The translations under genes were made by a program, and so were the position numbers. 64,000 nucleotides of DNA from Terrabacter tumescens (GTDB taxonomy: Bacteria; Actinomycetota; Actinomycetes; Actinomycetales; Dermatophilaceae), in assembly GCF_014646815.1 (NCBI RefSeq), contig NZ_BMNZ01000003.1, positions 124,001 to 188,000 on the forward strand, in the 5' to 3' direction. How positions within the stretch are numbered: position 1 is the stretch's first letter; each line of letters starts with the position of its first letter. The notes beneath the pieces are model-generated. The model was not told where the DNA came from. It made no database searches and saw only the letters and a list, made by a program, of their open reading frames with translations. Of the stretch, positions 1 through 64,000 are shown one piece after another.

Positions 1-822
1 CGCGATGGTGTGCATCTGCGGGCCGCCCTGCATCATCGGAAAGATCGCCTTGTCCATGGCGGCCGCGTGCTCGGCCTTGCAGACGAGGGCGCCGGAGCGC
101 GGGCCGCGCAGCACCTTGTGCGTCGTGAAGGTGACGACGTCGGCGTACGGGACGGGCGACGGGATCGCCTTGCCGGCGACGAGGCCGATGAAGTGGGCGG
201 CGTCGACCCAGAGGATCGCGCCGACCTCGTCGGCGATCGCGCGGAAGCGGGCGAAGTCGATGAGGCGCGGGATCGCGGAGCCGCCGGCGCAGATGACCTT
301 GGGGCGGTGCTCCTTGGCGAGCGCCTCGACCTGGTCGTAGTCGATGTCCTCGGTGGTGGCGTCGACGCCGTAGTGCACGGCGTTGAACCACTTGCCGGAG
401 AAGGACACCTTGGTGCCGTGCGTCAGGTGGCCGCCCATCGGCAGCGCCATGGCGAGGATGGTGTCACCGGGAGACATGAAGGCGCCGTAGACCGCCTGGT
501 TGGCGCTCGCACCGGAGTGGGCCTGGACGTTGGCGTGGTCGGCGCCGAAGAGCGCCTTGGCCCGCTCGATGGCGATGGTCTCGGCCTTGTCGACCTCGGA
601 GCAGCCGCCGTAGTAGCGCCGGCCCGGGTAGCCCTCGGCGTACTTGTTCGACAGCGTCGACCCGAGGGCGGTCAGCACCGCGGGCGAGCTGATGTTCTCG
701 CTCGCGATGAGCTGCAGGCCACTGCGGATGCGGTCGAGCTCGGACAGCAGCACCCCCGCGATGTCGGGGTCGAAGGACTGCAGGGCGCCGAAGTCGGAGC
801 CGTAGAACGTGTCGTCAGCCAT
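1..822 (-). CDS. glyA: Serine hydroxymethyltransferase, 3' end beyond the window
   Basis: PLP enzyme that interconverts serine and glycine while loading one-carbon units onto tetrahydrofolate in the cytosol. The 274 visible codons start at an ATG preceded by a GGAG Shine-Dalgarno. They run off the left edge, so roughly the last 150 residues of a normal protein of about 420 are missing. Family landmarks are all present: the N-terminal LIASENI segment, the [13 protein letters not shown] loop, the DxAH motif near residue 208, and the TFTTHK motif whose Lys236 should bind PLP. Nothing in the visible part looks broken. The gene reads away from the window, and the next gene (a Sua5 protein) lies upstream on the same strand. 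Identification is certain at family level. Confidence 0.97.
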
Positions 823-870
823 GGGAGTTCTCCGGGTGGGTCGGGAGTGGGGCGCGAGCGCGAGCCAACT

Positions 871-1704
871 CTATTGCGTCGCGCCGGAGCCGTCGGACGG
901 GCCGTCGGCCGTGGACACGTCGGACGCCTCGTCGGACGCCTCGTCGGACGCCTCGTCGGACGCCTCGTCGGACGCCGCGTCGGAAGACTCGTCGGAAGAC
1001 ACGTCGTGCCACTCCCCCAGGGTGTCCGAGGTGCCCGCCGACGGGTCGGGCTCGGGCGCCTCGAGCTCGGGCTCCGGCTCGAGGGCCGCGTCGATGTCGA
1101 CCTGCGAGAGCGCGCCGACGCGCAGGGTCACGGGGGTCTCACCGGTGCAGTCGACGATCGTCGAGGGCTGTCCCCCTCCGGCCGGTCCCCCGTCGAGGTA
1201 GACGCCGACCGACTCGCCGAGCATGCCGACCGCCTCGTCGACGGTGCGCGCCGCGGGGTCGCCGGTGGTGTTGGCGCTCGTGACGGCCATCGGCCCGATG
1301 TCGCCGAGCAGCTCGAGGGTGATCTCGTGGTCGGGTACGCGCAGGGCGACGGTGCCGTTGGTCTCGCCGAGGTCCCAGTGCAGCGAGGTCTGGGCCTTGA
1401 GCACGAGCGTCAGCGGCCCGGGCCAGAACTTCTCCATGAGGCGCTGCGCGTAGTCGGGCACCTGCGTGGCCAGGCCCTGGGCCGTGCGCGCCGTCGGGAT
1501 GAGGACCGGGGGCGGCATGTCGCGCCCGCGGCCCTTGGCCGCGAGGACGGAGGCGACGGCGGTCGCGTCGAAGGCGTCGCAGCCGATGCCGTAGACCGTG
1601 TCGGTCGGCAGGACGACGATCTCGCCGCGTCGGACGGCCGATGCCGCGGCCGGGATGCCCTCGGCACGCCCCTCGGGGTCGGTGCAGTCGTAGCGCTCGC
1701 TCAC
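871..1704 (-). CDS. sua5: Sua5/TsaC-type threonylcarbamoyl-AMP synthase with acidic tail
   Basis: Makes threonylcarbamoyl-AMP from threonine, bicarbonate and ATP for the t6A37 modification of ANN-decoding tRNAs. The 277-residue product has the YrdC fold in its first ~205 residues, including VVLPTDTVYGIGCDAF near the start, the FWPGPLTLVL segment and the TSAN motif. The last ~70 residues are not part of the enzyme. They are Glu/Asp/Ser/Ala-rich, with EASD repeated four times, encoded by a 12-bp tandem repeat. The GTG start sits seven bases after a TAGGCT -10 hexamer with no SD, which suggests a leaderless mRNA. It lies downstream of prmC on the same strand, the common actinobacterial order prfA-prmC-sua5. 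The tail is probably disordered; no function is inferred for it. Confidence 0.93.
   Translation of the reverse strand: MSERYDCTDPEGRAEGIPAAASAVRRGEIVVLPTDTVYGIGCDAFDATAVASVLAAKGRGRDMPPPVLIPTARTAQGLATQVPDYAQRLMEKFWPGPLTLVLKAQTSLHWDLGETNGTVALRVPDHEITLELLGDIGPMAVTSANTTGDPAARTVDEAVGMLGESVGVYLDGGPAGGGQPSTIVDCTGETPVTLRVGALSQVDIDAALEPEPELEAPEPDPSAGTSDTLGEWHDVSSDESSDAASDEASDEASDEASDEASDVSTADGPSDGSGATQ
919..1002. repeat. 12-bp tandem repeat inside the Sua5 C-terminal tail
   Basis: Seven consecutive 12-bp units. Four are identical (GTCGGACGCCTC on the plus strand) and three carry one to four substitutions towards the right. The unit is a multiple of three, so copy-number change keeps the frame. On the minus strand it encodes the Glu-Ala-Ser-Asp repeats of the Sua5 tail. 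The identical copies suggest recent slippage expansion. Confidence 0.95.
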
Positions 1705-1711
1705 CCGGCAG

Positions 1712-1717
1712 AGCCTA
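1712..1717 (-). promoter_or_regulatory. -10 hexamer for the leaderless Sua5 gene
   Basis: TAGGCT on the minus strand followed by seven bases and then the GTG start. This matches the TANNNT, about 6-7 bp, start-codon geometry of actinobacterial leaderless transcripts. No clear -35 is visible and no SD is present. Confidence 0.5.
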
Positions 1718-1866
1718 CTGGGGAGCGCTGGACGGTCCCGGCCCAGGTCGGAGCGGCCGGATCGAGCCGTCCCACGTCGCTGCTGGAGCCGTTCGCCCGT
1801 TGGTTCCGGCCGCTCGGCCCGGATGGCGGGGACGGGCGGCGGGCGGGAGCACGGGTGAGGGGTGGC

Positions 1867-2739
1867 TCAGCGCGAGCGGCGCGCAGCCGTCACGCGGGGA
1901 CGACCGGAGAGGTCACGGTGGTCCGCCACCTCGAGCCACTCCCCCGTGGCCGCGAGCCGGCGCGGCAGGCTCGCGCCCTGCGAGTCCGCGTGCTCGATGA
2001 GCACGAGGCCTCCGGGACGGAGCAGGCCGGCCGCCACCCGGGCCACCGCGAGCGGGATCGCCAGCCCGTCCTCGCTGCCGCCGTAGAGCGCGATGTCGGG
2101 GTCGTGGTCGCGTACCTCGGGGTCGACGGGCACGGCGCCGACGGGGATGTAGGGCGGGTTGATGGTCACGAGGTCGACGCCGCTGGCCCAGTCCTCGAAG
2201 CACGCCGCGGTCGCGTCGCCCTGCACGAGGTCCACCTCGAGACCCAGCCGGTCCCGGTTGGCGACGGCCCAGGCGTACGCGTCGGGTGACAGCTCGAGCG
2301 CCCGCACCTCGGCCTCGGGCCGCTCGTCCTTGACCGACAGCGCGATCGCGCCGGACCCGGAGCACAGGTCGACGACGCGCACCGGCTCGGGCCGGCCGAG
2401 CGAGTGCACCCGGTCGACCTCGGCGAGGGCCAGGTCGACGAGCACCTCGGTCTCGGGTCGGGGCACGAAGACCCCGGGCCCGACCGCGACGGTCAACCGT
2501 CGGAAGTGGGCTCGTCCGGTCAGGTGCTGGAGCGGGACCCGCGCGGCGCGCTCGTCGACGAGGACGGCATACGTGCTCGGGAGCGTGCGCCCACCGAGCA
2601 CCATGAGGCGACGCACCTCGGAGGAGTCCACGCCGAGGACGTGGGCCGCGAGCTCGATGGCGTCGACGTCGGCCGAGACCACGCCGGCCTCACGCAGGCG
2701 CGCGGTCGCGGCTCGGACGCCGTCGCGCAGGTCCGTCAC
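1867..2739 (-). CDS. prmC: Peptide chain release factor N5-glutamine methyltransferase
   Basis: Methylates the Gln of the GGQ motif in class I release factors, using SAM, which raises termination efficiency. The 290-residue protein has an N-terminal helical domain, the substrate-contact region with [13 protein letters not shown] around 91-102, the SAM loop [11 protein letters not shown] around 124-134, and the catalytic NPPY at 194-197. The GTG start overlaps the TGA of prfA by four bases (GTGA), so the enzyme is translationally coupled to its substrate. Length and motifs are normal for the family. The 160 bp between its stop and the next gene hold no obvious terminator, so sua5 may be partly cotranscribed besides having its own promoter. 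Confidence 0.96.
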
Positions 2740-3833
2740 GCGTCGGACCCGTCAGCCCCAGCGGCGGCGAGGGCCGCGAGCTTGGCCGCCTCGTCGGCGT
2801 CGAGGGCCGACTGGACGACCGGGTCGAGGTCGCCGTCGAGGACCGCGTCGAGGTTGTAGGACTTGTAGCCCGTGCGGTGGTCGGAGATGCGGTTCTCCGG
2901 GAAGTTGTAGGTGCGGATGCGCTCGGAGCGGTCGACGGTGCGCACCTGCGACCGGCGGGCGGCGCTCGCCTCGGCGTCGGCCTCGTCCTTTGCCTGCTGG
3001 TGCAACCGGGCCCGGAGGACGCGCATCGCGGCCTCCTTGTTCTGCAGCTGCGACTTCTCGTTCTGGCACGAGACGACGAGACCGGTCGGCAGGTGCGTGA
3101 TGCGCACGGCGGAGTCGGTCGTGTTGACGCTCTGTCCGCCGGGGCCGCTGCTGCGGTAGACGTCGATGCGCAGGTCGTTGGGGTCGATCGTCACCTCGAC
3201 CTCCTCGGCCTCGGGCATGACGAGGACGCCGGCGGCCGAGGTGTGGATGCGACCCTGGCTCTCGGTGACGGGCACGCGCTGCACGCGGTGCACGCCGCCC
3301 TCGTACTTCAGGCGCGCCCACGGCCCCTCGCCGAGACCGGGAGTCCCCTTGGCGCGCACCGAGACCCGCACGTCCTTGTAGCCGCCGAGGTCGCTCTCGG
3401 TGGCGTCCTCGATGGCGGTGCGCCAGCCGCGCTGCTCGGCGTAGCGGAGGTACATCCGCAGCAGGTCGCCGGCGAAGAGCGCCGACTCGTCGCCGCCCTC
3501 GCCCGCCTTGACCTCGAGGATGACGTCGCGGTCGTCGTCGGGGTCGCGCGGCACGAGCATCCGGCGCAAATGCTCCTCGGCCTCGGCGAGGCGAGCCTCG
3601 AGCGAGGGCACCTCGGCGGCGAAGGACTCGTCGTCGGCCGCGAGCTCGCGGGCGGTGGTGAGGTCGTCACCGGCCGCCGTCCACTCCCGCGCGGCGGCGA
3701 CGGTCGGGGCCAGGGCGGCATACCGCTTGTTCAGCGTGCGCACGAGGTCCTGGTCGCCGTGGACGGCCGGGTCGGCGAGCTGCTGCTCGAGCTCGGCGTA
3801 CTCGTCGAGGATCGACTGGACGGATTCGAGCAC
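2736..3833 (-). CDS. prfA: Peptide chain release factor 1
   Basis: Class I release factor that recognises UAA and UAG and triggers peptidyl-tRNA hydrolysis in the ribosome. The 365-residue protein carries the PVT anticodon-like tripeptide at about 188-190, which marks RF1 rather than RF2. It also has the catalytic GGQ at 232-234 in the usual GGQSVNTT context. It starts at GTG, with AAGGG about nine bases upstream as SD. It ends in a four-base overlap with prmC. The gene follows rpmE on the same strand, but a strong UUCG-loop hairpin lies between the two, so prfA-prmC probably has its own start within the rpmE 3' region or relies on read-through. Confidence 0.97.
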
Positions 3834-3908
3834 GGTAGGCCCTTCGGCTCAGGAACTTGCAGGGACACGTACGTGGAGACGTCCGTGGGGACGGGCGGAT
3901 ACGACGAA

Positions 3909-3945
3909 CGCCGGCCCCCGACGACCGAAGTCGTGGGAGCCGGCG
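3909..3945 (-). terminator. Intrinsic-type terminator after rpmE
   Basis: On the minus-strand RNA this folds into a GC-rich stem of about 15 pairs, with one bulge and one mismatch, closed by a C(UUCG)G tetraloop. It lies 11 bases past the rpmE stop. No U-tract follows, as is common in high-GC actinobacteria. Confidence 0.75.
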
Positions 3946-3955
3946 TGCGGGAGAC

Positions 3956-4171
3956 CTACTTGGCGGCCTTCTTGCCGTAACGGGCCTCGAACCGGGCCAC
4001 GCGGCCACCGGTGTCGAGGATCTTCTGCTTGCCCGTGTAGAACGGGTGGCACTGCGAGCACACGTCGGCAGCGATCTTGCCGGAGGTCTCGGTGCTGCGG
4101 GTGGTGAACGTGTTGCCACAGGTGCAGGTGACCGTGGTCTCCACGTAGTCGGGGTGAAGGTCCTTCTTCAA
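3956..4171 (-). CDS. rpmE: 50S ribosomal protein L31, zinc-binding form
   Basis: Component of the large subunit at the central protuberance bridge. The 71-residue protein begins KKDLHPDY after the initiator. It carries the zinc ligand pattern Cys16-x-Cys18 and Cys38-x2-Cys41-His42, so it is the C+ form, used when zinc is plentiful. I place the start at a TTG because GAGGAG lies seven bases upstream and the product then has the normal L31 length. An open frame continuing upstream would add 39 residues with no family similarity. It stands alone, with a strong hairpin immediately downstream. Confidence 0.96.
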
Positions 4172-4318
4172 GATTGTCTCCTCGAGGTAGTCGGCCGGGT
4201 CGGTGTCGTCGCTCGCCACCGTGGTGGGTCGCTCGGCCGTGAACCGGTCCAAAGGAAGAGTGTGCCAGAAAGGCGCACCTCCTCCCAAACGCGCGACGGC
4301 CCCGGCGCATTCCCCGCG

Positions 4319-6400
4319 TCAGGCGGGCACGACGGCGGGCTGGGCGACCGGCAGCACGACCTGCATCGTCGTCCCCTCCCCCTCGACCGAGGCGATGACG
4401 AGCTCCCCGCCGTGGCCCTCGACGATGGCGCGCACGATGGCGAGACCCAGCCCCGTGCCCGGGATCGCCGCGGCCGTCGCGTTGCCGGCCCGGAAGAAGC
4501 GTTCGGACAGGCGTGCCAGGTCGGCGGCCGGGATGCCGATGCCGGTGTCGTGCACCGAGATGATCGTCGAGTCACCCGACCGCTCCGCCGACAGCAGCAC
4601 CTGCCCGCCCTTCCGGGTGAACTTCACGGCGTTGGACCCGAGGTTGATCAGGGCCCGCTCCACCTGGCCGCGGTCGACCCGGACGACGAGGTCGTCGGGC
4701 ACGTCGGTGCAGACGAGCTCGACCCCGCCGTTGGCGGCGACGGGCTCCATCGTCTCGGTGACGGTGCGCAGCAGGTCGCGGACGGCGACCTCCTCGGAGA
4801 CCGCCTGCAGGCCGCTGATCTCGATCTTGTTGAGGACGAGGAGGTCCTCGATGAGCCCGCGCAGCCGGGTCGCGTTGCGACCGATGATGTCGAGGGCGAC
4901 GTGCTGGCCGTCGGACACCTCCCCGAAGTCGCCGTCGACGAGCAGCTCGAGGTAGCCGCTGATCGACGTCAGCGGCGTGCGCAGCTCGTGGCTGACCGTC
5001 GCCATGAAGTCGGTCTTCTGCCGGTCGAGCTCGGTGAGCCGTCGCACCTGCTCGTCCTGCATCTGCGAGAGCCGGAGGGCCACGATCGACTGGGCCGCGA
5101 TGGCCGCGCACTGCTGCGCCGCCTGGATCTCGTGGCGGTGCCAGCGCCGCGGCGCGCCGACCATCATCACCGACAGGATGCCGAGGCCGCGCCCACCCGT
5201 GCCGACCGGGAGCATGAGCAGCGAGCGCGCGCCCGTGGCCCGGTGGAAGGCACGCGCCCGCTCGTCGTCGTAGGCCTGGTGGGCGAGCAGGTCGCCGAGG
5301 TCGAAGAAGCCGACGTCGCGGCGCAGCTCGTCGTTGACGGCGCCGACCTGCTGGGCGAGCGAGCGCGGCAGCGGCGGCAGGTCCGGCAGGTCGTCGGTGT
5401 GCCACTGGAGCCGGTCCTCGATGGTCTGCCCGTCGTCGCCCAGGGTGTAGAGCAGCAGCCGGTCGGCGCCGAGACCGGCACCGAGCTTGGTCGTGACGCG
5501 TTGGAGGGCCTCGTGCACGTCGACGGCGGAACGGACCGTGCGGCCCACGTCGAGGACGAGCTCCTGCATCTCGAGCACGGCGGCCTGCTGGTCGACGAGG
5601 CGGGCGTTGGCCCGGGTGAGGTCGTTGAAGTCGCGGGCGAGCATGCGCACCTCGAGAGCGCCCTCCTCCTGGTTCGCCATGGCGATGACGTCCTCCTCGG
5701 CCTGCCGGCGCACCACCTCGCGCAGCCGGGCGAGGGGGCGACCGACGGCACGGTGCATGCCGAAGCCCGCCGCGACGAGGACGAGCACCACGGCCGCGGC
5801 CACGGCGATGATGACGGCGGACGTGATGGCGGTGGCCTCGCGCGAGTCGATGCGCGCTGCGTCGCGCCGCGCCTGGATGCTCGCGCCGAGCGTCTCGTTG
5901 GCCGAACGGAAGCGGGCGTATGCCGTCTCTGCCGTGGCGCGGTCGGCCGGGGTCGCGCTGCGGCCGGGTGCCAGCCCCTGCAGCGAGGTGCCAGCCGCGG
6001 TGAACCAGGCCTCGACGGCCTCGCGCTCCTGACGCACCTGCCCGGCGAAACGCGCCCGGTCAGTCTGCGTCAGCTCGTCGCTCGCCGTCGCCGTCGCGAC
6101 CCGGGCGAGCTCGGCCGCGACGGCCGGGCGCAGGCTCAGCGGGTCGACCGGCGTCGCGAGGCCACCGGCCTGCTGGCGCCAGGCCGCCTCGGCCCGGGTC
6201 ATGTCGAGCAGCACCGCGCTGTTGGCCTCGCGGGCCGGCCCCAGGGCCAGGGTGAGGGCCCGGACCGCCGCGCCCTGGGAGTGGATCGTGGCGACCGAGA
6301 TGATCGCGCCGAGGGGCACGAGGACGACAAGGATGGTGATGAGGACGCGGATCTGGCTGCCGACCGGACGCCGGGACACCACGGGGAGACCACTCGTCAC
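4319..6400 (-). CDS. Membrane histidine kinase with HAMP and GAF domains
   Basis: Sensor kinase of 693 residues. A first membrane helix lies at about 15-38 and an extracytoplasmic helical sensor region follows. A second membrane helix lies near 190-215, then a HAMP linker and a GAF domain (about 285-430). After these come the HisKA motif FMATVSHELRTPLT with the phospho-accepting His and an HATPase domain with N (NLGSNAVKF), G1 (DTGIGIP) and G2 (GTGLGLAI) boxes. Its GTG start overlaps the glycosyltransferase stop by four bases (GTGA). It is the last gene of a four-gene unit that begins with a lone receiver, its probable phosphorylation partner. The GAF ligand is unknown. The role in controlling the polysaccharide synthase is inferred from coupling only. 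Confidence 0.9.
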   Translation of the reverse strand: MTSGLPVVSRRPVGSQIRVLITILVVLVPLGAIISVATIHSQGAAVRALTLALGPAREANSAVLLDMTRAEAAWRQQAGGLATPVDPLSLRPAVAAELARVATATASDELTQTDRARFAGQVRQEREAVEAWFTAAGTSLQGLAPGRSATPADRATAETAYARFRSANETLGASIQARRDAARIDSREATAITSAVIIAVAAAVVLVLVAAGFGMHRAVGRPLARLREVVRRQAEEDVIAMANQEEGALEVRMLARDFNDLTRANARLVDQQAAVLEMQELVLDVGRTVRSAVDVHEALQRVTTKLGAGLGADRLLLYTLGDDGQTIEDRLQWHTDDLPDLPPLPRSLAQQVGAVNDELRRDVGFFDLGDLLAHQAYDDERARAFHRATGARSLLMLPVGTGGRGLGILSVMMVGAPRRWHRHEIQAAQQCAAIAAQSIVALRLSQMQDEQVRRLTELDRQKTDFMATVSHELRTPLTSISGYLELLVDGDFGEVSDGQHVALDIIGRNATRLRGLIEDLLVLNKIEISGLQAVSEEVAVRDLLRTVTETMEPVAANGGVELVCTDVPDDLVVRVDRGQVERALINLGSNAVKFTRKGGQVLLSAERSGDSTIISVHDTGIGIPAADLARLSERFFRAGNATAAAIPGTGLGLAIVRAIVEGHGGELVIASVEGEGTTMQVVLPVAQPAVVPA

Positions 6401-7845
6401 GCGGGGTCCTCGTCGAAGCCGGTGCGGGTCATGACTCCCCAGACGTGCTTCTTCCCGCGCAGGCTCGACCACCACCCCTCGAGGCGCCACCACACGGTGG
6501 CCTGGCGGTAGCCGATGTTCTCGAGGACCGAGGCGGCGATGGTCTGCCAGATGGCGCGCCACCGGTCGTGCTTGTGGAAGGCCCACTCGTCGACGACCAT
6601 CGCCGAGAGGGTCACGAGCACGGCATACCCGTAGGCGAGCACGAGGAAGAGGATCGCGAAGGGCACGTTGACGACGCCGAGGAGCAGGGCGAGCGGCACG
6701 ATGAGGATGCCGAAGAACTCGAGGAGCGGCGCGATGAGCTCGAAGAGCCAGTAGTACGGCAGCGCCAGGAAGCCGATGCGGCCGTACTTCGGCCGGAAGA
6801 GCATGCTGCGGTAGGCCCACAACGTCTCCCACAGGCCGCGGTGCCAGCGCCGGCGCTGGTTGCGCAGGACCGTGGCGGTCACGGGGACCTCGGTCCAGGA
6901 CACCGGCTCGGGCACGAACTCGACCTTGTAGTCGCGCCCCTCGTCGCGCATGCGCTTGTGGATGCGCATGACGAGCTCGAAGTCCTCGCCGATGCTGTCG
7001 GGGTCGAGACCGCCGACCTCGACCACGACGTCACGCCGGAAGAGCCCGAACGCGCCGCTGATGAGGATGAGCCCACCGACGCGCGACCAGCCGGTGCGGC
7101 CGAGCAGGAAGGCGCGGAGGTACTCGACGAGCTGGATCCGCGGGATCCACGTCTGGGGCATCTCGACGCGCACGATGCGGCCCGAGACGACGCGGCTGCC
7201 GTTGACGGGACGGATGGCGCCACCGGTCGCGACCATGCGGGTCGGGTCGTCGGCGAAGGGCCGCGTCACGTGGAGCAGTCCGTCGGGCTCGAGGATGGAG
7301 TCGCCGTCGATCATCGCGACGAGCGGCTCGCTGGCGGCGTTGATGGCGACGTTGATCGCCTCGGAGCGACCGGAGTTCTCCTTGCGCACCACGACGAGGC
7401 GGGTGCGCCCGTCGCGAGGCACCCAGATCCCGAGGACCCGGGCCCGGACGGGCACCTCGTGCGGGAGCTCGCGCGGCACCTGAACGAGGTCGAAGGCCTC
7501 CTCGAGGCGGGCGAAGGTCTGGTCGCTGCTGCCGTCGTCGACGACGACGACCTCGTGCCGGGGGTAGCGCAGGGTGAGGAAGGACTTGACGGCGGTGACG
7601 ATGCCGGCCTCCTCGTTGTAGGCCGGCACGAGCAGCGACACGCCGGGCGCGAGGCCGGCGCCCTGCCACGTCAGGGCCGTGGCGCGACGTCGCTGCTGGG
7701 CCCGGAACTCCAGGTAGGCCAGACCGATGAGCACGAGCAGTGAGGTGTTGATGAGCAGGAAGTAGATGATGATCGGCACGCTCGAGACGTCCATGACCCA
7801 CACGACGAAGGAGCGCAGCCCCTCGATCAGGCCGTCCCAGCTCAT
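6397..7845 (-). CDS. Processive family-2 glycosyltransferase, membrane-bound
   Basis: Polysaccharide synthase-like enzyme of 482 residues resembling PgaC/IcaA, hyaluronan and cellulose synthases. Membrane helices lie at about 20-46. The catalytic domain has VVDDGSSD (Asp103/104), the metal-binding MIDGD (178-182), GED (286-288) with the likely catalytic base, and QRRRW (330-334), the acceptor-channel motif of processive enzymes. Three or so further membrane helices lie at about 358-422. Substrate cannot be read from sequence; beta-linked exopolysaccharide is an inference from the family. The ATG start overlaps the HEAT gene stop (ATGA) and its stop overlaps the kinase start, so expression is stoichiometrically linked to both neighbours. 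No PilZ domain is present in this protein. Confidence 0.88.
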   Translation of the reverse strand: MSWDGLIEGLRSFVVWVMDVSSVPIIIYFLLINTSLLVLIGLAYLEFRAQQRRRATALTWQGAGLAPGVSLLVPAYNEEAGIVTAVKSFLTLRYPRHEVVVVDDGSSDQTFARLEEAFDLVQVPRELPHEVPVRARVLGIWVPRDGRTRLVVVRKENSGRSEAINVAINAASEPLVAMIDGDSILEPDGLLHVTRPFADDPTRMVATGGAIRPVNGSRVVSGRIVRVEMPQTWIPRIQLVEYLRAFLLGRTGWSRVGGLILISGAFGLFRRDVVVEVGGLDPDSIGEDFELVMRIHKRMRDEGRDYKVEFVPEPVSWTEVPVTATVLRNQRRRWHRGLWETLWAYRSMLFRPKYGRIGFLALPYYWLFELIAPLLEFFGILIVPLALLLGVVNVPFAILFLVLAYGYAVLVTLSAMVVDEWAFHKHDRWRAIWQTIAASVLENIGYRQATVWWRLEGWWSSLRGKKHVWGVMTRTGFDEDPA

Positions 7846-8897
7846 GCGCTCGCCCGCTGCAGGCTCGCCATGAGTCGCGCCGAGCGCACCGCAGCGTCGT
7901 CCTCGTGGCCGAGGAGCGCACTGCTGCCGTCGGGCCCCATCGTCAGCAGCGCCGAGGCGGCCAGCTCGGCCAGGCGCGGGTCGGCGTCGGCCAGCAGCGT
8001 GGCCAGGGCCGGGACCGCAGCCGGGTCGCCGAGCTCGCCCAGCGCGATGACGCAGGCACGCCGGAGCGCGAGCGGCTCCGAGTCGACGGTGTGGCGCACG
8101 AGGATGGCGACGTCCTCGCCGCGGCCGAGCCGGCCGATGGCCGTCGCACTCGTCTCGCGGACCGTGACGTCCGGGTCGTCGTCGAGCAGGCGACGCAGCT
8201 CCGGCAGGCCTCGGGTGAAGCTGCGCTCTCCGCTGAGGTGCGCGGCCACCATCCGCGTTCGGGCGTTGGGGTCCCCCATGCCATCGCGCAGCACCTCCGA
8301 GATGCCGACTCCCATCGACTGGAGGGCCTCGGCCGCGGTGGCGGCCGGCAGCCCGCGCTCGGGCGCGCCGATGGCTGCGAGCACCGGTCCTGCGGCCACG
8401 GGATCGCCGATGAGGCCGAGGGCGTACGCGGCGCTGTTGCGGACCTCCATCGCCTCGTCCCCGAGGGCGGTGACGAGCAGCGGGACGGTGTGCTCGGCCT
8501 TGGCGAGGCCCAACAGCTGGGCGGCCCGCGCCCGGCGGACCGTGGAGCGGCTCGTCAGGTCGGCCACTGCGGCGTCGACGGCACCGTGCACCTCGAGCAC
8601 CCGGACCAGCTGGTCGGCGGGAACGCCGCGGATCTTGGTCAGCATCTCGACGATGTTGCGGTCGAGCACGGTCCGCGACACACCGGTCGCCCAGGTCAGC
8701 TCCTCCGTCGCGGCACCGTCGTCGTCCTCCCCCGACGCCACCGTGATGAGGGGCGGGCGCAGCGGGGACAGCAGCATCTCGTCGCGCTGGTTGCGGCTGT
8801 GCCGCCTCGCCCGGACGGCGACGACGAGGATGACGAGGAGCAGGCAGGCGCCCAGGATGACCACGGTGGCGCCGACGAGGAGCGCCGCCCCGACCAT
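7842..8897 (-). CDS. Membrane-anchored HEAT-repeat protein
   Basis: A 351-residue protein with one N-terminal membrane helix (about residues 3-28), a charged linker, then repeated helical pairs. Examples are VRNSAAYALGLIGDP, VTVRETSATAIGRLGRG and LALRRACVIALGELGD, the signature of HEAT repeats as in PBS-lyase-type scaffolds. No catalytic motif is visible. I start it at the ATG 16 bases after the receiver stop, with AGGG seven bases upstream; a GTG directly before is an alternative. It lies between a lone receiver and a processive glycosyltransferase, and its stop overlaps the glycosyltransferase start. A scaffold linking the receiver to the synthase is the simplest reading, but that is inference. 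Confidence 0.85.
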   Translation of the reverse strand: MVGAALLVGATVVILGACLLLVILVVAVRARRHSRNQRDEMLLSPLRPPLITVASGEDDDGAATEELTWATGVSRTVLDRNIVEMLTKIRGVPADQLVRVLEVHGAVDAAVADLTSRSTVRRARAAQLLGLAKAEHTVPLLVTALGDEAMEVRNSAAYALGLIGDPVAAGPVLAAIGAPERGLPAATAAEALQSMGVGISEVLRDGMGDPNARTRMVAAHLSGERSFTRGLPELRRLLDDDPDVTVRETSATAIGRLGRGEDVAILVRHTVDSEPLALRRACVIALGELGDPAAVPALATLLADADPRLAELAASALLTMGPDGSSALLGHEDDAAVRSARLMASLQRASA

Positions 8898-8913
8898 CAC
8901 GAGACCCTGGCTC

Positions 8914-9315
8914 TCATCGCGCCCTGGCGAGCATGCCGTTGACGCGGTGCAGCAGCTCCCGCGGGCTGAACGGCTTGATGACGTAGTCGTCGGCGCCGAC
9001 GGCGAAGCCGGTGTCGACGTCGGAGTCGCGCGACTTGGCACTGAGCAGGAGCACCGGGACCGAGGGGTGCCCGCTCTCGCGGATCTTGCGCAGCACGTCG
9101 ATGCCGGAGAGCCCCGGCATCATGACGTCGAGCACCGCGAGCTGGGGCGGGTTGGCCTCGAAGGCCTCCCAGGCACTGACGCCGTCGGGAACGGCCTCGA
9201 CGGCATATCCGGCCTGGGTCAGCTTGAACTCGACGAGGTCTCGGATGTCTGCGTCGTCGTCGGCCACGAGGACTCGGACGGGGCTGGCATCGGGGTCGCC
9301 GGCAGGCGCAGACAT
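8914..9315 (-). CDS. Single-domain response regulator (receiver only)
   Basis: CheY-like receiver of 133 residues without an output domain. It has the acidic pair in VADDDADIRD, phospho-acceptor Asp63 in VLDVMMPG, the conserved Ser/Thr position in LLLSAKS, and the switch Lys in VIKPF. Start is ATG with GGAG four bases upstream. It is the first gene of the unit receiver, HEAT, glycosyltransferase, kinase. With no DNA-binding domain it should act by protein contact, most simply on the HEAT scaffold or the synthase. Phosphate would come from the kinase at the other end of the operon. That circuit is inferred from gene order, not shown by sequence. Confidence 0.92.
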   Translation of the reverse strand: MSAPAGDPDASPVRVLVADDDADIRDLVEFKLTQAGYAVEAVPDGVSAWEAFEANPPQLAVLDVMMPGLSGIDVLRKIRESGHPSVPVLLLSAKSRDSDVDTGFAVGADDYVIKPFSPRELLHRVNGMLARAR

Positions 9316-9348
9316 GTCACTCCATGGTGAGGATCGGGTGGTCTCCCC

Positions 9349-9354
9349 ATTTTA
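9349..9354 (-). promoter_or_regulatory. Candidate -10 for the receiver-HEAT-GT2-kinase operon
   Basis: TAAAAT on the minus strand in an unusually AT-rich patch between the rho terminator and the receiver gene, about 35 bases upstream of its ATG. No good -35 lies at 16-18 bp, so this is tentative. Confidence 0.3.
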
Positions 9355-9390
9355 TGGACAATTCACACCAATGCCCCGTGAAACGCCGAA

Positions 9391-9420
9391 AGGGGACGAC
9401 GCCAGCTGGCGCCGTCCCCT
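9391..9420 (-). terminator. Terminator of rho
   Basis: Almost perfect 30-base palindrome. In the minus-strand RNA it gives up to 15 pairs including one G-U, followed by UUUCGG. It lies 36 bases after the rho stop and separates rho from the glycosyltransferase operon. Confidence 0.8.
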
Positions 9421-9455
9421 ACCGGACGAGTGGGTCCCGCTCAGGAGCGAGTCGG

Positions 9456-11630
9456 TCAGGACTCGTCGTCGAGCCGTGAGCTGCTCGTCGCCTGCACCTG
9501 CGTGAGGAACTCGTAGTTGGTCCGCGTCTTCTTGAGCCGGTCGATGAGCAGCTCGATGGCCTGCTGCGCGTCGAGGCCGCCGAGGACCCGACGCAGCTTC
9601 CACATGATCTTCAGCTCCTCGCTCGCGAGCAGGATCTCCTCGCGGCGCGTGCCGGAGCTGTTGATGTCGACCGCGGGGAAGATGCGACGGTTGGCCAGGT
9701 CGCGGCTGAGGCGCAGCTCCATGTTGCCGGTGCCCTTGAACTCCTCGAAGATCACCTCGTCCATCTTCGAGCCGGTCTCGACGAGGGCGGTCGCGAGGAT
9801 GGTGAGCGAGCCACCGTTCTCGATGTTGCGCGCCGCGCCGAAGAACTTCTTCGGCGGGTAGAGCGCGGCCGAGTCGACACCGCCCGAGAGGATGCGCCCG
9901 CTCGCCGGGGCAGCGAGGTTGTAGGCGCGACCGAGCTTGGTGATCGAGTCGAGCAGCACGACGACGTCGTGACCCAGCTCGACGAGACGCTTGGCCCGCT
10001 CGATGGCGAGCTCGGCGACCGTCGTGTGGTCCTCGGCCGGCCGGTCGAAGGTCGAGGAGATGACCTCGCCCTTGACGGCGCGCTGCATGTCGGTGACCTC
10101 CTCGGGGCGCTCGTCGACGAGGACGACCATGAGGTGGCACTCGGGGTTGTTCGTCGTGATCGCGTTGGCGAGGGTCTGCATGATCATCGTCTTGCCGGCC
10201 TTGGCCGGGGCGACGATGAGGCCGCGCTGGCCCTTGCCGATCGGGGCGACGAGGTCGATGATCCGCGTCGTCAGCACGTTGGGCTCGGTCTCGAGCCGCA
10301 GGCGCTGCTGCGGGTAGAGCGGCGTCAGCTTGCCGAACTCGACGCGCTTGGCAGCCTCCTCGGGCGTCTGCCCGTTGACCGTGTCGAGCCGGACGAGCGC
10401 GTTGAACTTCTGGCGCCCCACGCTGCCCGAGGGCTGCTCGCCGTCGCGCAGCGCCTTGACGGCACCGGTCACGGCGTCGCCCTTGCGCAGGCCGTTCTTC
10501 TTGACGATGCCGAGCGGAACGTAGACGTCGTTCGGGCCCGCGAGGTAGCCGGACGTGCGGACGAACGCGTAGTTGTCGAGCACGTCGAGGATGCCGCCGA
10601 CGGGCACGAGCACGTCGTCGTCACCGACCTGGAGGTCCTGGTCGTTCCAGTCCTGACCGCCCTCGCGGCCACGGCCGCGCTTGCGGTCCCGGCTGCGCTG
10701 GCGGTTGCGGCTGCGACGGCTGCCGCCGTCGTCGTCGTAGCCCGACTGCTGGCCGCGGTTCTGGTCGTTGCCGTCACCCTGCTGGCGATCCTGCTGGCGA
10801 TCCTGCTGGCGATCCTGCTGGCGGTCCTGCTGTCGCGGCTGCTGGCGGTCGTTCTGCTGGCGGTCGCCGCGGCCGCCCTGCTGGTCGCGGTCCGCGTGGC
10901 GCTCGGGCTGCTGGCTGCGGTCGTTGGCGCGGTCGGCCTGACGGTCGTTGGCGCGGTCGGCCTGACGGTCGTTCTGCTGGCGGTCGCCGCGGTTGCCCGG
11001 CTGACGCTCACCCTGCTGACGATCACCCTGCTGGCGACCGCCCTGCTGGGCACGATCGCGCTGCCGGCCCGAGCGGTCGCCCGCGTCGCCCGAGTCACCC
11101 GCGCCACCCGTCGACTCGTCGCCGCCCTCGACGCGCTGGCGCGAGGTGTCCTGCTCGTCGGCGCGGGCCGCACGCGAACCGCGCGTCGCGCGCTCGGAAC
11201 GGGGAGCCCGCCCCTGCGCCGTCTCGTCGGCACGCTCGGCGGCCGGGGCGCTCTCGGCGCTCTCGGCGCTCGTGGTGGCCTGAGCCTCGGCGGGCGCCTC
11301 GGTCTGGGCCTCGGTCTGGGCCTCGGTCTGGGCCCCGGTCGTCGTCGCCGAACCGGCGGGACGGCTGACCCTGCGCGAGGCGCGAGCCGGGGCGGCCTGC
11401 GCAGGGGCGGCGGCGTCGGCCGCACCGGACGCAGGGGTCGAAGCGCTCGAGGCCGCCGGGGTCGCCGGGGCCGACGAACCGCCGGACTGTCGAGCCTTGA
11501 TCGCCTCGACGAGGTCGCTCTTGCGCATCTTCGTCGTCCCGGTGATGCCCATCGACGACGCAATGCCCTTGAGCTCGTCCAGCTTCATGGCCGACAGGCC
11601 GGAGAGCGGACGGGTGGTTGTTTCTGACAC
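9456..11630 (-). CDS. rho: Transcription termination factor Rho with long disordered insertion
   Basis: Hexameric RNA helicase that ends untranslated transcripts. The 724-residue protein is about 300 longer than E. coli Rho. The Rho_N helices are at the start (LDELKGIASSMGI). Then come roughly 300 residues of Ala/Gln/Glu and then Arg/Asp/Gln/Asn-rich low complexity, with repeated DRQQ units. The cold-shock RNA-binding domain follows (LVPVGGILDVLDNYAFVRTS). The ATPase core has the Walker A APAKAGKT near residue 475 and the LSGGVDSAALYPPKKFFGAARN segment. The GTG start has AAGGA eight bases upstream. Long Arg-rich insertions at this position are known in actinobacterial Rho (for example Micrococcus luteus) and widen RNA specificity. 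The repeat-built part here looks recently expanded. Confidence 0.96.
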   Translation of the reverse strand: MSETTTRPLSGLSAMKLDELKGIASSMGITGTTKMRKSDLVEAIKARQSGGSSAPATPAASSASTPASGAADAAAPAQAAPARASRRVSRPAGSATTTGAQTEAQTEAQTEAPAEAQATTSAESAESAPAAERADETAQGRAPRSERATRGSRAARADEQDTSRQRVEGGDESTGGAGDSGDAGDRSGRQRDRAQQGGRQQGDRQQGERQPGNRGDRQQNDRQADRANDRQADRANDRSQQPERHADRDQQGGRGDRQQNDRQQPRQQDRQQDRQQDRQQDRQQGDGNDQNRGQQSGYDDDGGSRRSRNRQRSRDRKRGRGREGGQDWNDQDLQVGDDDVLVPVGGILDVLDNYAFVRTSGYLAGPNDVYVPLGIVKKNGLRKGDAVTGAVKALRDGEQPSGSVGRQKFNALVRLDTVNGQTPEEAAKRVEFGKLTPLYPQQRLRLETEPNVLTTRIIDLVAPIGKGQRGLIVAPAKAGKTMIMQTLANAITTNNPECHLMVVLVDERPEEVTDMQRAVKGEVISSTFDRPAEDHTTVAELAIERAKRLVELGHDVVVLLDSITKLGRAYNLAAPASGRILSGGVDSAALYPPKKFFGAARNIENGGSLTILATALVETGSKMDEVIFEEFKGTGNMELRLSRDLANRRIFPAVDINSSGTRREEILLASEELKIMWKLRRVLGGLDAQQAIELLIDRLKKTRTNYEFLTQVQATSSSRLDDES
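10779..10826. repeat. 12-bp tandem repeat in the Rho insertion
   Basis: Three identical units (CTGCTGGCGATC) and a fourth with one change, with degenerate copies beyond. On the minus strand they encode DRQQ repeats in the low-complexity insertion of Rho. The frame is preserved at any copy number. Confidence 0.9.
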
Positions 11631-11860
11631 GAAGGATCCTTCCCCCTCGTTTGCGGCCCGGGAGATTCCAGCGGGCCGGACTTGGACCAGGTGACCTGGC
11701 CGTCTGAGATCCACTTCGGCGCAGAACGCGCCCAGAGGCACAAGAATTCGCCTCAGTGTGGGGGTGATGCACCGGCCTGCGATGTCGCGGCGTGTGGTGC
11801 GGCGTCAGGATACCACCCAGCGACCTCCGACCGGGCTGTGACGACCGCAGGTGTCGTGGT

Positions 11861-12838
11861 TCAGCGGGCGTGCACGGTCGCGCCGTGCAGCGGGACCGAC
11901 GGGCTGAGCCGCTCCCAGTGCGATGCGAGGTGGCCGGCCTGCACCGCGGCCGCCGCCTCGCGGGTCGTGAGCACGAGCACGCTCGGTCCCGCCCCCGAGA
12001 CGACCGCCGCTCGCCCCTGCGAGCGGAGCAGGTCCACGAGCTCCATCGTGGCGGGGTAGGACGGTCGGCGGGCCTCCTGGTGGAGCCAGTCGCGGGTGGC
12101 CGCGTGCAGGTGCGAGGGGTCCGCGGTCAGGGCGTGGACGAGGAGCGCCGCACGTCCGGCGCCGGCCGCGGCCGCCGCGAGCGGCACCGTCTCGGGCAGC
12201 ACGGCGCGGGCCGTCCGGGTCGCGAGCTGCGTCTCTGGGACGAAGACGACGACGTCGACGTCCGGGTGCAGGTCGATGTGTGCCGTGACCGTGCGGTCAC
12301 CGCGGTCGAGACCCGAGCCGTCGGGCATCCAGCTGACGGTGAGGCCCCCCAGCACGCTGGCGGAGGCGTTGTCGGGATGACCCTCGAGCCGGCTCGACAC
12401 ATCGGTCGCCAGCCCCAGGTCGACGGGCACGGCCTCCCCGGCGGCCGGCCAGACGGCATACGACCCCTCGGCCACACCCAGCGAAAGGGCTTGTGCGGCA
12501 ACGACACCCGCGACGATGGCGGTCGCCGAGGACCCGAGACCACGGCCGTGCGGGACGCCGTTGGCAGCCACGAGGCGCAGGCCCGGCGGCGGCTCGACAC
12601 CCAGGATCCGCCACGTGTGCTGCATCGTCGCGTGCACGAGGTGCCGCTCGTCGGTGGGCACGTCGACGGCGCCCTCTCCGGTGACCTCGATGAGCAGCCC
12701 GGGAGTGTCCGACGTCGTCACGACGTAGTGGTCCCAGAGGCCCAGGGCCAGGCCGATCGAGTCGAAACCGGGGCCGAGGTTGGCGCTGCTCGCGGGCACC
12801 CGCACCTCGACGGAGCGGCCCGCAGGCACCCGGCTCAC
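11861..12838 (-). CDS. thrB: Homoserine kinase
   Basis: GHMP-family kinase that phosphorylates homoserine for threonine synthesis. The 325-residue protein has the N-terminal VRVPASSANLGPGFDSIG motif and the ATP loop PHGRGLGSSATA at about 95-106. The C-terminal GHMP motif is in AVVSGAGPSVLVL. The GTG start lies four bases after the thrC stop with GAGGG inside the end of thrC as SD, so it is the distal gene of hom-thrC-thrB. A longer frame reaching back into thrC is unlikely. No strong terminator follows; the 230 bp to the left form the leader of rho. Confidence 0.95.
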   Translation of the reverse strand: MSRVPAGRSVEVRVPASSANLGPGFDSIGLALGLWDHYVVTTSDTPGLLIEVTGEGAVDVPTDERHLVHATMQHTWRILGVEPPPGLRLVAANGVPHGRGLGSSATAIVAGVVAAQALSLGVAEGSYAVWPAAGEAVPVDLGLATDVSSRLEGHPDNASASVLGGLTVSWMPDGSGLDRGDRTVTAHIDLHPDVDVVVFVPETQLATRTARAVLPETVPLAAAAAGAGRAALLVHALTADPSHLHAATRDWLHQEARRPSYPATMELVDLLRSQGRAAVVSGAGPSVLVLTTREAAAAVQAGHLASHWERLSPSVPLHGATVHAR

Positions 12839-12842
12839 GCGC

Positions 12843-13937
12843 TCAGCCCTCGAGACCGAGCGCCTGCGCCGCGGAGAACGCATCGACCGACACGCGGGTC
12901 GGCACGACCTCTCCCCCGTCGGCCGTGCGCAGCGCCCACTGGGGGTCCTTGAGGCCGTGGCCGGTGACGGTGCAGACGATGCGCGCCCCGGAGGGCACGA
13001 GACCGGCCGCGTGGCTCGCGAGGAGTCCCGCGACGGAGGCCGCCGAGCCGGGCTCGACGAAGACGCCCTCCTTGGCCGCGAGATAGCGGTGCGCCTCGAG
13101 GATCTGCTCGTCGGTGACGGCGTCGATGCGCCCCCCCGACTCGTCGCGGGCCGCGATGGCCTGCTCCCAGGACGCGGGGTTGCCGATGCGGATGGCCGTC
13201 GCGATCGTCTCGGGGTGGTCGACGGGGTGCCCGAGGACGATCGGCGCCGCGCCGGCCGCCTGGAAGCCCCACATCTGCGGCAGGTGCGTCGCCGGGCCGG
13301 CCGGGGCGTCGGTCACCGGCTCGGCGAGGTACTCGCGGTAGCCGCGCCAGTACGCCGTGATGTTGCCGGCGTTGCCGACCGGCAGGCAGTGGATGTCGGG
13401 GGCGTCGCCGAGCGCGTCGACGACCTCGAAGCTCGCGGTCTTCTGACCCTCGATGCGGGCCGGGTTGACCGAGTTGACGAGCTCGACCGGGTAAGCCTCG
13501 GCGAGCTTGCGGGCGAGCGTGAGGCAGTCGTCGAAGTTGCCGTCGACCTGCAGCAGCGTCGCACCGTGCGCGATCGCCTGGCTCAGCTTGCCCATGGCGA
13601 TCTTGCCGTCGGGGACGAGGACACCGCACGTCATTCCGCCCTTGGTGGCATAGGCCGCGGCCGACGCGCTCGTGTTGCCCGTGCTCGCGCAGATGACGGC
13701 CTTGGCACCCTTGCGCGCGGCCACGCTGATGGCCGTCGTCATGCCGCGGTCCTTGAAGGAGCCCGTCGGGTTGAGCCCCTCGAACTTGAGGTGCACCTCG
13801 GCGCCGACGAGGGCGGAGAGCTTCTCGGCGTGGATGAGCGGCGTGCCGCCCTCGTGGAGGGTGACGACGGGCGCGCCCTCGAGCATCGGGAGGCGGTCGG
13901 CGTACTCGCGGATCACTCCGCGCCACTGGTGGGCCAT
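12843..13937 (-). CDS. thrC: Threonine synthase
   Basis: PLP enzyme that converts O-phosphohomoserine to threonine. The 364-residue protein has the PLP lysine in [11 protein letters not shown] (Lys62), the [13 protein letters not shown] phosphate region, and [12 protein letters not shown]. This is the shorter, actinobacterial/archaeal type that lacks a long N-terminal extension. I choose the ATG that shares one base with the hom stop (TGATG), because GGAAGG lies six bases upstream. A GTG immediately before would give a four-base overlap instead. Either way hom and thrC are translationally coupled. The middle position between hom and thrB is the standard actinobacterial order. Confidence 0.96.
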
Positions 13938-15253
13938 CACGAACCTTCCACGCGCATCACGGAGTTGACTCCACGGACGACGTCGAGCGTGCGCAGGCGC
14001 TCGACCGTGGACGACAGGGCGGCATCGCTCGCGGAGTGCGTGACGATGATGAGGTTGGCGCGGGCGCTCTCGCCGTTGCCGGCAGGGACGAGCTGCTGAC
14101 GCACCGTCTCGATCGACACGTCGTGGTCGGCGAAGGCCGCCGCGACCTGGGCGAGCACGCCGGAGCGGTCCTCGACGTCGAGGCTGATGTGGTACCTCGT
14201 CTGGGCGTCGCCCATCGTCAGCACGGGCAGGTCGGCGTAGCTCGACTCCCCCGGCCCGAGACCGCCACCGACGCGGTGACGGGCGACGGCGACGAGGTCG
14301 CCCAGGACCGCCGAGGCCGTCGGGTCGCCGCCGGCGCCCTTGCCGTAGAACATCAGCTCGCCCGCGGCGTCGGCCTCGACGAAGACGGCGTTGAAGGCCT
14401 CGCGCACTCCCGCCAGCGGGTGCGAGCGCGGGATCATCGCCGGGTGCACGCGGACGCTCACGCCCTTGTCGCTGCGCTCGCAGATCGCCAGGAGCTTGAC
14501 GACCGCGTCCATCTCACGGGCGGCCGCGACGTCGGTGGCCGTCACCTCCGTGATCCCCTCGCGGTAGACGTCGGCACCCGAGACGCGCGTGTGGAAGGCG
14601 AGAGAGGCGAGGATGGCGGCCTTGGCGGCGGCATCGAACCCCTCGACGTCGGCGGTCGGGTCGGCCTCGGCGTAGCCCAGTGCCTGGGCCTGCTCGACGG
14701 CGTCGTCGAAGCCCGCCCCGGTGGTGTCCATCTTGTCGAGGACGTAGTTGGTCGTGCCGTTGACGATGCCGAGGACCTTGCGCACCTCGTCGCCGGCGAG
14801 CGACTCGCGCAGCGGCCGCAGCAGCGGGATGGCCCCGGCGACGGCGGCCTCGTAGTAGAGGTCGACGCCGTAGGCGGCGGCCGCGTCGTAGAGGGCCGGA
14901 CCGTCCTCCGCGAGCAGGGCCTTGTTGGCCGTGACGACGGACGCCCCGTGCTCCATGGCCCGAAGGATGAGGGACCGGGCCGGCTCGATGCCCCCGATGA
15001 CCTCGACGACGACGTCGGCGCGGGTCACGAGCTCCTCGGCGTCGGTGGTGAACAGAGCAGGGTCGACGCCCAGCGCGGCGCGGTCGCGTCCGCCGCGGCG
15101 GACCGCGATGCCGACGATCTCGAGGGGTGCGCCGACGCGCGCGGCCATGTCGTCCGCGTGCTCCGTGAGCAGGCGTGCCACGGCTCCGCCCACCACGCCG
15201 GCCCCGAGCAGGGCGACGCGCAACGGCTTGGGGTCACTCACGGCGCTGTCCAC
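13937..15253 (-). CDS. hom: Homoserine dehydrogenase with ACT domain
   Basis: NAD(P)H-dependent reduction of aspartate semialdehyde to homoserine, the branch point between lysine and threonine/methionine. The 438-residue protein has the Rossmann motif [11 protein letters not shown], the catalytic region with [14 protein letters not shown] and [15 protein letters not shown], and a C-terminal ACT domain ([17 protein letters not shown]) for threonine feedback. Start taken at the GTG with AGGA eight bases upstream; a GTG four codons downstream is possible. A seven-pair hairpin with GGAU in its loop abuts the chosen start codon. First gene of hom-thrC-thrB, 94 bp downstream of lysA on the same strand. 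Confidence 0.95.
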
Positions 15254-15271
15254 GGCGGCAATCCTGCCGCC
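15254..15271 (-). promoter_or_regulatory. Hairpin covering the hom ribosome binding site
   Basis: GGCGGCA-GGAT-TGCCGCC on the minus strand: a perfect seven-pair stem with a four-base loop, ending one base before the hom GTG. The loop and adjoining A form the only SD-like AGGA. It could limit hom translation or serve as a weak end for lysA transcripts. Choosing between the two needs data. Confidence 0.4.
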
Positions 15272-15347
15272 TGTCCGCCTGCTGGACGGTCATTGTTTCG
15301 CGATCCGGACATGCGCGGCGAAGGATCTGCACCGACATCGCCCGCCA

Positions 15348-16766
15348 TCAGACGTCGAGGGCGAGCAGGTCGTCGATGGTCTCGCGCCGCACGATGACGC
15401 GGGCGACCCCGTCGCGCACCGCGACGACCGGCGGCCGTGGCGTGTGGTTGTACTGGCTCGACAGCGACCGGCAGTAGGCGCCCGTGCCGGGGACGGCGAG
15501 GAGGTCTCCGGCACCGATGTCGCCGGGGAGGAACTCGTCCTTGACGACGATGTCGCCGCTCTCGCAGTGCCGCCCCACGACGCGCCCGAGGACCGGCGGG
15601 GCGTCGGAGGCACGGCTCGCCAGCGTGCACGAGTAGTTCGCGTCGTAGAGGGCGGTGCGCACGTTGTCGCTCATGCCGCCGTCGACCGAGACGTAGACGC
15701 GCTGGGCGCCGCCGTCGAGGTCGACGGGCTTGACGGTGCCGACCTCGTAGAGGGTGAAGGTCGAGGGCCCGGCGATGGCGCGGCCCGGCTCGATGGAGAT
15801 GCGGGGCACGGCGATCCCGTCGGCGCCGCACTCGCGCTCGATGATCTCGGCCATGCCGGACGCGAGACTCTTCGGCGGCAGCGGGTCGTGCTCGGTCGTG
15901 TAGGCGATGCCGAACCCGCCGCCGAGGTCGAGCTCGGGCAGCTCGGCGCCGAGCTCGCGCGCGATCTGCGTGTGCAGGCCGACGATGCGCCGGGCCGACA
16001 CCTCGAAGCCTGCCGTGTCGAAGATCTGCGAGCCGATGTGGCTGTGCAGGCCGAGCAGGCGCAGCGACTCGGGCTTGCCGAGGATCCGCCGCGCTGCTTC
16101 GAAGGCATGCCCACCAGCCAGGGAGAGGCCGAACTTCTGGTCCTCGTGGGCCGTGGCGATGAACTCGTGGGTGTGGGCCTCGACGCCGACGGTGACGCGG
16201 ACGAGGACCGGTGCGACGACGCCGAGCTCGGTCGCCACCGCGGCGACGCGCTCGATCTCGTCGAAGGAGTCGATGACGATCCGGCTCACGCCGTAGTCGA
16301 GCGCGTCACGGATCTCGGCGACGCTCTTGTTGTTGCCGTGCAGACCGATGCGCTCGCCGGGCACGCCGGCCCGCTTCGCCACCGCGAGCTCACCGCCGGT
16401 GCACACGTCGAGGTGCAGTCCCTCGTCGTGCACCCACCGGGCCACTTCGGTGCAGAGGAAGGCCTTGCCGGCGTAGAAGACGTCCGCGCCGCCCGACACG
16501 CTGTCGAACACCTCGGCGTACGTCTGCTTGAAATCCCTTGCGCGCGAACGGAAGTCGTCCTCGTCGATGATGTATGCCGGTGTGCCGAACTCGCGCGCCA
16601 GCTCGGTCACGCTCACCCCACCGACCGTGAGGACGCCGTCGCTCCCCCGGCCCACGGACGTCGCCCAGAGGGACGGGACGAGGGCGTTGACGTCGGCCGG
16701 GGTCTGGAGCCACGCGGGGCCGCGATAGCCCTCCGCGTGCAGCGCTCCAGCTTCGTGTGCGCGCAT
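15348..16766 (-). CDS. lysA: Diaminopimelate decarboxylase
   Basis: PLP enzyme of alanine-racemase fold that decarboxylates meso-diaminopimelate to lysine, the last step of lysine synthesis. The 472-residue protein has the PLP lysine in DVFYAGKAF (Lys101), the LGLHSHIGSQI motif, the glycine loop DLGGGFGIAY, EPGRAI, and the C-terminal SVDGGMSDN and ESGDIVVKDE segments. The ATG lies two bases after the stop of the ArgS-like gene, with GAGAGG eight bases upstream overlapping that gene's end, so the pair is an operon. Length and motifs are complete. No lysine riboswitch is visible in front. Confidence 0.96.
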   Translation of the reverse strand: MRAHEAGALHAEGYRGPAWLQTPADVNALVPSLWATSVGRGSDGVLTVGGVSVTELAREFGTPAYIIDEDDFRSRARDFKQTYAEVFDSVSGGADVFYAGKAFLCTEVARWVHDEGLHLDVCTGGELAVAKRAGVPGERIGLHGNNKSVAEIRDALDYGVSRIVIDSFDEIERVAAVATELGVVAPVLVRVTVGVEAHTHEFIATAHEDQKFGLSLAGGHAFEAARRILGKPESLRLLGLHSHIGSQIFDTAGFEVSARRIVGLHTQIARELGAELPELDLGGGFGIAYTTEHDPLPPKSLASGMAEIIERECGADGIAVPRISIEPGRAIAGPSTFTLYEVGTVKPVDLDGGAQRVYVSVDGGMSDNVRTALYDANYSCTLASRASDAPPVLGRVVGRHCESGDIVVKDEFLPGDIGAGDLLAVPGTGAYCRSLSSQYNHTPRPPVVAVRDGVARVIVRRETIDDLLALDV

Positions 16767-16768
16767 GC

Positions 16769-17563
16769 CTACATCCTCTCCGGGGCCGCCGCGCCGAGGC
16801 GGCTCAGTCCATTGCGCAAGACGATCCGCGCGGCGTCGGCGAGCAGCAGCCGGGCGCCGTGGATCGAGGCCGGGTGGACCCCCACCGTCATGGGCCGGAC
16901 GGGGTGGTCCCACGCGTCGGCCAGTGCCGCGAGGTCGGTCACGGCGCGCCGCTGCTGGTCCTCGTCGCCGACGTGCCGGTCGAGTCGCTGCGGCAGGTCG
17001 GCGAGCGCCACCAGCAGGTGCCGCTCGGCGACGTGGGTCAGCTCGCCGAGCCGGGCCGACGGCCGTCGCTCCACCCCAGCGGCCTCGGCATTGCGGATGA
17101 TCCGGCACAGGCGGGCATGCGCGAGCTGGGCGGGGCGCAGGAAGTCGTCAGGGCCCCGACTGCCGGGGGCCTCGACGACATCGTCGCGCGGTCGGTCGGG
17201 GACGAGGGCGTAGTGGTCCTGCTCGTCGATGACGCGCGGGACGATCGCGGAGCGCGCCGAGTCCTCCAAGGTCAGGGCGATGAGCCCGCTCGGTGCGACC
17301 TCGACGGCCGCGACGGGCTTCTGGCGCGTCAGCCCCAGGGCGAGGACGCGGGCCAGGTCACGGGGGGCGAGGTCGAGGACCGGCGCCCAGCGCTGCGAGA
17401 CGGGTGTCACCCAGTCGGCGACGACGCCGGCGGCTCGGGTGTCGGCAGGCCGGAAGACCGGGCCGGCCGGAGGGCCACCCTCCGCCTCGTCGGGCAGGTC
17501 GCCGGTGCGGGCCGCCTGCGCGGCGACCTCCTCGAGGAGGGCGCGCAGCTGCTCCGGCGTCAT
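16769..17563 (-). CDS. Orphan ArgS-like DALR anticodon-binding protein
   Basis: A 264-residue protein resembling the helical C-terminal part of arginyl-tRNA synthetase. The DALR-like region is FLRPAQLAHARLCRIIRNA through DHPVRPMTVGVH. The HIGH and KMSKS motifs of a class I synthetase are absent, so it cannot charge tRNA by itself. Similar standalone proteins sit beside lysA in streptomycetes (annotated ArgS-related, NrtL). The frame is intact, so this is not a decayed argS. The ATG lies six bases after TAGACT with no SD, suggesting a leaderless start. It is cotranscribed with lysA and lies divergently, 148 bp from a tRNA-Arg gene. The function is unknown. Confidence 0.8.
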   Translation of the reverse strand: MTPEQLRALLEEVAAQAARTGDLPDEAEGGPPAGPVFRPADTRAAGVVADWVTPVSQRWAPVLDLAPRDLARVLALGLTRQKPVAAVEVAPSGLIALTLEDSARSAIVPRVIDEQDHYALVPDRPRDDVVEAPGSRGPDDFLRPAQLAHARLCRIIRNAEAAGVERRPSARLGELTHVAERHLLVALADLPQRLDRHVGDEDQQRRAVTDLAALADAWDHPVRPMTVGVHPASIHGARLLLADAARIVLRNGLSRLGAAAPERM

Positions 17564-17569
17564 GCGGCG

Positions 17570-17575
17570 AGTCTA
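17570..17575 (-). promoter_or_regulatory. -10 hexamer for the ArgS-like/lysA operon
   Basis: TAGACT on the minus strand, six bases before the ATG of the ArgS-like gene. The geometry predicts transcription starting at the ATG itself. Confidence 0.5.
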
Positions 17576-17711
17576 CGAGGGTGGGCCGCCCAGCCTGGTT
17601 CGTGGAGCTCTCCCGGCGCCTGGTGCCGGACGGGCTCCACGAGGGCGGGGGCGCATTCAGCGTTCGCCGCCCGGTGCTGCTAATCTCACCGGGCGCACGA
17701 AAGTGCGAGCC

Positions 17712-17783
17712 GCCCCCGTAGCTCAGGGGATAGAGCACCGCCCTCCGGAGGCGGGAGCGCAGGTTCGAATCCTGCCGGGGGCA
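17712..17783 (+). tRNA. tRNA-Arg, anticodon CCG
   Basis: A 72-base cloverleaf. The acceptor stem GCCCCCG pairs with CGGGGGC. There is a four-pair D arm, and the anticodon stem CCGCC/GGCGG holds loop CTCCGGA with anticodon CCG at 17745-17747. A four-base variable loop follows, then T arm GCAGG/CCTGC with TTCGAAT, and discriminator A. CCA is not encoded. It decodes CGG, a frequent Arg codon in this GC-rich DNA. A TAATCT -10 at 17681-17686 predicts a leader of about 20 bases. A very long inverted repeat begins inside the acceptor 3' strand. Confidence 0.97.
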
Positions 17784-17848
17784 CAGACGAACGAAGGCCG
17801 ACCTGATGGCGCGAAGCGCCCTTCAGGTCGGCCTTCGTTCGTCTGTGC
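17781..17848 (+). terminator. Very long hairpin following tRNA-Arg
   Basis: Twenty-six consecutive complementary bases on each side, plus an inner five-pair GGCGC-GAA-GCGCC stem after a small asymmetric bulge. The left arm starts with the last three bases of the tRNA (GCA). As RNA it would form one of the most stable hairpins in the window. It is the likely tRNA terminator, though far longer than needed. The inverted repeat could also cruciform as DNA. Confidence 0.75.
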
Positions 17849-17996
17849 CCGCGAGGGGTTCGGGGAGGTTCCTTCCGAGGAACGAGGAAGGAACCGGAGT
17901 CCTGCCTGGGGCATCGGGACCGCCACCTCGGGCATGAAGAGCGGTTTCCCACCCAGCACCTCCCCGGTGGCCAAGCCTTCTGCCACAGTGGACGGC

Positions 17997-18611
17997 GTGC
18001 TCATCTCGAAGCCTGTCGCCGAGGCCATCCGGGCCGGCACCGTCACCCAGGCCTTCCGCCGATGGGACGCGCCGCGGGTCAAGGTCGGCGGCCTCCAGCT
18101 GACTCCCGCCGGCCTCGTGCGCTTCGACGCCGTCAGCAGGGTGCGTGACCCCGAACGCCTCACCGAGCGCGACGCGAGAAAGGCAGGCGTCAAGGACCTG
18201 GCGACGCTCCAGAGGTTCCTGGCACCGCGGGAGCGCAAGCCGTCGCCGCGCGGTGGCCGCGGCGGCGACACCGTCTATCGCATCACGCTCAGCTGGGCCG
18301 GCGAGGACCCACGGATCGCCTTGCGCGACAGCCTTCCCGACGACGAGGCACTGCGTGACATCGCGGCCCGGCTCGCGCGTCTGGACGCCCGCCCGACGGG
18401 GCCGTGGACGCGCGAGATCCTCGAGTGGATCCGCGACAACCCGCGGGTCGTGTCCAAGGAGCTCGCCGCTGTGCGCGGAGTGGAGCTGCTGCCGATGAAG
18501 GTCGACATCCGCAAGCTCAAGACGCTCGGCCTGACGATCAGCCACGACGTCGGCTACGAGCTGTCACCCCGCGGCGCGGCGTACCTCGGCTGGGTCCAAC
18601 GCGACGGCTGA
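17997..18611 (+). CDS. Conserved hypothetical protein, possible PUA/ASCH-like N-terminus
   Basis: About 204 residues, start uncertain. GTG codons at 17988 and 17997 precede LISKPVAEAIRAGTVT, and an ATG at 17935 is in frame; none has a clear SD. The N-terminal part (FRRWDAPRVKVGGLQLTPAG, FDAVSRV) resembles small beta-barrel ASCH/PUA-type domains that bind RNA. The middle is basic (RERKPSPRGGRGG). The C-terminal part (WTREILEWIRDNPRVVSKELAA) reads like a winged-helix element. No catalytic motif is recognised. It follows the tRNA-Arg hairpin and converges on a CNNM gene, with an inverted repeat between them. The RNA-binding guess is weak. Confidence 0.7.
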   Translation: MLISKPVAEAIRAGTVTQAFRRWDAPRVKVGGLQLTPAGLVRFDAVSRVRDPERLTERDARKAGVKDLATLQRFLAPRERKPSPRGGRGGDTVYRITLSWAGEDPRIALRDSLPDDEALRDIAARLARLDARPTGPWTREILEWIRDNPRVVSKELAAVRGVELLPMKVDIRKLKTLGLTISHDVGYELSPRGAAYLGWVQRDG

Positions 18612-18621
18612 CCCCGACCAC

Positions 18622-18629
18622 ACGGCATA
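18622..18629. repeat. Copy of the recurrent octamer ACGGCATA/TATGCCGT between convergent genes
   Basis: This copy lies 11 bases after a stop codon. The same octamer occurs 17 times in the window on either strand. See the findings for the list and the estimate of expectation. Confidence 0.6.
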
Positions 18630-18648
18630 TCCCAGACAACGGGACGGA

Positions 18649-18720
18649 TGACGGACCTTCGCGGCTGTCTCGCCGCTCCGCGTGCTCGGCCCGAGGCCCT
18701 GCTCGGACGAAGGTCCGTCA
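18649..18720. terminator. Bidirectional inverted repeat between convergent genes
   Basis: TGACGGACCTTCG at 18649-18661 is exactly repeated inverted at 18708-18720, with 46 bases between that contain smaller GC-rich stems. It sits between a plus-strand and a minus-strand gene end, as expected for a shared terminator. Confidence 0.6.
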
Positions 18721-18742
18721 ACGCTCCCCCAGGCATCCCGCC

Positions 18743-19780
18743 TCAGCGCTGGGTGGTGTCGGTGACCTCGCCGACGAGCTCCTCGAGGACGTCCTCGAGG
18801 AAGACGACGCCGGTCACGGCCGCGTCGGCGTCGATGACGCGCGCGAGGTGGGCGCCGGTCAGCTGCATGGTGGCCAGCACGTCCTCGATGTCGTCGTCCT
18901 CGCGCACCGTGGCGAGACGGCGGACCCGCTTGGGCGGGATGGGCTGCTCGTGCCGTTCGTCGTCGGCGTAGAGGATGTCCTTGAGGTGCAGGTAGCCGGC
19001 GATCTCACCGGCGGCGTCGCGCACCGGGTAGCGCGAGAAGCCCTGTTTGGCGACGAGACGCTCGATGTCGGCCGGCGTCGCGCCGAGCTCGACGGTCGTC
19101 AGCGAGCTCACGTCGACGGCTACCTCGCGGGCCCGCTTGTCGGAGAACTCGAGCGTCTTGGCGACGAGGCCGTGGCGCTCCTCCTCGATGAGGCCCTCGC
19201 GCCGGGACTCGCCGACGATGTGGGCCACCTCCTCGACCGTGAACGCCGAGGTGATCTCGTCCTTGGGCTCGACCTTGAAGAGCCGGACGAGCGCCTTCGC
19301 GACGGTTTCCATCGCATGGATGATCGGCCGCAGGGCGCTCGCGATGAAGAAGAGCGGCGGCACGAGCACGAGAGCAGCCCGGTCTGGACCGGCGATGGCG
19401 AGGTTCTTGGGGATCATCTCGCCGACGACGACGTGCAGGTAGGAGACGATGAGCAGCGCGAGCGCCAGCGCCACCCCGCTCGCCCACGCGTCGGACAGCC
19501 CCCAGGCGTGGAAGACCGGCTCGAGCAGGTGGTGCAGGGCCGCCTCGGCGAGCGCACCCAGCCCGACCGAGCACACGGTGATGCCGAGCTGCGCGGTCGC
19601 GAGCATCGACCCGAGCCGCTCGAGGGCGAGCAGGCACGACTGCGCGCGCTTGCTCCCGGCGTCGGCGAGCGGCTCGAGCGTCGAGCGGCGCACCGCCATC
19701 GCCGCGAACTCGGCGCCGACGAAGAAGGCGTTGCCGAGCAGGAGGAAGACCGAGACGACGTAGACCCAGGGACCGCTCAC
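18743..19780 (-). CDS. CNNM/CBS-domain membrane protein (hemolysin C/CorC family), second copy
   Basis: A 345-residue protein with an N-terminal CNNM transmembrane domain of about four helices. The family segments include NAFFVGAEFAAMAVRRS, ATAQLGITVCSVGLG and GEMIPKNLAIAGP. A Bateman pair of CBS domains follows at about 205-340. The C-terminal CorC transporter-associated domain found in the first copy is absent. Relatives are implicated in magnesium/cobalt export. The GTG start overlaps the stop of the upstream paralogue by four bases (GTGA), so the two are made together and may act as a heteromer. It converges on the hypothetical gene to its left. Confidence 0.9.
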   Translation of the reverse strand: MSGPWVYVVSVFLLLGNAFFVGAEFAAMAVRRSTLEPLADAGSKRAQSCLLALERLGSMLATAQLGITVCSVGLGALAEAALHHLLEPVFHAWGLSDAWASGVALALALLIVSYLHVVVGEMIPKNLAIAGPDRAALVLVPPLFFIASALRPIIHAMETVAKALVRLFKVEPKDEITSAFTVEEVAHIVGESRREGLIEEERHGLVAKTLEFSDKRAREVAVDVSSLTTVELGATPADIERLVAKQGFSRYPVRDAAGEIAGYLHLKDILYADDERHEQPIPPKRVRRLATVREDDDIEDVLATMQLTGAHLARVIDADAAVTGVVFLEDVLEELVGEVTDTTQR

Positions 19781-21171
19781 GACGCGTCCCCCGATCGACC
19801 GGCTGACGGCATACGTCCGTCGTGCCCGTCGCCTGCCGGCTCGTCCGCTGCGTGGTCCGCGTCCTGCGGGAGCGACTCCGGGTCGGGCACGAAGCGCAGC
19901 CGGTCGACCCGGCGGCCCTCCATGCCGACGACGTTGATGCGCCAGCCCGGCAGGCGCACGACGTCGCCGACGACCGGCACCCGCCCGAGGCTCGTCATGA
20001 CGAAGCCGCCCATCGTCTCGTAGGTCGAGCCGTCGGGGACGTCGGCGTCGAAGGCGTCGCGCACCTCGTCGGGGCGCCACAGCCCGGGCACCGTCCACGA
20101 GCCGTCGATGAGCTCGCGACCACCCTGGCGGCTGCGGTCGTGCTCGTCGGACACCTCGCCGACGATCTCCTCCACGACGTCCTCGAGCGTGACGATGCCC
20201 GACGTGCCGCCGTACTCGTCGACGACGACGGCCATCTGGAAGCCGCCCTCGCGCAGCTCGCGCAGCAGCGGGTCGAGCCGGATCGTCTCGGGCACGACGA
20301 GGCGGTCGGACATGAGCGCCGAGACCGGCACGTCCTTGCGCCGATCGTGCGGGACCGCCATCGCCTTCTTGACGTGGACGACGCCGTCGATGTCGTCCCA
20401 GTCCTCGCCGAGGACGGGGAAGCGCGAGTGCCCGGTGCGTCGCGACAGGCGCAGCACGTCGTCGGCGGACTCGTCGCGGTGGATGCCGGTGCAGCGCACG
20501 CGCGGGGTCATGACGTCGTCGGCGGTGCGCTCGCCGAAGCCGAGCGAGCGGGTCAGCATGCGCGCCGTCGTCACGTCGAGCGTGCCGGCCTCGGCCGAGC
20601 GCTGGACGAGGCTCGCGAGCTCCTGGGGCGTGCGCGCGCCCGACAGCTCCTCCTGCGGCTCGATGCCGAGCGCCCGCAGGAAGGCGTTGGCCGAGCCGTT
20701 GAGCACGACGATGAGCGGCTTGGCGACCACGGCGAAGACGCGGACCGGGAGCGCCACGACCTTGGCCGTCGCGAGCGGTGCAGAGATGCCGAGGAACTGC
20801 GGGAGCAGCTCGCCGAAGACCATCGAGAAGACCGTCGCGATCAGCAGGGCGAGCGCGCTCGAGACTGCCTCGACGGCGCCGGCCCCCAGCCCGAGGGAGG
20901 TGAGCGGCCCCGCCACGAGGACACCGATGGACGGTTGGGCGAGGTAGCCGACGACGAGGGTCGTGATCGTGATCCCGACCTGGGCCGCGGACAGCTGCGT
21001 CGAGAGCTGCTTGAGCGACTGCAGCACGACGCGCGCCCGCGAGTCCCCCTCGTCGATGGCGCGCTGGACCGTCGGCCGGTCGATGGCCACGAGGGAGAAC
21101 TCGGCGGCGACGAAGAGCGCGGTGCCCGCGGTGAGCAGGACGGCGCCGAGGACGAGGAGCCACTCGGTCAC
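19777..21171 (-). CDS. CNNM/CBS-domain membrane protein with CorC-HlyC domain
   Basis: A 464-residue protein. The CNNM membrane domain spans about residues 1-190 (helices around LLVLGAVLLTAGTALFVAAE, AAQVGITITTLVVGYL, ATVFSMVFGELLPQFLG). Paired CBS domains follow at about 210-335, with VVVDEYGGTSGIVTLEDV, then the CorC-HlyC domain (DGSWTVPG, YETMGGFV, VVRLPGWRINV). Likely a divalent-cation efflux factor. The GTG start overlaps the TGA of a 16-codon upstream ORF in GTGA fashion, so its translation probably depends on reading that ORF. A longer TTG-initiated reading is possible but lacks an SD. Its stop in turn overlaps the next paralogue. Confidence 0.9.
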   Translation of the reverse strand: MTEWLLVLGAVLLTAGTALFVAAEFSLVAIDRPTVQRAIDEGDSRARVVLQSLKQLSTQLSAAQVGITITTLVVGYLAQPSIGVLVAGPLTSLGLGAGAVEAVSSALALLIATVFSMVFGELLPQFLGISAPLATAKVVALPVRVFAVVAKPLIVVLNGSANAFLRALGIEPQEELSGARTPQELASLVQRSAEAGTLDVTTARMLTRSLGFGERTADDVMTPRVRCTGIHRDESADDVLRLSRRTGHSRFPVLGEDWDDIDGVVHVKKAMAVPHDRRKDVPVSALMSDRLVVPETIRLDPLLRELREGGFQMAVVVDEYGGTSGIVTLEDVVEEIVGEVSDEHDRSRQGGRELIDGSWTVPGLWRPDEVRDAFDADVPDGSTYETMGGFVMTSLGRVPVVGDVVRLPGWRINVVGMEGRRVDRLRFVPDPESLPQDADHAADEPAGDGHDGRMPSAGRSGDAS

Positions 21172-21218
21172 TCGGGGACCGCCCGTCGGGCCGGGACCGG
21201 GTCGCAAGGCTTGGTCAT
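21168..21218 (-). CDS. 16-codon upstream ORF coupled to the CNNM operon
   Basis: ATG, 16 codons (MTKPCDPVPARRAVPE) and a TGA that shares three bases with the GTG of the CNNM gene. A TATAGT -10 lies nine bases upstream, placing the transcript start within about three bases of this ATG. It could be a leader peptide or simply a ramp that delivers ribosomes to the GTG, which has no good SD of its own. No homology claim is made. Confidence 0.45.
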   Translation of the reverse strand: MTKPCDPVPARRAVPE

Positions 21219-21227
21219 GGTGCGCCC

Positions 21228-21233
21228 ACTATA
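21228..21233 (-). promoter_or_regulatory. -10 hexamer for the CNNM operon
   Basis: TATAGT on the minus strand in a CATATAGT context, upstream of the 16-codon ORF. No clear -35 is seen. The divergent ABC transporter starts 140 bp to the right. Confidence 0.45.
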
Positions 21234-21365
21234 TGGAGGAGAGGGTGCGCAGGGACGCGCGGACCGCTCGGCCCACCTCCGCGTGGAGGGCGTATGCCGT
21301 GTGGTTGAGTTGGGCGCATCACGGCGGGCCCGCGACTCGCGCGCAGGGCGACGGAGGGAGCACGG

Positions 21366-22439
21366 GTGGTGCACGGACGACCGGAGTTCACCGGGCACAT
21401 CGAGGTGCGGGGGCTGACGAAGCGCTTCGGCTCGTTCACGGCCGTCGACCACCTCGACTTCGACGTCGAACCGGGCCGGGTCACCGGCTTCCTCGGGCCC
21501 AACGGCAGCGGCAAGACGACGACCCTGCGCATGCTCCTCGGCCTCGTTCGCGCCACCGACGGCACCGCGACGATCGACGGCCACCGCTACGCCGACATCG
21601 GCAACCCGCTCACCGTCGTCGGGTCAGCGCTCGAGGCGACGAACTTCCACCCCGGTCGCACCGGTCGCAACCACCTCCGGGTGCAGGCCGCCGTGGCCGG
21701 CGTGCCGGACACGCGCGTCGACGAGCTGCTCGAGCTCGTCGGCATCCCCGCCGCCGCCCGCAAGCGCGCCGGTGGCTACTCGATGGGCATGCGCCAGCGG
21801 CTCGGCCTCGCCGCCGCCCTGCTCGGCGACCCCCGCGTCATCATCCTCGACGAGCCCGCCAACGGCCTCGACCCCGAGGGCATCCGCTGGCTGCGCGGCT
21901 TCCTGCGCCAGCTCGCCGACGAGGGCCGCACGCTCCTCATCTCCAGCCACATGCTCTCCGAGGTCGAGCAGACCGTCGACGACGTCGTCATCATCGCCAA
22001 CGGCCAACGGGTCGCCCAGGGCACCGTCGCCGAGCTGCGCGGCGAGCCCACGGCATACGTCCGCACGTCCGACCCCGACCGCCTCAGCCAGGCGCTGCGC
22101 GACCGTGGTCTCGCCGTCGCCCCGAGCGGGCGGGGGCTGCGGGTCACGACCGAGGACCTCGCGGTCGTCGGCGACGTGGCCCACGCCAGCGACGTCGCGA
22201 TCCACGAGCTGCGCAGCGAGCAGACCCACCTCGAGGAGCTGTTCTTCAACCTCACCGAGAGCGAGGAGCACCGCAACCGCAACCTCGCCCGGCCGCCGGG
22301 CGGTGCCCCCGTCGACCTCCCACCGCCGAGCGGGCCACCCATCGACCCCGCCCTGCTCGCCGAGCCCGCGCAGGCCGCCCAGCGCGCCCAGTCCGCCCAG
22401 CCCTCGGGCGCACCCGACCACGACGGAGACCTCCGATGA
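21366..22439 (+). CDS. ABC transporter ATP-binding protein
   Basis: A 357-residue ATPase of the DrrA/CcmA exporter type. It has Walker A GPNGSGKTTT near residues 45-54, the signature YSMGMRQRLGLA, Walker B RVIILDEPANGLDPEG and the H-loop SSHMLSEVE. The last ~65 residues are a Pro/Ala/Gln-rich tail unlike typical family members. GTG start with GGAGGG seven bases upstream; a second GTG follows immediately. Its TGA overlaps the ATG of the permease (ATGA), so the two form a bicistronic exporter. The substrate is unknown. It is transcribed divergently from the CNNM operon. Confidence 0.93.
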   Translation: MVHGRPEFTGHIEVRGLTKRFGSFTAVDHLDFDVEPGRVTGFLGPNGSGKTTTLRMLLGLVRATDGTATIDGHRYADIGNPLTVVGSALEATNFHPGRTGRNHLRVQAAVAGVPDTRVDELLELVGIPAAARKRAGGYSMGMRQRLGLAAALLGDPRVIILDEPANGLDPEGIRWLRGFLRQLADEGRTLLISSHMLSEVEQTVDDVVIIANGQRVAQGTVAELRGEPTAYVRTSDPDRLSQALRDRGLAVAPSGRGLRVTTEDLAVVGDVAHASDVAIHELRSEQTHLEELFFNLTESEEHRNRNLARPPGGAPVDLPPPSGPPIDPALLAEPAQAAQRAQSAQPSGAPDHDGDLR

Positions 22440-23239
22440 CCGCTGCGGTGCGGGCCGAGCTCCGCAAGCTCTTCACGACCCGCCTCTGGTGGGGCATGGC
22501 GATCGCCGTGCTGCTGAGCGGCGCCGCGTTCGCCGTGCTGTTCGCCTTCGTCTTCACGAGCGACGCGGTCCGGGGCCCGCAGGCCGCTGCGGCGCCGCGC
22601 ACCGACGCGGCCCTCGCCAAGGCCGTCTTCACCGGCGGCCTGCAGGTCGGCTACCTGCTCACCCTGTCGATCGGGGTGCTGACGATCGGCTCGGAGTACC
22701 GCCACCAGACCATCACCGCGACCTTCCTCGCGATCCCCCGGCGCGGCCGCGTCATGGCGGCCAAGGTCGTCTCGCTGCTCGCCGTGGGAGCCCTCTACGG
22801 CCTGCTCTCCCTCGCCGGCGCCGTCGGCGCGGGCACGCTCGTGCTGACCTCCAAGGGCGTCGCGCCGTTCGCCGACACCTCGATCTGGCGCACGCTCGCG
22901 CTGTCCCTGCTCGTCCTGGGCCTGTGGGCGCTCATCGGGCTCGGGACCGGCATCCTCATCCCCAACCAGGTCGCGGCCCTGCTCATCTCCGTGGCCGTCG
23001 CCTGGATCGTGGAGCCGCTCCTCGGCCTCGTCCTCGCCCTGACCGACTGGGGCAAGAGCATCTCCCCCTACCTGCCGAGCCGCGCCACGAGCGCGATGCT
23101 CGAGTCCACGAGCGGGGGTTTCGACGGCCGCCCCATCACCCAGCTCTCCTGGTGGGCCGGCGCGCTCGTGCTCATCGGGTACGCCGCCGTGATGGCCGGT
23201 CTCGGCACGTGGCGCACGCTCCGCGCCGACATCAGCTGA
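22436..23239 (+). CDS. ABC transporter permease
   Basis: A 267-residue ABC-2 type integral membrane subunit with about six hydrophobic helices. The first is near residues 18-40 (WWGMAIAVLLSGAAFAVLF); others are around 67-85, 105-130, 145-170, 175-200 and 235-258. The SEYRHQTITATFLAIPRR element between helices is characteristic of the ABC-2/NatB-like permeases that pair with DrrA-type ATPases. The ATG overlaps the ATPase stop by four bases. An imperfect stem at 23305-23328 could end the transcript before kgd, but it is weak. Confidence 0.9.
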   Translation: MTAAVRAELRKLFTTRLWWGMAIAVLLSGAAFAVLFAFVFTSDAVRGPQAAAAPRTDAALAKAVFTGGLQVGYLLTLSIGVLTIGSEYRHQTITATFLAIPRRGRVMAAKVVSLLAVGALYGLLSLAGAVGAGTLVLTSKGVAPFADTSIWRTLALSLLVLGLWALIGLGTGILIPNQVAALLISVAVAWIVEPLLGLVLALTDWGKSISPYLPSRATSAMLESTSGGFDGRPITQLSWWAGALVLIGYAAVMAGLGTWRTLRADIS

Positions 23240-23396
23240 CCGACCGGGGCAGCGAGCCGTCCCGACGTGACCAACGCCTCGCCGACGGTCCGTCTCGACC
23301 ACCGTGCCCGGACCGGGTATCCGGGGCATCGGGTCTAGGCTTGACCCCTGTATAGGCAAAGACGCACCCAAGCCAAATGAAAGAGGCGCATTCGTC

Positions 23397-27311
<3,915 letters not shown>

Positions 27312-27325
27312 TCCACCTGACATCC

Positions 27326-27362
27326 AGCGAGGGACCCCGCCACGACGGCGGGGTCCCTCGCT
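27326..27362 (+). terminator. Terminator of kgd
   Basis: Perfect 16-pair GC-rich stem with a five-base loop, 15 bases after the kgd stop. No U-tract. Confidence 0.85.
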
Positions 27363-27482
27363 GCATCTCCGGGCGACACGGCATACGCCATCGGGCCCTT
27401 TGCCGGGCTACGGAGAGGCCCGGAGACCGAGATCGGGCCGCCCTCCTCGGCCCGCCTCCGCAAGGCCCACCCCGGCACGCGA

Positions 27483-27488
27483 TAACCT
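27483..27488 (+). promoter_or_regulatory. -10 hexamer for the leaderless DUF6104 gene
   Basis: TAACCT, six bases before a GTG start with no SD. Confidence 0.45.
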
Positions 27489-27494
27489 CCCTTC

Positions 27495-27671
27495 GTGTAC
27501 TTCACCGACAGGGGCATCGAGGAGCTGGCGGCCCGGCGCGGCGAGGAGGAGGTCACCTTCGAGTGGCTCGCCGAGCAGCTGCGCACATTCGTCGACCTCA
27601 ACCCCGAGTTCGAGGTGCCGGTCGAGCGACTCGCGACGTGGCTCGCCCGACTCGACGACGACGAGGACTGA
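27495..27671 (+). CDS. Small DUF6104-type protein
   Basis: A 58-residue acidic protein: a YFTDRGIEEL start, EEVTFEWLAEQLRTFVDLNP, then VPVERLATWLARL and an acidic end. It is a conserved small actinobacterial protein of unknown function, usually found near kgd, as here. Two or three amphipathic helices are likely. No membrane segment or catalytic motif is visible. The GTG start follows a TAACCT -10 by six bases, so the mRNA is probably leaderless. Too short to appear in most gene searches, but the amino-acid pattern and codon bias support it. The next gene starts four bases after its stop. Confidence 0.88.
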   Translation: MYFTDRGIEELAARRGEEEVTFEWLAEQLRTFVDLNPEFEVPVERLATWLARLDDDED

Positions 27672-27675
27672 GCAC

Positions 27676-28518
27676 GTGAGCGACCGCAGCGACCGAGCCG
27701 AGCACCACGACGCCCCGAGGGAGCCCTACGGCGTGGGCCCGGCCTACCCCTCGTCCCACACCCGCTTCACCACCGACGCCCCGAGCCGGTATGCCGCTGC
27801 GTCCGCTCCCGAGGCCGCCGCCACCGACGGTGCCGCCCCCGCTGCCTCACCGGCCCCGCCGGCCGCGACGGCCCCGTCGGAGGACCCGTACTACGCGCCC
27901 AGCGCCGAGTTCACCGTCGCCGAGGGCCTGCGGGACGTCGGCATGGTCTTCGTCGGCGCCTCCATGACGGCCGGCTACGGCGACCCGAAGGGCCTGGGCT
28001 GGGTGGGCCGCGTGGTCGCACGCACGCAGCACCCCGACCTCGACCTCACGGCCTACAACCTCGGCGTGCGCGGCAACACCTCCGCCGACGTCGTGGCCCG
28101 CTGGGGCGCCGAGTGCCACCCGCGCTGGAAGGGCCGCTCGGAGCGGCGCCTCGTGCTGTCGGTAGGCACCGGAGACGTCCTGTCCGGCATGACGATGGCC
28201 CGCTCGCGGCTCAACCTCGCCAACATCCTCGACGAGGCGACCAACGCCGGCATCGGGGTCTTCGTCGTGGGCCTGGCCCCCACTCTCGACGACGAGATGA
28301 ACCGCAAGATCGAGGCCCTCGCCGAGGCGCAGGCCGACGTCTGCTCGCGGCGCGGCATCACCTACGTCGACTGCTTCCGGCCGCTCGCCACCCACGACCA
28401 GTGGATGGCCGACCTCGCCGCGAGCCCCGACCGGGCGCACCCGGGTCAGGCGGGCTACGGCCTCATCGCGTGGCTCGTGCTGCACAACGGCTGGAACGAC
28501 TGGCTCTCGCTCAGCTGA
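27676..28518 (+). CDS. SGNH/GDSL-type hydrolase with disordered N-terminus
   Basis: A 280-residue protein. The first ~75 residues are Ala/Pro/Ser/Asp-rich and probably disordered. The SGNH core has block I VGASMTAGYGD with the nucleophile Ser, block II GVRGNTS, and block V DRAHPGQAGY with the Asp and His. Block III, normally GxND, reads VGTGDV, so the oxyanion-hole Asn is not in the usual position. No signal peptide or membrane segment, so likely cytosolic. GTG start four bases after the DUF6104 stop, hence coupled to it. Its 3' end overlaps the convergent membrane-protein gene by eight bases. Esterase or thioesterase activity is inferred from fold only. Confidence 0.82.
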   Translation: MSDRSDRAEHHDAPREPYGVGPAYPSSHTRFTTDAPSRYAAASAPEAAATDGAAPAASPAPPAATAPSEDPYYAPSAEFTVAEGLRDVGMVFVGASMTAGYGDPKGLGWVGRVVARTQHPDLDLTAYNLGVRGNTSADVVARWGAECHPRWKGRSERRLVLSVGTGDVLSGMTMARSRLNLANILDEATNAGIGVFVVGLAPTLDDEMNRKIEALAEAQADVCSRRGITYVDCFRPLATHDQWMADLAASPDRAHPGQAGYGLIAWLVLHNGWNDWLSLS

Positions 28519-28942
28519 CGTCGCCCCGGCCGTCGCTCGCCCCGTCGCTCGCGTCGGGCTCGCGGCGCCCGGGCGCCGACACCGCGGCCGCGATGCTCGC
28601 GACCGCCACGACGCCCACGGCGAGCGCGACAGGGGTGCGTCCGGACTCGTGCAGCGACCACGCGACGGGCAGCAGGAGCGCGTTCCAGAGCACCGTGGGG
28701 GTGCGCGGCCAGTCCGCGGCACGCGACCAGCCCCGGGCCAGGGCCAGCAGACCCAGGCCGAACACGAGGATGAGCGCCCCGGAGGTCGCCGCCCGCGTCA
28801 GATCCTCTGTGGCGCCCGTCACCATCTCGTAGACGTAGAAGCCGGCGAAGCCGAGGACCGCGACGGCCTCGAGGAGCGTGAGCAGCCCTGCGGCACGGTG
28901 GGATCCGCGCACCTCGCGCGTCGGGGACGGTGATTCGGTCAC
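28511..28942 (-). CDS. Small four-helix membrane protein
   Basis: A 143-residue protein with about four hydrophobic segments: 17-40 (AAGLLTLLEAVAVLGFAGFY), 53-70, 84-97 and 104-125. The ends are charged and polar, with a cytosol-like acidic C-terminus. No recognised domain; small proteins of this shape are common and uncharacterised in Actinobacteria. The GTG start lies six bases after TAGGCT on the minus strand, with no SD, so the mRNA should be leaderless. It converges on the SGNH hydrolase with an eight-base overlap of the two 3' ends and no terminator between them. Confidence 0.75.
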   Translation of the reverse strand: MTESPSPTREVRGSHRAAGLLTLLEAVAVLGFAGFYVYEMVTGATEDLTRAATSGALILVFGLGLLALARGWSRAADWPRTPTVLWNALLLPVAWSLHESGRTPVALAVGVVAVASIAAAVSAPGRREPDASDGASDGRGDVS

Positions 28943-28948
28943 GCCGCC

Positions 28949-28954
28949 AGCCTA
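28949..28954 (-). promoter_or_regulatory. -10 hexamer for the small membrane protein gene
   Basis: TAGGCT on the minus strand, six bases before the GTG. Confidence 0.5.
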
Positions 28955-29026
28955 TCGATCCCGTCGCGCCGGCCGGCCGGGCACCGTCCCGGAGGGCCTT
29001 CGGGCCCGGCTCGTGGCCCAGAGGTA

Positions 29027-29301
29027 TGGAACTGGGAGCCGACTGCCGATAGACTCAATCCTTGGTGTGATCGGCCCCCTAGGCGTTGAACACGGACATG
29101 GTTGCTGGTCACACTGGATCATGGCCCTCGACGCGTACGGAACAACTTCGTGCGCGTTTCCGTTGGTCAGGGGGTCATCCCCCGTGGCACGACGACACCA
29201 TGACTTGGCTCCGACAACGACGCTGGCGCCCCGAGCACATGCACCGCGACCGACACCCGGCGTCGGTGCCGAACCGACATACATGAAGGAGCACGATCCA
29301 C
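29027..29301 (+). promoter_or_regulatory. whiB1 promoter and long leader
   Basis: This covers most of the only gap above 300 bases in the window (28943-29301). A good SigA-type promoter is visible: TGGAAC at 29027-29032, a 17-bp spacer, TAGACT at 29050-29055. Transcription would start near 29062, leaving a leader of about 240 bases before the whiB ATG, lower in GC than its surroundings. A five-pair GGGGG-TCAT-CCCCC stem lies at 29170-29183. Half-sites resembling TGTGA and TCACA occur but are too far apart for a CRP site. No other gene is seen. Confidence 0.5.
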
Positions 29302-29550
29302 ATGGATTGGCGCGACCGCGCTGCCTGCCTGGAGGCCGATCCGGAGCTGTTCTTCCCCATCGGGAACACCGGCCCGGCCATCCTGCAGATCGAGGAGGCG
29401 AAGGCTGTGTGCCGGACCTGTCCGGTCATCGACACATGCCTCAAGTGGGCCCTCGAGACCGGCCAGGACGCCGGCGTGTGGGGCGGCCTCTCCGAGGACG
29501 AGCGCCGCGCCCTGAAGCGTCGCAACGCCCGGGCCCGTCGAGCAGGCTGA
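29302..29550 (+). CDS. whiB1: WhiB-family iron-sulfur transcriptional regulator, WhiB1 type
   Basis: An 82-residue protein with the WhiB cluster-binding pattern Cys9, Cys37-x2-Cys40, Cys46, which holds a [4Fe-4S] cluster sensitive to NO and oxygen. It also has the GVWGG turn near 58-62 and a basic C-terminal DNA-binding tail (RRALKRRNARARR). The sequence is very close to mycobacterial WhiB1, an essential regulator that binds SigA. ATG with GAAGGAG about ten bases upstream. It sits alone after a long leader, ends at a clear terminator with four T residues, and faces a PdtaS-type kinase gene convergently, the same arrangement as in mycobacteria. Confidence 0.96.
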   Translation: MDWRDRAACLEADPELFFPIGNTGPAILQIEEAKAVCRTCPVIDTCLKWALETGQDAGVWGGLSEDERRALKRRNARARRAG

Positions 29551-29581
29551 ACCCTCAGACCACCCTCTGCAACCGTCCGCG

Positions 29582-29612
29582 AGCCCGGTGACCGTCAGGT
29601 CGCCGGGCTTTT
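29582..29612 (+). terminator. Intrinsic terminator of whiB1
   Basis: A 12-pair stem (one G-T) with GTCA loop followed directly by TTTT. This is the most canonical intrinsic terminator in the window. Confidence 0.85.
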
Positions 29613-29637
29613 GGCTGCCCGCGCCGCCCTCCGGTCA

Positions 29638-29652
29638 TATGCCGTATGCCGT
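29638..29652. repeat. Two overlapping copies of the octamer TATGCCGT
   Basis: TATGCCGT occurs twice, sharing one T, between the convergent whiB1 and pdtaS genes. It is the densest site of the recurrent octamer. Confidence 0.7.
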
Positions 29653-29727
29653 GTGCCTCGGCCTCGCCGTCCGCCCGGTCGTGCGCCCGGCCGGCGGTAC
29701 GGCGCCATCGTGCGGTCGTGCGGTCGG

Positions 29728-31215
29728 TCAGGTGATCGGGCGCAGGCGCGCGGTGAAGCGGGCGCGGGTGCCGTGCGGCACGATCGGCTCCCACGTGATG
29801 CGGCCCTGGAGGTCGCTGACGAGGGACTGGACGATCTGCGTGCCGAGACCCGAGCCCGGCCGTCGGGCCGGGTCGATGCCCTTGCCGTCGTCCTCGATGG
29901 AGACGACGACCGTCGACTGGCCGCGCTCGTCGTCCTGCCTCTCGATGCCGATGCGCACCTCTCCCCCGGCGTCGCCGAGACCGTGCTCGATGGCGTTCTG
30001 GACGAGCTCGCTCATGATCATCGCGAGGGAGGTCGCGTCCTCGGCCCGCAGGCGCCCGAAGGAGCCCTCGGTGACCGTGTGGACCGGGACGCCGTTGGCC
30101 GAGACCTCGACCACCGCGTTCAGGCCCCGCTGTGCGATGGAGTCGAAGTCGACCGTCTCGTCGAAGCCCTGGCTCAGCTGGTCGTGGACCATGGCGATCG
30201 TGCCGACGCGCCGCTCGGCCTCGGCGAGCGCGATCTTGGCCTCGCCGTCGGGCAGGCGTCGGGACTGGAGCCGCAGCAGGGCGGCGACGGACTGGAGGTT
30301 GTTCTTGACTCGGTGGTGGATCTCGCGGATCGTCGCGTCCTTGGTCATCAGCTCGCGCTCCCGGCGCCGCAGCTCGCCGACGTCGCGCATCAGCACGATG
30401 GCGCCGAAGCGCTGTCCGGCCTCGGTGAGCGGGATCGCCCGCATCGACACCGTCGTGCCGCCCGCGACCACCTCGGTGCGCCAGGGCTGGCGTCCGGTGA
30501 CGACGAGCGGCAGCCCCTCGTCGACGGGGTAGGACTCGCGCACGTTGTCGGTGACGATCTGGGCCAGGCTTGCGCCCACGACCTCCCCGAGGTGCCCCAG
30601 ACGGTGAAGCGCCGAGACGGCATTCGGGCTCGCGTAGGTGACGACGCCGTCGACGTCGAGGCGGATGACGCCGTCGCCGACGCGCGGCGCGCCGCGGCGC
30701 AGCCCGGTGGGTGCCCCGCTGTGCGGGAACTCTCCCCCGGTGACCATGCGGCAGAGCGCGTCGGCCGTGGCGAGGTAGGTCAGCTCGAGACGGCTGGGGG
30801 TGCGGGTCGTCCAGAGGTTGGTGTGACGGGTCATCACCGCCACGACGTGACCGCCGCGGACGACGGGGATGTACTCCTCGCGGACCGACTGGTCCGGCCC
30901 CTGCTCGTGCGGCACGACGACGTGGCGCACGCGCAGGATGCGCTGCTCCGAGGCGGCCTCGTCGAGCAGGTCGCGGGTGCGGCCGGGGTCGGCGACCCTG
31001 CCGACCTGGTCGTCGACGAAGACGAGCTGGCCGGTCGTCGGTCGCACGTGCGCCACCGCCTCCCAGCGCTCGCTCGTCGACCGGACCCAGAGCACGAGGT
31101 CGGCGAACGACAGGTCGGCGACGAGCTGCCAGTCGCCGACGAGCAGCTGCAGCCACTCGACGTCGTGGTCGGGCAGGTTCGTCCGGCCGCGCAGGAGCTC
31201 GCTCAGGGTTGCCAC
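29728..31215 (-). CDS. pdtaS: PdtaS-type sensor histidine kinase
   Basis: A soluble kinase of 495 residues: an N-terminal GAF-like domain (about 1-150), a PAS domain (about 175-290, VIRLDVDGVVTYASPNAV), then the HisKA_2 dimerisation helix with IREIHHRVKNNLQSVAALLRLQ holding the phospho-accepting His. The HATPase domain has MSELVQNAIEHGL and GSGLGTQIV. In mycobacteria PdtaS phosphorylates the ANTAR protein PdtaR, which acts on nascent RNA, and it responds to copper and NO. No pdtaR is in the window. The GTG start follows TAGGCT by six bases, so the mRNA is leaderless. It is convergent with whiB1. Confidence 0.93.
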   Translation of the reverse strand: MATLSELLRGRTNLPDHDVEWLQLLVGDWQLVADLSFADLVLWVRSTSERWEAVAHVRPTTGQLVFVDDQVGRVADPGRTRDLLDEAASEQRILRVRHVVVPHEQGPDQSVREEYIPVVRGGHVVAVMTRHTNLWTTRTPSRLELTYLATADALCRMVTGGEFPHSGAPTGLRRGAPRVGDGVIRLDVDGVVTYASPNAVSALHRLGHLGEVVGASLAQIVTDNVRESYPVDEGLPLVVTGRQPWRTEVVAGGTTVSMRAIPLTEAGQRFGAIVLMRDVGELRRRERELMTKDATIREIHHRVKNNLQSVAALLRLQSRRLPDGEAKIALAEAERRVGTIAMVHDQLSQGFDETVDFDSIAQRGLNAVVEVSANGVPVHTVTEGSFGRLRAEDATSLAMIMSELVQNAIEHGLGDAGGEVRIGIERQDDERGQSTVVVSIEDDGKGIDPARRPGSGLGTQIVQSLVSDLQGRITWEPIVPHGTRARFTARLRPIT

Positions 31216-31221
31216 ACCCCG

Positions 31222-31227
31222 AGCCTA
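31222..31227 (-). promoter_or_regulatory. -10 hexamer for leaderless pdtaS
   Basis: TAGGCT on the minus strand, six bases before the GTG of pdtaS. Confidence 0.5.
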
Positions 31228-31272
31228 GTGAGCCTCAGGGAGAGCCCTGGCCCGGCTCCCCTCGGGTGGCTC

Positions 31273-31313
31273 CGCAGCCCCACCTGACCGGATCCGGTAC
31301 GCGTGGGGCTGCG
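31273..31313 (-). terminator. Terminator of the glutamate dehydrogenase gene
   Basis: Eleven-pair outer stem (CGCAGCCCCAC with GTGGGGCTGCG) around a 19-base loop that contains its own 12-base palindrome ACCGGATCCGGT. It lies 20 bases after the gdh stop. Confidence 0.7.
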
Positions 31314-31332
31314 TGGCCACTCGAGCGGGCTG

Positions 31333-34300
31333 CTAGGCCGTGGCCGCCTTCTTGCCGGCAGCCTTCTTGCTCGCTGCCTTCTTGCTCACTGCCTTCTTGC
31401 TCGGTGTCGCCTTCTCGGCTGCGGTCGGAGCCGTGGCCTTCTTGGCCATCGCCTTCTTGGCCGTCGCCTTCTTCGCGGTCGCCGTCGTGGCGGTCGCCTG
31501 CTTCGCGGTCACCTGCTTCGCAGGGGCCTTCTTCGCCGGCGCCGACGAGGCGGACTCGACGGCGACGGGGGTCGGCTGCCCGGAGGCGGCCGGCTTCATC
31601 ACCGTGCGCAGGGTGCGCAGGGCGACCGACAGGGCCGCGATCCCCGCGTGGCTCATCCGCTCGATGCCGCCGAGCGCCGCCCGCGCCCGGCCCAGGGCGT
31701 CGGCGTTGAGCTCGGACCACTCGGCGAGCCGGGTGGCGGCCTCGTGCCGCGGATCGCTGACGTCGAGCACCGAGCGCGTCAGGCTCTCGAGCACGGCGTA
31801 GAGGTCGTCGCGCAGGGCGCCTCGGGCCATGGCGTCCCAGCGGTCGTCGCGCGGCAGCATCGTGACCCGCGTCAGCATGGCGTCGATCGAGAACGTCTCG
31901 GAGGTCAGGAAGTAGACCCCGACGACGTCGTCGAGCTTCTCGCCCGTGTCCTCGGCGACCTCGATGCAGTCGAGCAGCGAGTAGAGGTCGAGCAGCGAGG
32001 CTGCGCCGAGGGCGAGGTCCTCGGGGACACCCTTGCCCTCGAGCTCACGGGCCCGTCGCTGCAGTCGGGTGCGCTCGCTGCCCTGGAGCAGCTCACCGAT
32101 GCGGCCGGAGAACGCCTCGATGCCGGGGCGGAAACGCGCCACCTCCGCCGCGATGTCGAGCGAGGCCGGACGCGAGGTGAGGAACCACCGCACGGACCGG
32201 TCGATGAGCCGGCGGAACTCGAGGTAGAGCGCCGTCTGCGCGCCGGTGCTGACGACGTTGTCCGTGGCCTCGACCTGCCGCACGAAGCCCGCGAGGTCGA
32301 AGATCTCACGGCAGACGACGTAGGCACGGGCGACCTGCTCGGGGCTCGCGCCGGTCTCCTCGCCCGCACGGTAGGCGAAGGTGATGCCGCCCCGGTTGAC
32401 CATCGAGTTGGCCACGGAGTTGGTGATGATCTCGCGACGCAGCGGGTGGGCGGCGATCTGCTCGGCGTACTTGCCGCGCAACGGCTTCGGGAAGTACTCG
32501 GCCAGGGTCGACTCGAACCACGGGTCGTCGGGCAGCGAGGTGGTGATGAGCTGGTTCTTCAGGTAGAGCTTGGCGTACGCGACGAGCACCGAGAACTCCG
32601 GCGACGTCAGGCCGAGACCGTCCTTCTGGCGGCGCGCGATGGCCGCGTCGCTCGGGAGGAACTCGAGCGAGCGGTCGAGGTCGCCGTCGGCCTCGAGGAA
32701 CTGGATGAGGCGCTCGTGCACGCCGAGCATCGCGTGCTGCTGCGCCCGGGCGTTGCCGAGCAGGACGTTCTGCTCGTAGTTGTCGCGCAGCACCTGCTCC
32801 GCGACCTCGTCCGTCATCGAGGCGAGCAGGGTGTTGCGTCGCTTCGTCGTCAGCTCGCCCGAGCGGGTCAGCTCGGTGAGCAGGATCTTGATGTTGACCT
32901 CGTGGTCGGAGGTGTCGACGCCCGCACTGTTGTCGATGGCGTCGGTGTTGACGCGCACGCCCGCGAGCGCCGCCTCGATGCGGCCGAGCTGACTCGCCCC
33001 GAGGTTGCCGCCCTCGCCGACGACCTTGCAGCGCAGGTCGGCGCCGTTGACACGGATGGCGTCGTTGGCGCGGTCACCGATCTCACCGTTGCTCTCGGAG
33101 GTGGCCTTGACGTAGGTGCCGATGCCGCCGTTCCACAGCAGGTCGACCGGTGCGAGGAGGATCGCCTTCATCAGCTCGGCGGGCGTCATGCTCTTGGTGC
33201 CCGCACGCAGGCCGAGCGCCGCCACCATCTGCGGGCTGACCGGCACCGACTTGGCCGACCGCGGGAAGATGCCGCCGCCCTTGCTGATGAGCTTCTCGTC
33301 GTAGTCCGCCCACGACGATCCCGGCAGGTCGAACATCCGCCGGCGCTCGGCGTAGGAGCTCGCCGCGTCGGGGTCGGGGTCGACGAAGATGTGCCGGTGG
33401 TCGAAGGCGGCCAGCAGGCGGATGTGCTCCGAGAGGAGCATGCCGTTGCCGAAGACGTCGCCGCTCATGTCGCCGACGCCGACGACGGTGAACTCCTGCG
33501 TCTGGGTGTCGACGCCGAGCTCGCGGAAGTGGCGCTTGACCGACTCCCACGCGCCGCGCGCGGTGATGCCCATGCCCTTGTGGTCGTAGCCCGCCGACCC
33601 GCCGGAGGCGAAGGCGTCGTCGAGCCAGAAGCCGTAGTCGGCCGAGAGCCCGTTGGCGATGTCGGAGAACTTGGCCGTGCCCTTGTCGGCGGCGACGACG
33701 AGGTAGGTGTCGTCCTCGTCGTGGCGCACGACGCGGTGCGGCGGCACGGCCTGACCCGACACGAGGTTGTCGGTGAGGTCGAGCAGCCCGGAGATGAAGA
33801 GCTTGTAGGACGAGATGCCCTCGTCCATCCAGGCGGCGCGGTCGACCGCCGGGTCGGGCAGCTGCTTGGCGTAGAAGCCACCCTTGCTGCCGGTCGGCAC
33901 GATGACGGCGTTCTTGACCATCTGGGCCTTGACGAGGCCGAGCACCTCGGTGCGGAAGTCCTCGCGCCGGTCGGACCAGCGGAGGCCTCCACGGGCGACC
34001 TTGCCGAAGCGCAGGTGCACGCCCTCGACGCGGGGGCTGTAGACCCAGATCTCGAACATCGGCCGAGGCGCCGGCAGGTCGGGGACCTTCTTGGGGTTGA
34101 GCTTGAGCGAGACGTAGGACTTGTCGCGGCCGGTCTCGTCGGGCTGGTAGAAGTTGGTGCGCAGGCTCGCCTGGATGACCCCGAGCAAGGCGCGGACGAT
34201 GCGGTCGTGGTCGAGGCTCGCGACGTCGTCGAGCGCCTCCTTGACGCCCGCCACGACGTGCTTCTGGCGCGAGGCGCGCTTGTCGCGGCCGGCCTCGTTG

Positions 34301-36501
34301 TCCGGGAAGGCGTCGGGGTCGAACCGCGCCTCGAAGAGCTCGACGAGGCTGCGCGCGATGCCGGTGTTGGCGGCGAGGGCCGACTCGACGTAGTCCTGCG
34401 AGAACGTCGAGCCGGTCTGGCGGAGGTACTTCGCGACGGTGCGCAGGATGACGACCTGGCGCCACGTCAGCCCGGCGGCCAGCACGAGCGCGTTGAAGCC
34501 GTCGGACTCGGCCCGGCCGTCCCACACCGCCCGGAAGGCCTCCTCGAAGCGCTCGCGGACGTCGCTCGCGAGGGCGGCGTCGCCCGAGCCCCACGTGCGG
34601 GCGTCGGCGCACAGGCCGAAGTCGAAGATGTGGAGCGTGCGGCCGTCGGGTCCCGGCACCTCGTAGGGCCGCTCGTCGGTGACCTCGACACCGAGGTGCG
34701 TGAAGAGCGGCAGCACCTGGGTCAGAGAGAGGTCGGCGCGCCGGTAGAGCTTGAAGCGCCGCTCGCGCGGGTCGTCGGACGCGGGGTCGTCGTAGAGGTG
34801 CAGCCCGGTCGTGCGGTCGCCGTCGCCGAGCGCGTCGATGCGGTCGAGGTCGTCGACGGCCGTGGCGACGTCGAAGTCCTCCTTGTACGCCTCGGGCAGC
34901 GCCTTGGCGTACGCCGCCATCGTGCGCGCCGCACCCTCGAGCCCGCGGGCCTCGCCGAGTGCCTCGGCGAGGTCCTCGTCCCAGGTGCGGGTCGCGTCGA
35001 TGACGCGCTGCTCGAGGGCCGCCTCGTCGACGTCGGGGATGTCGGTGCCCGACGGCATGCGCACGACGAAGTGCAGGCGCGCGAGGGTGGACTCGCTGAC
35101 GCGCGTCGTGTTGTCGATGTTCGCGCCGCCGAAGGCCTCGAGCAGGATCGACTCGATGCGCAGGCGCACCGTCGTGTTGTAGCGGTCGCGCGGCAGGTAG
35201 ACGAGGCAGGAGACGAAGCGCCCGAACTCGTCGCGGCGCAGGAAGAGCTTGGTTTTGCGTCGCTCCTGCAGGTGCAGCACGCTCGTCGCGATCTCGGCCA
35301 GCTGCGACGGGCTCGTCTGGAAGAGCTCGTCCCGCGGGTAGGTCTCGAGGATCTGCAGGATGTCCTTGCCGGAGTGGCTGTCGGCGCTGAGGCCGGTCAG
35401 GCGCAGCACCTCCTGCGCCCGCACGTCGAGCAGCGGGATGTCGTGGATCGTGTCGTTGTAGGCGGCCGACGCGTAGAGGCCGAGGAAGCGCTGCTCGCCG
35501 ACGCACTCGCCGCGGGCGTCGAAGCGCTTGATCGAGATGTAGTCCAGGTAGACGTCGCGGTGGACCGTCGCGCGGGAGTTGGCCTTGGTGATGATGAGGA
35601 TGCTCGAGTCGCGGGCGGCCCGGCTTGCGGCCGGCGTCAGCACGAGTCCCTCTCCGGCAGAGGGCCGGTCGTAGCGCAGCAGGCCCAGACCCGTGCCCGG
35701 GACCTGGCGCGAGACGTCCTTGCCGTTCTCGTGCGCGAGGGAGTACTCGCGGTAGCCGAGGAAGGTGAAGTTGTTGTGCGCGAGCCACTCGAGGAAGCGG
35801 CCGGCCTCGCGCGCGTGGTGCGGGTCGGTGCCGGGCGGCGTCGCCGAGCGGAGCTCGCTCGCGATGGTGAGCGCGTGGGCGCGCATCTTCGGCCAGTCCT
35901 CGACGGAGTCGCGGACGTTCTCGAGGACGTGGCGCAGCCGGGCCTCGACGTCGGGCAGCGCGTCGGCCGGCAGCCGGTCGATCTCGAGGTGCATCCACGA
36001 CTCGCGGACGAGGCCCTCCGAGGTCGAGCGGACCGTCGTGGACCCGTCGGTGACGACCGACTTGAGCTCGCCGGTGATGTCGCGCGACACCGTCATCTGC
36101 GGGTGGACGATCAGGTGAACGCCGCGGTCGAAGCCACCGAGCGCCGACACGACGGAGTCGACGAGGAAGGGCATGTCGTCGACGACCACCTGCACGACGG
36201 AGTGGCTCGTCGACCACCCCTCGTCCTCGGACGACGGGTTGAAGGCCCGCACGTTGAAGGTGCCGACCGCGCGCTGCTGGGCGAAGGCGCGGTGCTCGGT
36301 GGCGATGGTCGCCAGCTCACGCGCCGGGCGGGCGAGCAGGTCCTCGGTCGCCACGAGGCGGTAGTAGGCGCGGAGGAACTCCTCGAGGTCGCCCGGAGCG
36401 GCCCCACCGGAGCGGCCTCGCCCCCGGCGAGGGACGGGCGCCACGGCCGCGGCAGCGGCCTTGATGACGTCGATTCGAGACTGTTCGAGTGACGCTGACA
36501 T
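31333..36501 (-). CDS. gdh: Large NAD-dependent glutamate dehydrogenase with Lys/Ala-rich tail
   Basis: Catabolic enzyme that oxidises glutamate to 2-oxoglutarate and ammonia with NAD. The ~1722-residue protein belongs to the giant GDH class of Streptomyces and Mycobacterium (L_180 type), with a long N-terminal regulatory region containing ACT-like segments. The catalytic region has RFGKVARGGLRWSDR, GSKGGFYAK and GDMSGDVFGNG. The last ~68 residues are not part of the family core: 19 Lys in AKK/SKK repeats, one Glu, otherwise Ala/Thr/Ser, resembling histone H1 or HupB tails. ATG chosen; an in-frame GTG 14 codons upstream is possible. A 15-codon ORF with its own -10 precedes it. Confidence 0.93.
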   Translation of the reverse strand: MSASLEQSRIDVIKAAAAAVAPVPRRGRGRSGGAAPGDLEEFLRAYYRLVATEDLLARPARELATIATEHRAFAQQRAVGTFNVRAFNPSSEDEGWSTSHSVVQVVVDDMPFLVDSVVSALGGFDRGVHLIVHPQMTVSRDITGELKSVVTDGSTTVRSTSEGLVRESWMHLEIDRLPADALPDVEARLRHVLENVRDSVEDWPKMRAHALTIASELRSATPPGTDPHHAREAGRFLEWLAHNNFTFLGYREYSLAHENGKDVSRQVPGTGLGLLRYDRPSAGEGLVLTPAASRAARDSSILIITKANSRATVHRDVYLDYISIKRFDARGECVGEQRFLGLYASAAYNDTIHDIPLLDVRAQEVLRLTGLSADSHSGKDILQILETYPRDELFQTSPSQLAEIATSVLHLQERRKTKLFLRRDEFGRFVSCLVYLPRDRYNTTVRLRIESILLEAFGGANIDNTTRVSESTLARLHFVVRMPSGTDIPDVDEAALEQRVIDATRTWDEDLAEALGEARGLEGAARTMAAYAKALPEAYKEDFDVATAVDDLDRIDALGDGDRTTGLHLYDDPASDDPRERRFKLYRRADLSLTQVLPLFTHLGVEVTDERPYEVPGPDGRTLHIFDFGLCADARTWGSGDAALASDVRERFEEAFRAVWDGRAESDGFNALVLAAGLTWRQVVILRTVAKYLRQTGSTFSQDYVESALAANTGIARSLVELFEARFDPDAFPDNEAGRDKRASRQKHVVAGVKEALDDVASLDHDRIVRALLGVIQASLRTNFYQPDETGRDKSYVSLKLNPKKVPDLPAPRPMFEIWVYSPRVEGVHLRFGKVARGGLRWSDRREDFRTEVLGLVKAQMVKNAVIVPTGSKGGFYAKQLPDPAVDRAAWMDEGISSYKLFISGLLDLTDNLVSGQAVPPHRVVRHDEDDTYLVVAADKGTAKFSDIANGLSADYGFWLDDAFASGGSAGYDHKGMGITARGAWESVKRHFRELGVDTQTQEFTVVGVGDMSGDVFGNGMLLSEHIRLLAAFDHRHIFVDPDPDAASSYAERRRMFDLPGSSWADYDEKLISKGGGIFPRSAKSVPVSPQMVAALGLRAGTKSMTPAELMKAILLAPVDLLWNGGIGTYVKATSESNGEIGDRANDAIRVNGADLRCKVVGEGGNLGASQLGRIEAALAGVRVNTDAIDNSAGVDTSDHEVNIKILLTELTRSGELTTKRRNTLLASMTDEVAEQVLRDNYEQNVLLGNARAQQHAMLGVHERLIQFLEADGDLDRSLEFLPSDAAIARRQKDGLGLTSPEFSVLVAYAKLYLKNQLITTSLPDDPWFESTLAEYFPKPLRGKYAEQIAAHPLRREIITNSVANSMVNRGGITFAYRAGEETGASPEQVARAYVVCREIFDLAGFVRQVEATDNVVSTGAQTALYLEFRRLIDRSVRWFLTSRPASLDIAAEVARFRPGIEAFSGRIGELLQGSERTRLQRRARELEGKGVPEDLALGAASLLDLYSLLDCIEVAEDTGEKLDDVVGVYFLTSETFSIDAMLTRVTMLPRDDRWDAMARGALRDDLYAVLESLTRSVLDVSDPRHEAATRLAEWSELNADALGRARAALGGIERMSHAGIAALSVALRTLRTVMKPAASGQPTPVAVESASSAPAKKAPAKQVTAKQATATTATAKKATAKKAMAKKATAPTAAEKATPSKKAVSKKAASKKAAGKKAATA

Positions 36502-36517
36502 GCGGTTGTCGGATTCC

Positions 36518-36565
36518 TCACCGTGCGGCCGTTGCGGCGGCACGTCGTTGTGCCGCGCATCTCAC
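36518..36565 (-). CDS. 15-codon leaderless upstream ORF before gdh
   Basis: GTG, 15 codons (MRCAAQRRAAATAAR), TGA. The GTG lies six bases after a TAGGCT -10, so it would be the first codon of the transcript. The stop is 16 bases before the gdh ATG and its last bases overlap the only SD-like GAGGA. Translation of this ORF may affect access to gdh. It is short enough to be chance; confidence rests on the promoter spacing. Confidence 0.35.
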   Translation of the reverse strand: MRCAAQRRAAATAAR

Positions 36566-36571
36566 CATGTG

Positions 36572-36577
36572 AGCCTA
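36572..36577 (-). promoter_or_regulatory. -10 hexamer for gdh
   Basis: TAGGCT on the minus strand, six bases before the upstream GTG. The gdh leader would be about 64 bases. Confidence 0.5.
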
Positions 36578-36687
36578 TCCCCGTCCGGGCGCGCGCCCGA
36601 ACCGGCCCGCCGGACGCACGTCGAGACATCGGCCGACCATCCCGCGGCGCCGGTGGAGAACTCCGGGGCGGCTCGCTCGGCAGTCCC

Positions 36688-36693
36688 TAGAGT
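36688..36693 (+). promoter_or_regulatory. -10 hexamer for the two-gene helical-protein operon
   Basis: TAGAGT followed by six bases and an ATG with no SD, so transcription likely begins at the ATG. Divergent from gdh. Confidence 0.5.
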
Positions 36694-36699
36694 GGTGCC

Positions 36700-37011
36700 A
36701 TGACCGACGGGAGCCCGGGGGCGGGTGCTGCGGACCCAGCCGTCCTCCGAGCCCTCACGACGGGCCGCTCCGCGACGCGGGCGATGTCCGACGAGCTGCT
36801 GACGCACCTGCCCGACCTCGGCGACCTGCCGACGCAACGCGCCCTCGACGGGTGGGTCGAGCAGGCCGCCGACACCCTGCGTGCCCTGTCGGAGGCGTTG
36901 GAGGAGCGGCTGCTCGACCTCGGCTCGGCGCGGGTCGGCACCGAGGTGCCGGACGGCGGATCGCTCTCGCGCACCACGGGATCCGCACCGTGGGACGGTG
37001 GCCGTCGATGA
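36700..37011 (+). CDS. Hypothetical helical protein, first of a coupled pair
   Basis: A 103-residue protein, mostly predicted helix: SATRAMSDELLTHLPDL and TQRALDGWVEQAADTLRALSEALEERLLDL, then a loose Gly/Ser-rich end. A single Trp lies in the central helix, somewhat like WXG100-size partners, but no WXG motif is present. I do not recognise a family. Its TGA overlaps the next ATG by four bases (ATGA), so the two products are made together, probably in fixed ratio and perhaps as a complex. It has a leaderless-type start. Confidence 0.7.
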   Translation: MTDGSPGAGAADPAVLRALTTGRSATRAMSDELLTHLPDLGDLPTQRALDGWVEQAADTLRALSEALEERLLDLGSARVGTEVPDGGSLSRTTGSAPWDGGRR

Positions 37012-37499
37012 GCCTCTCCACCGGTGACCCCGGCTCCACCTCGGCCCTGGGCGGCGCCCTGCGGACGCAGGCCGGGCGGTTGGCCGATCTCGTCGTCGAC
37101 CTCGATGCGGGCGCGCGACGGTCCGGGCGCACCGGCTCACCCGACGTGACCGGTCGGGAGCGCGACCTCGTCACCCGGACCGCGACCGAGCTCGACCGGG
37201 TCGGCGGACTGCTCCAGTCGTGGACCACGACCGCCGTCGAGTCGGCCGCGCGGGTGCGCGTCCTCGAGCCGGCGCTGACGCGCTGCGACCTCGTCATCGA
37301 CGGGCACCTCGTCGTCGAACGCTCGGGCCCCAGCAGGGTCGAGCCCGCCGAGCGGCTGGCCGAGCGCGAGCGCCTGCAGGAGCTGCTCAACCGCGTGACG
37401 GCGGTGCGCTCGCGCGAGCAGGCCCGCCTGCGCCGCGACCTCGAGACCTCGGTCACGACGCTCGCCGCGCTGTCCGACCGGGCCCGCTCGGGCTCGTGA
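37008..37499 (+). CDS. Hypothetical coiled-coil protein, second of a coupled pair
   Basis: A 163-residue protein made of long amphipathic helices: GALRTQAGRLADLVVDL, ERDLVTRTATELDRVGGLLQSW, then the heptad-like ERLAERERLQELLNRVTAVRSREQ. It has no membrane segment, no cysteine cluster and only one Cys. It resembles small helical partners of secretion or sporulation systems only in shape. I do not recognise the family. It starts within the stop of the preceding gene. The 111 bp to the next gene contain one copy of the octamer ACGGCATA at 37562. Confidence 0.7.
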   Translation: MSLSTGDPGSTSALGGALRTQAGRLADLVVDLDAGARRSGRTGSPDVTGRERDLVTRTATELDRVGGLLQSWTTTAVESAARVRVLEPALTRCDLVIDGHLVVERSGPSRVEPAERLAERERLQELLNRVTAVRSREQARLRRDLETSVTTLAALSDRARSGS

Positions 37500-37610
37500 C
37501 CGTCGGCGACGCGGTGGACGTGGCGGGCCGCGGACGGCACCGGCGACGCGGAGCCGGGCCCACGGCATACGTCCTCGGGGCGCAGGGCGCCGTGCAATAG
37601 CGTGTCGGCC

Positions 37611-38108
37611 ATGAAGATCTCCGAGACGATCACGTATGCCGCGCCGCCCGAGACCGTCTACGCCATGGTCACCGACCCGGCCTTCCAGGAGCGCAAGTGC
37701 GTCGAGGCCCACGCCCAGCGGCACGAGGCCGCGGTGAGCCCGGCCGGGGACGGCGCCCGCGTCGTCACCAAGCGCGACCTGCCGGCCGACGACCTCCCCG
37801 ACTTCGCGAAGTCCATCGTCGGGCCGACCCTGTCGGTGACGGAGACCTACGAGTGGGGCGCCGCAGCGGCCGACGGCTCGCGCTCGGGCACCCTGACCGT
37901 CGAGGTCGCCGGCGCGCCGGTCGCCATGCGCTCGAACGTGCGGCTCGTCCCGTCGGGCGGCGGCACGAAGATCACCATCGAGGGCGACCTCAAGGCCTCG
38001 ATCCCGCTCTTCGGCGGCAAGGTCGAGAAGGCCGCGGCGCCGGCCGTCATCGACGCCATCCACAGCGAGCAGCGGACCGGCACGGCCTGGCTCGCCGAGC
38101 GCGCCTGA
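37611..38108 (+). CDS. DUF2505 family protein (SRPBCC-like fold)
   Basis: A 165-residue protein matching the DUF2505 pattern: MKISETITYAAPPETVYAMV at the start, then TLSVTETYEW, TLTVEVAGAPVAMRSNVRL, and a C-terminal helix FGGKVEKAAAPAVIDAIHSEQ. The family is related to START/polyketide-cyclase cavities that bind hydrophobic ligands. Ligand and role are unknown. ATG chosen because the preceding GTG three codons upstream lacks any better SD and the family begins at this Met. It stands alone and ends at a hairpin shared with the convergent pruA. Confidence 0.88.
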   Translation: MKISETITYAAPPETVYAMVTDPAFQERKCVEAHAQRHEAAVSPAGDGARVVTKRDLPADDLPDFAKSIVGPTLSVTETYEWGAAAADGSRSGTLTVEVAGAPVAMRSNVRLVPSGGGTKITIEGDLKASIPLFGGKVEKAAAPAVIDAIHSEQRTGTAWLAERA

Positions 38109-38140
38109 CCGGCCCGCTCACGTACGCCGCACCACACGCC

Positions 38141-38173
38141 GCTGGGCCCGCCTCCTGAGGAGACGGGCCCAGC
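38141..38173. terminator. Shared terminator of the DUF2505 gene and pruA
   Basis: Ten-pair outer stem GCTGGGCCCG/CGGGCCCAGC with an inner CTCC-TGA-GGAG stem. It lies between convergent stops, so it can serve both strands. Confidence 0.8.
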
Positions 38174-38203
38174 GGCCTACGCGCTCAGGTGGTCAGCCGC
38201 AGC

Positions 38204-39832
<1,629 letters not shown>

Positions 39833-39879
39833 CAAGTTCTCCTGCGGGTCGGCACGGGGTCTCGCCGGTCAGGGCGAGC

Positions 39880-39910
39880 GGGGTGGCCCGCCTCGTGGGC
39901 GGGCCACCCC
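39880..39910 (-). terminator. Terminator after the DUF4870 gene
   Basis: Perfect 13-pair stem (GGGGTGGCCCGCC and its complement) with loop TCGTG, 27 bases after the DUF4870 stop. It insulates pruA. Confidence 0.8.
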
Positions 39911-39937
39911 ATCGTTCCATGCCTGCCGCAGCGGCCG

Positions 39938-40339
39938 TCAGTGCAGGACGGGGATGCTCCACGGGTAGCGGAAGGACTCACCGCGGTTGGCGGCCATCGC
40001 GGCGCGCACGTGGTACCAGATGCCGGCGAGGACGGCGACGATCCAGACGATGATCGCGACCGGGATGAGGATCACGGTGAAGAACATGACCCAGCCGGCG
40101 ATGATCGCGACCCACACGGCGAGGTTGAAGTTGAAGGACCCGGCCGCCGCCTGGCGCACGAAGGCGCTGCGGTCCTTGTAGATGGCCCAGATGACGAGGG
40201 GTCCGACGAAGCTGAGCCAGCCCACGGAGATGACGGCGGCGACGAGTGCGGCGAGGTGGCCGAGGACGGCCCACGTGCGCTCCTCGCTCGTCGGCGTGAG
40301 CGACTGGCCGGACGACGGGTTCGGGATCGGATGTGTCAT
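39938..40339 (-). CDS. DUF4870 membrane protein
   Basis: A 133-residue membrane protein of the DUF4870 (Tic20-like) family. The segment EERTWAVLGHLAALVAAVIS opens the first helix, LVIWAIYKDRSAFVRQAAAGSFNF is the family signature loop, and two more helices follow (WVAIIAGWVMFFTVILIPVA and beyond). The N-terminus is a short Pro/Ser-rich stretch. Function is unknown in bacteria. It has an ATG start and is monocistronic, with a strong hairpin behind it and a 217-bp spacer, containing a tandem repeat, in front. Confidence 0.88.
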   Translation of the reverse strand: MTHPIPNPSSGQSLTPTSEERTWAVLGHLAALVAAVISVGWLSFVGPLVIWAIYKDRSAFVRQAAAGSFNFNLAVWVAIIAGWVMFFTVILIPVAIIVWIVAVLAGIWYHVRAAMAANRGESFRYPWSIPVLH

Positions 40340-40424
40340 GACCCCATCGTCGCGCGAGCAGGGCCGGTTCCGCTGCTGGGGAGAGCCCTGAGCCGACCCT
40401 GAGCGGTCCCCGACCCCGCCCTGT

Positions 40425-40508
40425 GCCGATCGGGGTGCCGATCGGGGTGCCGATCGGGGTGTCGGTCGGGGTGCGGGTCGGGGTGCCGGTGGGGGTGCCG
40501 GTCGGGGT
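40425..40508. repeat. Intergenic G-rich 12-bp minisatellite
   Basis: Seven 12-bp units of consensus GCCGATCGGGGT. The first three are identical and the rest diverge at one to three positions. Every unit carries a run of four or five G on the plus strand, spaced by seven to eight bases, so the plus strand could form G-quadruplexes. It lies between the SGNH hydrolase stop and the DUF4870 start, both minus-strand genes. Confidence 0.95.
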
Positions 40509-40556
40509 GTCGCCGGGCTGTTGGCCGCTGCGCCTTCGGTCTCGTATGCCGTGTGG

Positions 40557-41270
40557 TCAGGCCGAGGCGCCCACCGTGTCCTCGACGTCGAGCGAGCAGA
40601 CGGTGCTGGCCGGGTCCGAGATGCCGATGGTCGACAGGAGCGTGAGCGTCAGCTCGTGGTGCCCGCGCGCACCGGGGTGGAACGTGTCGTCGAGCCATCC
40701 CTCCGGGGCGACGTCGTCGCCGGCGTCGGCCGCAGCGGCCGCCCAGGCACCGGCGTGGTCGACGACGAGCACCCCGAGGTCGCGCGCCACCTCGCGCACC
40801 GCTTCGGAGTAGAGGGCGATGAGGCCGGGCCCCCGGCCGCCGTCCTCGAGCACGGGAGGGGGCGTCTGCAGCACGACGGTGGCGCCGACGTCGCGGGAGC
40901 GCTGGACGATCTGGTCGAGGCGGTAGCGGAACCCGCGCACGCCGTCCTCGCCCGCGAGGATGTCGTTGGTCCCGAACATGACGAAGACGACGTCGGGCGC
41001 GAACCGCCCTGCCCGCCAGTGGAACTCGGGCAGCAGGTCCTCGGTCGTGGCGCCGGACACTCCGGAGTTGATGACCGCGTCACCGCGCCGACCGAGCTCG
41101 CCGCGGACCCGCTCGGCGAAGTGCTCGACGTAGCCACGCCGCCCGTGCGTGTGCGTGACGCCCTGGGTGATGCTGTCGCCGAGGAACACCCAGGTCACGG
41201 GTGGCCCGGAGAGGATCTCGCGCAGTCGGTCGGCATCGCGGCGGGCGTACTCGTCAGCGGTGAAGTCCAT
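40557..41270 (-). CDS. SGNH/GDSL hydrolase
   Basis: A 237-residue cytosolic esterase-type protein with a complete set of SGNH blocks: I VFLGDSITQG (nucleophile Ser), II NSGVSGATT (Gly), III MFGTNDI (Asn) and V DDTFHPGARGH (Asp and His). The size fits lysophospholipase/acetyl-esterase-like single-domain members; the substrate is unknown. The ATG is preceded by TTACCT seven bases away and no SD, so a leaderless start is possible. It lies downstream of the alpha/beta hydrolase on the same strand. A TATGCCGT octamer lies five bases past its stop. Confidence 0.9.
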   Translation of the reverse strand: MDFTADEYARRDADRLREILSGPPVTWVFLGDSITQGVTHTHGRRGYVEHFAERVRGELGRRGDAVINSGVSGATTEDLLPEFHWRAGRFAPDVVFVMFGTNDILAGEDGVRGFRYRLDQIVQRSRDVGATVVLQTPPPVLEDGGRGPGLIALYSEAVREVARDLGVLVVDHAGAWAAAAADAGDDVAPEGWLDDTFHPGARGHHELTLTLLSTIGISDPASTVCSLDVEDTVGASA

Positions 41271-41330
41271 CCGCGCAAGGTAACAAGGGATCGAGCGCCC
41301 GCGACTCCCCCGGACCAGCACGTGGGACGG

Positions 41331-42332
41331 TCAGGCGGCCCCGGCACGACGGTGGCCGACGGCGTTCGCGGCCTCGGTCTCCGCCGCCGGTGTGAGGGGC
41401 TGCGGCCGGTCCTCACCGTGCAGGCTGGCATCGACCGGCAGCCGGTCGACGAACCGCGCCACCGCTCCCCCGACCGCAGCGTCCGCGAGGAGGCGTCGGT
41501 GGCCGAGCCCCGCCGTCGAGAGCAGCTGCCCGTCGGGCCAGGACCGCACGAGACGGGTCGACGGCTCGTGCGGCACCTCTCGGTCGAGCAGGTCGTGGAC
41601 GACGAGCAGCTCGGGTCGCCCGGCCGCCGGGAGGCCGCCGGAGATCGTGACGAGGTCGAGCTCGTCCGGCCCGTAGCCGGTGCGCAGCCGCACGCGGTCG
41701 ACGAGTCTTCGGGTCGTCCGCTCCCCGAGGCCCAGCTCGGCCCGCAGCACGGCGAGCAGGTCGGGTATGCCGCTCGGCGGGGCGAGGAGCACGAGACGCT
41801 CTGCTGCAAGCCAGCCGTCGCGGATGGCGAGGAGCGAGCTGAGCGCTCCCATCGAGTGGGCGACCACGGCGCGGGCCGGACCGAAGCGCGCGGCGACGGC
41901 ATCGAGGGAGCGACCGAGCTCGACGGCGTCGCTCGAGGAGGCGCCGTGGACGCCGGCGTCGGAGCGGCCGTGGCTGAGGCCGTCGAAGGCGACGACCCGC
42001 AGGCCGCGGTCGAGGAGCGGCGCGACGAGCGGCACCAGCTGCTCGAGACTCCCGCCCCAGCCGTGCACGAGGTAGACGACCGGGCCCTTGCCCCAGACCC
42101 ACCCCCGGACCGCCCGACCCCGCAGGCGCACCTCGAAGGGGGCCGCGAGCAGCTCCCGGATCGGCACGCTGGTGCCCGACACCGGGGCCGGCGTGCGTGG
42201 CGCCGGGAGCCGGAACCACACGTCCTCGGCCAGCCGCGCCACGAGACCGGGCCAGGTTGGTTCGAGGACGCGGAAGACGCTTCGCGTAATAGACCGAACG
42301 ATCGTGCTTTTCTGAACCGATGAGAAAGCCAT
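41331..42332 (-). CDS. Alpha/beta hydrolase
   Basis: A 333-residue alpha/beta hydrolase with oxyanion motif HGWGG (90-94), nucleophile elbow AHSMG with Ser160, an acidic residue in VVHDLLDREVP and the catalytic His in AGLGHRRLL. The N-terminal ~55 residues are basic with a short amphipathic helix, perhaps membrane-associating. ATG with AGGAG five bases upstream. It lies 63 bp downstream of a TetR gene on the same strand. Codons 8-13 contain an exact copy, inverted relative to the gene, of the 18-bp sequence that overlaps the TetR promoter. It may act on lipid-like esters, but that is inference. Confidence 0.9.
   Translation of the reverse strand: MAFSSVQKSTIVRSITRSVFRVLEPTWPGLVARLAEDVWFRLPAPRTPAPVSGTSVPIRELLAAPFEVRLRGRAVRGWVWGKGPVVYLVHGWGGSLEQLVPLVAPLLDRGLRVVAFDGLSHGRSDAGVHGASSSDAVELGRSLDAVAARFGPARAVVAHSMGALSSLLAIRDGWLAAERLVLLAPPSGIPDLLAVLRAELGLGERTTRRLVDRVRLRTGYGPDELDLVTISGGLPAAGRPELLVVHDLLDREVPHEPSTRLVRSWPDGQLLSTAGLGHRRLLADAAVGGAVARFVDRLPVDASLHGEDRPQPLTPAAETEAANAVGHRRAGAA
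42294..42311. promoter_or_regulatory. Second copy of the putative TetR operator, inside the hydrolase gene
   Basis: CCGAACGATCGTGCTTTT, identical to the complement of 43008-43025. Its core ACGATCGT is palindromic. It falls 21 bases inside the alpha/beta hydrolase coding sequence, where a bound repressor could block elongation. Confidence 0.5.
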
Positions 42333-42395
42333 GTCTGCTCCTGATGAGATCGGTGGACGTCGTGCGTGACGGGCGAGAGGAAGGGGCGGCCGAGG

Positions 42396-42998
42396 TCATG
42401 CCGTCCGGGCGGCGGCGCGGCAGCTGTCGACGAGGCGGTCGAAGGCGCGGCGCGCGCGCTCCTCGGCCCGGCCGTCGCGCATGAGCCGGCGGGCGTGGTG
42501 GTGGGCGAGGATGATGCCCTCGAGCTCGTAGGCGAACTGCTCGGGGTCCACGTCGTCGCGGAAGTGCCCCTCGCTCACGGCCGTGCCGACGATGAGGGTG
42601 AGGGACTCGAGCTTGTCGCGCTCCGCGCGCACGAGCTCGTCCCGGACGGGGCCCTCCTGGTCGTCGAACTCGCTTGCGGCATCGACGAAGATGCACCCGC
42701 CGTCGAAGGCGGTGGACTGCCAGGTGATCCAGCGCTCGAAGAACTCCCGCACACGCGGCTCGCCACGAGGCGCGGCGACCGTCGGTCGCAGGACGACGTC
42801 GGTGAAGCGGTCCCGGGCATACTGGAGGACCTGGACCTGGAGCGCCTCCTTCGAGGCGAAGTGGGCATAGAGCCCGCTCTTGCTCAGCCGGGTCGCCGCG
42901 GCGAGGGTGCCGATGGTGAGGCCGCCCAGCCCGACGAGCGAGGCCAGCTCGGTCGCCTCCTCGAGGATGGCGGCCTTCGTGCTCTCACCCTTGCCCAT
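42396..42998 (-). CDS. TetR-family transcriptional regulator
   Basis: A 200-residue repressor with an N-terminal helix-turn-helix (TIGTLAAATRLSKSGLYAHFASKEALQ, about 32-58). The helical ligand-binding domain includes FFERWITWQSTAFDGGCIF, as in TetR_C members near hydrolases and acyl-lipid genes. I place the start at the ATG seven bases after a TTTTAT -10, giving a leaderless mRNA. An ATG three codons upstream lies within the -10/+1 region. It likely represses itself and the downstream alpha/beta hydrolase through the duplicated 18-bp site. The ligand is unknown. Confidence 0.9.
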   Translation of the reverse strand: MGKGESTKAAILEEATELASLVGLGGLTIGTLAAATRLSKSGLYAHFASKEALQVQVLQYARDRFTDVVLRPTVAAPRGEPRVREFFERWITWQSTAFDGGCIFVDAASEFDDQEGPVRDELVRAERDKLESLTLIVGTAVSEGHFRDDVDPEQFAYELEGIILAHHHARRLMRDGRAEERARRAFDRLVDSCRAAARTA

Positions 42999-43005
42999 GC
43001 GCTCC

Positions 43006-43034
43006 ATAAAAGCACGATCGTTCGGCCCTGACAA
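43006..43034 (-). promoter_or_regulatory. tetR promoter with embedded operator
   Basis: On the minus strand: TTGTCA (43029-43034), 17-bp spacer, TTTTAT (43006-43011), seven bases, ATG. The spacer and -10 contain CCGAACGATCGTGCTTTT (43008-43025), the same 18 bases found inside the neighbouring hydrolase gene. Placement between -35 and -10 is typical for autorepression. Confidence 0.65.
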
Positions 43035-43057
43035 GGGTGGTGGCGAGGTCCGTCCGG

Positions 43058-43561
43058 TCAGCCGGCATCGGCGAGCCAGGAGCGCACGATCGCCGCCCAG
43101 ACCGCGACGCTGTCGGGCACGATGCTCCGGGCGTCGTCGTCGAGGCGCCGCACGAGCTCCTCGACCGTGACCCACTCACCCCACGACACCTCCTCGGGCT
43201 GCCACCGGATGGGACCGTCCCACGTCGCCACGAACCGGAAGGCCCGGTAGCGGGTGTGCTCGTCGGCGTAGTCCGCGACACCGAGGGCCTCGAGCGGCAC
43301 CCCCGTGACCCCGAGCTCCTCCTCGACCTCCCGGACCGCGCCCAGGCCCGGATCCTCCCCCGCCAGGACGACCCCGCCGGCCGCGAAGTCGAGCAGGCCG
43401 GGGTAGACGTCCTTGGTCGTGGTGCGCCGGTGCAGGTAGACCCGACCGATCGGGTCGCGCACGACGATGGAGGATGCCGCGTGGCGCAGGTTGCGCGCCC
43501 GCATCACCGAGCGCGGCGCCGACCCGACGACCTCGCCAGCGTCGTCGTAGAGCGCGACCAC
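43058..43561 (-). CDS. NUDIX hydrolase
   Basis: A 167-residue pyrophosphohydrolase. The Nudix box is GVVLAGEDPGLGAVREVEEELGV, matching G-x5-E-x7-REUxEExGU, so metal and diphosphate binding residues are intact. The N-terminal SAPRSVMRARNLRHAASSIVVRD and YLHRRTTTKDVYPGLLDF resemble the IPP isomerase-like/YfcD subgroup. The substrate is not deducible. The GTG start lies 23 bases after the DUF6912 stop on the same strand. It is the last gene of WS/DGAT, DUF6912, NUDIX and ends just before the tetR promoter. Confidence 0.92.
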   Translation of the reverse strand: MVALYDDAGEVVGSAPRSVMRARNLRHAASSIVVRDPIGRVYLHRRTTTKDVYPGLLDFAAGGVVLAGEDPGLGAVREVEEELGVTGVPLEALGVADYADEHTRYRAFRFVATWDGPIRWQPEEVSWGEWVTVEELVRRLDDDARSIVPDSVAVWAAIVRSWLADAG

Positions 43562-43584
43562 CTCGTCGGCTATGTCCGCCGCCC

Positions 43585-44028
43585 TCAGCCGGGAAAGAAC
43601 GAGCGCACGTCGTCGAGCTCGGTGACGTCGTACCAGAGCAGCTCGTCGGCCTCCTCGTCGACGCCGACCGTGACCTCGTCGTCGACGTGGAAGGACGCGA
43701 CCCGCGACAGCGGGAGGGGCGCCGTGACCACGACCTTCGACACGGGCGCGCCGTCACGCGGTGACACCCAGGTCGGGTCGGCGTCGGCGGCCGCGACGAC
43801 CCGGCGGTCCGCACGCGAGGACCGCAGCCGGGCGGCGGCCTCGACGGCGTCGCTGAAGGCGGCGTACTCGAGGTCCTCCACGTCGAGACCCGGCGCCGCC
43901 GCCTCGAGACCCGAGGTCACGGCATACGCCGTCCGTGGGGTGCCCGGTCCGGCCGCGAGCGCGCCCGTCGACGCGAGCTCCTCGAGACCCGCGCGACCCA
44001 GCGGCACGTAGATGCGCACGACGGGCAT
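43585..44028 (-). CDS. DUF6912 family protein
   Basis: A 147-residue protein with the family pattern VRIYVPLGRAGLEELASTG, TAYAVTSGLEAA, DVEDLEYAAFSDAVEAAARL, and a C-terminal acidic region with LLWYDVTELDDVRSFF. It is an uncharacterised actinobacterial family with no catalytic motif that I can identify. The ATG shares one base with the WS/DGAT stop (TGATG), so it is translationally coupled to the acyltransferase. A copy of the octamer ACGGCATA sits in its coding region at 43919, encoding Tyr-Ala-Val with the rare TAT codon. Confidence 0.82.
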   Translation of the reverse strand: MPVVRIYVPLGRAGLEELASTGALAAGPGTPRTAYAVTSGLEAAAPGLDVEDLEYAAFSDAVEAAARLRSSRADRRVVAAADADPTWVSPRDGAPVSKVVVTAPLPLSRVASFHVDDEVTVGVDEEADELLWYDVTELDDVRSFFPG

Positions 44029-45449
44029 CAGGACTCCCTCCCGCTCGTCAGCTCGGCGAGCGACTCGACGATGGACTGGCCGAGCACGTCGACGTCGGGC
44101 ATGGCGTCGCGGTCGGCGTTGAGGCCGAAGTAGACGCCGCCGTTGTAGGACGTGACGCCGATGGACAGGGCCTGGCCCTTGGCGAGCGGCGTGACCGGGT
44201 AGGTCGAAAGCATCTCGGCGTCGCCGGCGTAGAGCGGGCTCTGCGGGCCCGGCACGTTGGTGATCATGACGTTGTAGAGCCGGCGCGACATCGCCGAGCC
44301 GAGGCGCGCGCCGAGCGCGTGCAGCGTGGGCGGCGCGAACCCGGCGAGGTTGGCGAGCGAGGTGGCCCCGACGGCCTGGCCGCCCTCCATCTGCTGGCGC
44401 ATCGCGAACGCGATCTGGTGCAGCCGCATCGAGGCGCCGGGCTCGCCCACCGGCAGGTTGACGACGCACGCCATCACCTGGTTGGCGTACATCCCGGCCG
44501 GGTCGTCGCCGTAGATGCTGACCGGCACCATGGCGCGCACCGACGTGTGGGGGCTGACCGCCTCGCCCCGGCCGAGCAGCCAGGCGCGGAAGCCGCCCGC
44601 GATCGTGGCGAGCACGACGTCGTTGATCGTCACGTCCTCGGCGTAGGCACCGCGCGCGAGGCGCTTGCGCACGAGCCGGTAGTCCTCGAGGTCGGTCGCG
44701 ATCATGACCCACCGGCGGGCCGAGCCGATCTCGGCGTTGAGCGGCGAGTCGGGGGCCGGTCGCGCCGCCGTGCGCGCGACGGTCGAGAGCACCTGCCCCG
44801 CGGACTCGACGGCGCGCATCCCGACGTTGAGGGCGTCGTTGAGGCCCCCGCGGACGAGGTCGACGACCTGGGTCGGGCGGCGCACGGCGTCGATGACCGC
44901 ACCGGTCACGAGCTCGACCGACGACGGCGGCCGGCTCGGCTCCCACGGCACCACGAGGTCGTCCTCGTCCTCGCCCTTGACGGAGTCGACGATGACGTGG
45001 GCGATGTCGAGGGCGTTGACGCCGTCGATGAGGGCGTGGTGGGTCTTGGTGACGATGGCGAACCGGCCGTCGTGCAGCCCCTCTACGAGGTAGACCTCCC
45101 ACAGCGGGCGGGTGCGGTCGAGCTTGCGCGGCTGGACGCGGGCGACGAAGTCCTGCAGCTGGCGGTCGCTGCCCGGCCGCGGCAGGCCCGCGCGGCGCAC
45201 GTGGTAGCCCAGGTCGAACGCCTCGTCGTCGACCCACACCGGGTTGGCGATGCGTCCCGGGACGTCGAGGACCTTCTGACGGAAGCGGGGGATCGCGCCG
45301 ATGCGGCTCTCGATGATCCGCACGAGCTGGTCGTAGTCGAAGCCCTCGCGCGGGGGCTGGAAGACCATGACCGACCCGACGTGCATCGACGTGGTGGACT
45401 CCTCGAGGTAGAGGAACGACGCGTCGAGCGAGGTCAGGCGGTCAGACAT
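44028..45449 (-). CDS. WS/DGAT-family O-acyltransferase
   Basis: A 473-residue wax ester synthase/diacylglycerol acyltransferase-like enzyme, which would transfer acyl-CoA to diacylglycerol or long-chain alcohols for storage lipid. The N-terminal LTSLDASFLYLE, the catalytic HHALIDG at 137-143 and the ITNVPGPQSPLY motif of the C-terminal half are all present. The length is normal. ATG chosen; no strong SD. It is divergent from the cupredoxin-like lipoprotein with only 40 bp between them. It heads the WS/DGAT, DUF6912, NUDIX unit and is near the TetR-controlled alpha/beta hydrolase, which suggests a small lipid-handling neighbourhood. Confidence 0.93.
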   Translation of the reverse strand: MSDRLTSLDASFLYLEESTTSMHVGSVMVFQPPREGFDYDQLVRIIESRIGAIPRFRQKVLDVPGRIANPVWVDDEAFDLGYHVRRAGLPRPGSDRQLQDFVARVQPRKLDRTRPLWEVYLVEGLHDGRFAIVTKTHHALIDGVNALDIAHVIVDSVKGEDEDDLVVPWEPSRPPSSVELVTGAVIDAVRRPTQVVDLVRGGLNDALNVGMRAVESAGQVLSTVARTAARPAPDSPLNAEIGSARRWVMIATDLEDYRLVRKRLARGAYAEDVTINDVVLATIAGGFRAWLLGRGEAVSPHTSVRAMVPVSIYGDDPAGMYANQVMACVVNLPVGEPGASMRLHQIAFAMRQQMEGGQAVGATSLANLAGFAPPTLHALGARLGSAMSRRLYNVMITNVPGPQSPLYAGDAEMLSTYPVTPLAKGQALSIGVTSYNGGVYFGLNADRDAMPDVDVLGQSIVESLAELTSGRES

Positions 45450-45476
45450 GGTCACACTCTGCCAGACCGCCCTGCC

Positions 45477-45482
45477 TAGGAT
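45477..45482 (+). promoter_or_regulatory. -10 hexamer for the cupredoxin-like lipoprotein operon
   Basis: TAGGAT, seven bases before the ATG, no SD. It lies in a CCTAGG palindrome that could also offer a -10 to the divergent WS/DGAT gene. Confidence 0.45.
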
Positions 45483-45489
45483 CGTGGCC

Positions 45490-45876
45490 ATGCGAGCGTT
45501 TCGAGCCCTTCCGTATGCCGTGTGCGTCCTCGCCCTCGCCGGCGCAGGCGCCTGCTCCTCCGCCAGCCCCGAGCCCGGGGCCGGCGGGGCCACCGGCGTC
45601 GTGTCGACCGGCAGCGTCAAGCGCCTCGCGGTGACGATCAGCGGCACCACGGTGACGCCGGCGCCGGCGCAGGTCGACCTGCCGATCGGTTCGACCCTCG
45701 AGCTCGTCGTGACGAGCGACCACGACGACGAGCTGCACGCCCACGGCTTCGACGTCGAGGCGCAGCTCAAGGCGGGCGCGCCGACGACGCTGCGGCTCAC
45801 CGCCACCGAGGCCGGCGCCTACGAGGTCGAGACGCACGACCCGGCCCTGACGCTGCTCACCGTCGCCGTCCGCTGA
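45490..45876 (+). CDS. Cupredoxin-like lipoprotein
   Basis: A 128-residue exported protein. The signal peptide has a hydrophobic core and an AGAC lipobox with Cys22, followed by a Ser/Gly-rich spacer. A small beta-sandwich follows: VKRLAVTISGTTVTPAPAQVDLPIGSTLELVVTSDHDDELHAHGFDVEA. The His residues in HDDELHAHGF resemble one side of a cupredoxin copper site, but the C-terminal Cys-His-Met loop of a true blue copper protein is missing. Metal binding is therefore uncertain. It is followed two bases later by a polytopic membrane protein in the same operon. Confidence 0.8.
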   Translation: MRAFRALPYAVCVLALAGAGACSSASPEPGAGGATGVVSTGSVKRLAVTISGTTVTPAPAQVDLPIGSTLELVVTSDHDDELHAHGFDVEAQLKAGAPTTLRLTATEAGAYEVETHDPALTLLTVAVR

Positions 45877-45878
45877 CC

Positions 45879-47225
45879 GTGGCGCTCCTCGCTCCCCTGG
45901 TGGCTCCTGCGCTCGCTCCGGCCCACGGGGTCGGCAGCCGCGGCGACCTGCCGCTGCCGTTCACGGCGCTCGTCATCGCGGCCGTCGCGGCGCTCGTCAT
46001 CTCGTTCGTCGCCATCGGCACGCTATGGCGCGAGCCCCGCCTGCGCGACACCGACGGCCTGCTGCTGCCGGGTCCGATGGCCGCGCTACTCGACTCGAGG
46101 TGGCTGCGCGTCGTCGCCCGGGTCCTCGCGGCAGCCCTGACGCTGTGGACCCTGACCGCCCTCGTCCTCGGCCCCGACTCGGCGCGCAACCCCGTGCCGC
46201 ACGTCGTCTACGTCTGGCTGTGGGTCGGCCTCGCCTTCGCCTCCATGCTCCTCGGGCCGGTGTGGCGGGTCATCAACCCGCTCCGGTGGCTGCACGCGGG
46301 GCTGCTCCGTCTGGCCCGGGTGTCGCCGGACCTCGCCGCCCTGCCGTACCGGTGGGGCCTCTGGCCGGCGGCCATCGGCCTCGGCACGTTCACGTGGGTC
46401 GAGCTCGTCGCCGAGGACAACACCTCGCTCGGCTTCCTCCGGCTGCTCATTGCCGGCTTCATCGCCGTGTCGCTGCTCGGCGCCGCCGTCTTCGGCCGCA
46501 CGTGGTTCGACCACGCGGACCCCTTCGAGGCGTGGTCCCGGCAGCTCGGCCTGCTCTCCCCGCTCGGCCGGCGCCCCGACGGACGCTGGGTGCTGCGCAC
46601 TCCCCTGCACGGCGTCAACGGCCTGCGAGGCCAGCGAGGACTCGTGCCCACGGTCGCCGTCATGCTCGGCGGCACGGCCTACGACGGCTTCTCGGCGAAC
46701 CTGTCGTGGGCGACCTTCGTGCAGACCTCGCCGGTCCCCTCGTCGCTGCTGCGGACGGCGACGCTGCTCGCCTTCTTCGGTCTCGTGGCCACGACGATCT
46801 GGCTGGCGTCGGTGGTGTCGGTGCGCCTCGCCGGCGAGCCGTTCGCGCGCTCGTTCTCGTTCGTCAGCGACATCGCGCCGTCCCTCATCCCCATCGCCGG
46901 CGGCTACGTCATCGCGCACTACTGGTCGCTCTGGGTCTACCAGGGGCAGTACGCCTGGCGCCTGCTCACCGACCCGCTCGGGACCGGAGCCGACCTGCTC
47001 GGCACCGCCGACCTGACCCCGAACGACCTGCTCATCCAGCCGACGCTCGTCGCGACGATCCAGGCCGTGAGCATCGTCGTCGGGCACCTGCTCGGCGTCC
47101 TGGCCGCCCACGAGCGCGCCATCACGGTGCTCGACCGCCGCTCGGCCGTGGTCGGCCAGGTGCCGCTCATGGTCGTCATGATCTTCTACACCCTGGGCGG
47201 CCTGACCATCCTCTTCGCTCCCTGA
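45879..47225 (+). CDS. Polytopic membrane protein linked to the cupredoxin-like lipoprotein
   Basis: A 448-residue integral membrane protein with roughly eleven hydrophobic segments and little outside the membrane. Conserved-looking polar spots include PVWRVINPLRWLH, DHADPFEAWSRQLG, GTAYDGFSANLSW and GGYVIAHYWSLWVY with several His and Asp residues within or next to helices. Proteins of this type are sometimes annotated as fenitrothion hydrolase-like (FedB), which may not reflect the real function. GTG start two bases after the lipoprotein stop. A copper or electron-transfer role with the lipoprotein is possible but not shown. Confidence 0.75.
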   Translation: MALLAPLVAPALAPAHGVGSRGDLPLPFTALVIAAVAALVISFVAIGTLWREPRLRDTDGLLLPGPMAALLDSRWLRVVARVLAAALTLWTLTALVLGPDSARNPVPHVVYVWLWVGLAFASMLLGPVWRVINPLRWLHAGLLRLARVSPDLAALPYRWGLWPAAIGLGTFTWVELVAEDNTSLGFLRLLIAGFIAVSLLGAAVFGRTWFDHADPFEAWSRQLGLLSPLGRRPDGRWVLRTPLHGVNGLRGQRGLVPTVAVMLGGTAYDGFSANLSWATFVQTSPVPSSLLRTATLLAFFGLVATTIWLASVVSVRLAGEPFARSFSFVSDIAPSLIPIAGGYVIAHYWSLWVYQGQYAWRLLTDPLGTGADLLGTADLTPNDLLIQPTLVATIQAVSIVVGHLLGVLAAHERAITVLDRRSAVVGQVPLMVVMIFYTLGGLTILFAP

Positions 47226-47259
47226 CCCGGACCTCGTCCGCCGGGCCTCGGCCGGACCT

Positions 47260-47305
47260 GGGGCCTGACGGGCCCCGTGAGGGCGTGGGAGGACCGTCAG
47301 GCCCC
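47260..47305. terminator. Shared terminator between convergent genes
   Basis: Perfect 12-pair stem GGGGCCTGACGG/CCGTCAGGCCCC around a 22-base loop. The right arm overlaps the stop and last codons of the CpaE-like gene. Confidence 0.75.
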
Positions 47306-48823
47306 GACGGCTGCCGACGACCCGCGGCGTGCGCTCCCACGCCGCCGGTCACGGCGGCCACGGCGGTCACGGCGCGCCTCGGCCGGCGAGGTCCACGGGA
47401 GCACTGCGGTGGCGAGGTCGGCCACGGCGGTGCGCGCCGGTGAGTCGGGTGCGTGCTCGACGAGCGAGCGCCCGGCGAGCAACGCCCCGTCCAGCGCACC
47501 GGGGTCGTCGGGGACGAAGCGCACCGACGTCAGCCCGGCGAAACGCAGGAGCGAGTCGGCGATGCGCGACTCCGGGCGCGAGCCCACGGCGCCGCTCCGG
47601 ACGCGGTTGACCACCGGGACCGGCTCACCGGAGGGGACGGTGCCGAGCTCCTGGAGGCCGCGGACGAAGCGTTGCAGCGCCACGGGGTCGGCGCCACCGA
47701 CGGCCACGACGACGTCGGAGGCCGCGAGAGAGGTCAGCGTCGCCTCGTTGCGGCGTGGCGCAACGGTGTCGTAGCTCAGCTCCTCGTCGTCCTCGAGGCA
47801 GAAGCCGCAGTCGACGACGACCACCTGCACGAGGGCCCGGCTCAGCTCGAGCACCCGCTCGAGGGCGGCTGCCCGCACCTCCGGCCAGCGCTCCGCCTTG
47901 GGCAGGCCGGTCAGCACACGCAGGCCCGGGACCACCGTGGGCGCGATGCGCGCGAGGGCGGGCAGGTCGAGCAGCCCCTGGTCGGCCGCGCGACAGGCCG
48001 CCGCGATCCCCGGCGCCTCGTCGAGCAGGCCGAGGGTCTGGGCCACGCACCCGCCGTAGGTGTCGGCGTCGACGAGGAGCACCTCGACGCCGCGGCCGGC
48101 GATCTCGGCAGCCAGCGTCGTCGCGATCGTCGTGCGCCCGGGCGCGCCGGTGGGCCCCCAGACCGCCACGACCGGGGCGCGCTCCGGGCCACGTCGCGTG
48201 GTGGTCGGCAGCTCGTCGCCGTCAGGGGCGTGTCCAGCGTCTGCCTCGTCGTCCTCGGCACCGGCGGGTCGCCAACCCGCGACCCCACCGGCTTCTCCAC
48301 CTGTGGCAACACTCGTGAGATCGCGAGCATCGCCGGCTGCCGTCGCCGGCAGGGGTCCGGACGGGTCGTACGGCTCCCCCTGTGCTGACGGTGCCGACGG
48401 TGCCGACGGTGCGGAGGAGCCGGCGGACCCGGCCGGCTCGGACGCACGCAGCGAGGCCTCGAGCTCGTCGACCCCACCGGGGCCCGCCTCGAGGGTCGTG
48501 GTCCAGCGTTCGGCATCCGCGTCGACGGGAAGCGCGTCCGACACGGTGAGCTGGCGGAGCCGGCGCTCGCCGGCCTCGTCGTCGGCGGGATGGACCCCGA
48601 TGACGCGGATCCGGTTGGCACGCAGGCGGTTGACGACTCCGAGGTCGAGCCCACGCAGGTCGGAGGAGATGACGGCCGTGTCGCCGAGACCCGCCTCGGC
48701 CACCGAGAGCAGCTCGGAGACGTCGGCGCAGCGACGGCTCACGGTCACACCGCGCACACCCTCGAGCGTCGTGGCGACCGCCGCCTCCCACTGGTGGCTC
48801 AGGGCGGTCAGGACCTCGGTCAT
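47297..48823 (-). CDS. CpaE/MinD-like P-loop ATPase with receiver-like N-terminus
   Basis: A 508-residue protein. An N-terminal ~110-residue domain resembles the degenerate receiver of CpaE. A long Ala/Ser/Pro/Gly linker follows (about 125-210), then a ParA/MinD-type ATPase from ~215. The P-loop reads GPTGAPGRTT at 223-232, so the usual GKT lysine is Arg. LLVDADTYGG and VVVDCGF follow as in the family. The basic C-terminal tail (RRDRRGRRDRRRG) may bind membrane or nucleic acid. ATG overlaps the SAF gene stop (ATGA). CpaE homologues localise Flp/Tad pilus machinery, but no other pilus genes are seen here. Confidence 0.85.
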   Translation of the reverse strand: MTEVLTALSHQWEAAVATTLEGVRGVTVSRRCADVSELLSVAEAGLGDTAVISSDLRGLDLGVVNRLRANRIRVIGVHPADDEAGERRLRQLTVSDALPVDADAERWTTTLEAGPGGVDELEASLRASEPAGSAGSSAPSAPSAPSAQGEPYDPSGPLPATAAGDARDLTSVATGGEAGGVAGWRPAGAEDDEADAGHAPDGDELPTTTRRGPERAPVVAVWGPTGAPGRTTIATTLAAEIAGRGVEVLLVDADTYGGCVAQTLGLLDEAPGIAAACRAADQGLLDLPALARIAPTVVPGLRVLTGLPKAERWPEVRAAALERVLELSRALVQVVVVDCGFCLEDDEELSYDTVAPRRNEATLTSLAASDVVVAVGGADPVALQRFVRGLQELGTVPSGEPVPVVNRVRSGAVGSRPESRIADSLLRFAGLTSVRFVPDDPGALDGALLAGRSLVEHAPDSPARTAVADLATAVLPWTSPAEARRDRRGRRDRRRGSARRGSSAAVGA

Positions 48824-49482
48824 GCTCCGCCGCCGGTCGCGGCACCGACGGACGGCACCAGGGTCAGCTTCGCCTCGCCGTCCACCGCCTCGACGAGCGG
48901 CTGCACCTTGTCGGAGGGCACGTAGATCTGCACCGACGTCATCCAGCCGGAGCCGAAGCTGCCACTGTTCGTCAGGACGGCCGCCACGGCAGCGGACTCG
49001 AGGACCTTCTTCGTCGGGGTCGTGGCGGCGTCGCTCGTGCTCGAGGCCTTCGGCGTCACGAAGACGTCGACGCGGCTGCCCCGGGTCAGGCCCGTGGTCG
49101 ACATGGCGTCCGCGCGCACTGTCACCCGCTGGACGTCGATGGCGTCGGCGTCGCCGACGGCAGAGACGGGCACCAGCTCCCCTGCGCGCACGTCGCGCAG
49201 CATGAACGCCCCGGTCGGCGCCGGCGCATCCGCCGGGAGGTAGCCGGTCATCCCGTCCGCGAGGCGCACGTCCGCGCGCGCGAAAGAGGTCTCCTCGACC
49301 TCGTCACCGGCCACGAGGTTGCTCGCGGCCACCCAGACCGGCACCCTGTCGTCGGCGCTGGCGACCGCCTTGGCCCCGAGCGTCGCGGCGACGACGACGA
49401 GGAGCACGCCCACGACGAGGCGGCTGTCACGCCACGACGGGCGCTGAAGGCGTTTGGCGCTGGGAGAGGCCAGCTCGGTCAT
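48820..49482 (-). CDS. SAF-domain (CpaB-like) membrane protein
   Basis: A 220-residue protein: basic N-terminus, one membrane helix at about 21-40 (LVVGVLLVVVAATLGAKAVA), then a SAF domain (VPVWVAASNLVAGDEVEETSF through AGELVPVSAVG). An RcpC/CpaB-like beta region follows with RVTVRADAMSTTGLTRGSRVDVFVTP. CpaB proteins are periplasmic assembly factors of Flp pili. ATG start. It is coupled by an ATGA overlap to the CpaE-like ATPase. The pair is isolated from prepilin, secretin or CpaF genes, so its role need not be pilus assembly. Confidence 0.85.
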   Translation of the reverse strand: MTELASPSAKRLQRPSWRDSRLVVGVLLVVVAATLGAKAVASADDRVPVWVAASNLVAGDEVEETSFARADVRLADGMTGYLPADAPAPTGAFMLRDVRAGELVPVSAVGDADAIDVQRVTVRADAMSTTGLTRGSRVDVFVTPKASSTSDAATTPTKKVLESAAVAAVLTNSGSFGSGWMTSVQIYVPSDKVQPLVEAVDGEAKLTLVPSVGAATGGGA

Positions 49483-49688
49483 GGGACCCCCTGTGGTCCG
49501 TCGGTGGATGTCCGGGCGACACCGGTTCGGTCACCGGCAGGCGCGGCATCATCTTGCATCACCCGGGGACGGAGCGCCCCTCGAGGCGCACAGGTGGGGA
49601 CGACGGACGAGGGCACCTCCGGGAATCTCTAGGATGAGGTCGTCCCCCGGACTGTCCCCCTGAGCGCACGGCGACAGGTCTTCCGGGA

Positions 49689-49722
49689 GGAGGTGCCCGT
49701 ACCTCCCGCGTGGGGGTACGGG
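49689..49722 (+). promoter_or_regulatory. Two mutually exclusive hairpins in the BldC-like leader
   Basis: GGAGGT (49689-49694) can pair with ACCTCC (49701-49706). Alternatively CCCGTACC (49696-49703) can pair with GGTACGGG (49715-49722) around an inner CCC-GCGT-GGG stem. Both cannot form at once. The element ends 45 bases before the BldC-like start codon. Confidence 0.45.
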
Positions 49723-49767
49723 TGAGATCAAGACCGTCGACCGGCGGTGCCAGAGGAGGAGTTCAAC

Positions 49768-49995
49768 GTGGCCCAGCGGTTCCTGCAGCTCGCCGAGGTG
49801 TCGGAGATCCTCAACATCTCCTCGGCGCAGGCCTACGCCCTCGTGCGGTCGGGCGAGCTGCCCGCCATCAAGATCGGCGGTCGGGGCCAGTGGCGGGTCG
49901 AGGCCACCGAGCTCGAGAGCTACATCCAGCGGATGTATGCCGAGACGAAGTCGTTCGTGCAGGCCCATCCCTTCGGCGCGGCCGGCGACGAGTGA
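49768..49995 (+). CDS. BldC-like small helix-turn-helix regulator
   Basis: A 75-residue MerR-superfamily/excisionase-type DNA-binding protein. AEVSEILNISSAQAYALVRSGELPAIKIGGRGQWRVEATELESYIQRMY spans the winged helix. Members lack an effector domain and bind direct repeats head-to-tail, as BldC does in Streptomyces. I choose the GTG with GAGGAG six bases upstream. A GTG seven codons earlier would add MPEEEFN, but this would place the SD inside the gene. A stable hairpin pair lies in its leader. It is divergent from the SAF/CpaE-like genes. Confidence 0.88.
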   Translation: MAQRFLQLAEVSEILNISSAQAYALVRSGELPAIKIGGRGQWRVEATELESYIQRMYAETKSFVQAHPFGAAGDE

Positions 49996-50044
49996 CCCGC
50001 AGCGCCTGACGGGTCGGGACCGGTCCGCGATCCGGCTCACGGTC

Positions 50045-50092
50045 GGGTGACCGCGATGACCGGATGACCCGATGATCCGATGACCCGATGAC
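50045..50092. repeat. Short degenerate GATGACCC repeats
   Basis: Five or six imperfect 8-9 bp copies of GATGACCCG between the BldC-like gene and its convergent neighbour. Low information; recorded because nothing else explains the stretch. Confidence 0.6.
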
Positions 50093-50110
50093 CCAGGGGT
50101 TCACCCCTGG
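50093..50110. terminator. Small hairpin at convergent gene ends
   Basis: CCAGGGG-TTCA-CCCCTGG, a seven-pair stem whose loop contains the stop codon of the minus-strand gene. Weak alone, but in the right place for both genes. Confidence 0.45.
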
Positions 50111-50652
50111 AGACGGCGGACCGAACCGAGGGACCAGAACGGCACGAGCAGCCGGCCCGTGACGTTGGCCGTGCGGCGCCTCTCGTCGGAGGCGTGCTCG
50201 GCGAGCTCCAGGTGGTCGGCGCCGACGACGTCGATCGTCCCGGTGGCCGCGTGGCCGTCGACGTCGACGAGCTCGACCACCGCCCTGTCGCGGCTGACCG
50301 CACGCAGGGCCGCACCCAGCCCGAACCGTTTGGCGACGACGGACGGCATGCGCGCACCGGCCCCGAGCCCGGAGACGGACCGGACCGCGGGAAGCGCCAC
50401 GAGCACGGGTCGCTCCGGCGCGGGCTCGACGAGCGCCCAGTCCGGCCCCACGTCCACGAGTCGGCCCGAGACGACCCGTCCCGGCAGACGCAGCGCGACC
50501 TGCGGGGTGTCCACGTTGGCGAGCAGCCGGGTGTGGACGTCGAGCAGCGCCCGCTCGCGGCGCGTGCGGTCGGCCACCTCGGACTCGAGCTCGAGCACCT
50601 CGTCCAGGACGAGCTGCGCCTCGAGATCGTCGAAGAGTCGGTCCCACCTCAT
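50101..50652 (-). CDS. Conserved hypothetical protein
   Basis: A 183-residue protein. The N-terminal helix WDRLFDDLEAQLVLDEVLELESEVADRTRRERA looks like a dimerising amphipathic helix. It is followed by a beta-rich part with VALRLPGRVVSGRLVDVGPDWALVEP, AVVELVDVDGHAATGTIDVVGADHLELAEH and VPFWSLGSVRRL, reminiscent of Sm/LSM-like or small barrel repeats. Such proteins are widespread in Actinobacteria and unnamed. The ATG has GAAGG eight bases upstream. It is divergent from the LysM gene, sharing a 100-bp AT-richer intergenic region. Confidence 0.78.
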   Translation of the reverse strand: MRWDRLFDDLEAQLVLDEVLELESEVADRTRRERALLDVHTRLLANVDTPQVALRLPGRVVSGRLVDVGPDWALVEPAPERPVLVALPAVRSVSGLGAGARMPSVVAKRFGLGAALRAVSRDRAVVELVDVDGHAATGTIDVVGADHLELAEHASDERRRTANVTGRLLVPFWSLGSVRRLQG

Positions 50653-50716
50653 GTGCCCAGCCTTCCTCGGGCGGACGACGACGGCCACCCGGTACCTGTC
50701 TTCACCAAAAGCATAC

Positions 50717-50746
50717 TTGACCAAACAGATGCAAACAGCATTAAAT
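50717..50746 (+). promoter_or_regulatory. SigA-type promoter of the leaderless LysM gene
   Basis: TTGACC (50717-50722), 18-bp spacer, TTAAAT (50741-50746), then six bases to the ATG. This is the best -35/-10 pair in the right half and predicts transcription beginning at the start codon. Confidence 0.65.
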
Positions 50747-50752
50747 AAAGTC

Positions 50753-51928
50753 ATGCGCAGGGGATCACAGTCACAGCACGAGCTCGACGAACCGTCCCGG
50801 CCAGCACGGTCTCGACCTCGGCGAGGCGGCGAAGCCGGAAACAGCGGGCGCATCCCGAGCTCCAGTCGGCCGGTTCGCGAGGTCGGGGTCGCGCTCGTCG
50901 GTCTCGGCATCGCCACGGCCGCCATCGCCCTCTTCGTGACCGTCGTCCGCCAGGCACCCACGCTGTCCGGGGCGACCCGGCCCGACGACGTCCTGCTCGC
51001 CCTCCTCGGCTGGGTGGGTCTGCTGCTGGCGGGCTGGCTCGCACTCGGATCCCTCCTCGCCGTGGCGGCCCTGTTGCCCGGCGCGGCCGGGAGGACGGCG
51101 GCGGCCGTCGCGGAGCGCGTCACCCCCGTGGCGGTGCGCAAGGTGCTGGCCCTCGCACTCGGAGCCTCCGTCGGCTCGCTGGCCCTCCCACCGACCCTCA
51201 TCTCCGTCGCCGGCTCAGGTCCAGTCACGCGCACCACCGACGGCTCTGCCCCACGCATCGACGCGGCCGCGTCGAACCGGCTGGCTCCCGGCTTCGCCCC
51301 GACCGAGGCGACCCCCGGCTTCCTCCCGACCTCGGACGCTGCGCGCGCCTCCGCGTCCTCCGCGTCCTCCGCGTCCTCCGCGTCCTCCGCGTCCTCCGCG
51401 TCCTCCGCGTCCGCGGCGACGCGACCAGCGGCGGTCCCTGGCGCCCCGGCCGGGCCTGGCTACGCCCCCACGGACACGGACCCCGACTCGGCCGAGGCCG
51501 GCTCCTCCCGCGGCTCTCGCGCCGGCAGCACCGGCGCCCCGGCCAGAACCACCCCCGGTCCCGGCTACGTCCCGACGACGCCGACGCCGGTCCATGACGT
51601 CGAGCGCCCGCGGCTGCTGGCACCGACCCCGCGCCGCACGACCGCGGCCCACGACCTCGTCACCGTCCGCCGCGGCGACTCGCTCTGGTCCATCGCGGCC
51701 CGGCACCTGGGACCGGGCACCAGCGACGCCGAGATCGCGTGGGAGTGGCCCCGGTGGTACGCCGCCAACCGCGCCGTCGTGGGTGACGACCCCGACCTGC
51801 TCGTTCCCGGGCAGCTGCTCCGACCGCCGCCCTCCACGTCAGCTCCCACCTCCCACCGTTCGACCCTTCACCCCTCCGCCCCCGAGGCCGGCGCCACGAG
51901 CGCCCCTGCACCGCAAGGAGCCCAGTGA
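50753..51928 (+). CDS. LysM-domain membrane protein
   Basis: A 391-residue protein. The basic, polar N-terminus (~45 residues) is followed by about three membrane helices: ~48-65, ~80-108 and ~128-150. A long Ala/Ser/Thr/Pro-rich region follows with tandem Ser-Ser-Ala repeats, then a C-terminal LysM module from ~300 (VTVRRGDSLWSIAARHLG through PDLLVPGQLLRPP) that should bind peptidoglycan or chitin-like glycan. I place the start at the ATG six bases from the TTAAAT -10; an upstream in-frame ATG would lie inside the promoter. It is coupled to an Rv3235-family gene by a one-base overlap. Confidence 0.85.
   Translation: MRRGSQSQHELDEPSRPARSRPRRGGEAGNSGRIPSSSRPVREVGVALVGLGIATAAIALFVTVVRQAPTLSGATRPDDVLLALLGWVGLLLAGWLALGSLLAVAALLPGAAGRTAAAVAERVTPVAVRKVLALALGASVGSLALPPTLISVAGSGPVTRTTDGSAPRIDAAASNRLAPGFAPTEATPGFLPTSDAARASASSASSASSASSASSASSASAATRPAAVPGAPAGPGYAPTDTDPDSAEAGSSRGSRAGSTGAPARTTPGPGYVPTTPTPVHDVERPRLLAPTPRRTTAAHDLVTVRRGDSLWSIAARHLGPGTSDAEIAWEWPRWYAANRAVVGDDPDLLVPGQLLRPPPSTSAPTSHRSTLHPSAPEAGATSAPAPQGAQ
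51348..51410. repeat. 9-bp tandem repeat in the LysM protein gene
   Basis: Seven identical CCTCCGCGT units. In the coding frame they give repeating Ser-Ser-Ala in the extracytoplasmic linker. Complete identity suggests recent, ongoing length change. Confidence 0.95.
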
Positions 51929-52500
51929 TGACGCGAACGCCGACGACCACCTCGTCCACCTCCCCCACAGCCTCACCCGCGGCCTCACCCGCGGCGTCCG
52001 CCGCACGCGACGGCTTCACCGTGCGCCGCATCCCGCAGACCGCTCCCCGGATCATCAGCGCCGACGAGGCCTGGCACGGCGAGCAGCCCTACGCCCAGGA
52101 CGCGCTCGCCCTCGACTTCTTCGGGGCCCGCGACGACGAGGAGTTCGGCCGCCAGCCCACCCGCACGAGCCAGCTCCCCGACCCTGCACCGCTCGTGGGC
52201 CAGCTCGCCCAGGCGATCATGGAGGTCGTCTCCGGCCAGCGCCCGGCCCCGCAGCTCATCCGGCACACCGCACCGACCATCTACTCCGTCATCGCCCGTC
52301 AGGCCATGGTGGCGGGTCGCCGCCGCGCGCCAGGGCCACGACGGCCGGCGATCGTGCGCCGCGTGCGGGTGTGCGAGCCCGCCGACGGGATCATCGAGGC
52401 GTGTGCGGTCGTCGTGTCGCACGGCCGGGTCCGGGCGCTCGCTCTGAGGCTCGAGGGACTCGACGGTCGCTGGCTCGTCACGGCCCTGACGATCGGCTGA
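51928..52500 (+). CDS. Rv3235-family protein
   Basis: A 190-residue protein. The first ~35 residues are Ser/Thr/Ala-rich. Then VRRIPQTAPRIISADE and LVGQLAQAIMEVVSGQRPAPQLIRHTAPTIYSVI and RVRVCEPADGIIEACAVVVSHGRVRALALRLEGLDGRWLVTAL match the actinobacterial Rv3235 family found beside secA. The function is unknown; the C-terminal part is a compact alpha/beta unit. ATG chosen, sharing one base with the LysM stop (TGATG), with AAGGAG seven bases upstream. It converges on secA with a strong shared terminator. Confidence 0.87.
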   Translation: MTRTPTTTSSTSPTASPAASPAASAARDGFTVRRIPQTAPRIISADEAWHGEQPYAQDALALDFFGARDDEEFGRQPTRTSQLPDPAPLVGQLAQAIMEVVSGQRPAPQLIRHTAPTIYSVIARQAMVAGRRRAPGPRRPAIVRRVRVCEPADGIIEACAVVVSHGRVRALALRLEGLDGRWLVTALTIG

Positions 52501-52616
52501 CCCGACCCGGATCACGACCACCTCGCGACCACTGGCGAAACGACGCAGACAGGACGCGGACAGGACGCGCTCGACGTCGGCGGCCACGCGGCATACGACA
52601 TCACGGGGGCACGCGA

Positions 52617-52648
52617 ACGGCCCGGACACCACAGGGTGTCCGGGCCGT
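52617..52648. terminator. Shared terminator of the Rv3235-family gene and secA
   Basis: Fourteen-pair stem around loop ACAG, between convergent stops. Confidence 0.82.
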
Positions 52649-52671
52649 CACGCGTGCTGCGCCGGGGTCGC

Positions 52672-55503
<2,832 letters not shown>

Positions 55504-55560
55504 CTGGTGATCTCACTCCCGACTGAACGTGTGGACGCGCCCGGTGGGCGGGCTCCATCG

Positions 55561-55592
55561 CCCGTGATGGGTCACGGGACCCGCCTAGGCTA
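55561..55592 (-). promoter_or_regulatory. secA promoter -10 and 5' hairpin
   Basis: TAGCCT at 55587-55592 on the minus strand would start transcription near 55580. The first leader bases form CCCGTGA-CCCA-TCACGGG (55561-55578), which could protect the mRNA 5' end. No clear -35. Confidence 0.4.
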
Positions 55593-55704
55593 GCCGCCTT
55601 CCGGACACAACGACCAACGCACCGGCGCGCGGCCCGGTTCCAATCCGGTTGCGGCGCGGGTACCGGCCGGGACCGAGGGCGTATGCCGTGTGCTCGGGCG
55701 GCGC

Positions 55705-56946
55705 TCAGCCGCTCGCTGCCGCCTCGCCGGGGACACCCGCGGCGTGGCCGACGGGGAGGTCGACGCGTCCGAGGCCGAGCCAGGCCGCCATCGACTCGAG
55801 GTTGGCCACGAGCGCCGCGCGCGCCTCGGGCGGAGCGCCCGGCTCCCAGGTGATCCGGTGGCATCGGAGCACCCCTGCCGTGCGGTCGGCCTTGAGGTCG
55901 CAGCGCGCCACGAGGGCGTCGCCGTGGAGGAACGGCAGCACGTAGTAGCCGTGGACGCGCTTCTCGGCGGGGGTGTAGATCTCGATGCGGTAGTGGAAGT
56001 CCCAGAGGGCGTGGATGCGCTCGCGCTGCCAGACGAGGGAGTCGAAGGGGCTGAGGAGGGCCTCGGCGTGGACCCGCCGCGGCAGCCGGGCCTCGGCGTG
56101 CAGCCAGGCCGGCTTCCAGCCCGGCACCGTGACCGGGACGAGCTCACCGTCGGCGACGAGCCGGGCGATGGCGGGCCGGGCGTCCTCGCGCCGGATCCGG
56201 AAGTAGTCGGCGAGGCACAGCTCGGTGCCGACGCCGTGCGCGCGCGCCGCGATGCGCACGAGCTCGACGTAGCGCTCCGCGTCGGCCTCGGGTCCAGGCC
56301 GGTCGGTCCAGGCGTCACGCACGGGCGGGGGCGCGGTGGCGGCGAGGGCGGCGTACCGGCGCTCGAACTGCGAGGTGCGCCCGACGGAGCTGATCTGCCC
56401 GGCCCAGAAGAGGTACTCGAGGGCCTGCTTGACCTCGGACCAGTTCCAGCCCCAGTGGTCGGTGCGGCGTGGCTGGTCGTGGGCGAGCGCGACCTCGGCC
56501 TCCCGCGCCGTCATCGGCCCCCTGGCCTCGACCTCGGCCCGCACGAGGTCGACGTAGTCGGGGCGCTCCGCGAGGATCCGCCGCATGCCGCCCCACGCCT
56601 TCTCGGCCGCCGCGCGCATGCGGAAGTCGAGCAGCGGCCACGTCGACGGCGGCACGAGGCTGGCCTCGTGCGCCCAGTACTCGACCAGCCGGCGCGGGGC
56701 ACGGTCGCGGGCCCGGTCGAGCAGTGCGGTGTCATAGGGCCCGAGCCGGGAGAAGAAGGGGAGGTACTGGCTGCGGGCGAGCACGTTGACGCTGTCGATC
56801 TGCACGACGCCGACCCGGTCGACGACGCGCTGGATGTGGCGCATCGTCGCGGCGAAGGGCTCGGGTCGGGGGTCGAGGAAACCCTGCGCGGCGATGGCGA
56901 CCCGGCGGGCCTGGGCGCGCGTCAGGGTGCGGGTGGCCGCGCTCAT
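55705..56946 (-). CDS. YcaQ/AlkX-type DNA glycosylase (winged-helix protein)
   Basis: A 413-residue winged-helix protein of the HTH_42/YcaQ family, which unhooks interstrand DNA crosslinks. The catalytic-loop motif QxD is present in VGVVQIDSVNVLARSQYLPFFSRLG, followed by YWAHEASLVP, WGWNWSEVKQALEYLFWAGQI and the C-terminal LSPFDSLVWQRERIHALWDFHYRIEIY typical of the family. ATG overlaps the stop of the upstream response regulator gene (ATGA), so the two are coupled. No close damage-response gene is adjacent. An octamer TATGCCGT lies 16 bases past its stop. Confidence 0.9.
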   Translation of the reverse strand: MSAATRTLTRAQARRVAIAAQGFLDPRPEPFAATMRHIQRVVDRVGVVQIDSVNVLARSQYLPFFSRLGPYDTALLDRARDRAPRRLVEYWAHEASLVPPSTWPLLDFRMRAAAEKAWGGMRRILAERPDYVDLVRAEVEARGPMTAREAEVALAHDQPRRTDHWGWNWSEVKQALEYLFWAGQISSVGRTSQFERRYAALAATAPPPVRDAWTDRPGPEADAERYVELVRIAARAHGVGTELCLADYFRIRREDARPAIARLVADGELVPVTVPGWKPAWLHAEARLPRRVHAEALLSPFDSLVWQRERIHALWDFHYRIEIYTPAEKRVHGYYVLPFLHGDALVARCDLKADRTAGVLRCHRITWEPGAPPEARAALVANLESMAAWLGLGRVDLPVGHAAGVPGEAAASG

Positions 56947-57632
56947 TCGCCGGGGTCGATGAGGCGCTGTCGCACGGCGTACATCGCCGCCTCCATGCGC
57001 GAGTGCATCTGGAGCTTGTCGAGGATGTTGCGGATGTGGTTGCGCACGGTGTTCTCGGCGATGAACAGCTCGTTCGCGATTTCGCGGTTGAGGCGGCCCC
57101 GGGCGACGAGCCTGAGGATCTCGAGCTCGCGCTCGGTCAGGCGCGGCAGCTCGAGCCCCGAGATCGGTGCGGGCACCGGCTCGCGCTGGCTGATCTGCTT
57201 GAACTCCTCGAGCAGCTTGGAGGCCATGAGCGGCGAGAGCAGCGACTGGCCGTGGAACACGGCACGGATGCCTGCCGCGACCTCCTCAGGCGGCACGTCC
57301 TTCAGCAGGTAGCCGTTGGCGCCGGCGCGGACCGCCTCGAAGAGGTTGGCCTCCTCGTCGGAGCTCGTCAGCATGATGATGCGGGCCGACGGCACCCGCT
57401 GCTTGATGACGCGGCATGCGTCGATGCCGCCACGCTTGGGCATGCCGACGTCCATGACGATGACGTCGGGGAGGATCTCCTCCGCCTGGTCGACCGCCTC
57501 GACCCCGTCGGCGGCCTCGCCGACGATCTCGATGCCGTCCTCGACGGCGAGGACCATCTGCAGGCCCCGACGGTAGAGCGCGTGGTCGTCGACAATGAGG
57601 ACGCGGATGACATCCGGGGACGGCGGGTTCAC
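56943..57632 (-). CDS. Orphan NarL/LuxR-family response regulator
   Basis: A 229-residue regulator. The receiver domain has acidic DD in VLIVDDHALYRRG, phospho-acceptor Asp61 in VMDVGMPKRGG, and Lys in LLKDVPPEE. The LuxR-type helix-turn-helix is LTERELEILRLVARGRLNREIANELFIAENTVRNHIRNILDKL near 163-205. No kinase gene is adjacent. An orphan regulator at this place between hpf and secA is also found in streptomycetes. The GTG start has only a G-rich, weak SD. It ends in an ATGA overlap with the glycosylase gene. Confidence 0.92.
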   Translation of the reverse strand: MNPPSPDVIRVLIVDDHALYRRGLQMVLAVEDGIEIVGEAADGVEAVDQAEEILPDVIVMDVGMPKRGGIDACRVIKQRVPSARIIMLTSSDEEANLFEAVRAGANGYLLKDVPPEEVAAGIRAVFHGQSLLSPLMASKLLEEFKQISQREPVPAPISGLELPRLTERELEILRLVARGRLNREIANELFIAENTVRNHIRNILDKLQMHSRMEAAMYAVRQRLIDPGE

Positions 57633-57754
57633 GCCCCCATCTTGGCGCACACCCCGGAAACCGCAGCCCAAGGGCGCTCCGGCCGCGCGGCGCACCCGCG
57701 ACGGCGCGGTCGAGCCAGGCCGCGGACGCCTGCGGGAGCCGGGCGCGGACGCCC

Positions 57755-57788
57755 GTCGGGGCGCCCCCCGTGGAGGGAGCGCCCCGAC
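57755..57788 (-). terminator. Terminator of hpf
   Basis: Ten-pair outer stem GTCGGGGCGC/GCGCCCCGAC with a C-rich/G-rich interior that can extend pairing, 26 bases after the hpf stop. Confidence 0.75.
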
Positions 57789-57813
57789 GACGTCACCGGT
57801 CGGGGAGCAGGGG

Positions 57814-58467
57814 TCAACCCGTGGCGGCGACGTCGGCGTCCGCGTCGGTCTCGAGGTGCAGCACCCCGTAGCTCCAGCCGCGGCGCCGGTAGACCACGCT
57901 CGGACGGTCGGTGTCAGCGTCGTGGAAGAGGAAGAAGTCGTGTCCGACGAGCTCCATCTCGTTGACGGCGTCCTCGAGGGACATGGGCGCTGCCGTGTGG
58001 ACCTTCTCGCGGACCTCGATGGGCGAGTTGCCGAGCGCACCGAAGCGCTCGAGGTCGTCGACCCGGCCGTCACCGGACTCGATGGGCTCGGCGCCGGGCG
58101 GGGTCGACCCGTTGGGCGAGGAGTCGATGCGGGCGGTCGCCTGCGCGACCGACTCGGGGATCCGTCGTCCGCGACTGACCCGGCGCTTGTCGTGCACGCG
58201 CCTCAGGCGATCCATGAGCTTGTCCACGGCCGCGTCGAGGGCGGCGTACTTGTCGTCGAGACACGCCTCCGCCCGGATCACGGGGCCCTTGGCGTGGCAG
58301 GTGATCTCGACCTTCTCGGACCCGCGGGCAACCCGCTCGTGGGTGACGACGACGTCGATGCGATGCACCTTGGGCGCGAGTGCTGACACCTTGGCCAGTC
58401 GCTCGTCGAGCTGCTCACGGAATCGGTCGGGGATCTGGACGTGGCGTCCAGTGACGACGATCTCCAC
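57814..58467 (-). CDS. hpf: Long-form ribosome hibernation promoting factor
   Basis: Binds the decoding centre and dimerises or silences 70S ribosomes in stationary phase or stress. The 217-residue protein has the N-terminal S30AE domain (EIVVTGRHVQIPDRFREQLDERL, EACLDDKYAALDAAVDKLMDRL). A variable linker of ~50 residues and the C-terminal dimerisation domain follow (PMSLEDAVNEMELVGHDFFLFHDADTDRPSVVYRRR), so it is the long form. I choose the GTG with GGAGG four to five bases upstream. Upstream, a TAGGGT -10 precedes a leaderless-type 33-codon ORF in the leader. Confidence 0.95.
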   Translation of the reverse strand: MEIVVTGRHVQIPDRFREQLDERLAKVSALAPKVHRIDVVVTHERVARGSEKVEITCHAKGPVIRAEACLDDKYAALDAAVDKLMDRLRRVHDKRRVSRGRRIPESVAQATARIDSSPNGSTPPGAEPIESGDGRVDDLERFGALGNSPIEVREKVHTAAPMSLEDAVNEMELVGHDFFLFHDADTDRPSVVYRRRGWSYGVLHLETDADADVAATG

Positions 58468-58531
58468 GGTTCCTCCTTGATCACGCACGTCTTCTTCGTG
58501 CGGTGCAGTGAGAGTGGTTCCGGGCCTCTGG

Positions 58532-58633
58532 TCACCTTGGACTGGCCCGCCGGTCAACGGGGCACCACCCCTTCCTGTCGATCACGTCCCGGGGCGCGGC
58601 CAAGGGGCCGTCTCCCCGTGGGACGGGGTCCAT
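58532..58633 (-). CDS. 33-codon upstream ORF in the hpf leader
   Basis: ATG located six bases after a TAGGGT -10, 33 codons, TGA, then 64 bases to the hpf GTG. The peptide starts MDPVPRGDGP and contains one Trp-Cys pair. It could be a leader peptide, or chance. The CCCCGT-CCC-ACGGGG stem at 58613-58627 lies in its first codons. Confidence 0.3.
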   Translation of the reverse strand: MDPVPRGDGPLAAPRDVIDRKGWCPVDRRASPR

Positions 58634-58639
58634 GACTCG

Positions 58640-58645
58640 ACCCTA
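58640..58645 (-). promoter_or_regulatory. Candidate -10 for hpf
   Basis: TAGGGT on the minus strand with leaderless spacing to the upstream ORF. This would give hpf a leader of about 165 bases. Confidence 0.4.
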
Positions 58646-58749
58646 CTTGGGCCGCGTCCCCATCGGAAGGCATGTGGGAGATCCCCCTCACCCCGGGCGC
58701 GTCGGACGCCCAGTCGGCTGCCACAGAAGGTCCACAGAGGGTTCTGAGA

Positions 58750-59742
58750 TCACCCACGGGTGCGCTGGGTGGCGGCCATCGACGCGCCGACGACGTCGCT
58801 GCAACCGGCCGTCCGCAACGCCCTGGCGGCCTCGGCGAGCGTGGCACCCGTGGTCACGACGTCGTCGACCAGCAGGACGCGACGTCCGCGGATCACGTTG
58901 CGCCACAACGGCATCACGGCGAGCGCGCTCGCGAGGTTGCCACGACGCTCGACCGTGCCGAGCCCCGACTGGTCCTCCACGCGGCGCACGTGGTGCAGGG
59001 CCGGGGCCACACGCAGCGTCGGGCCGGACGGCTGCGACAGGCGCGTGAGGTCCGACACGGCGGCCAGACAGAGTGCGGTCAGCGGCGTGTCGCCCCGCTC
59101 ACGCACGGACCGTCGCGACGAGGGCGCTGGGACGACGAGCACGACGCCGTCGTCCCAGCCGGCACCCCGCAGCGCACCGTCGACGGACGCGGCGAGCAGG
59201 GGCGCCAGCAGGGTCACGAGATCGCGGCGGCCGACGTCCTTCCACGCGGACACGGCGGCTCGGAGGGGATCGGCGTAGACGCCCCACGCGTGCACCGGCG
59301 GCATGCCCTCCGGGACGGGGTGCGGCACCACCCAGGGGCCACCGCCGTGGTCACCGGGTGTGGCCGACGCCCTCTCCCTGCCCGTGCCCGGCGCCTCGAA
59401 GGCCAGCGCGAGGAGCGCCCGGTCGCACCGGGCGCACCAGTTGGGCCCGGGGCGCAGGCACCCGCCGCACTCCCGGGGCAGGACGAGGTCGACGAGGTCG
59501 CTGTCCCGCAGCCGGTACAGGGCGCGTCCGACCGCTCGTGCCGGCCCCGGGCGTGCCCGCGGCCCGGTCGGTCGCTCCCCGCCACGCCCAGCCACCGGCC
59601 CAGCACAGCGCACCCCGGACGGCGCCGCGAGGGCGTCGACCGGATCTGGGGACGACGGAGCCGCGCGCCGAGGGGATGTGGACGCAGCCCGCCGAGCGGT
59701 CGGCCCGGGACCGACCCCGAGGCCAGCCCGCGGGAGCAACAT
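58750..59742 (-). CDS. comF: ComF-family phosphoribosyltransferase-like protein
   Basis: A type I phosphoribosyltransferase fold protein of the ComF family, involved in DNA uptake or recombination in some bacteria. The zinc-finger cysteines CGGC...CARC lie near residue 95. The PRPP loop is VLLVDDVVTTGATL near 292-305. The first ~75 residues (Pro/Arg/Ala-rich) fit no family, so the true start may be an internal GTG; the ATG given is the longest reading, 34 bases after lpqB. It is last in mtrA-mtrB-lpqB-comF. No comEA or comEC is in the window. Confidence 0.82.
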   Translation of the reverse strand: MLLPRAGLGVGPGPTARRAASTSPRRAAPSSPDPVDALAAPSGVRCAGPVAGRGGERPTGPRARPGPARAVGRALYRLRDSDLVDLVLPRECGGCLRPGPNWCARCDRALLALAFEAPGTGRERASATPGDHGGGPWVVPHPVPEGMPPVHAWGVYADPLRAAVSAWKDVGRRDLVTLLAPLLAASVDGALRGAGWDDGVVLVVPAPSSRRSVRERGDTPLTALCLAAVSDLTRLSQPSGPTLRVAPALHHVRRVEDQSGLGTVERRGNLASALAVMPLWRNVIRGRRVLLVDDVVTTGATLAEAARALRTAGCSDVVGASMAATQRTRG

Positions 59743-59776
59743 CTGGGCCCGGCCGAAGCCGGCGCGTGAGCTCGCG

Positions 59777-61570
59777 TCAGCCGCCGGGGACGAGCACGTC
59801 GCTGCCGCGCTCGAGCAGCGGCCAGTTGGACCCGGCCCGGGCCAGCACCCGCTTGTCGCTCGTGACGATGAGGATGCCGCGGGGTCCGCCGACGGTCATG
59901 ATGGTGACCGCGCCGGGCACCGCGTTGAGCCGTCCGATCCCCTCACGCGTGCCGTCGACGCCGGCGCCGATCGTGGCGAGCCACGGGCGCATCGGGTCGC
60001 TCGCCCCCACCTGGCCGAGCACCGCGTAGTTGGTGGGGTCGAGCCACGTGACGTCCTGGATGCGGGTCAGCGACTGCGCCTGCTGGAGCGGCTTCGCGAG
60101 CGCCTGCGGCTCGCCGTTGGTCGCGCGGACGATCCCGCTGACCCCGAGCTGCGCGTCACCGCCGGAGCGGTCGGTCGTGACGATCAGCACCCGCGCGGCG
60201 TCGGCCGAGACGGCCATCGCCGTGACACGCCGCTTGCCGAGCCACGGCGTGCTGACCGGGTTGGCCGTGGCGTTCGGGTCGCTCGACACCGAGTCGAGCA
60301 CGAAGACGCGGTCGTCGCCCTGGTCGTCGCTGCCGGCGACCCAGAGGTAGCCGTTCGCGTCGTAGACCGGGCGCGTCAGCGAGGTGGCGAACGCCGCGAC
60401 GGTCCGCGTCTGCGCCGTGGCCCGCCAGATCGACAGCTCGGTCCGGTCGCCGGAGACGGCGGCGACCTGCTTGTTGTCGGCCGACAGGGCCAGGGTCTGC
60501 CACGTGTCGGGGATGCGGGCGATGTCGCCGTCCTTGGGCTTGAGGTCCGGGCGCTTGGAGGCCTGCGTGTCCGGGACGTAGCGCGGGTCGAAGCGGCGGA
60601 TCGTGTCGCCGGTGCGCAGCAGCGCGGTGTCGAAGATCGTCTGGTTGACGGTGTCGTAGCCGAGCTCTGCCGCCGACGCCACCGACGTCACCCCACCGGG
60701 CAGCTCGAGCTTGGTGTTGTCGACGGCGAGGGACACCGAGCCCACCGAGGCGACCTGGCTCAGGGTCTTGGTCAGCTGCGCCCACATCGCCGCGCGGGCT
60801 GCCGGGTCGGCGGACAGCGCCTCGCTGCTCAGGTTCACCAGGGCCTTGCCGGCCGTGACGGGGACGGCGTTGACCGCGAGCCGGGTGCCGGGTGGCACGC
60901 CGGTGGAGACGGCGCCGGCGAGGTAGGCGGGCACGGCGCTCAGCTGCGCGCGCGCCAGGGTCGTCGCGAGCCGGGTGCCGATGGGGAACCATCGAGGGTC
61001 CGGGATGAGGTCACGGCCGTTGCGGCTGACGTAGTGGATGAACCTCTTGACGTAGACGCGGTTGAACTGGTCGTTGTCGAGCCACAGCCCGAAGCCACTC
61101 GACGGCAGCTCGACGCGCCACTCCCCGCCCACCTTGGTCAGCCCGAGGGTGACCTTGACCCGCGTGCCCACCGGTTGCTCGATGTAACGGCCGTCGGGTG
61201 TCAGGCGCGCCATCCCCGCCGCGCTGACCTCGACGGTGTCGTCGGACACCTTCTTGACCGTCAGGTCACCGTCGTAGACGACGACGTCCTCGCTCGACCA
61301 CCGCCAGAGGTCGATCGACTGCGGCGCGAGGAACGAGCGTCCGGTCGCATGGGTCTCGTCGGTGTCCTCGCCGGCGCGGAGGAAGCCACGGACGATGGCC
61401 TCCTGGCTGGCGCCGTCCACGGGACCGACGGCGACGACGCGCACGGGCTCGCTGAGGACCTCACCGAGGGCACGTCCCTCGACGACCGGGCCGGTGCTCG
61501 GCAGGCCGCCGCACGCCGCCAGGAGCGTCGACGCGGCGAGGAGCAGGCAGGCCAGACGGCGTGCCCTCAC
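59777..61570 (-). CDS. lpqB: Lipoprotein LpqB
   Basis: Extracytoplasmic lipoprotein that modulates MtrB. The 597-residue protein has a signal peptide with lipobox LLAAC (Cys20). A GerMN-like domain (~50-330) follows with repeated SLAVDNTKLELPGG-type strands, then a C-terminal beta-propeller-like region with WRATAQTRTVAAFA, DANGYLWVAGSDD and MAVSADAARVLIV. The GTG start overlaps the mtrB stop by four bases (GTGA). The order mtrA-mtrB-lpqB is conserved across Actinobacteria, and LpqB links the kinase to envelope state. Confidence 0.96.
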   Translation of the reverse strand: MRARRLACLLLAASTLLAACGGLPSTGPVVEGRALGEVLSEPVRVVAVGPVDGASQEAIVRGFLRAGEDTDETHATGRSFLAPQSIDLWRWSSEDVVVYDGDLTVKKVSDDTVEVSAAGMARLTPDGRYIEQPVGTRVKVTLGLTKVGGEWRVELPSSGFGLWLDNDQFNRVYVKRFIHYVSRNGRDLIPDPRWFPIGTRLATTLARAQLSAVPAYLAGAVSTGVPPGTRLAVNAVPVTAGKALVNLSSEALSADPAARAAMWAQLTKTLSQVASVGSVSLAVDNTKLELPGGVTSVASAAELGYDTVNQTIFDTALLRTGDTIRRFDPRYVPDTQASKRPDLKPKDGDIARIPDTWQTLALSADNKQVAAVSGDRTELSIWRATAQTRTVAAFATSLTRPVYDANGYLWVAGSDDQGDDRVFVLDSVSSDPNATANPVSTPWLGKRRVTAMAVSADAARVLIVTTDRSGGDAQLGVSGIVRATNGEPQALAKPLQQAQSLTRIQDVTWLDPTNYAVLGQVGASDPMRPWLATIGAGVDGTREGIGRLNAVPGAVTIMTVGGPRGILIVTSDKRVLARAGSNWPLLERGSDVLVPGG

Positions 61571-63303
61571 GGCGAGCGCTCCACGACGATGCGGCGCAGG
61601 CGCAGCGTGTCGTCGTCGGCCGGCCCGGACGACCCTGACGACCCGGACGACGGGTCGTCCCCGGACGCACGGAGACGGGCTGCCTCGGCTGCGAGCGGGC
61701 TGAGCGGCAGCGGCGAGCTCGTGATCGTCGCGTCGGCGCGGCGCGGCAGGGTCAGGCGGAAGCAGGACCCCTCGCCGCGGGCGCCCCAGGCCTCGAGGCG
61801 CCCGGCGTGCAGGCGCGCGTCCTCCAGGGCGATGGCGAGCCCAAGGCCGGTCCCGCCGGTGGTCCGGGCACGAGCCGGGTCGGCGCGCCAGAAGCGGGTG
61901 AAGACGAGGGCCGCCTCGCCGGGCCTGAGGCCCACGCCATGGTCGCGCACCGTGACGGCGACCGCCGAGTCGTTGGACCCGATCGTCACCTCGACGGGCT
62001 TGCCCTCACCGTGCTCGATGGCGTTGGCGACGAGGTTGCGCAGGATCCGCTCGATCCGACGAGAGTCCATGTCGGCGACCACGGGGCTCGACGGTGCGTT
62101 GACGACGAGCTGGGTGCCCTTGCGCGCCGCGAGGGTGCGGTGGGCGTCGACCGCTCGCTCGACAGAGGCCCGCAGGTCGCTCGCCTCGACCTCGAGCACC
62201 GCGGCGCCGGCGTCGAAGCGGGAGATCTCGAGCAGGTCGCTGAGGAGGGACTCGAAGCGGTCGAGCTCGCCGCGGAGCAGCTCGGCCGACCGCGCGACCG
62301 TGGGCTCGAAGTCGCCGCGCGAGTCGTGGATGAGGTCGCCCGCCATGCGGATCGTCGTCAGCGGCGTGCGCAGCTCGTGCGAGACGTCGGAGACGAACCG
62401 CTGCTGCACGCGGGAGAGGTTCTCGAGCTGGGCGATCTGCTGCTGGATCGAGGCTGCCATGCCGTTGAAGGACGTGCCGAGGCGGGCCAGGTCGTCCTCG
62501 CCCTTGGCGCGCATGCGCTCGTTGAGGTTGCCCTCGGCGAAGCGCTCGGCCACGGCCGCGGCGCGCCGCACCGGGTCGGCGACGAGGCGGGTCACGACGA
62601 AGGCGATGGCGCCGATGAGCAGGATGAGCGCGGCGCCGCCGAAGAGGAAGGTCTGCCCGATGAAGCTGATGATCTCCCGCTCGCGGTCCATCGGGTAGAT
62701 GAAGTAGAGGCCGTAGAAGCCGGCCACCGGGAGCTCGACCTTCTGCCCGACGATGACGGCCGAGATGCTGTCGCCGCCCTCGTCGATGGTGGCCACCTGC
62801 AGGTGCTGGCGGTCGGGCTGGGCGGCGACCTGCTTGCGCAGCTCGTCGGGGATGAAGCGCACGCCGACGCTGCCGCTCTCGATGGGGCCGACGATGAAGG
62901 GCGAGGTGTTGTCGTCGAAGCGGGTCAGCACGACGTAGCGCGTCTCGTTGCCCGCGTCGCGCCGGTAGGACTTGATGAGGGTGGTGGCGAACTGGGTCAG
63001 CTTGGCCTGGGTGTCGGTCTGGTCCGTCGAGTCGAACTGGCCCTGGGCGTCGGTGGCGTCGCGCAGGCTGTCCTCGGACGCGATGCGCTGACGGCTGTCG
63101 ACGAGGCCCTGGGCGATCGAGCCGTAGAGGTAGGTGCCGACGGCGGTGAGCACGAGGATGCCGAGCAGCATCGTCACGATGACGACGCGGAAGCCGAGCG
63201 AGGCACGCCAGAGGTGCAGGACGCGCTGCCACGCGCGGCGCAGCACCGAACCGACCCGCGAGGCCAGCCCCGCGGGTCCGCTCCGGGCCGCGCGCTGCGT
63301 CAT
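61567..63303 (-). CDS. mtrB: Sensor histidine kinase MtrB
   Basis: Membrane kinase partner of MtrA controlling cell-wall and division genes. The 578-residue protein has membrane helices near 38-58 and 220-245, an extracytoplasmic sensor between them, HAMP and HisKA (FVSDVSHELRTPLTTIRMAGDLI). The HATPase domain has NLVANAIEHGEG and GGTGLGLAIALED. The C-terminal ~60 residues are Ser/Gly/Asp-rich and dispensable-looking. The ATG is one base after the mtrA stop; a longer GTG-initiated reading inside mtrA is unlikely. Its stop overlaps lpqB. Confidence 0.96.
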   Translation of the reverse strand: MTQRAARSGPAGLASRVGSVLRRAWQRVLHLWRASLGFRVVIVTMLLGILVLTAVGTYLYGSIAQGLVDSRQRIASEDSLRDATDAQGQFDSTDQTDTQAKLTQFATTLIKSYRRDAGNETRYVVLTRFDDNTSPFIVGPIESGSVGVRFIPDELRKQVAAQPDRQHLQVATIDEGGDSISAVIVGQKVELPVAGFYGLYFIYPMDREREIISFIGQTFLFGGAALILLIGAIAFVVTRLVADPVRRAAAVAERFAEGNLNERMRAKGEDDLARLGTSFNGMAASIQQQIAQLENLSRVQQRFVSDVSHELRTPLTTIRMAGDLIHDSRGDFEPTVARSAELLRGELDRFESLLSDLLEISRFDAGAAVLEVEASDLRASVERAVDAHRTLAARKGTQLVVNAPSSPVVADMDSRRIERILRNLVANAIEHGEGKPVEVTIGSNDSAVAVTVRDHGVGLRPGEAALVFTRFWRADPARARTTGGTGLGLAIALEDARLHAGRLEAWGARGEGSCFRLTLPRRADATITSSPLPLSPLAAEAARLRASGDDPSSGSSGSSGPADDDTLRLRRIVVERSP

Positions 63304-63304
63304 G

Positions 63305-63976
63305 TCAGGACGGGCCGGCCTTGTAGCCGACCCCACGCACGGTCACGACGATCTCGGGCCGCTCGGGGTCGTGCTCGATCTTCGAGCGCAGCCGCTGCAC
63401 GTGGACGTTGACGAGGCGGGTGTCACCGGCGTGGCGGTAGCCCCAGACCTGCTCCAGCAGCACCTCGCGGGTGAAGACCTGCCACGGCTTGCGCGCGAGG
63501 GCGACGAGCAGGTCGAACTCGAGCGGCGTCAGCGACAGGGACTCCCCCGCCCGCTTGACGGAGTGGCCGGCCACATCGATCTCGAGGTCTCCGATGGCGA
63601 GGCGCTCGGGCGCGGGCTCGTCACCGCGACGGAGCCGGGCGCGGACGCGCGCGATGAGCTCCTGCGGCTTGAACGGCTTGACGACGTAGTCGTCCGCGCC
63701 GGACTCGAGGCCGACGACGACGGTGTCCGTGCGGGCCGTCAGCATGACGATGGGCACGCCGCTCTCGGCACGGATGCGGCGGCAGACCTCCATGCCGTCG
63801 AGGCCCGGGAGCATGACGTCGAGCAGCACGAGGTCGGGCCGCGACTCGCGGAACGCGCCCACCGCCTCGGAGCCGTCGGCCACGTGCGTGACCTCGAGCC
63901 CCTCGTTGCGCAGCACGATCCCCAGCATCTCGGCGAGTGCGAGGTCGTCGTCGACGACCAGTACCCGACCCTTCAC
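63305..63976 (-). CDS. mtrA: Response regulator MtrA
   Basis: OmpR-family regulator, essential in mycobacteria and a master regulator of development in streptomycetes. The 223-residue protein has the receiver with Asp53 in VLLDVMLPGLDG, and Lys in VKPFKPQEL. The winged-helix DNA-binding domain has LTPLEFDLLVALARKPWQVFTREVLLEQVWGY and DTRLVNVHVQRLRSKIE. GTG start with AGGAG six to seven bases upstream. First gene of mtrA-mtrB-lpqB-comF; its promoter lies beyond the window's right end. Confidence 0.97.
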   Translation of the reverse strand: MKGRVLVVDDDLALAEMLGIVLRNEGLEVTHVADGSEAVGAFRESRPDLVLLDVMLPGLDGMEVCRRIRAESGVPIVMLTARTDTVVVGLESGADDYVVKPFKPQELIARVRARLRRGDEPAPERLAIGDLEIDVAGHSVKRAGESLSLTPLEFDLLVALARKPWQVFTREVLLEQVWGYRHAGDTRLVNVHVQRLRSKIEHDPERPEIVVTVRGVGYKAGPS

Positions 63977-64000
63977 GACAGGCTCCTTCCCGGGACCGCG

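What the first reader, a model, noticed from the sequence alone, without database searches (positions are those of the whole stretch)
2564..55689. Octamer TATGCCGT strongly over-represented across the window
I count 17 copies of TATGCCGT or its complement: 2564, 5919, 6620, 9200, 12453, 18622, 19806, 21293, 22050, 27378, 29638, 29645, 37562, 40545, 43919, 45514 and 55682 (first base each). If GC is near 72% and bases are independent, under one copy is expected on both strands. Within genes it most often encodes Tyr-Ala-Val with TAT GCC GTn, although Tyr is otherwise mostly TAC here. So the DNA word, not the protein, appears to be kept. Many copies extend to TATGCCGTGTG. Possible roles: a chromosome-architecture or recombination word (Chi- or KOPS-like), a DNA-uptake-like word, a methylation target, or a global regulator site.
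Basis: partly seen in the sequence, partly recalled or inferred. Interest (0 to 1): 0.75.

Follow-up and report, generated by a model that had tools for sequence, protein, structure and literature searches.

The report
Uptake-signal-like DNA word in Terrabacter
A soil bacterium and many of its relatives carry the same short DNA word thousands of times, on both strands and against their own codon habits, in the way that a few unrelated bacteria mark their own DNA for uptake, which makes it a candidate for the first such marking in high-GC Gram-positive bacteria.

Summary
All 17 copies are where stated; the genome, a Terrabacter, holds 1,263 copies of TATGCCGT against 53 of the reversed word. 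The real word is longer, (C/G)GTATGCCG(T>C>G), with 2,358 copies of GTATGCCG, about 500 per Mb. DNA, not protein, is kept: Tyr is TAT in 82% of cases inside G-TAY-GCC-G but about 4% elsewhere. The word is unpolarised, denser between genes, paired as hairpins in about a fifth of intergenic cases and better conserved than control octamers. At least one genome is strongly enriched in 32 of 53 sampled genera of the family, with genus-specific flanks and a patchy spread that suggests repeated loss; outside the family it stays at background almost everywhere sampled. This is the genomic signature of DNA uptake sequences, in print only for Neisseriaceae and Pasteurellaceae. ComEC and Tad genes are near-universal in the family, type IVa pilins nearly absent. 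Best reading: a self-DNA uptake signal read by a Tad-type competence system. Uptake and receptor are inferred, not shown.

The parts
2564..2572 (-). word GTATGCCGT, in a gene
   Evidence: kept in 3 of 5 relatives
3716..3723 (-). core GTATGCCG not followed by T, in a gene
   Evidence: kept in 4 of 5
5918..5926 (+). word GTATGCCGT, antisense in a gene
   Evidence: kept in 4 of 5
6620..6628 (-). word GTATGCCGT, in a gene
   Evidence: kept in 5 of 5
9200..9207 (-). TATGCCGT preceded by A (off-consensus)
12453..12461 (-). word GTATGCCGT, in a gene
   Evidence: kept in 4 of 5
16572..16579 (+). core GTATGCCG, antisense in a gene
   Evidence: kept in 5 of 5
18622..18629 (-). TATGCCGT preceded by A (off-consensus)
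19806..19814 (-). word GTATGCCGT, in a gene
   Evidence: kept in 2 of 5
21292..21300 (+). word GTATGCCGT, intergenic
   Evidence: kept in 1 of 5
22050..22058 (-). word GTATGCCGT, antisense in a gene
   Evidence: kept in 2 of 5
27378..27386 (-). word GTATGCCGT, intergenic
   Evidence: kept in 4 of 5
27789..27796 (+). core GTATGCCG, in a gene
   Evidence: kept in 5 of 5
29638..29645 (+). TATGCCGT preceded by A, first of two overlapping copies
29644..29652 (+). word GTATGCCGT, second of two overlapping copies, intergenic
   Evidence: kept in 0 of the 2 relatives scored
37562..37570 (-). word GTATGCCGT, intergenic, inverted partner of 37634
   Evidence: kept in 2 of 4
37634..37641 (+). core GTATGCCG, in a gene
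   Evidence: kept in 5 of 5
40544..40552 (+). word GTATGCCGT, intergenic
   Evidence: kept in 0 of 3
41765..41772 (+). core GTATGCCG, antisense in a gene
   Evidence: kept in 5 of 5
43919..43927 (-). word GTATGCCGT, in a gene
   Evidence: kept in 5 of 5
45513..45521 (+). word GTATGCCGT, intergenic, touching the called start of a gene
   Evidence: kept in 5 of 5
49935..49942 (+). core GTATGCCG, in a gene; relatives have GTACGCCG (4) or GTACGCGG (1)
   Evidence: kept in 0 of 5
52589..52596 (-). core GTATGCCG, intergenic
   Evidence: kept in 0 of 4
55681..55689 (+). word GTATGCCGT, intergenic
   Evidence: kept in 5 of 5 with flanks only 67% identical

Best explanation
GTATGCCG with its flanks is a self-DNA uptake signal: a 9-11 bp non-palindromic word spread over the chromosome that marks family DNA for preferential capture by natural transformation. 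Inferred mechanism: a surface DNA receptor, most plausibly a minor pilin or tip protein of the Tad/Flp pilus, or ComEA, binds double-stranded DNA carrying the word; the pilus retracts, ComEC imports one strand and recombination installs it. Because word-bearing fragments are taken up more often, copies spread wherever the protein tolerates them, in either orientation, most easily between genes, where inverted pairs may also serve as terminator hairpins. Flanks drift into genus dialects with the receptor, and the words decay when the system is lost. Shown: enrichment, core and flanks, synonymous preference on both strands of genes, conservation, no polarity, intergenic excess in most genera tested, hairpins, dialects, near-restriction to the family, patchy presence, presence of ComEC and Tad genes. 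Inferred: competence, uptake preference, receptor, termination, direction of the changes (loss).
For: Copy number. Codon-context preference in the own genome and in four of four other strongly enriched genera tested; a fifth, g16, shows it more weakly. Conservation 49 of 65 coding cells and 17 of 33 noncoding cells against 41-52% and 32-33% for controls. No polarity. Intergenic density 0.8-1.4 per kb against 0.24-0.54 per kb in genes. Of 107 intergenic sites, 23 have an exact inverted partner within 70 bp, against 2.75% of 1,927 random intergenic octamers. Dialects around one core. Near-restriction to the family. Patchy presence, at least nine changes on a 42-genome tree. ComEC in 145 of 149 and TadE in 144 of 149 family genomes. 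Tad genes are required for transformation in Micrococcus luteus (PMC4322843, abstract and passages). The DUS/USS signature in print matches: 65% (H. influenzae) or 35% (N. gonorrhoeae) within ORFs, more in non-coding DNA than expected, about 10% inverted repeats, no orientation bias (PMC1939737, passages); dialects, inverted repeats as terminators, 31-913 copies per Mb (PMC12616744, passages).
Against: No uptake experiment exists here, and the capped listing showed no report of competence in this family. ComEC and Tad genes are also present in word-negative genomes, so they do not explain presence and absence. No gene in the 20-kb stretch around comEC favoured 8 word-positive over 6 word-negative genomes. 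Type IVa pilins, which carry the known DUS receptor, are almost absent (PF07963 in 4 of 149; PF05157 in 6 of 149). Even spacing is seen in the own genome (variance/mean 0.61) but not in four others (0.96, 1.37, 2.14, 2.03). G060 shows no intergenic excess. With one mismatch allowed in the inverted partner the contrast is weak: 24 of 107 against 15% of random intergenic octamers. One tad cluster of this strain looks split by an insert.
Confidence: 0.58

Rival explanations
1. HIP1-like word: an orphan DNA methyltransferase or a word-directed repair pathway creates and keeps the word, as proposed for GCGATCGC in cyanobacteria.
For: HIP1 is also a massively over-represented octamer, common in a lineage and nearly absent or replaced in some members (PMC4390886, abstract). 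One-base variants of our word are mixed, some above and some below expectation, which does not decide.
Against: The word is not a palindrome; it is over-dense between genes and forms terminator-like hairpins; flanks vary by genus. No methyltransferase survey was made.
Confidence: 0.14
2. Recombination hotspot of the Chi kind, recognised by a RecBCD-, AddAB- or AdnAB-type nuclease.
For: Copy number of the same order as Chi in E. coli (recalled); non-palindromic octamer core.
Against: No strand bias: 177:191 in 36 stretches of the own genome, heterogeneity chi-square 22.8; G129 57:49, G068 39:33, G060 39:41, G119 24:20. Intergenic excess and inverted pairs are not expected.
Confidence: 0.1
3. 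Chromosome-architecture word bound by a nucleoid protein or a non-polar segregation factor.
For: Even spacing in the own genome; genome-wide spread.
Against: Near-complete absence in genomes of genera that otherwise carry it (g26, g36) argues against an essential architectural role; FtsK gamma domains score alike, about 72-87 bits, in positive and negative genomes; KOPS-like polarity absent; spacing not even in four other genomes.
Confidence: 0.1
4. Transcription terminator or RNA-processing element only.
For: Hairpins behind genes; the exact intergenic pairs lie in convergent or co-directional spacers.
Against: Most copies (282 of 389) lie in or overlap genes, and 84 of 107 intergenic copies have no exact partner.
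Confidence: 0.05

Closest known systems
DUS of Neisseriaceae (GCCGTCTGAA, receptor ComP, a type IVa minor pilin)
   Same: Hundreds to thousands of short words on both strands, dialects around a core, inverted pairs as terminators.
   Different: Different phylum and word; type IVa pilins absent in nearly all genomes here; uptake untested. The letters ATGCCGT shared with the 12-base AT-DUS (form recalled) look like coincidence.
USS of Pasteurellaceae (9-mer core, Hin and Apl types; receptor predicted to be PpdA/ComN)
   Same: 9-mer core, extended flanks, similar copies per Mb, many inside ORFs.
   Different: Gram-negative type IV pilus machinery; different word.
HIP1 of cyanobacteria (GCGATCGC)
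   Same: Over-represented octamer typical of a lineage, nearly absent or replaced in some members.
   Different: Palindrome tied to methyltransferases (abstract); its layout between genes was not compared here.
Tad/Flp-pilus-dependent natural transformation of Micrococcus luteus (same order, recalled)
   Same: ComEC and Tad genes; candidate machine for this family.
   Different: The phrases uptake sequence and uptake signal occur nowhere in the main text of that paper; the 273 sampled genomes of other families of the order show no enrichment of this word.

Membership tests
DNA uptake sequences (DUS/USS) as a functional class | Hundreds to thousands of copies of a short word, far above a Markov expectation | tested here: met
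[quoted passage not shown]
   five genomes, 20-kb stretches; no map against ori and ter was made
DNA uptake sequences (DUS/USS) as a functional class | Many copies inside ORFs, yet denser between genes | tested here: met
   own genome; other genera: excess in G129, G068 and G015, modest in G119 (6 of 44 sites, 7% noncoding), none in G060
DNA uptake sequences (DUS/USS) as a functional class | A share of copies as inverted pairs forming terminator hairpins | tested here: met
   hairpins shown; termination itself not tested
DNA uptake sequences (DUS/USS) as a functional class | Dialects with a constant core in related genera | tested here: met
   six genera
DNA uptake sequences (DUS/USS) as a functional class | Natural competence of the carrier | tested here: inconclusive
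   ComEC 145 of 149, TadE 144 of 149, but also in word-negative genomes; competence not observed
DNA uptake sequences (DUS/USS) as a functional class | Preferential binding and uptake of word-bearing DNA | not testable with these tools
   needs an uptake assay
Neisserial DUS proper | Type IVa minor pilin receptor (ComP) and T4aP machinery | tested here: not met
   PF07963 in 4 of 149 and PF05157 in 6 of 149 genomes, own genome in neither
Chi / KOPS | Strand polarity along the replichores | tested here: not met
   no stretch-to-stretch heterogeneity; 618:645 genome-wide
HIP1-type word | Palindromic sequence | tested here: not met
   sequence itself; reverse complement CGGCATAC differs
HIP1-type word | Cognate methyltransferase | not tested
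   no methylome or methyltransferase survey made

The most novel reading that the evidence does not exclude
The first self-DNA uptake signal outside Neisseriaceae and Pasteurellaceae and the first in Gram-positive bacteria: a family-wide word system in Dermatophilaceae, with genus dialects, read by an unknown receptor on a Tad/Flp competence pilus, evolved independently of both known systems.
Probability: 0.5. Interest if true: 0.93.

Novelty: new variant of a known kind. Interest (0 to 1): 0.84.

Why it matters
[quoted passage not shown] A third, independent case in a high-GC Gram-positive family would show that self-marking of DNA evolves repeatedly, would point to a whole family as likely transformable, and would give a new receptor problem on a different pilus. 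The related word-positive and word-negative genomes make the cause of such words, and the hunt for the receptor, directly testable. Even if uptake is wrong, about 2,400 copies of an unexplained word kept against codon bias need a cause.

Tried and rejected
Polarised motif: the list suggested that all copies on contig C1 beyond about 99 kb lie on one strand. This was an artefact of a truncated list that favours forward hits; stretches fetched show mixed strands. I withdrew it (note).

Sequencing artefact: the octamer also occurs in a common sequencing adapter (recalled). The flanks of the 17 copies differ from each other and the word is conserved between independently assembled relatives, so contamination is not the cause.

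FtsK as reader: gamma domains in 144 of 149 genomes have similar profile scores regardless of the word. Scores only were compared, no residue analysis.

Type IVa pilus: looked for and mostly absent. ComEC and TadE: near-universal, not discriminating. Gene content around comEC in 8 positive and 6 negative genomes: no gene favoured positives; a few genes in the stretches favoured negatives, with no sign of relevance. Tad loci were fetched from only five genomes and compared by eye.

First ComEC tree was wrong because loci on the minus strand had not been turned; redone, with a looser cut for positive (ratio at least 2.4 and 200 copies) than. The family name Dermatophilaceae is my reading of the named members.

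Literature: ten searches of the held library. Searches found no paper; one search found two, seen as listings; some searches returned capped lists of 10 to 15 out of 46 to 1,645 papers. None of these listings showed an uptake word in Actinobacteria. One search (the word itself) found two papers, on yeast word abundances and on Ralstonia repeat typing. Subscription papers and preprints are not held. I saw passages of PMC12616744, PMC4322843, PMC6370729 and PMC1939737 and the abstract and section list of PMC4390886; all other papers only as listings.

Full report
What was claimed and what is there. The 17 copies are exact. TATGCCGT ranks first among octamers of the window at Markov orders 3 to 5 and of 784 kb of the genome at the same orders. 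The whole genome (4,707,860 bp, 23 contigs; window = C3:124001-188000) has 1,263 copies against 53 of the reversed word. The word is wider than the octamer: G precedes it in 97% of copies, C or G follows in 96% (212 copies). The core GTATGCCG has 389 copies in 784 kb (order-3 expectation 19, order-4 102) and 2,358 in the genome against 199 for its reversal. Fourteen of the 17 window copies have the leading G, and seven more GTATGCCG not followed by T bring the window to 24 sites.

It is the DNA that is kept. I called genes with a simple codon-frequency model (675 genes, 86.5% of 784 kb), so coding and intergenic labels are approximate. Tyr is TAT in 341 of 4,283 codons. In the context G-TAY-GCC-G it is TAT in 167 of 205 (82%); with the next codon GCC but the leading or trailing G missing it is 10-18%; with any other next codon 2.5-5.6%. 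From the other strand, Ala before TAC and after CG is GCA in 74 of 157 (47%), against 2% before TAC without CG and 5-6% elsewhere. So neither codon usage nor the codon pair TAT-GCC explains it. The same holds in G129, G068, G060 and G119, where 94-100% of Tyr codons in that context are TAT against 7-38% elsewhere. G015 shows it more weakly (3 of 10 against 4.5%).

Conservation. Five Terrabacter relatives align over 61-63 kb of the window at 85-88% identity. Of the 21 GTATGCCG sites, 49 of 65 coding site-by-genome cells keep all eight bases (75%) against 41% of all coding octamers and 52% of octamers with the same letters permuted; noncoding 17 of 33 (52%) against 32-33%. Cells with no alignment (7 of 105) are set aside, and cells of related genomes are not independent. 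Site 55681 is kept in five of five although its flanks are only 67% identical; sites 49935, 52589 and 40544 are kept in none. The commonest difference is the synonymous TAT/TAC.

Layout. Strands are even: 618:645, and no heterogeneity between stretches in five genomes. Density is 1.24, 1.38 and 0.83 per kb in co-directional, convergent and divergent spacers, against 0.24-0.54 in gene sets sorted by GC3. In G129, G068, G060, G119 and G015 the intergenic share is 32%, 32%, 15%, 14% and 58% where 16%, 12%, 18%, 7% and 14% of the DNA is noncoding; G060 therefore shows no excess. Twenty-three of 107 intergenic sites have an exact inverted partner within 70 bp, against 2.75% of random intergenic octamers and 2.8% of the 282 other sites; with one mismatch allowed the figures are 22% and 15%. 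Several hairpins have stems that run beyond the word (for example L055:7311, 15 bp, -31.9 kcal/mol). The exact intergenic pairs lie between convergent or co-directional genes; one pair with a mismatch lies between divergent genes. Spacing is more even than Poisson in the own genome (variance/mean 0.61, 78 bins, p = 0.003, lowest of 177 words of like count, itself included) but not in four other genomes.

Spread. In 149 genomes of 53 genera of the family, a sample drawn from a larger group, 85 genomes pass a cut that I chose (at least 150 copies and four times the reversed word); 32 genera have at least one such genome and 27 have only such genomes; 20 genera have none even at a laxer cut, and one (g16) lies between. 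Copies of GTATGCCGT in 273 genomes of 19 other families of the order stay at or below 44 each (read by eye). In 392 genomes of the phylum outside the family only one (G690, 161 against 30) passes the same cut for GTATGCCG (read by eye). The window's genus is Terrabacter, since contigs of G122, G113 and G130 equal named Terrabacter contigs in length. On a ComEC tree of 42 genomes (26 positive, 16 negative) the word's presence needs at least nine changes, with word-negative genomes beside positive ones in g26 and g36 and near positive genera in g29 and g2 (17 of 39 inner branches well supported). Loss is my reading of the direction.

Dialects. The core GTATGCC is shared, the flanks differ: own genus C/G before and GT or GC after; g18 G(T/C/G); g23 and g12 GTATGCCG followed mostly by CG or TG; g48 G before and weaker after; g16 CCGTATGCCGCTG with a further fixed stretch downstream, partly as hairpins. 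G083, G126 and G069 show no copy of the core in 80 kb each.

Mechanism. This set of features is what is in print for uptake sequences (passages; the second paper doubts a terminator role for them). The family has ComEC and Tad genes nearly throughout, and Tad genes are required for transformation in M. luteus. Type IVa pilins are nearly absent. I therefore favour a self-DNA uptake signal read by a Tad-type competence pilus or ComEA. The weak point is that no gene yet tracks the word: ComEC and Tad occur in word-negative genomes too, and the comEC neighbourhood showed nothing. Competence genes often outlive competence (general knowledge), so this is a gap and not a refutation. A HIP1-like methylation or repair origin, Chi, an architectural word and a terminator-only role are the rivals; each misses a tested feature or leaves more unexplained.

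Noticed in passing
L296:11597-18301 (G000:C6, about 341.6-348.3 kb): A tadA/cpaF-like gene of one tad cluster appears in two parts separated by a roughly 5.4-kb insert whose reading frame resembles a large serine recombinase (named from its sequence, not by a profile search); the insert holds one copy of the word.
   Followed up: partly
L223-L226 (G126, genus g39, word-negative): A different octamer, GAAGGGGG, is over-represented there (32 against 4.9, order 3); role and strand bias not tested.
   Followed up: no
L211-L214 (G015, genus g16): The dialect there extends to a longer conserved stretch, CCGTATGCCGCTGRGCTCGCTCCC-like, and is mostly intergenic (15 of 26), closer to a short interspersed repeat.
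   Followed up: partly
L215-L218 (G040, genus g41): GTACGCCG is mildly enriched (65 against 16.7, order 3), possibly codon usage or an altered dialect.
   Followed up: no
window 29638-29652: Two octamer copies share one base as a 7-bp tandem; not intact in the two relatives that align there, the other three do not align.
   Followed up: no
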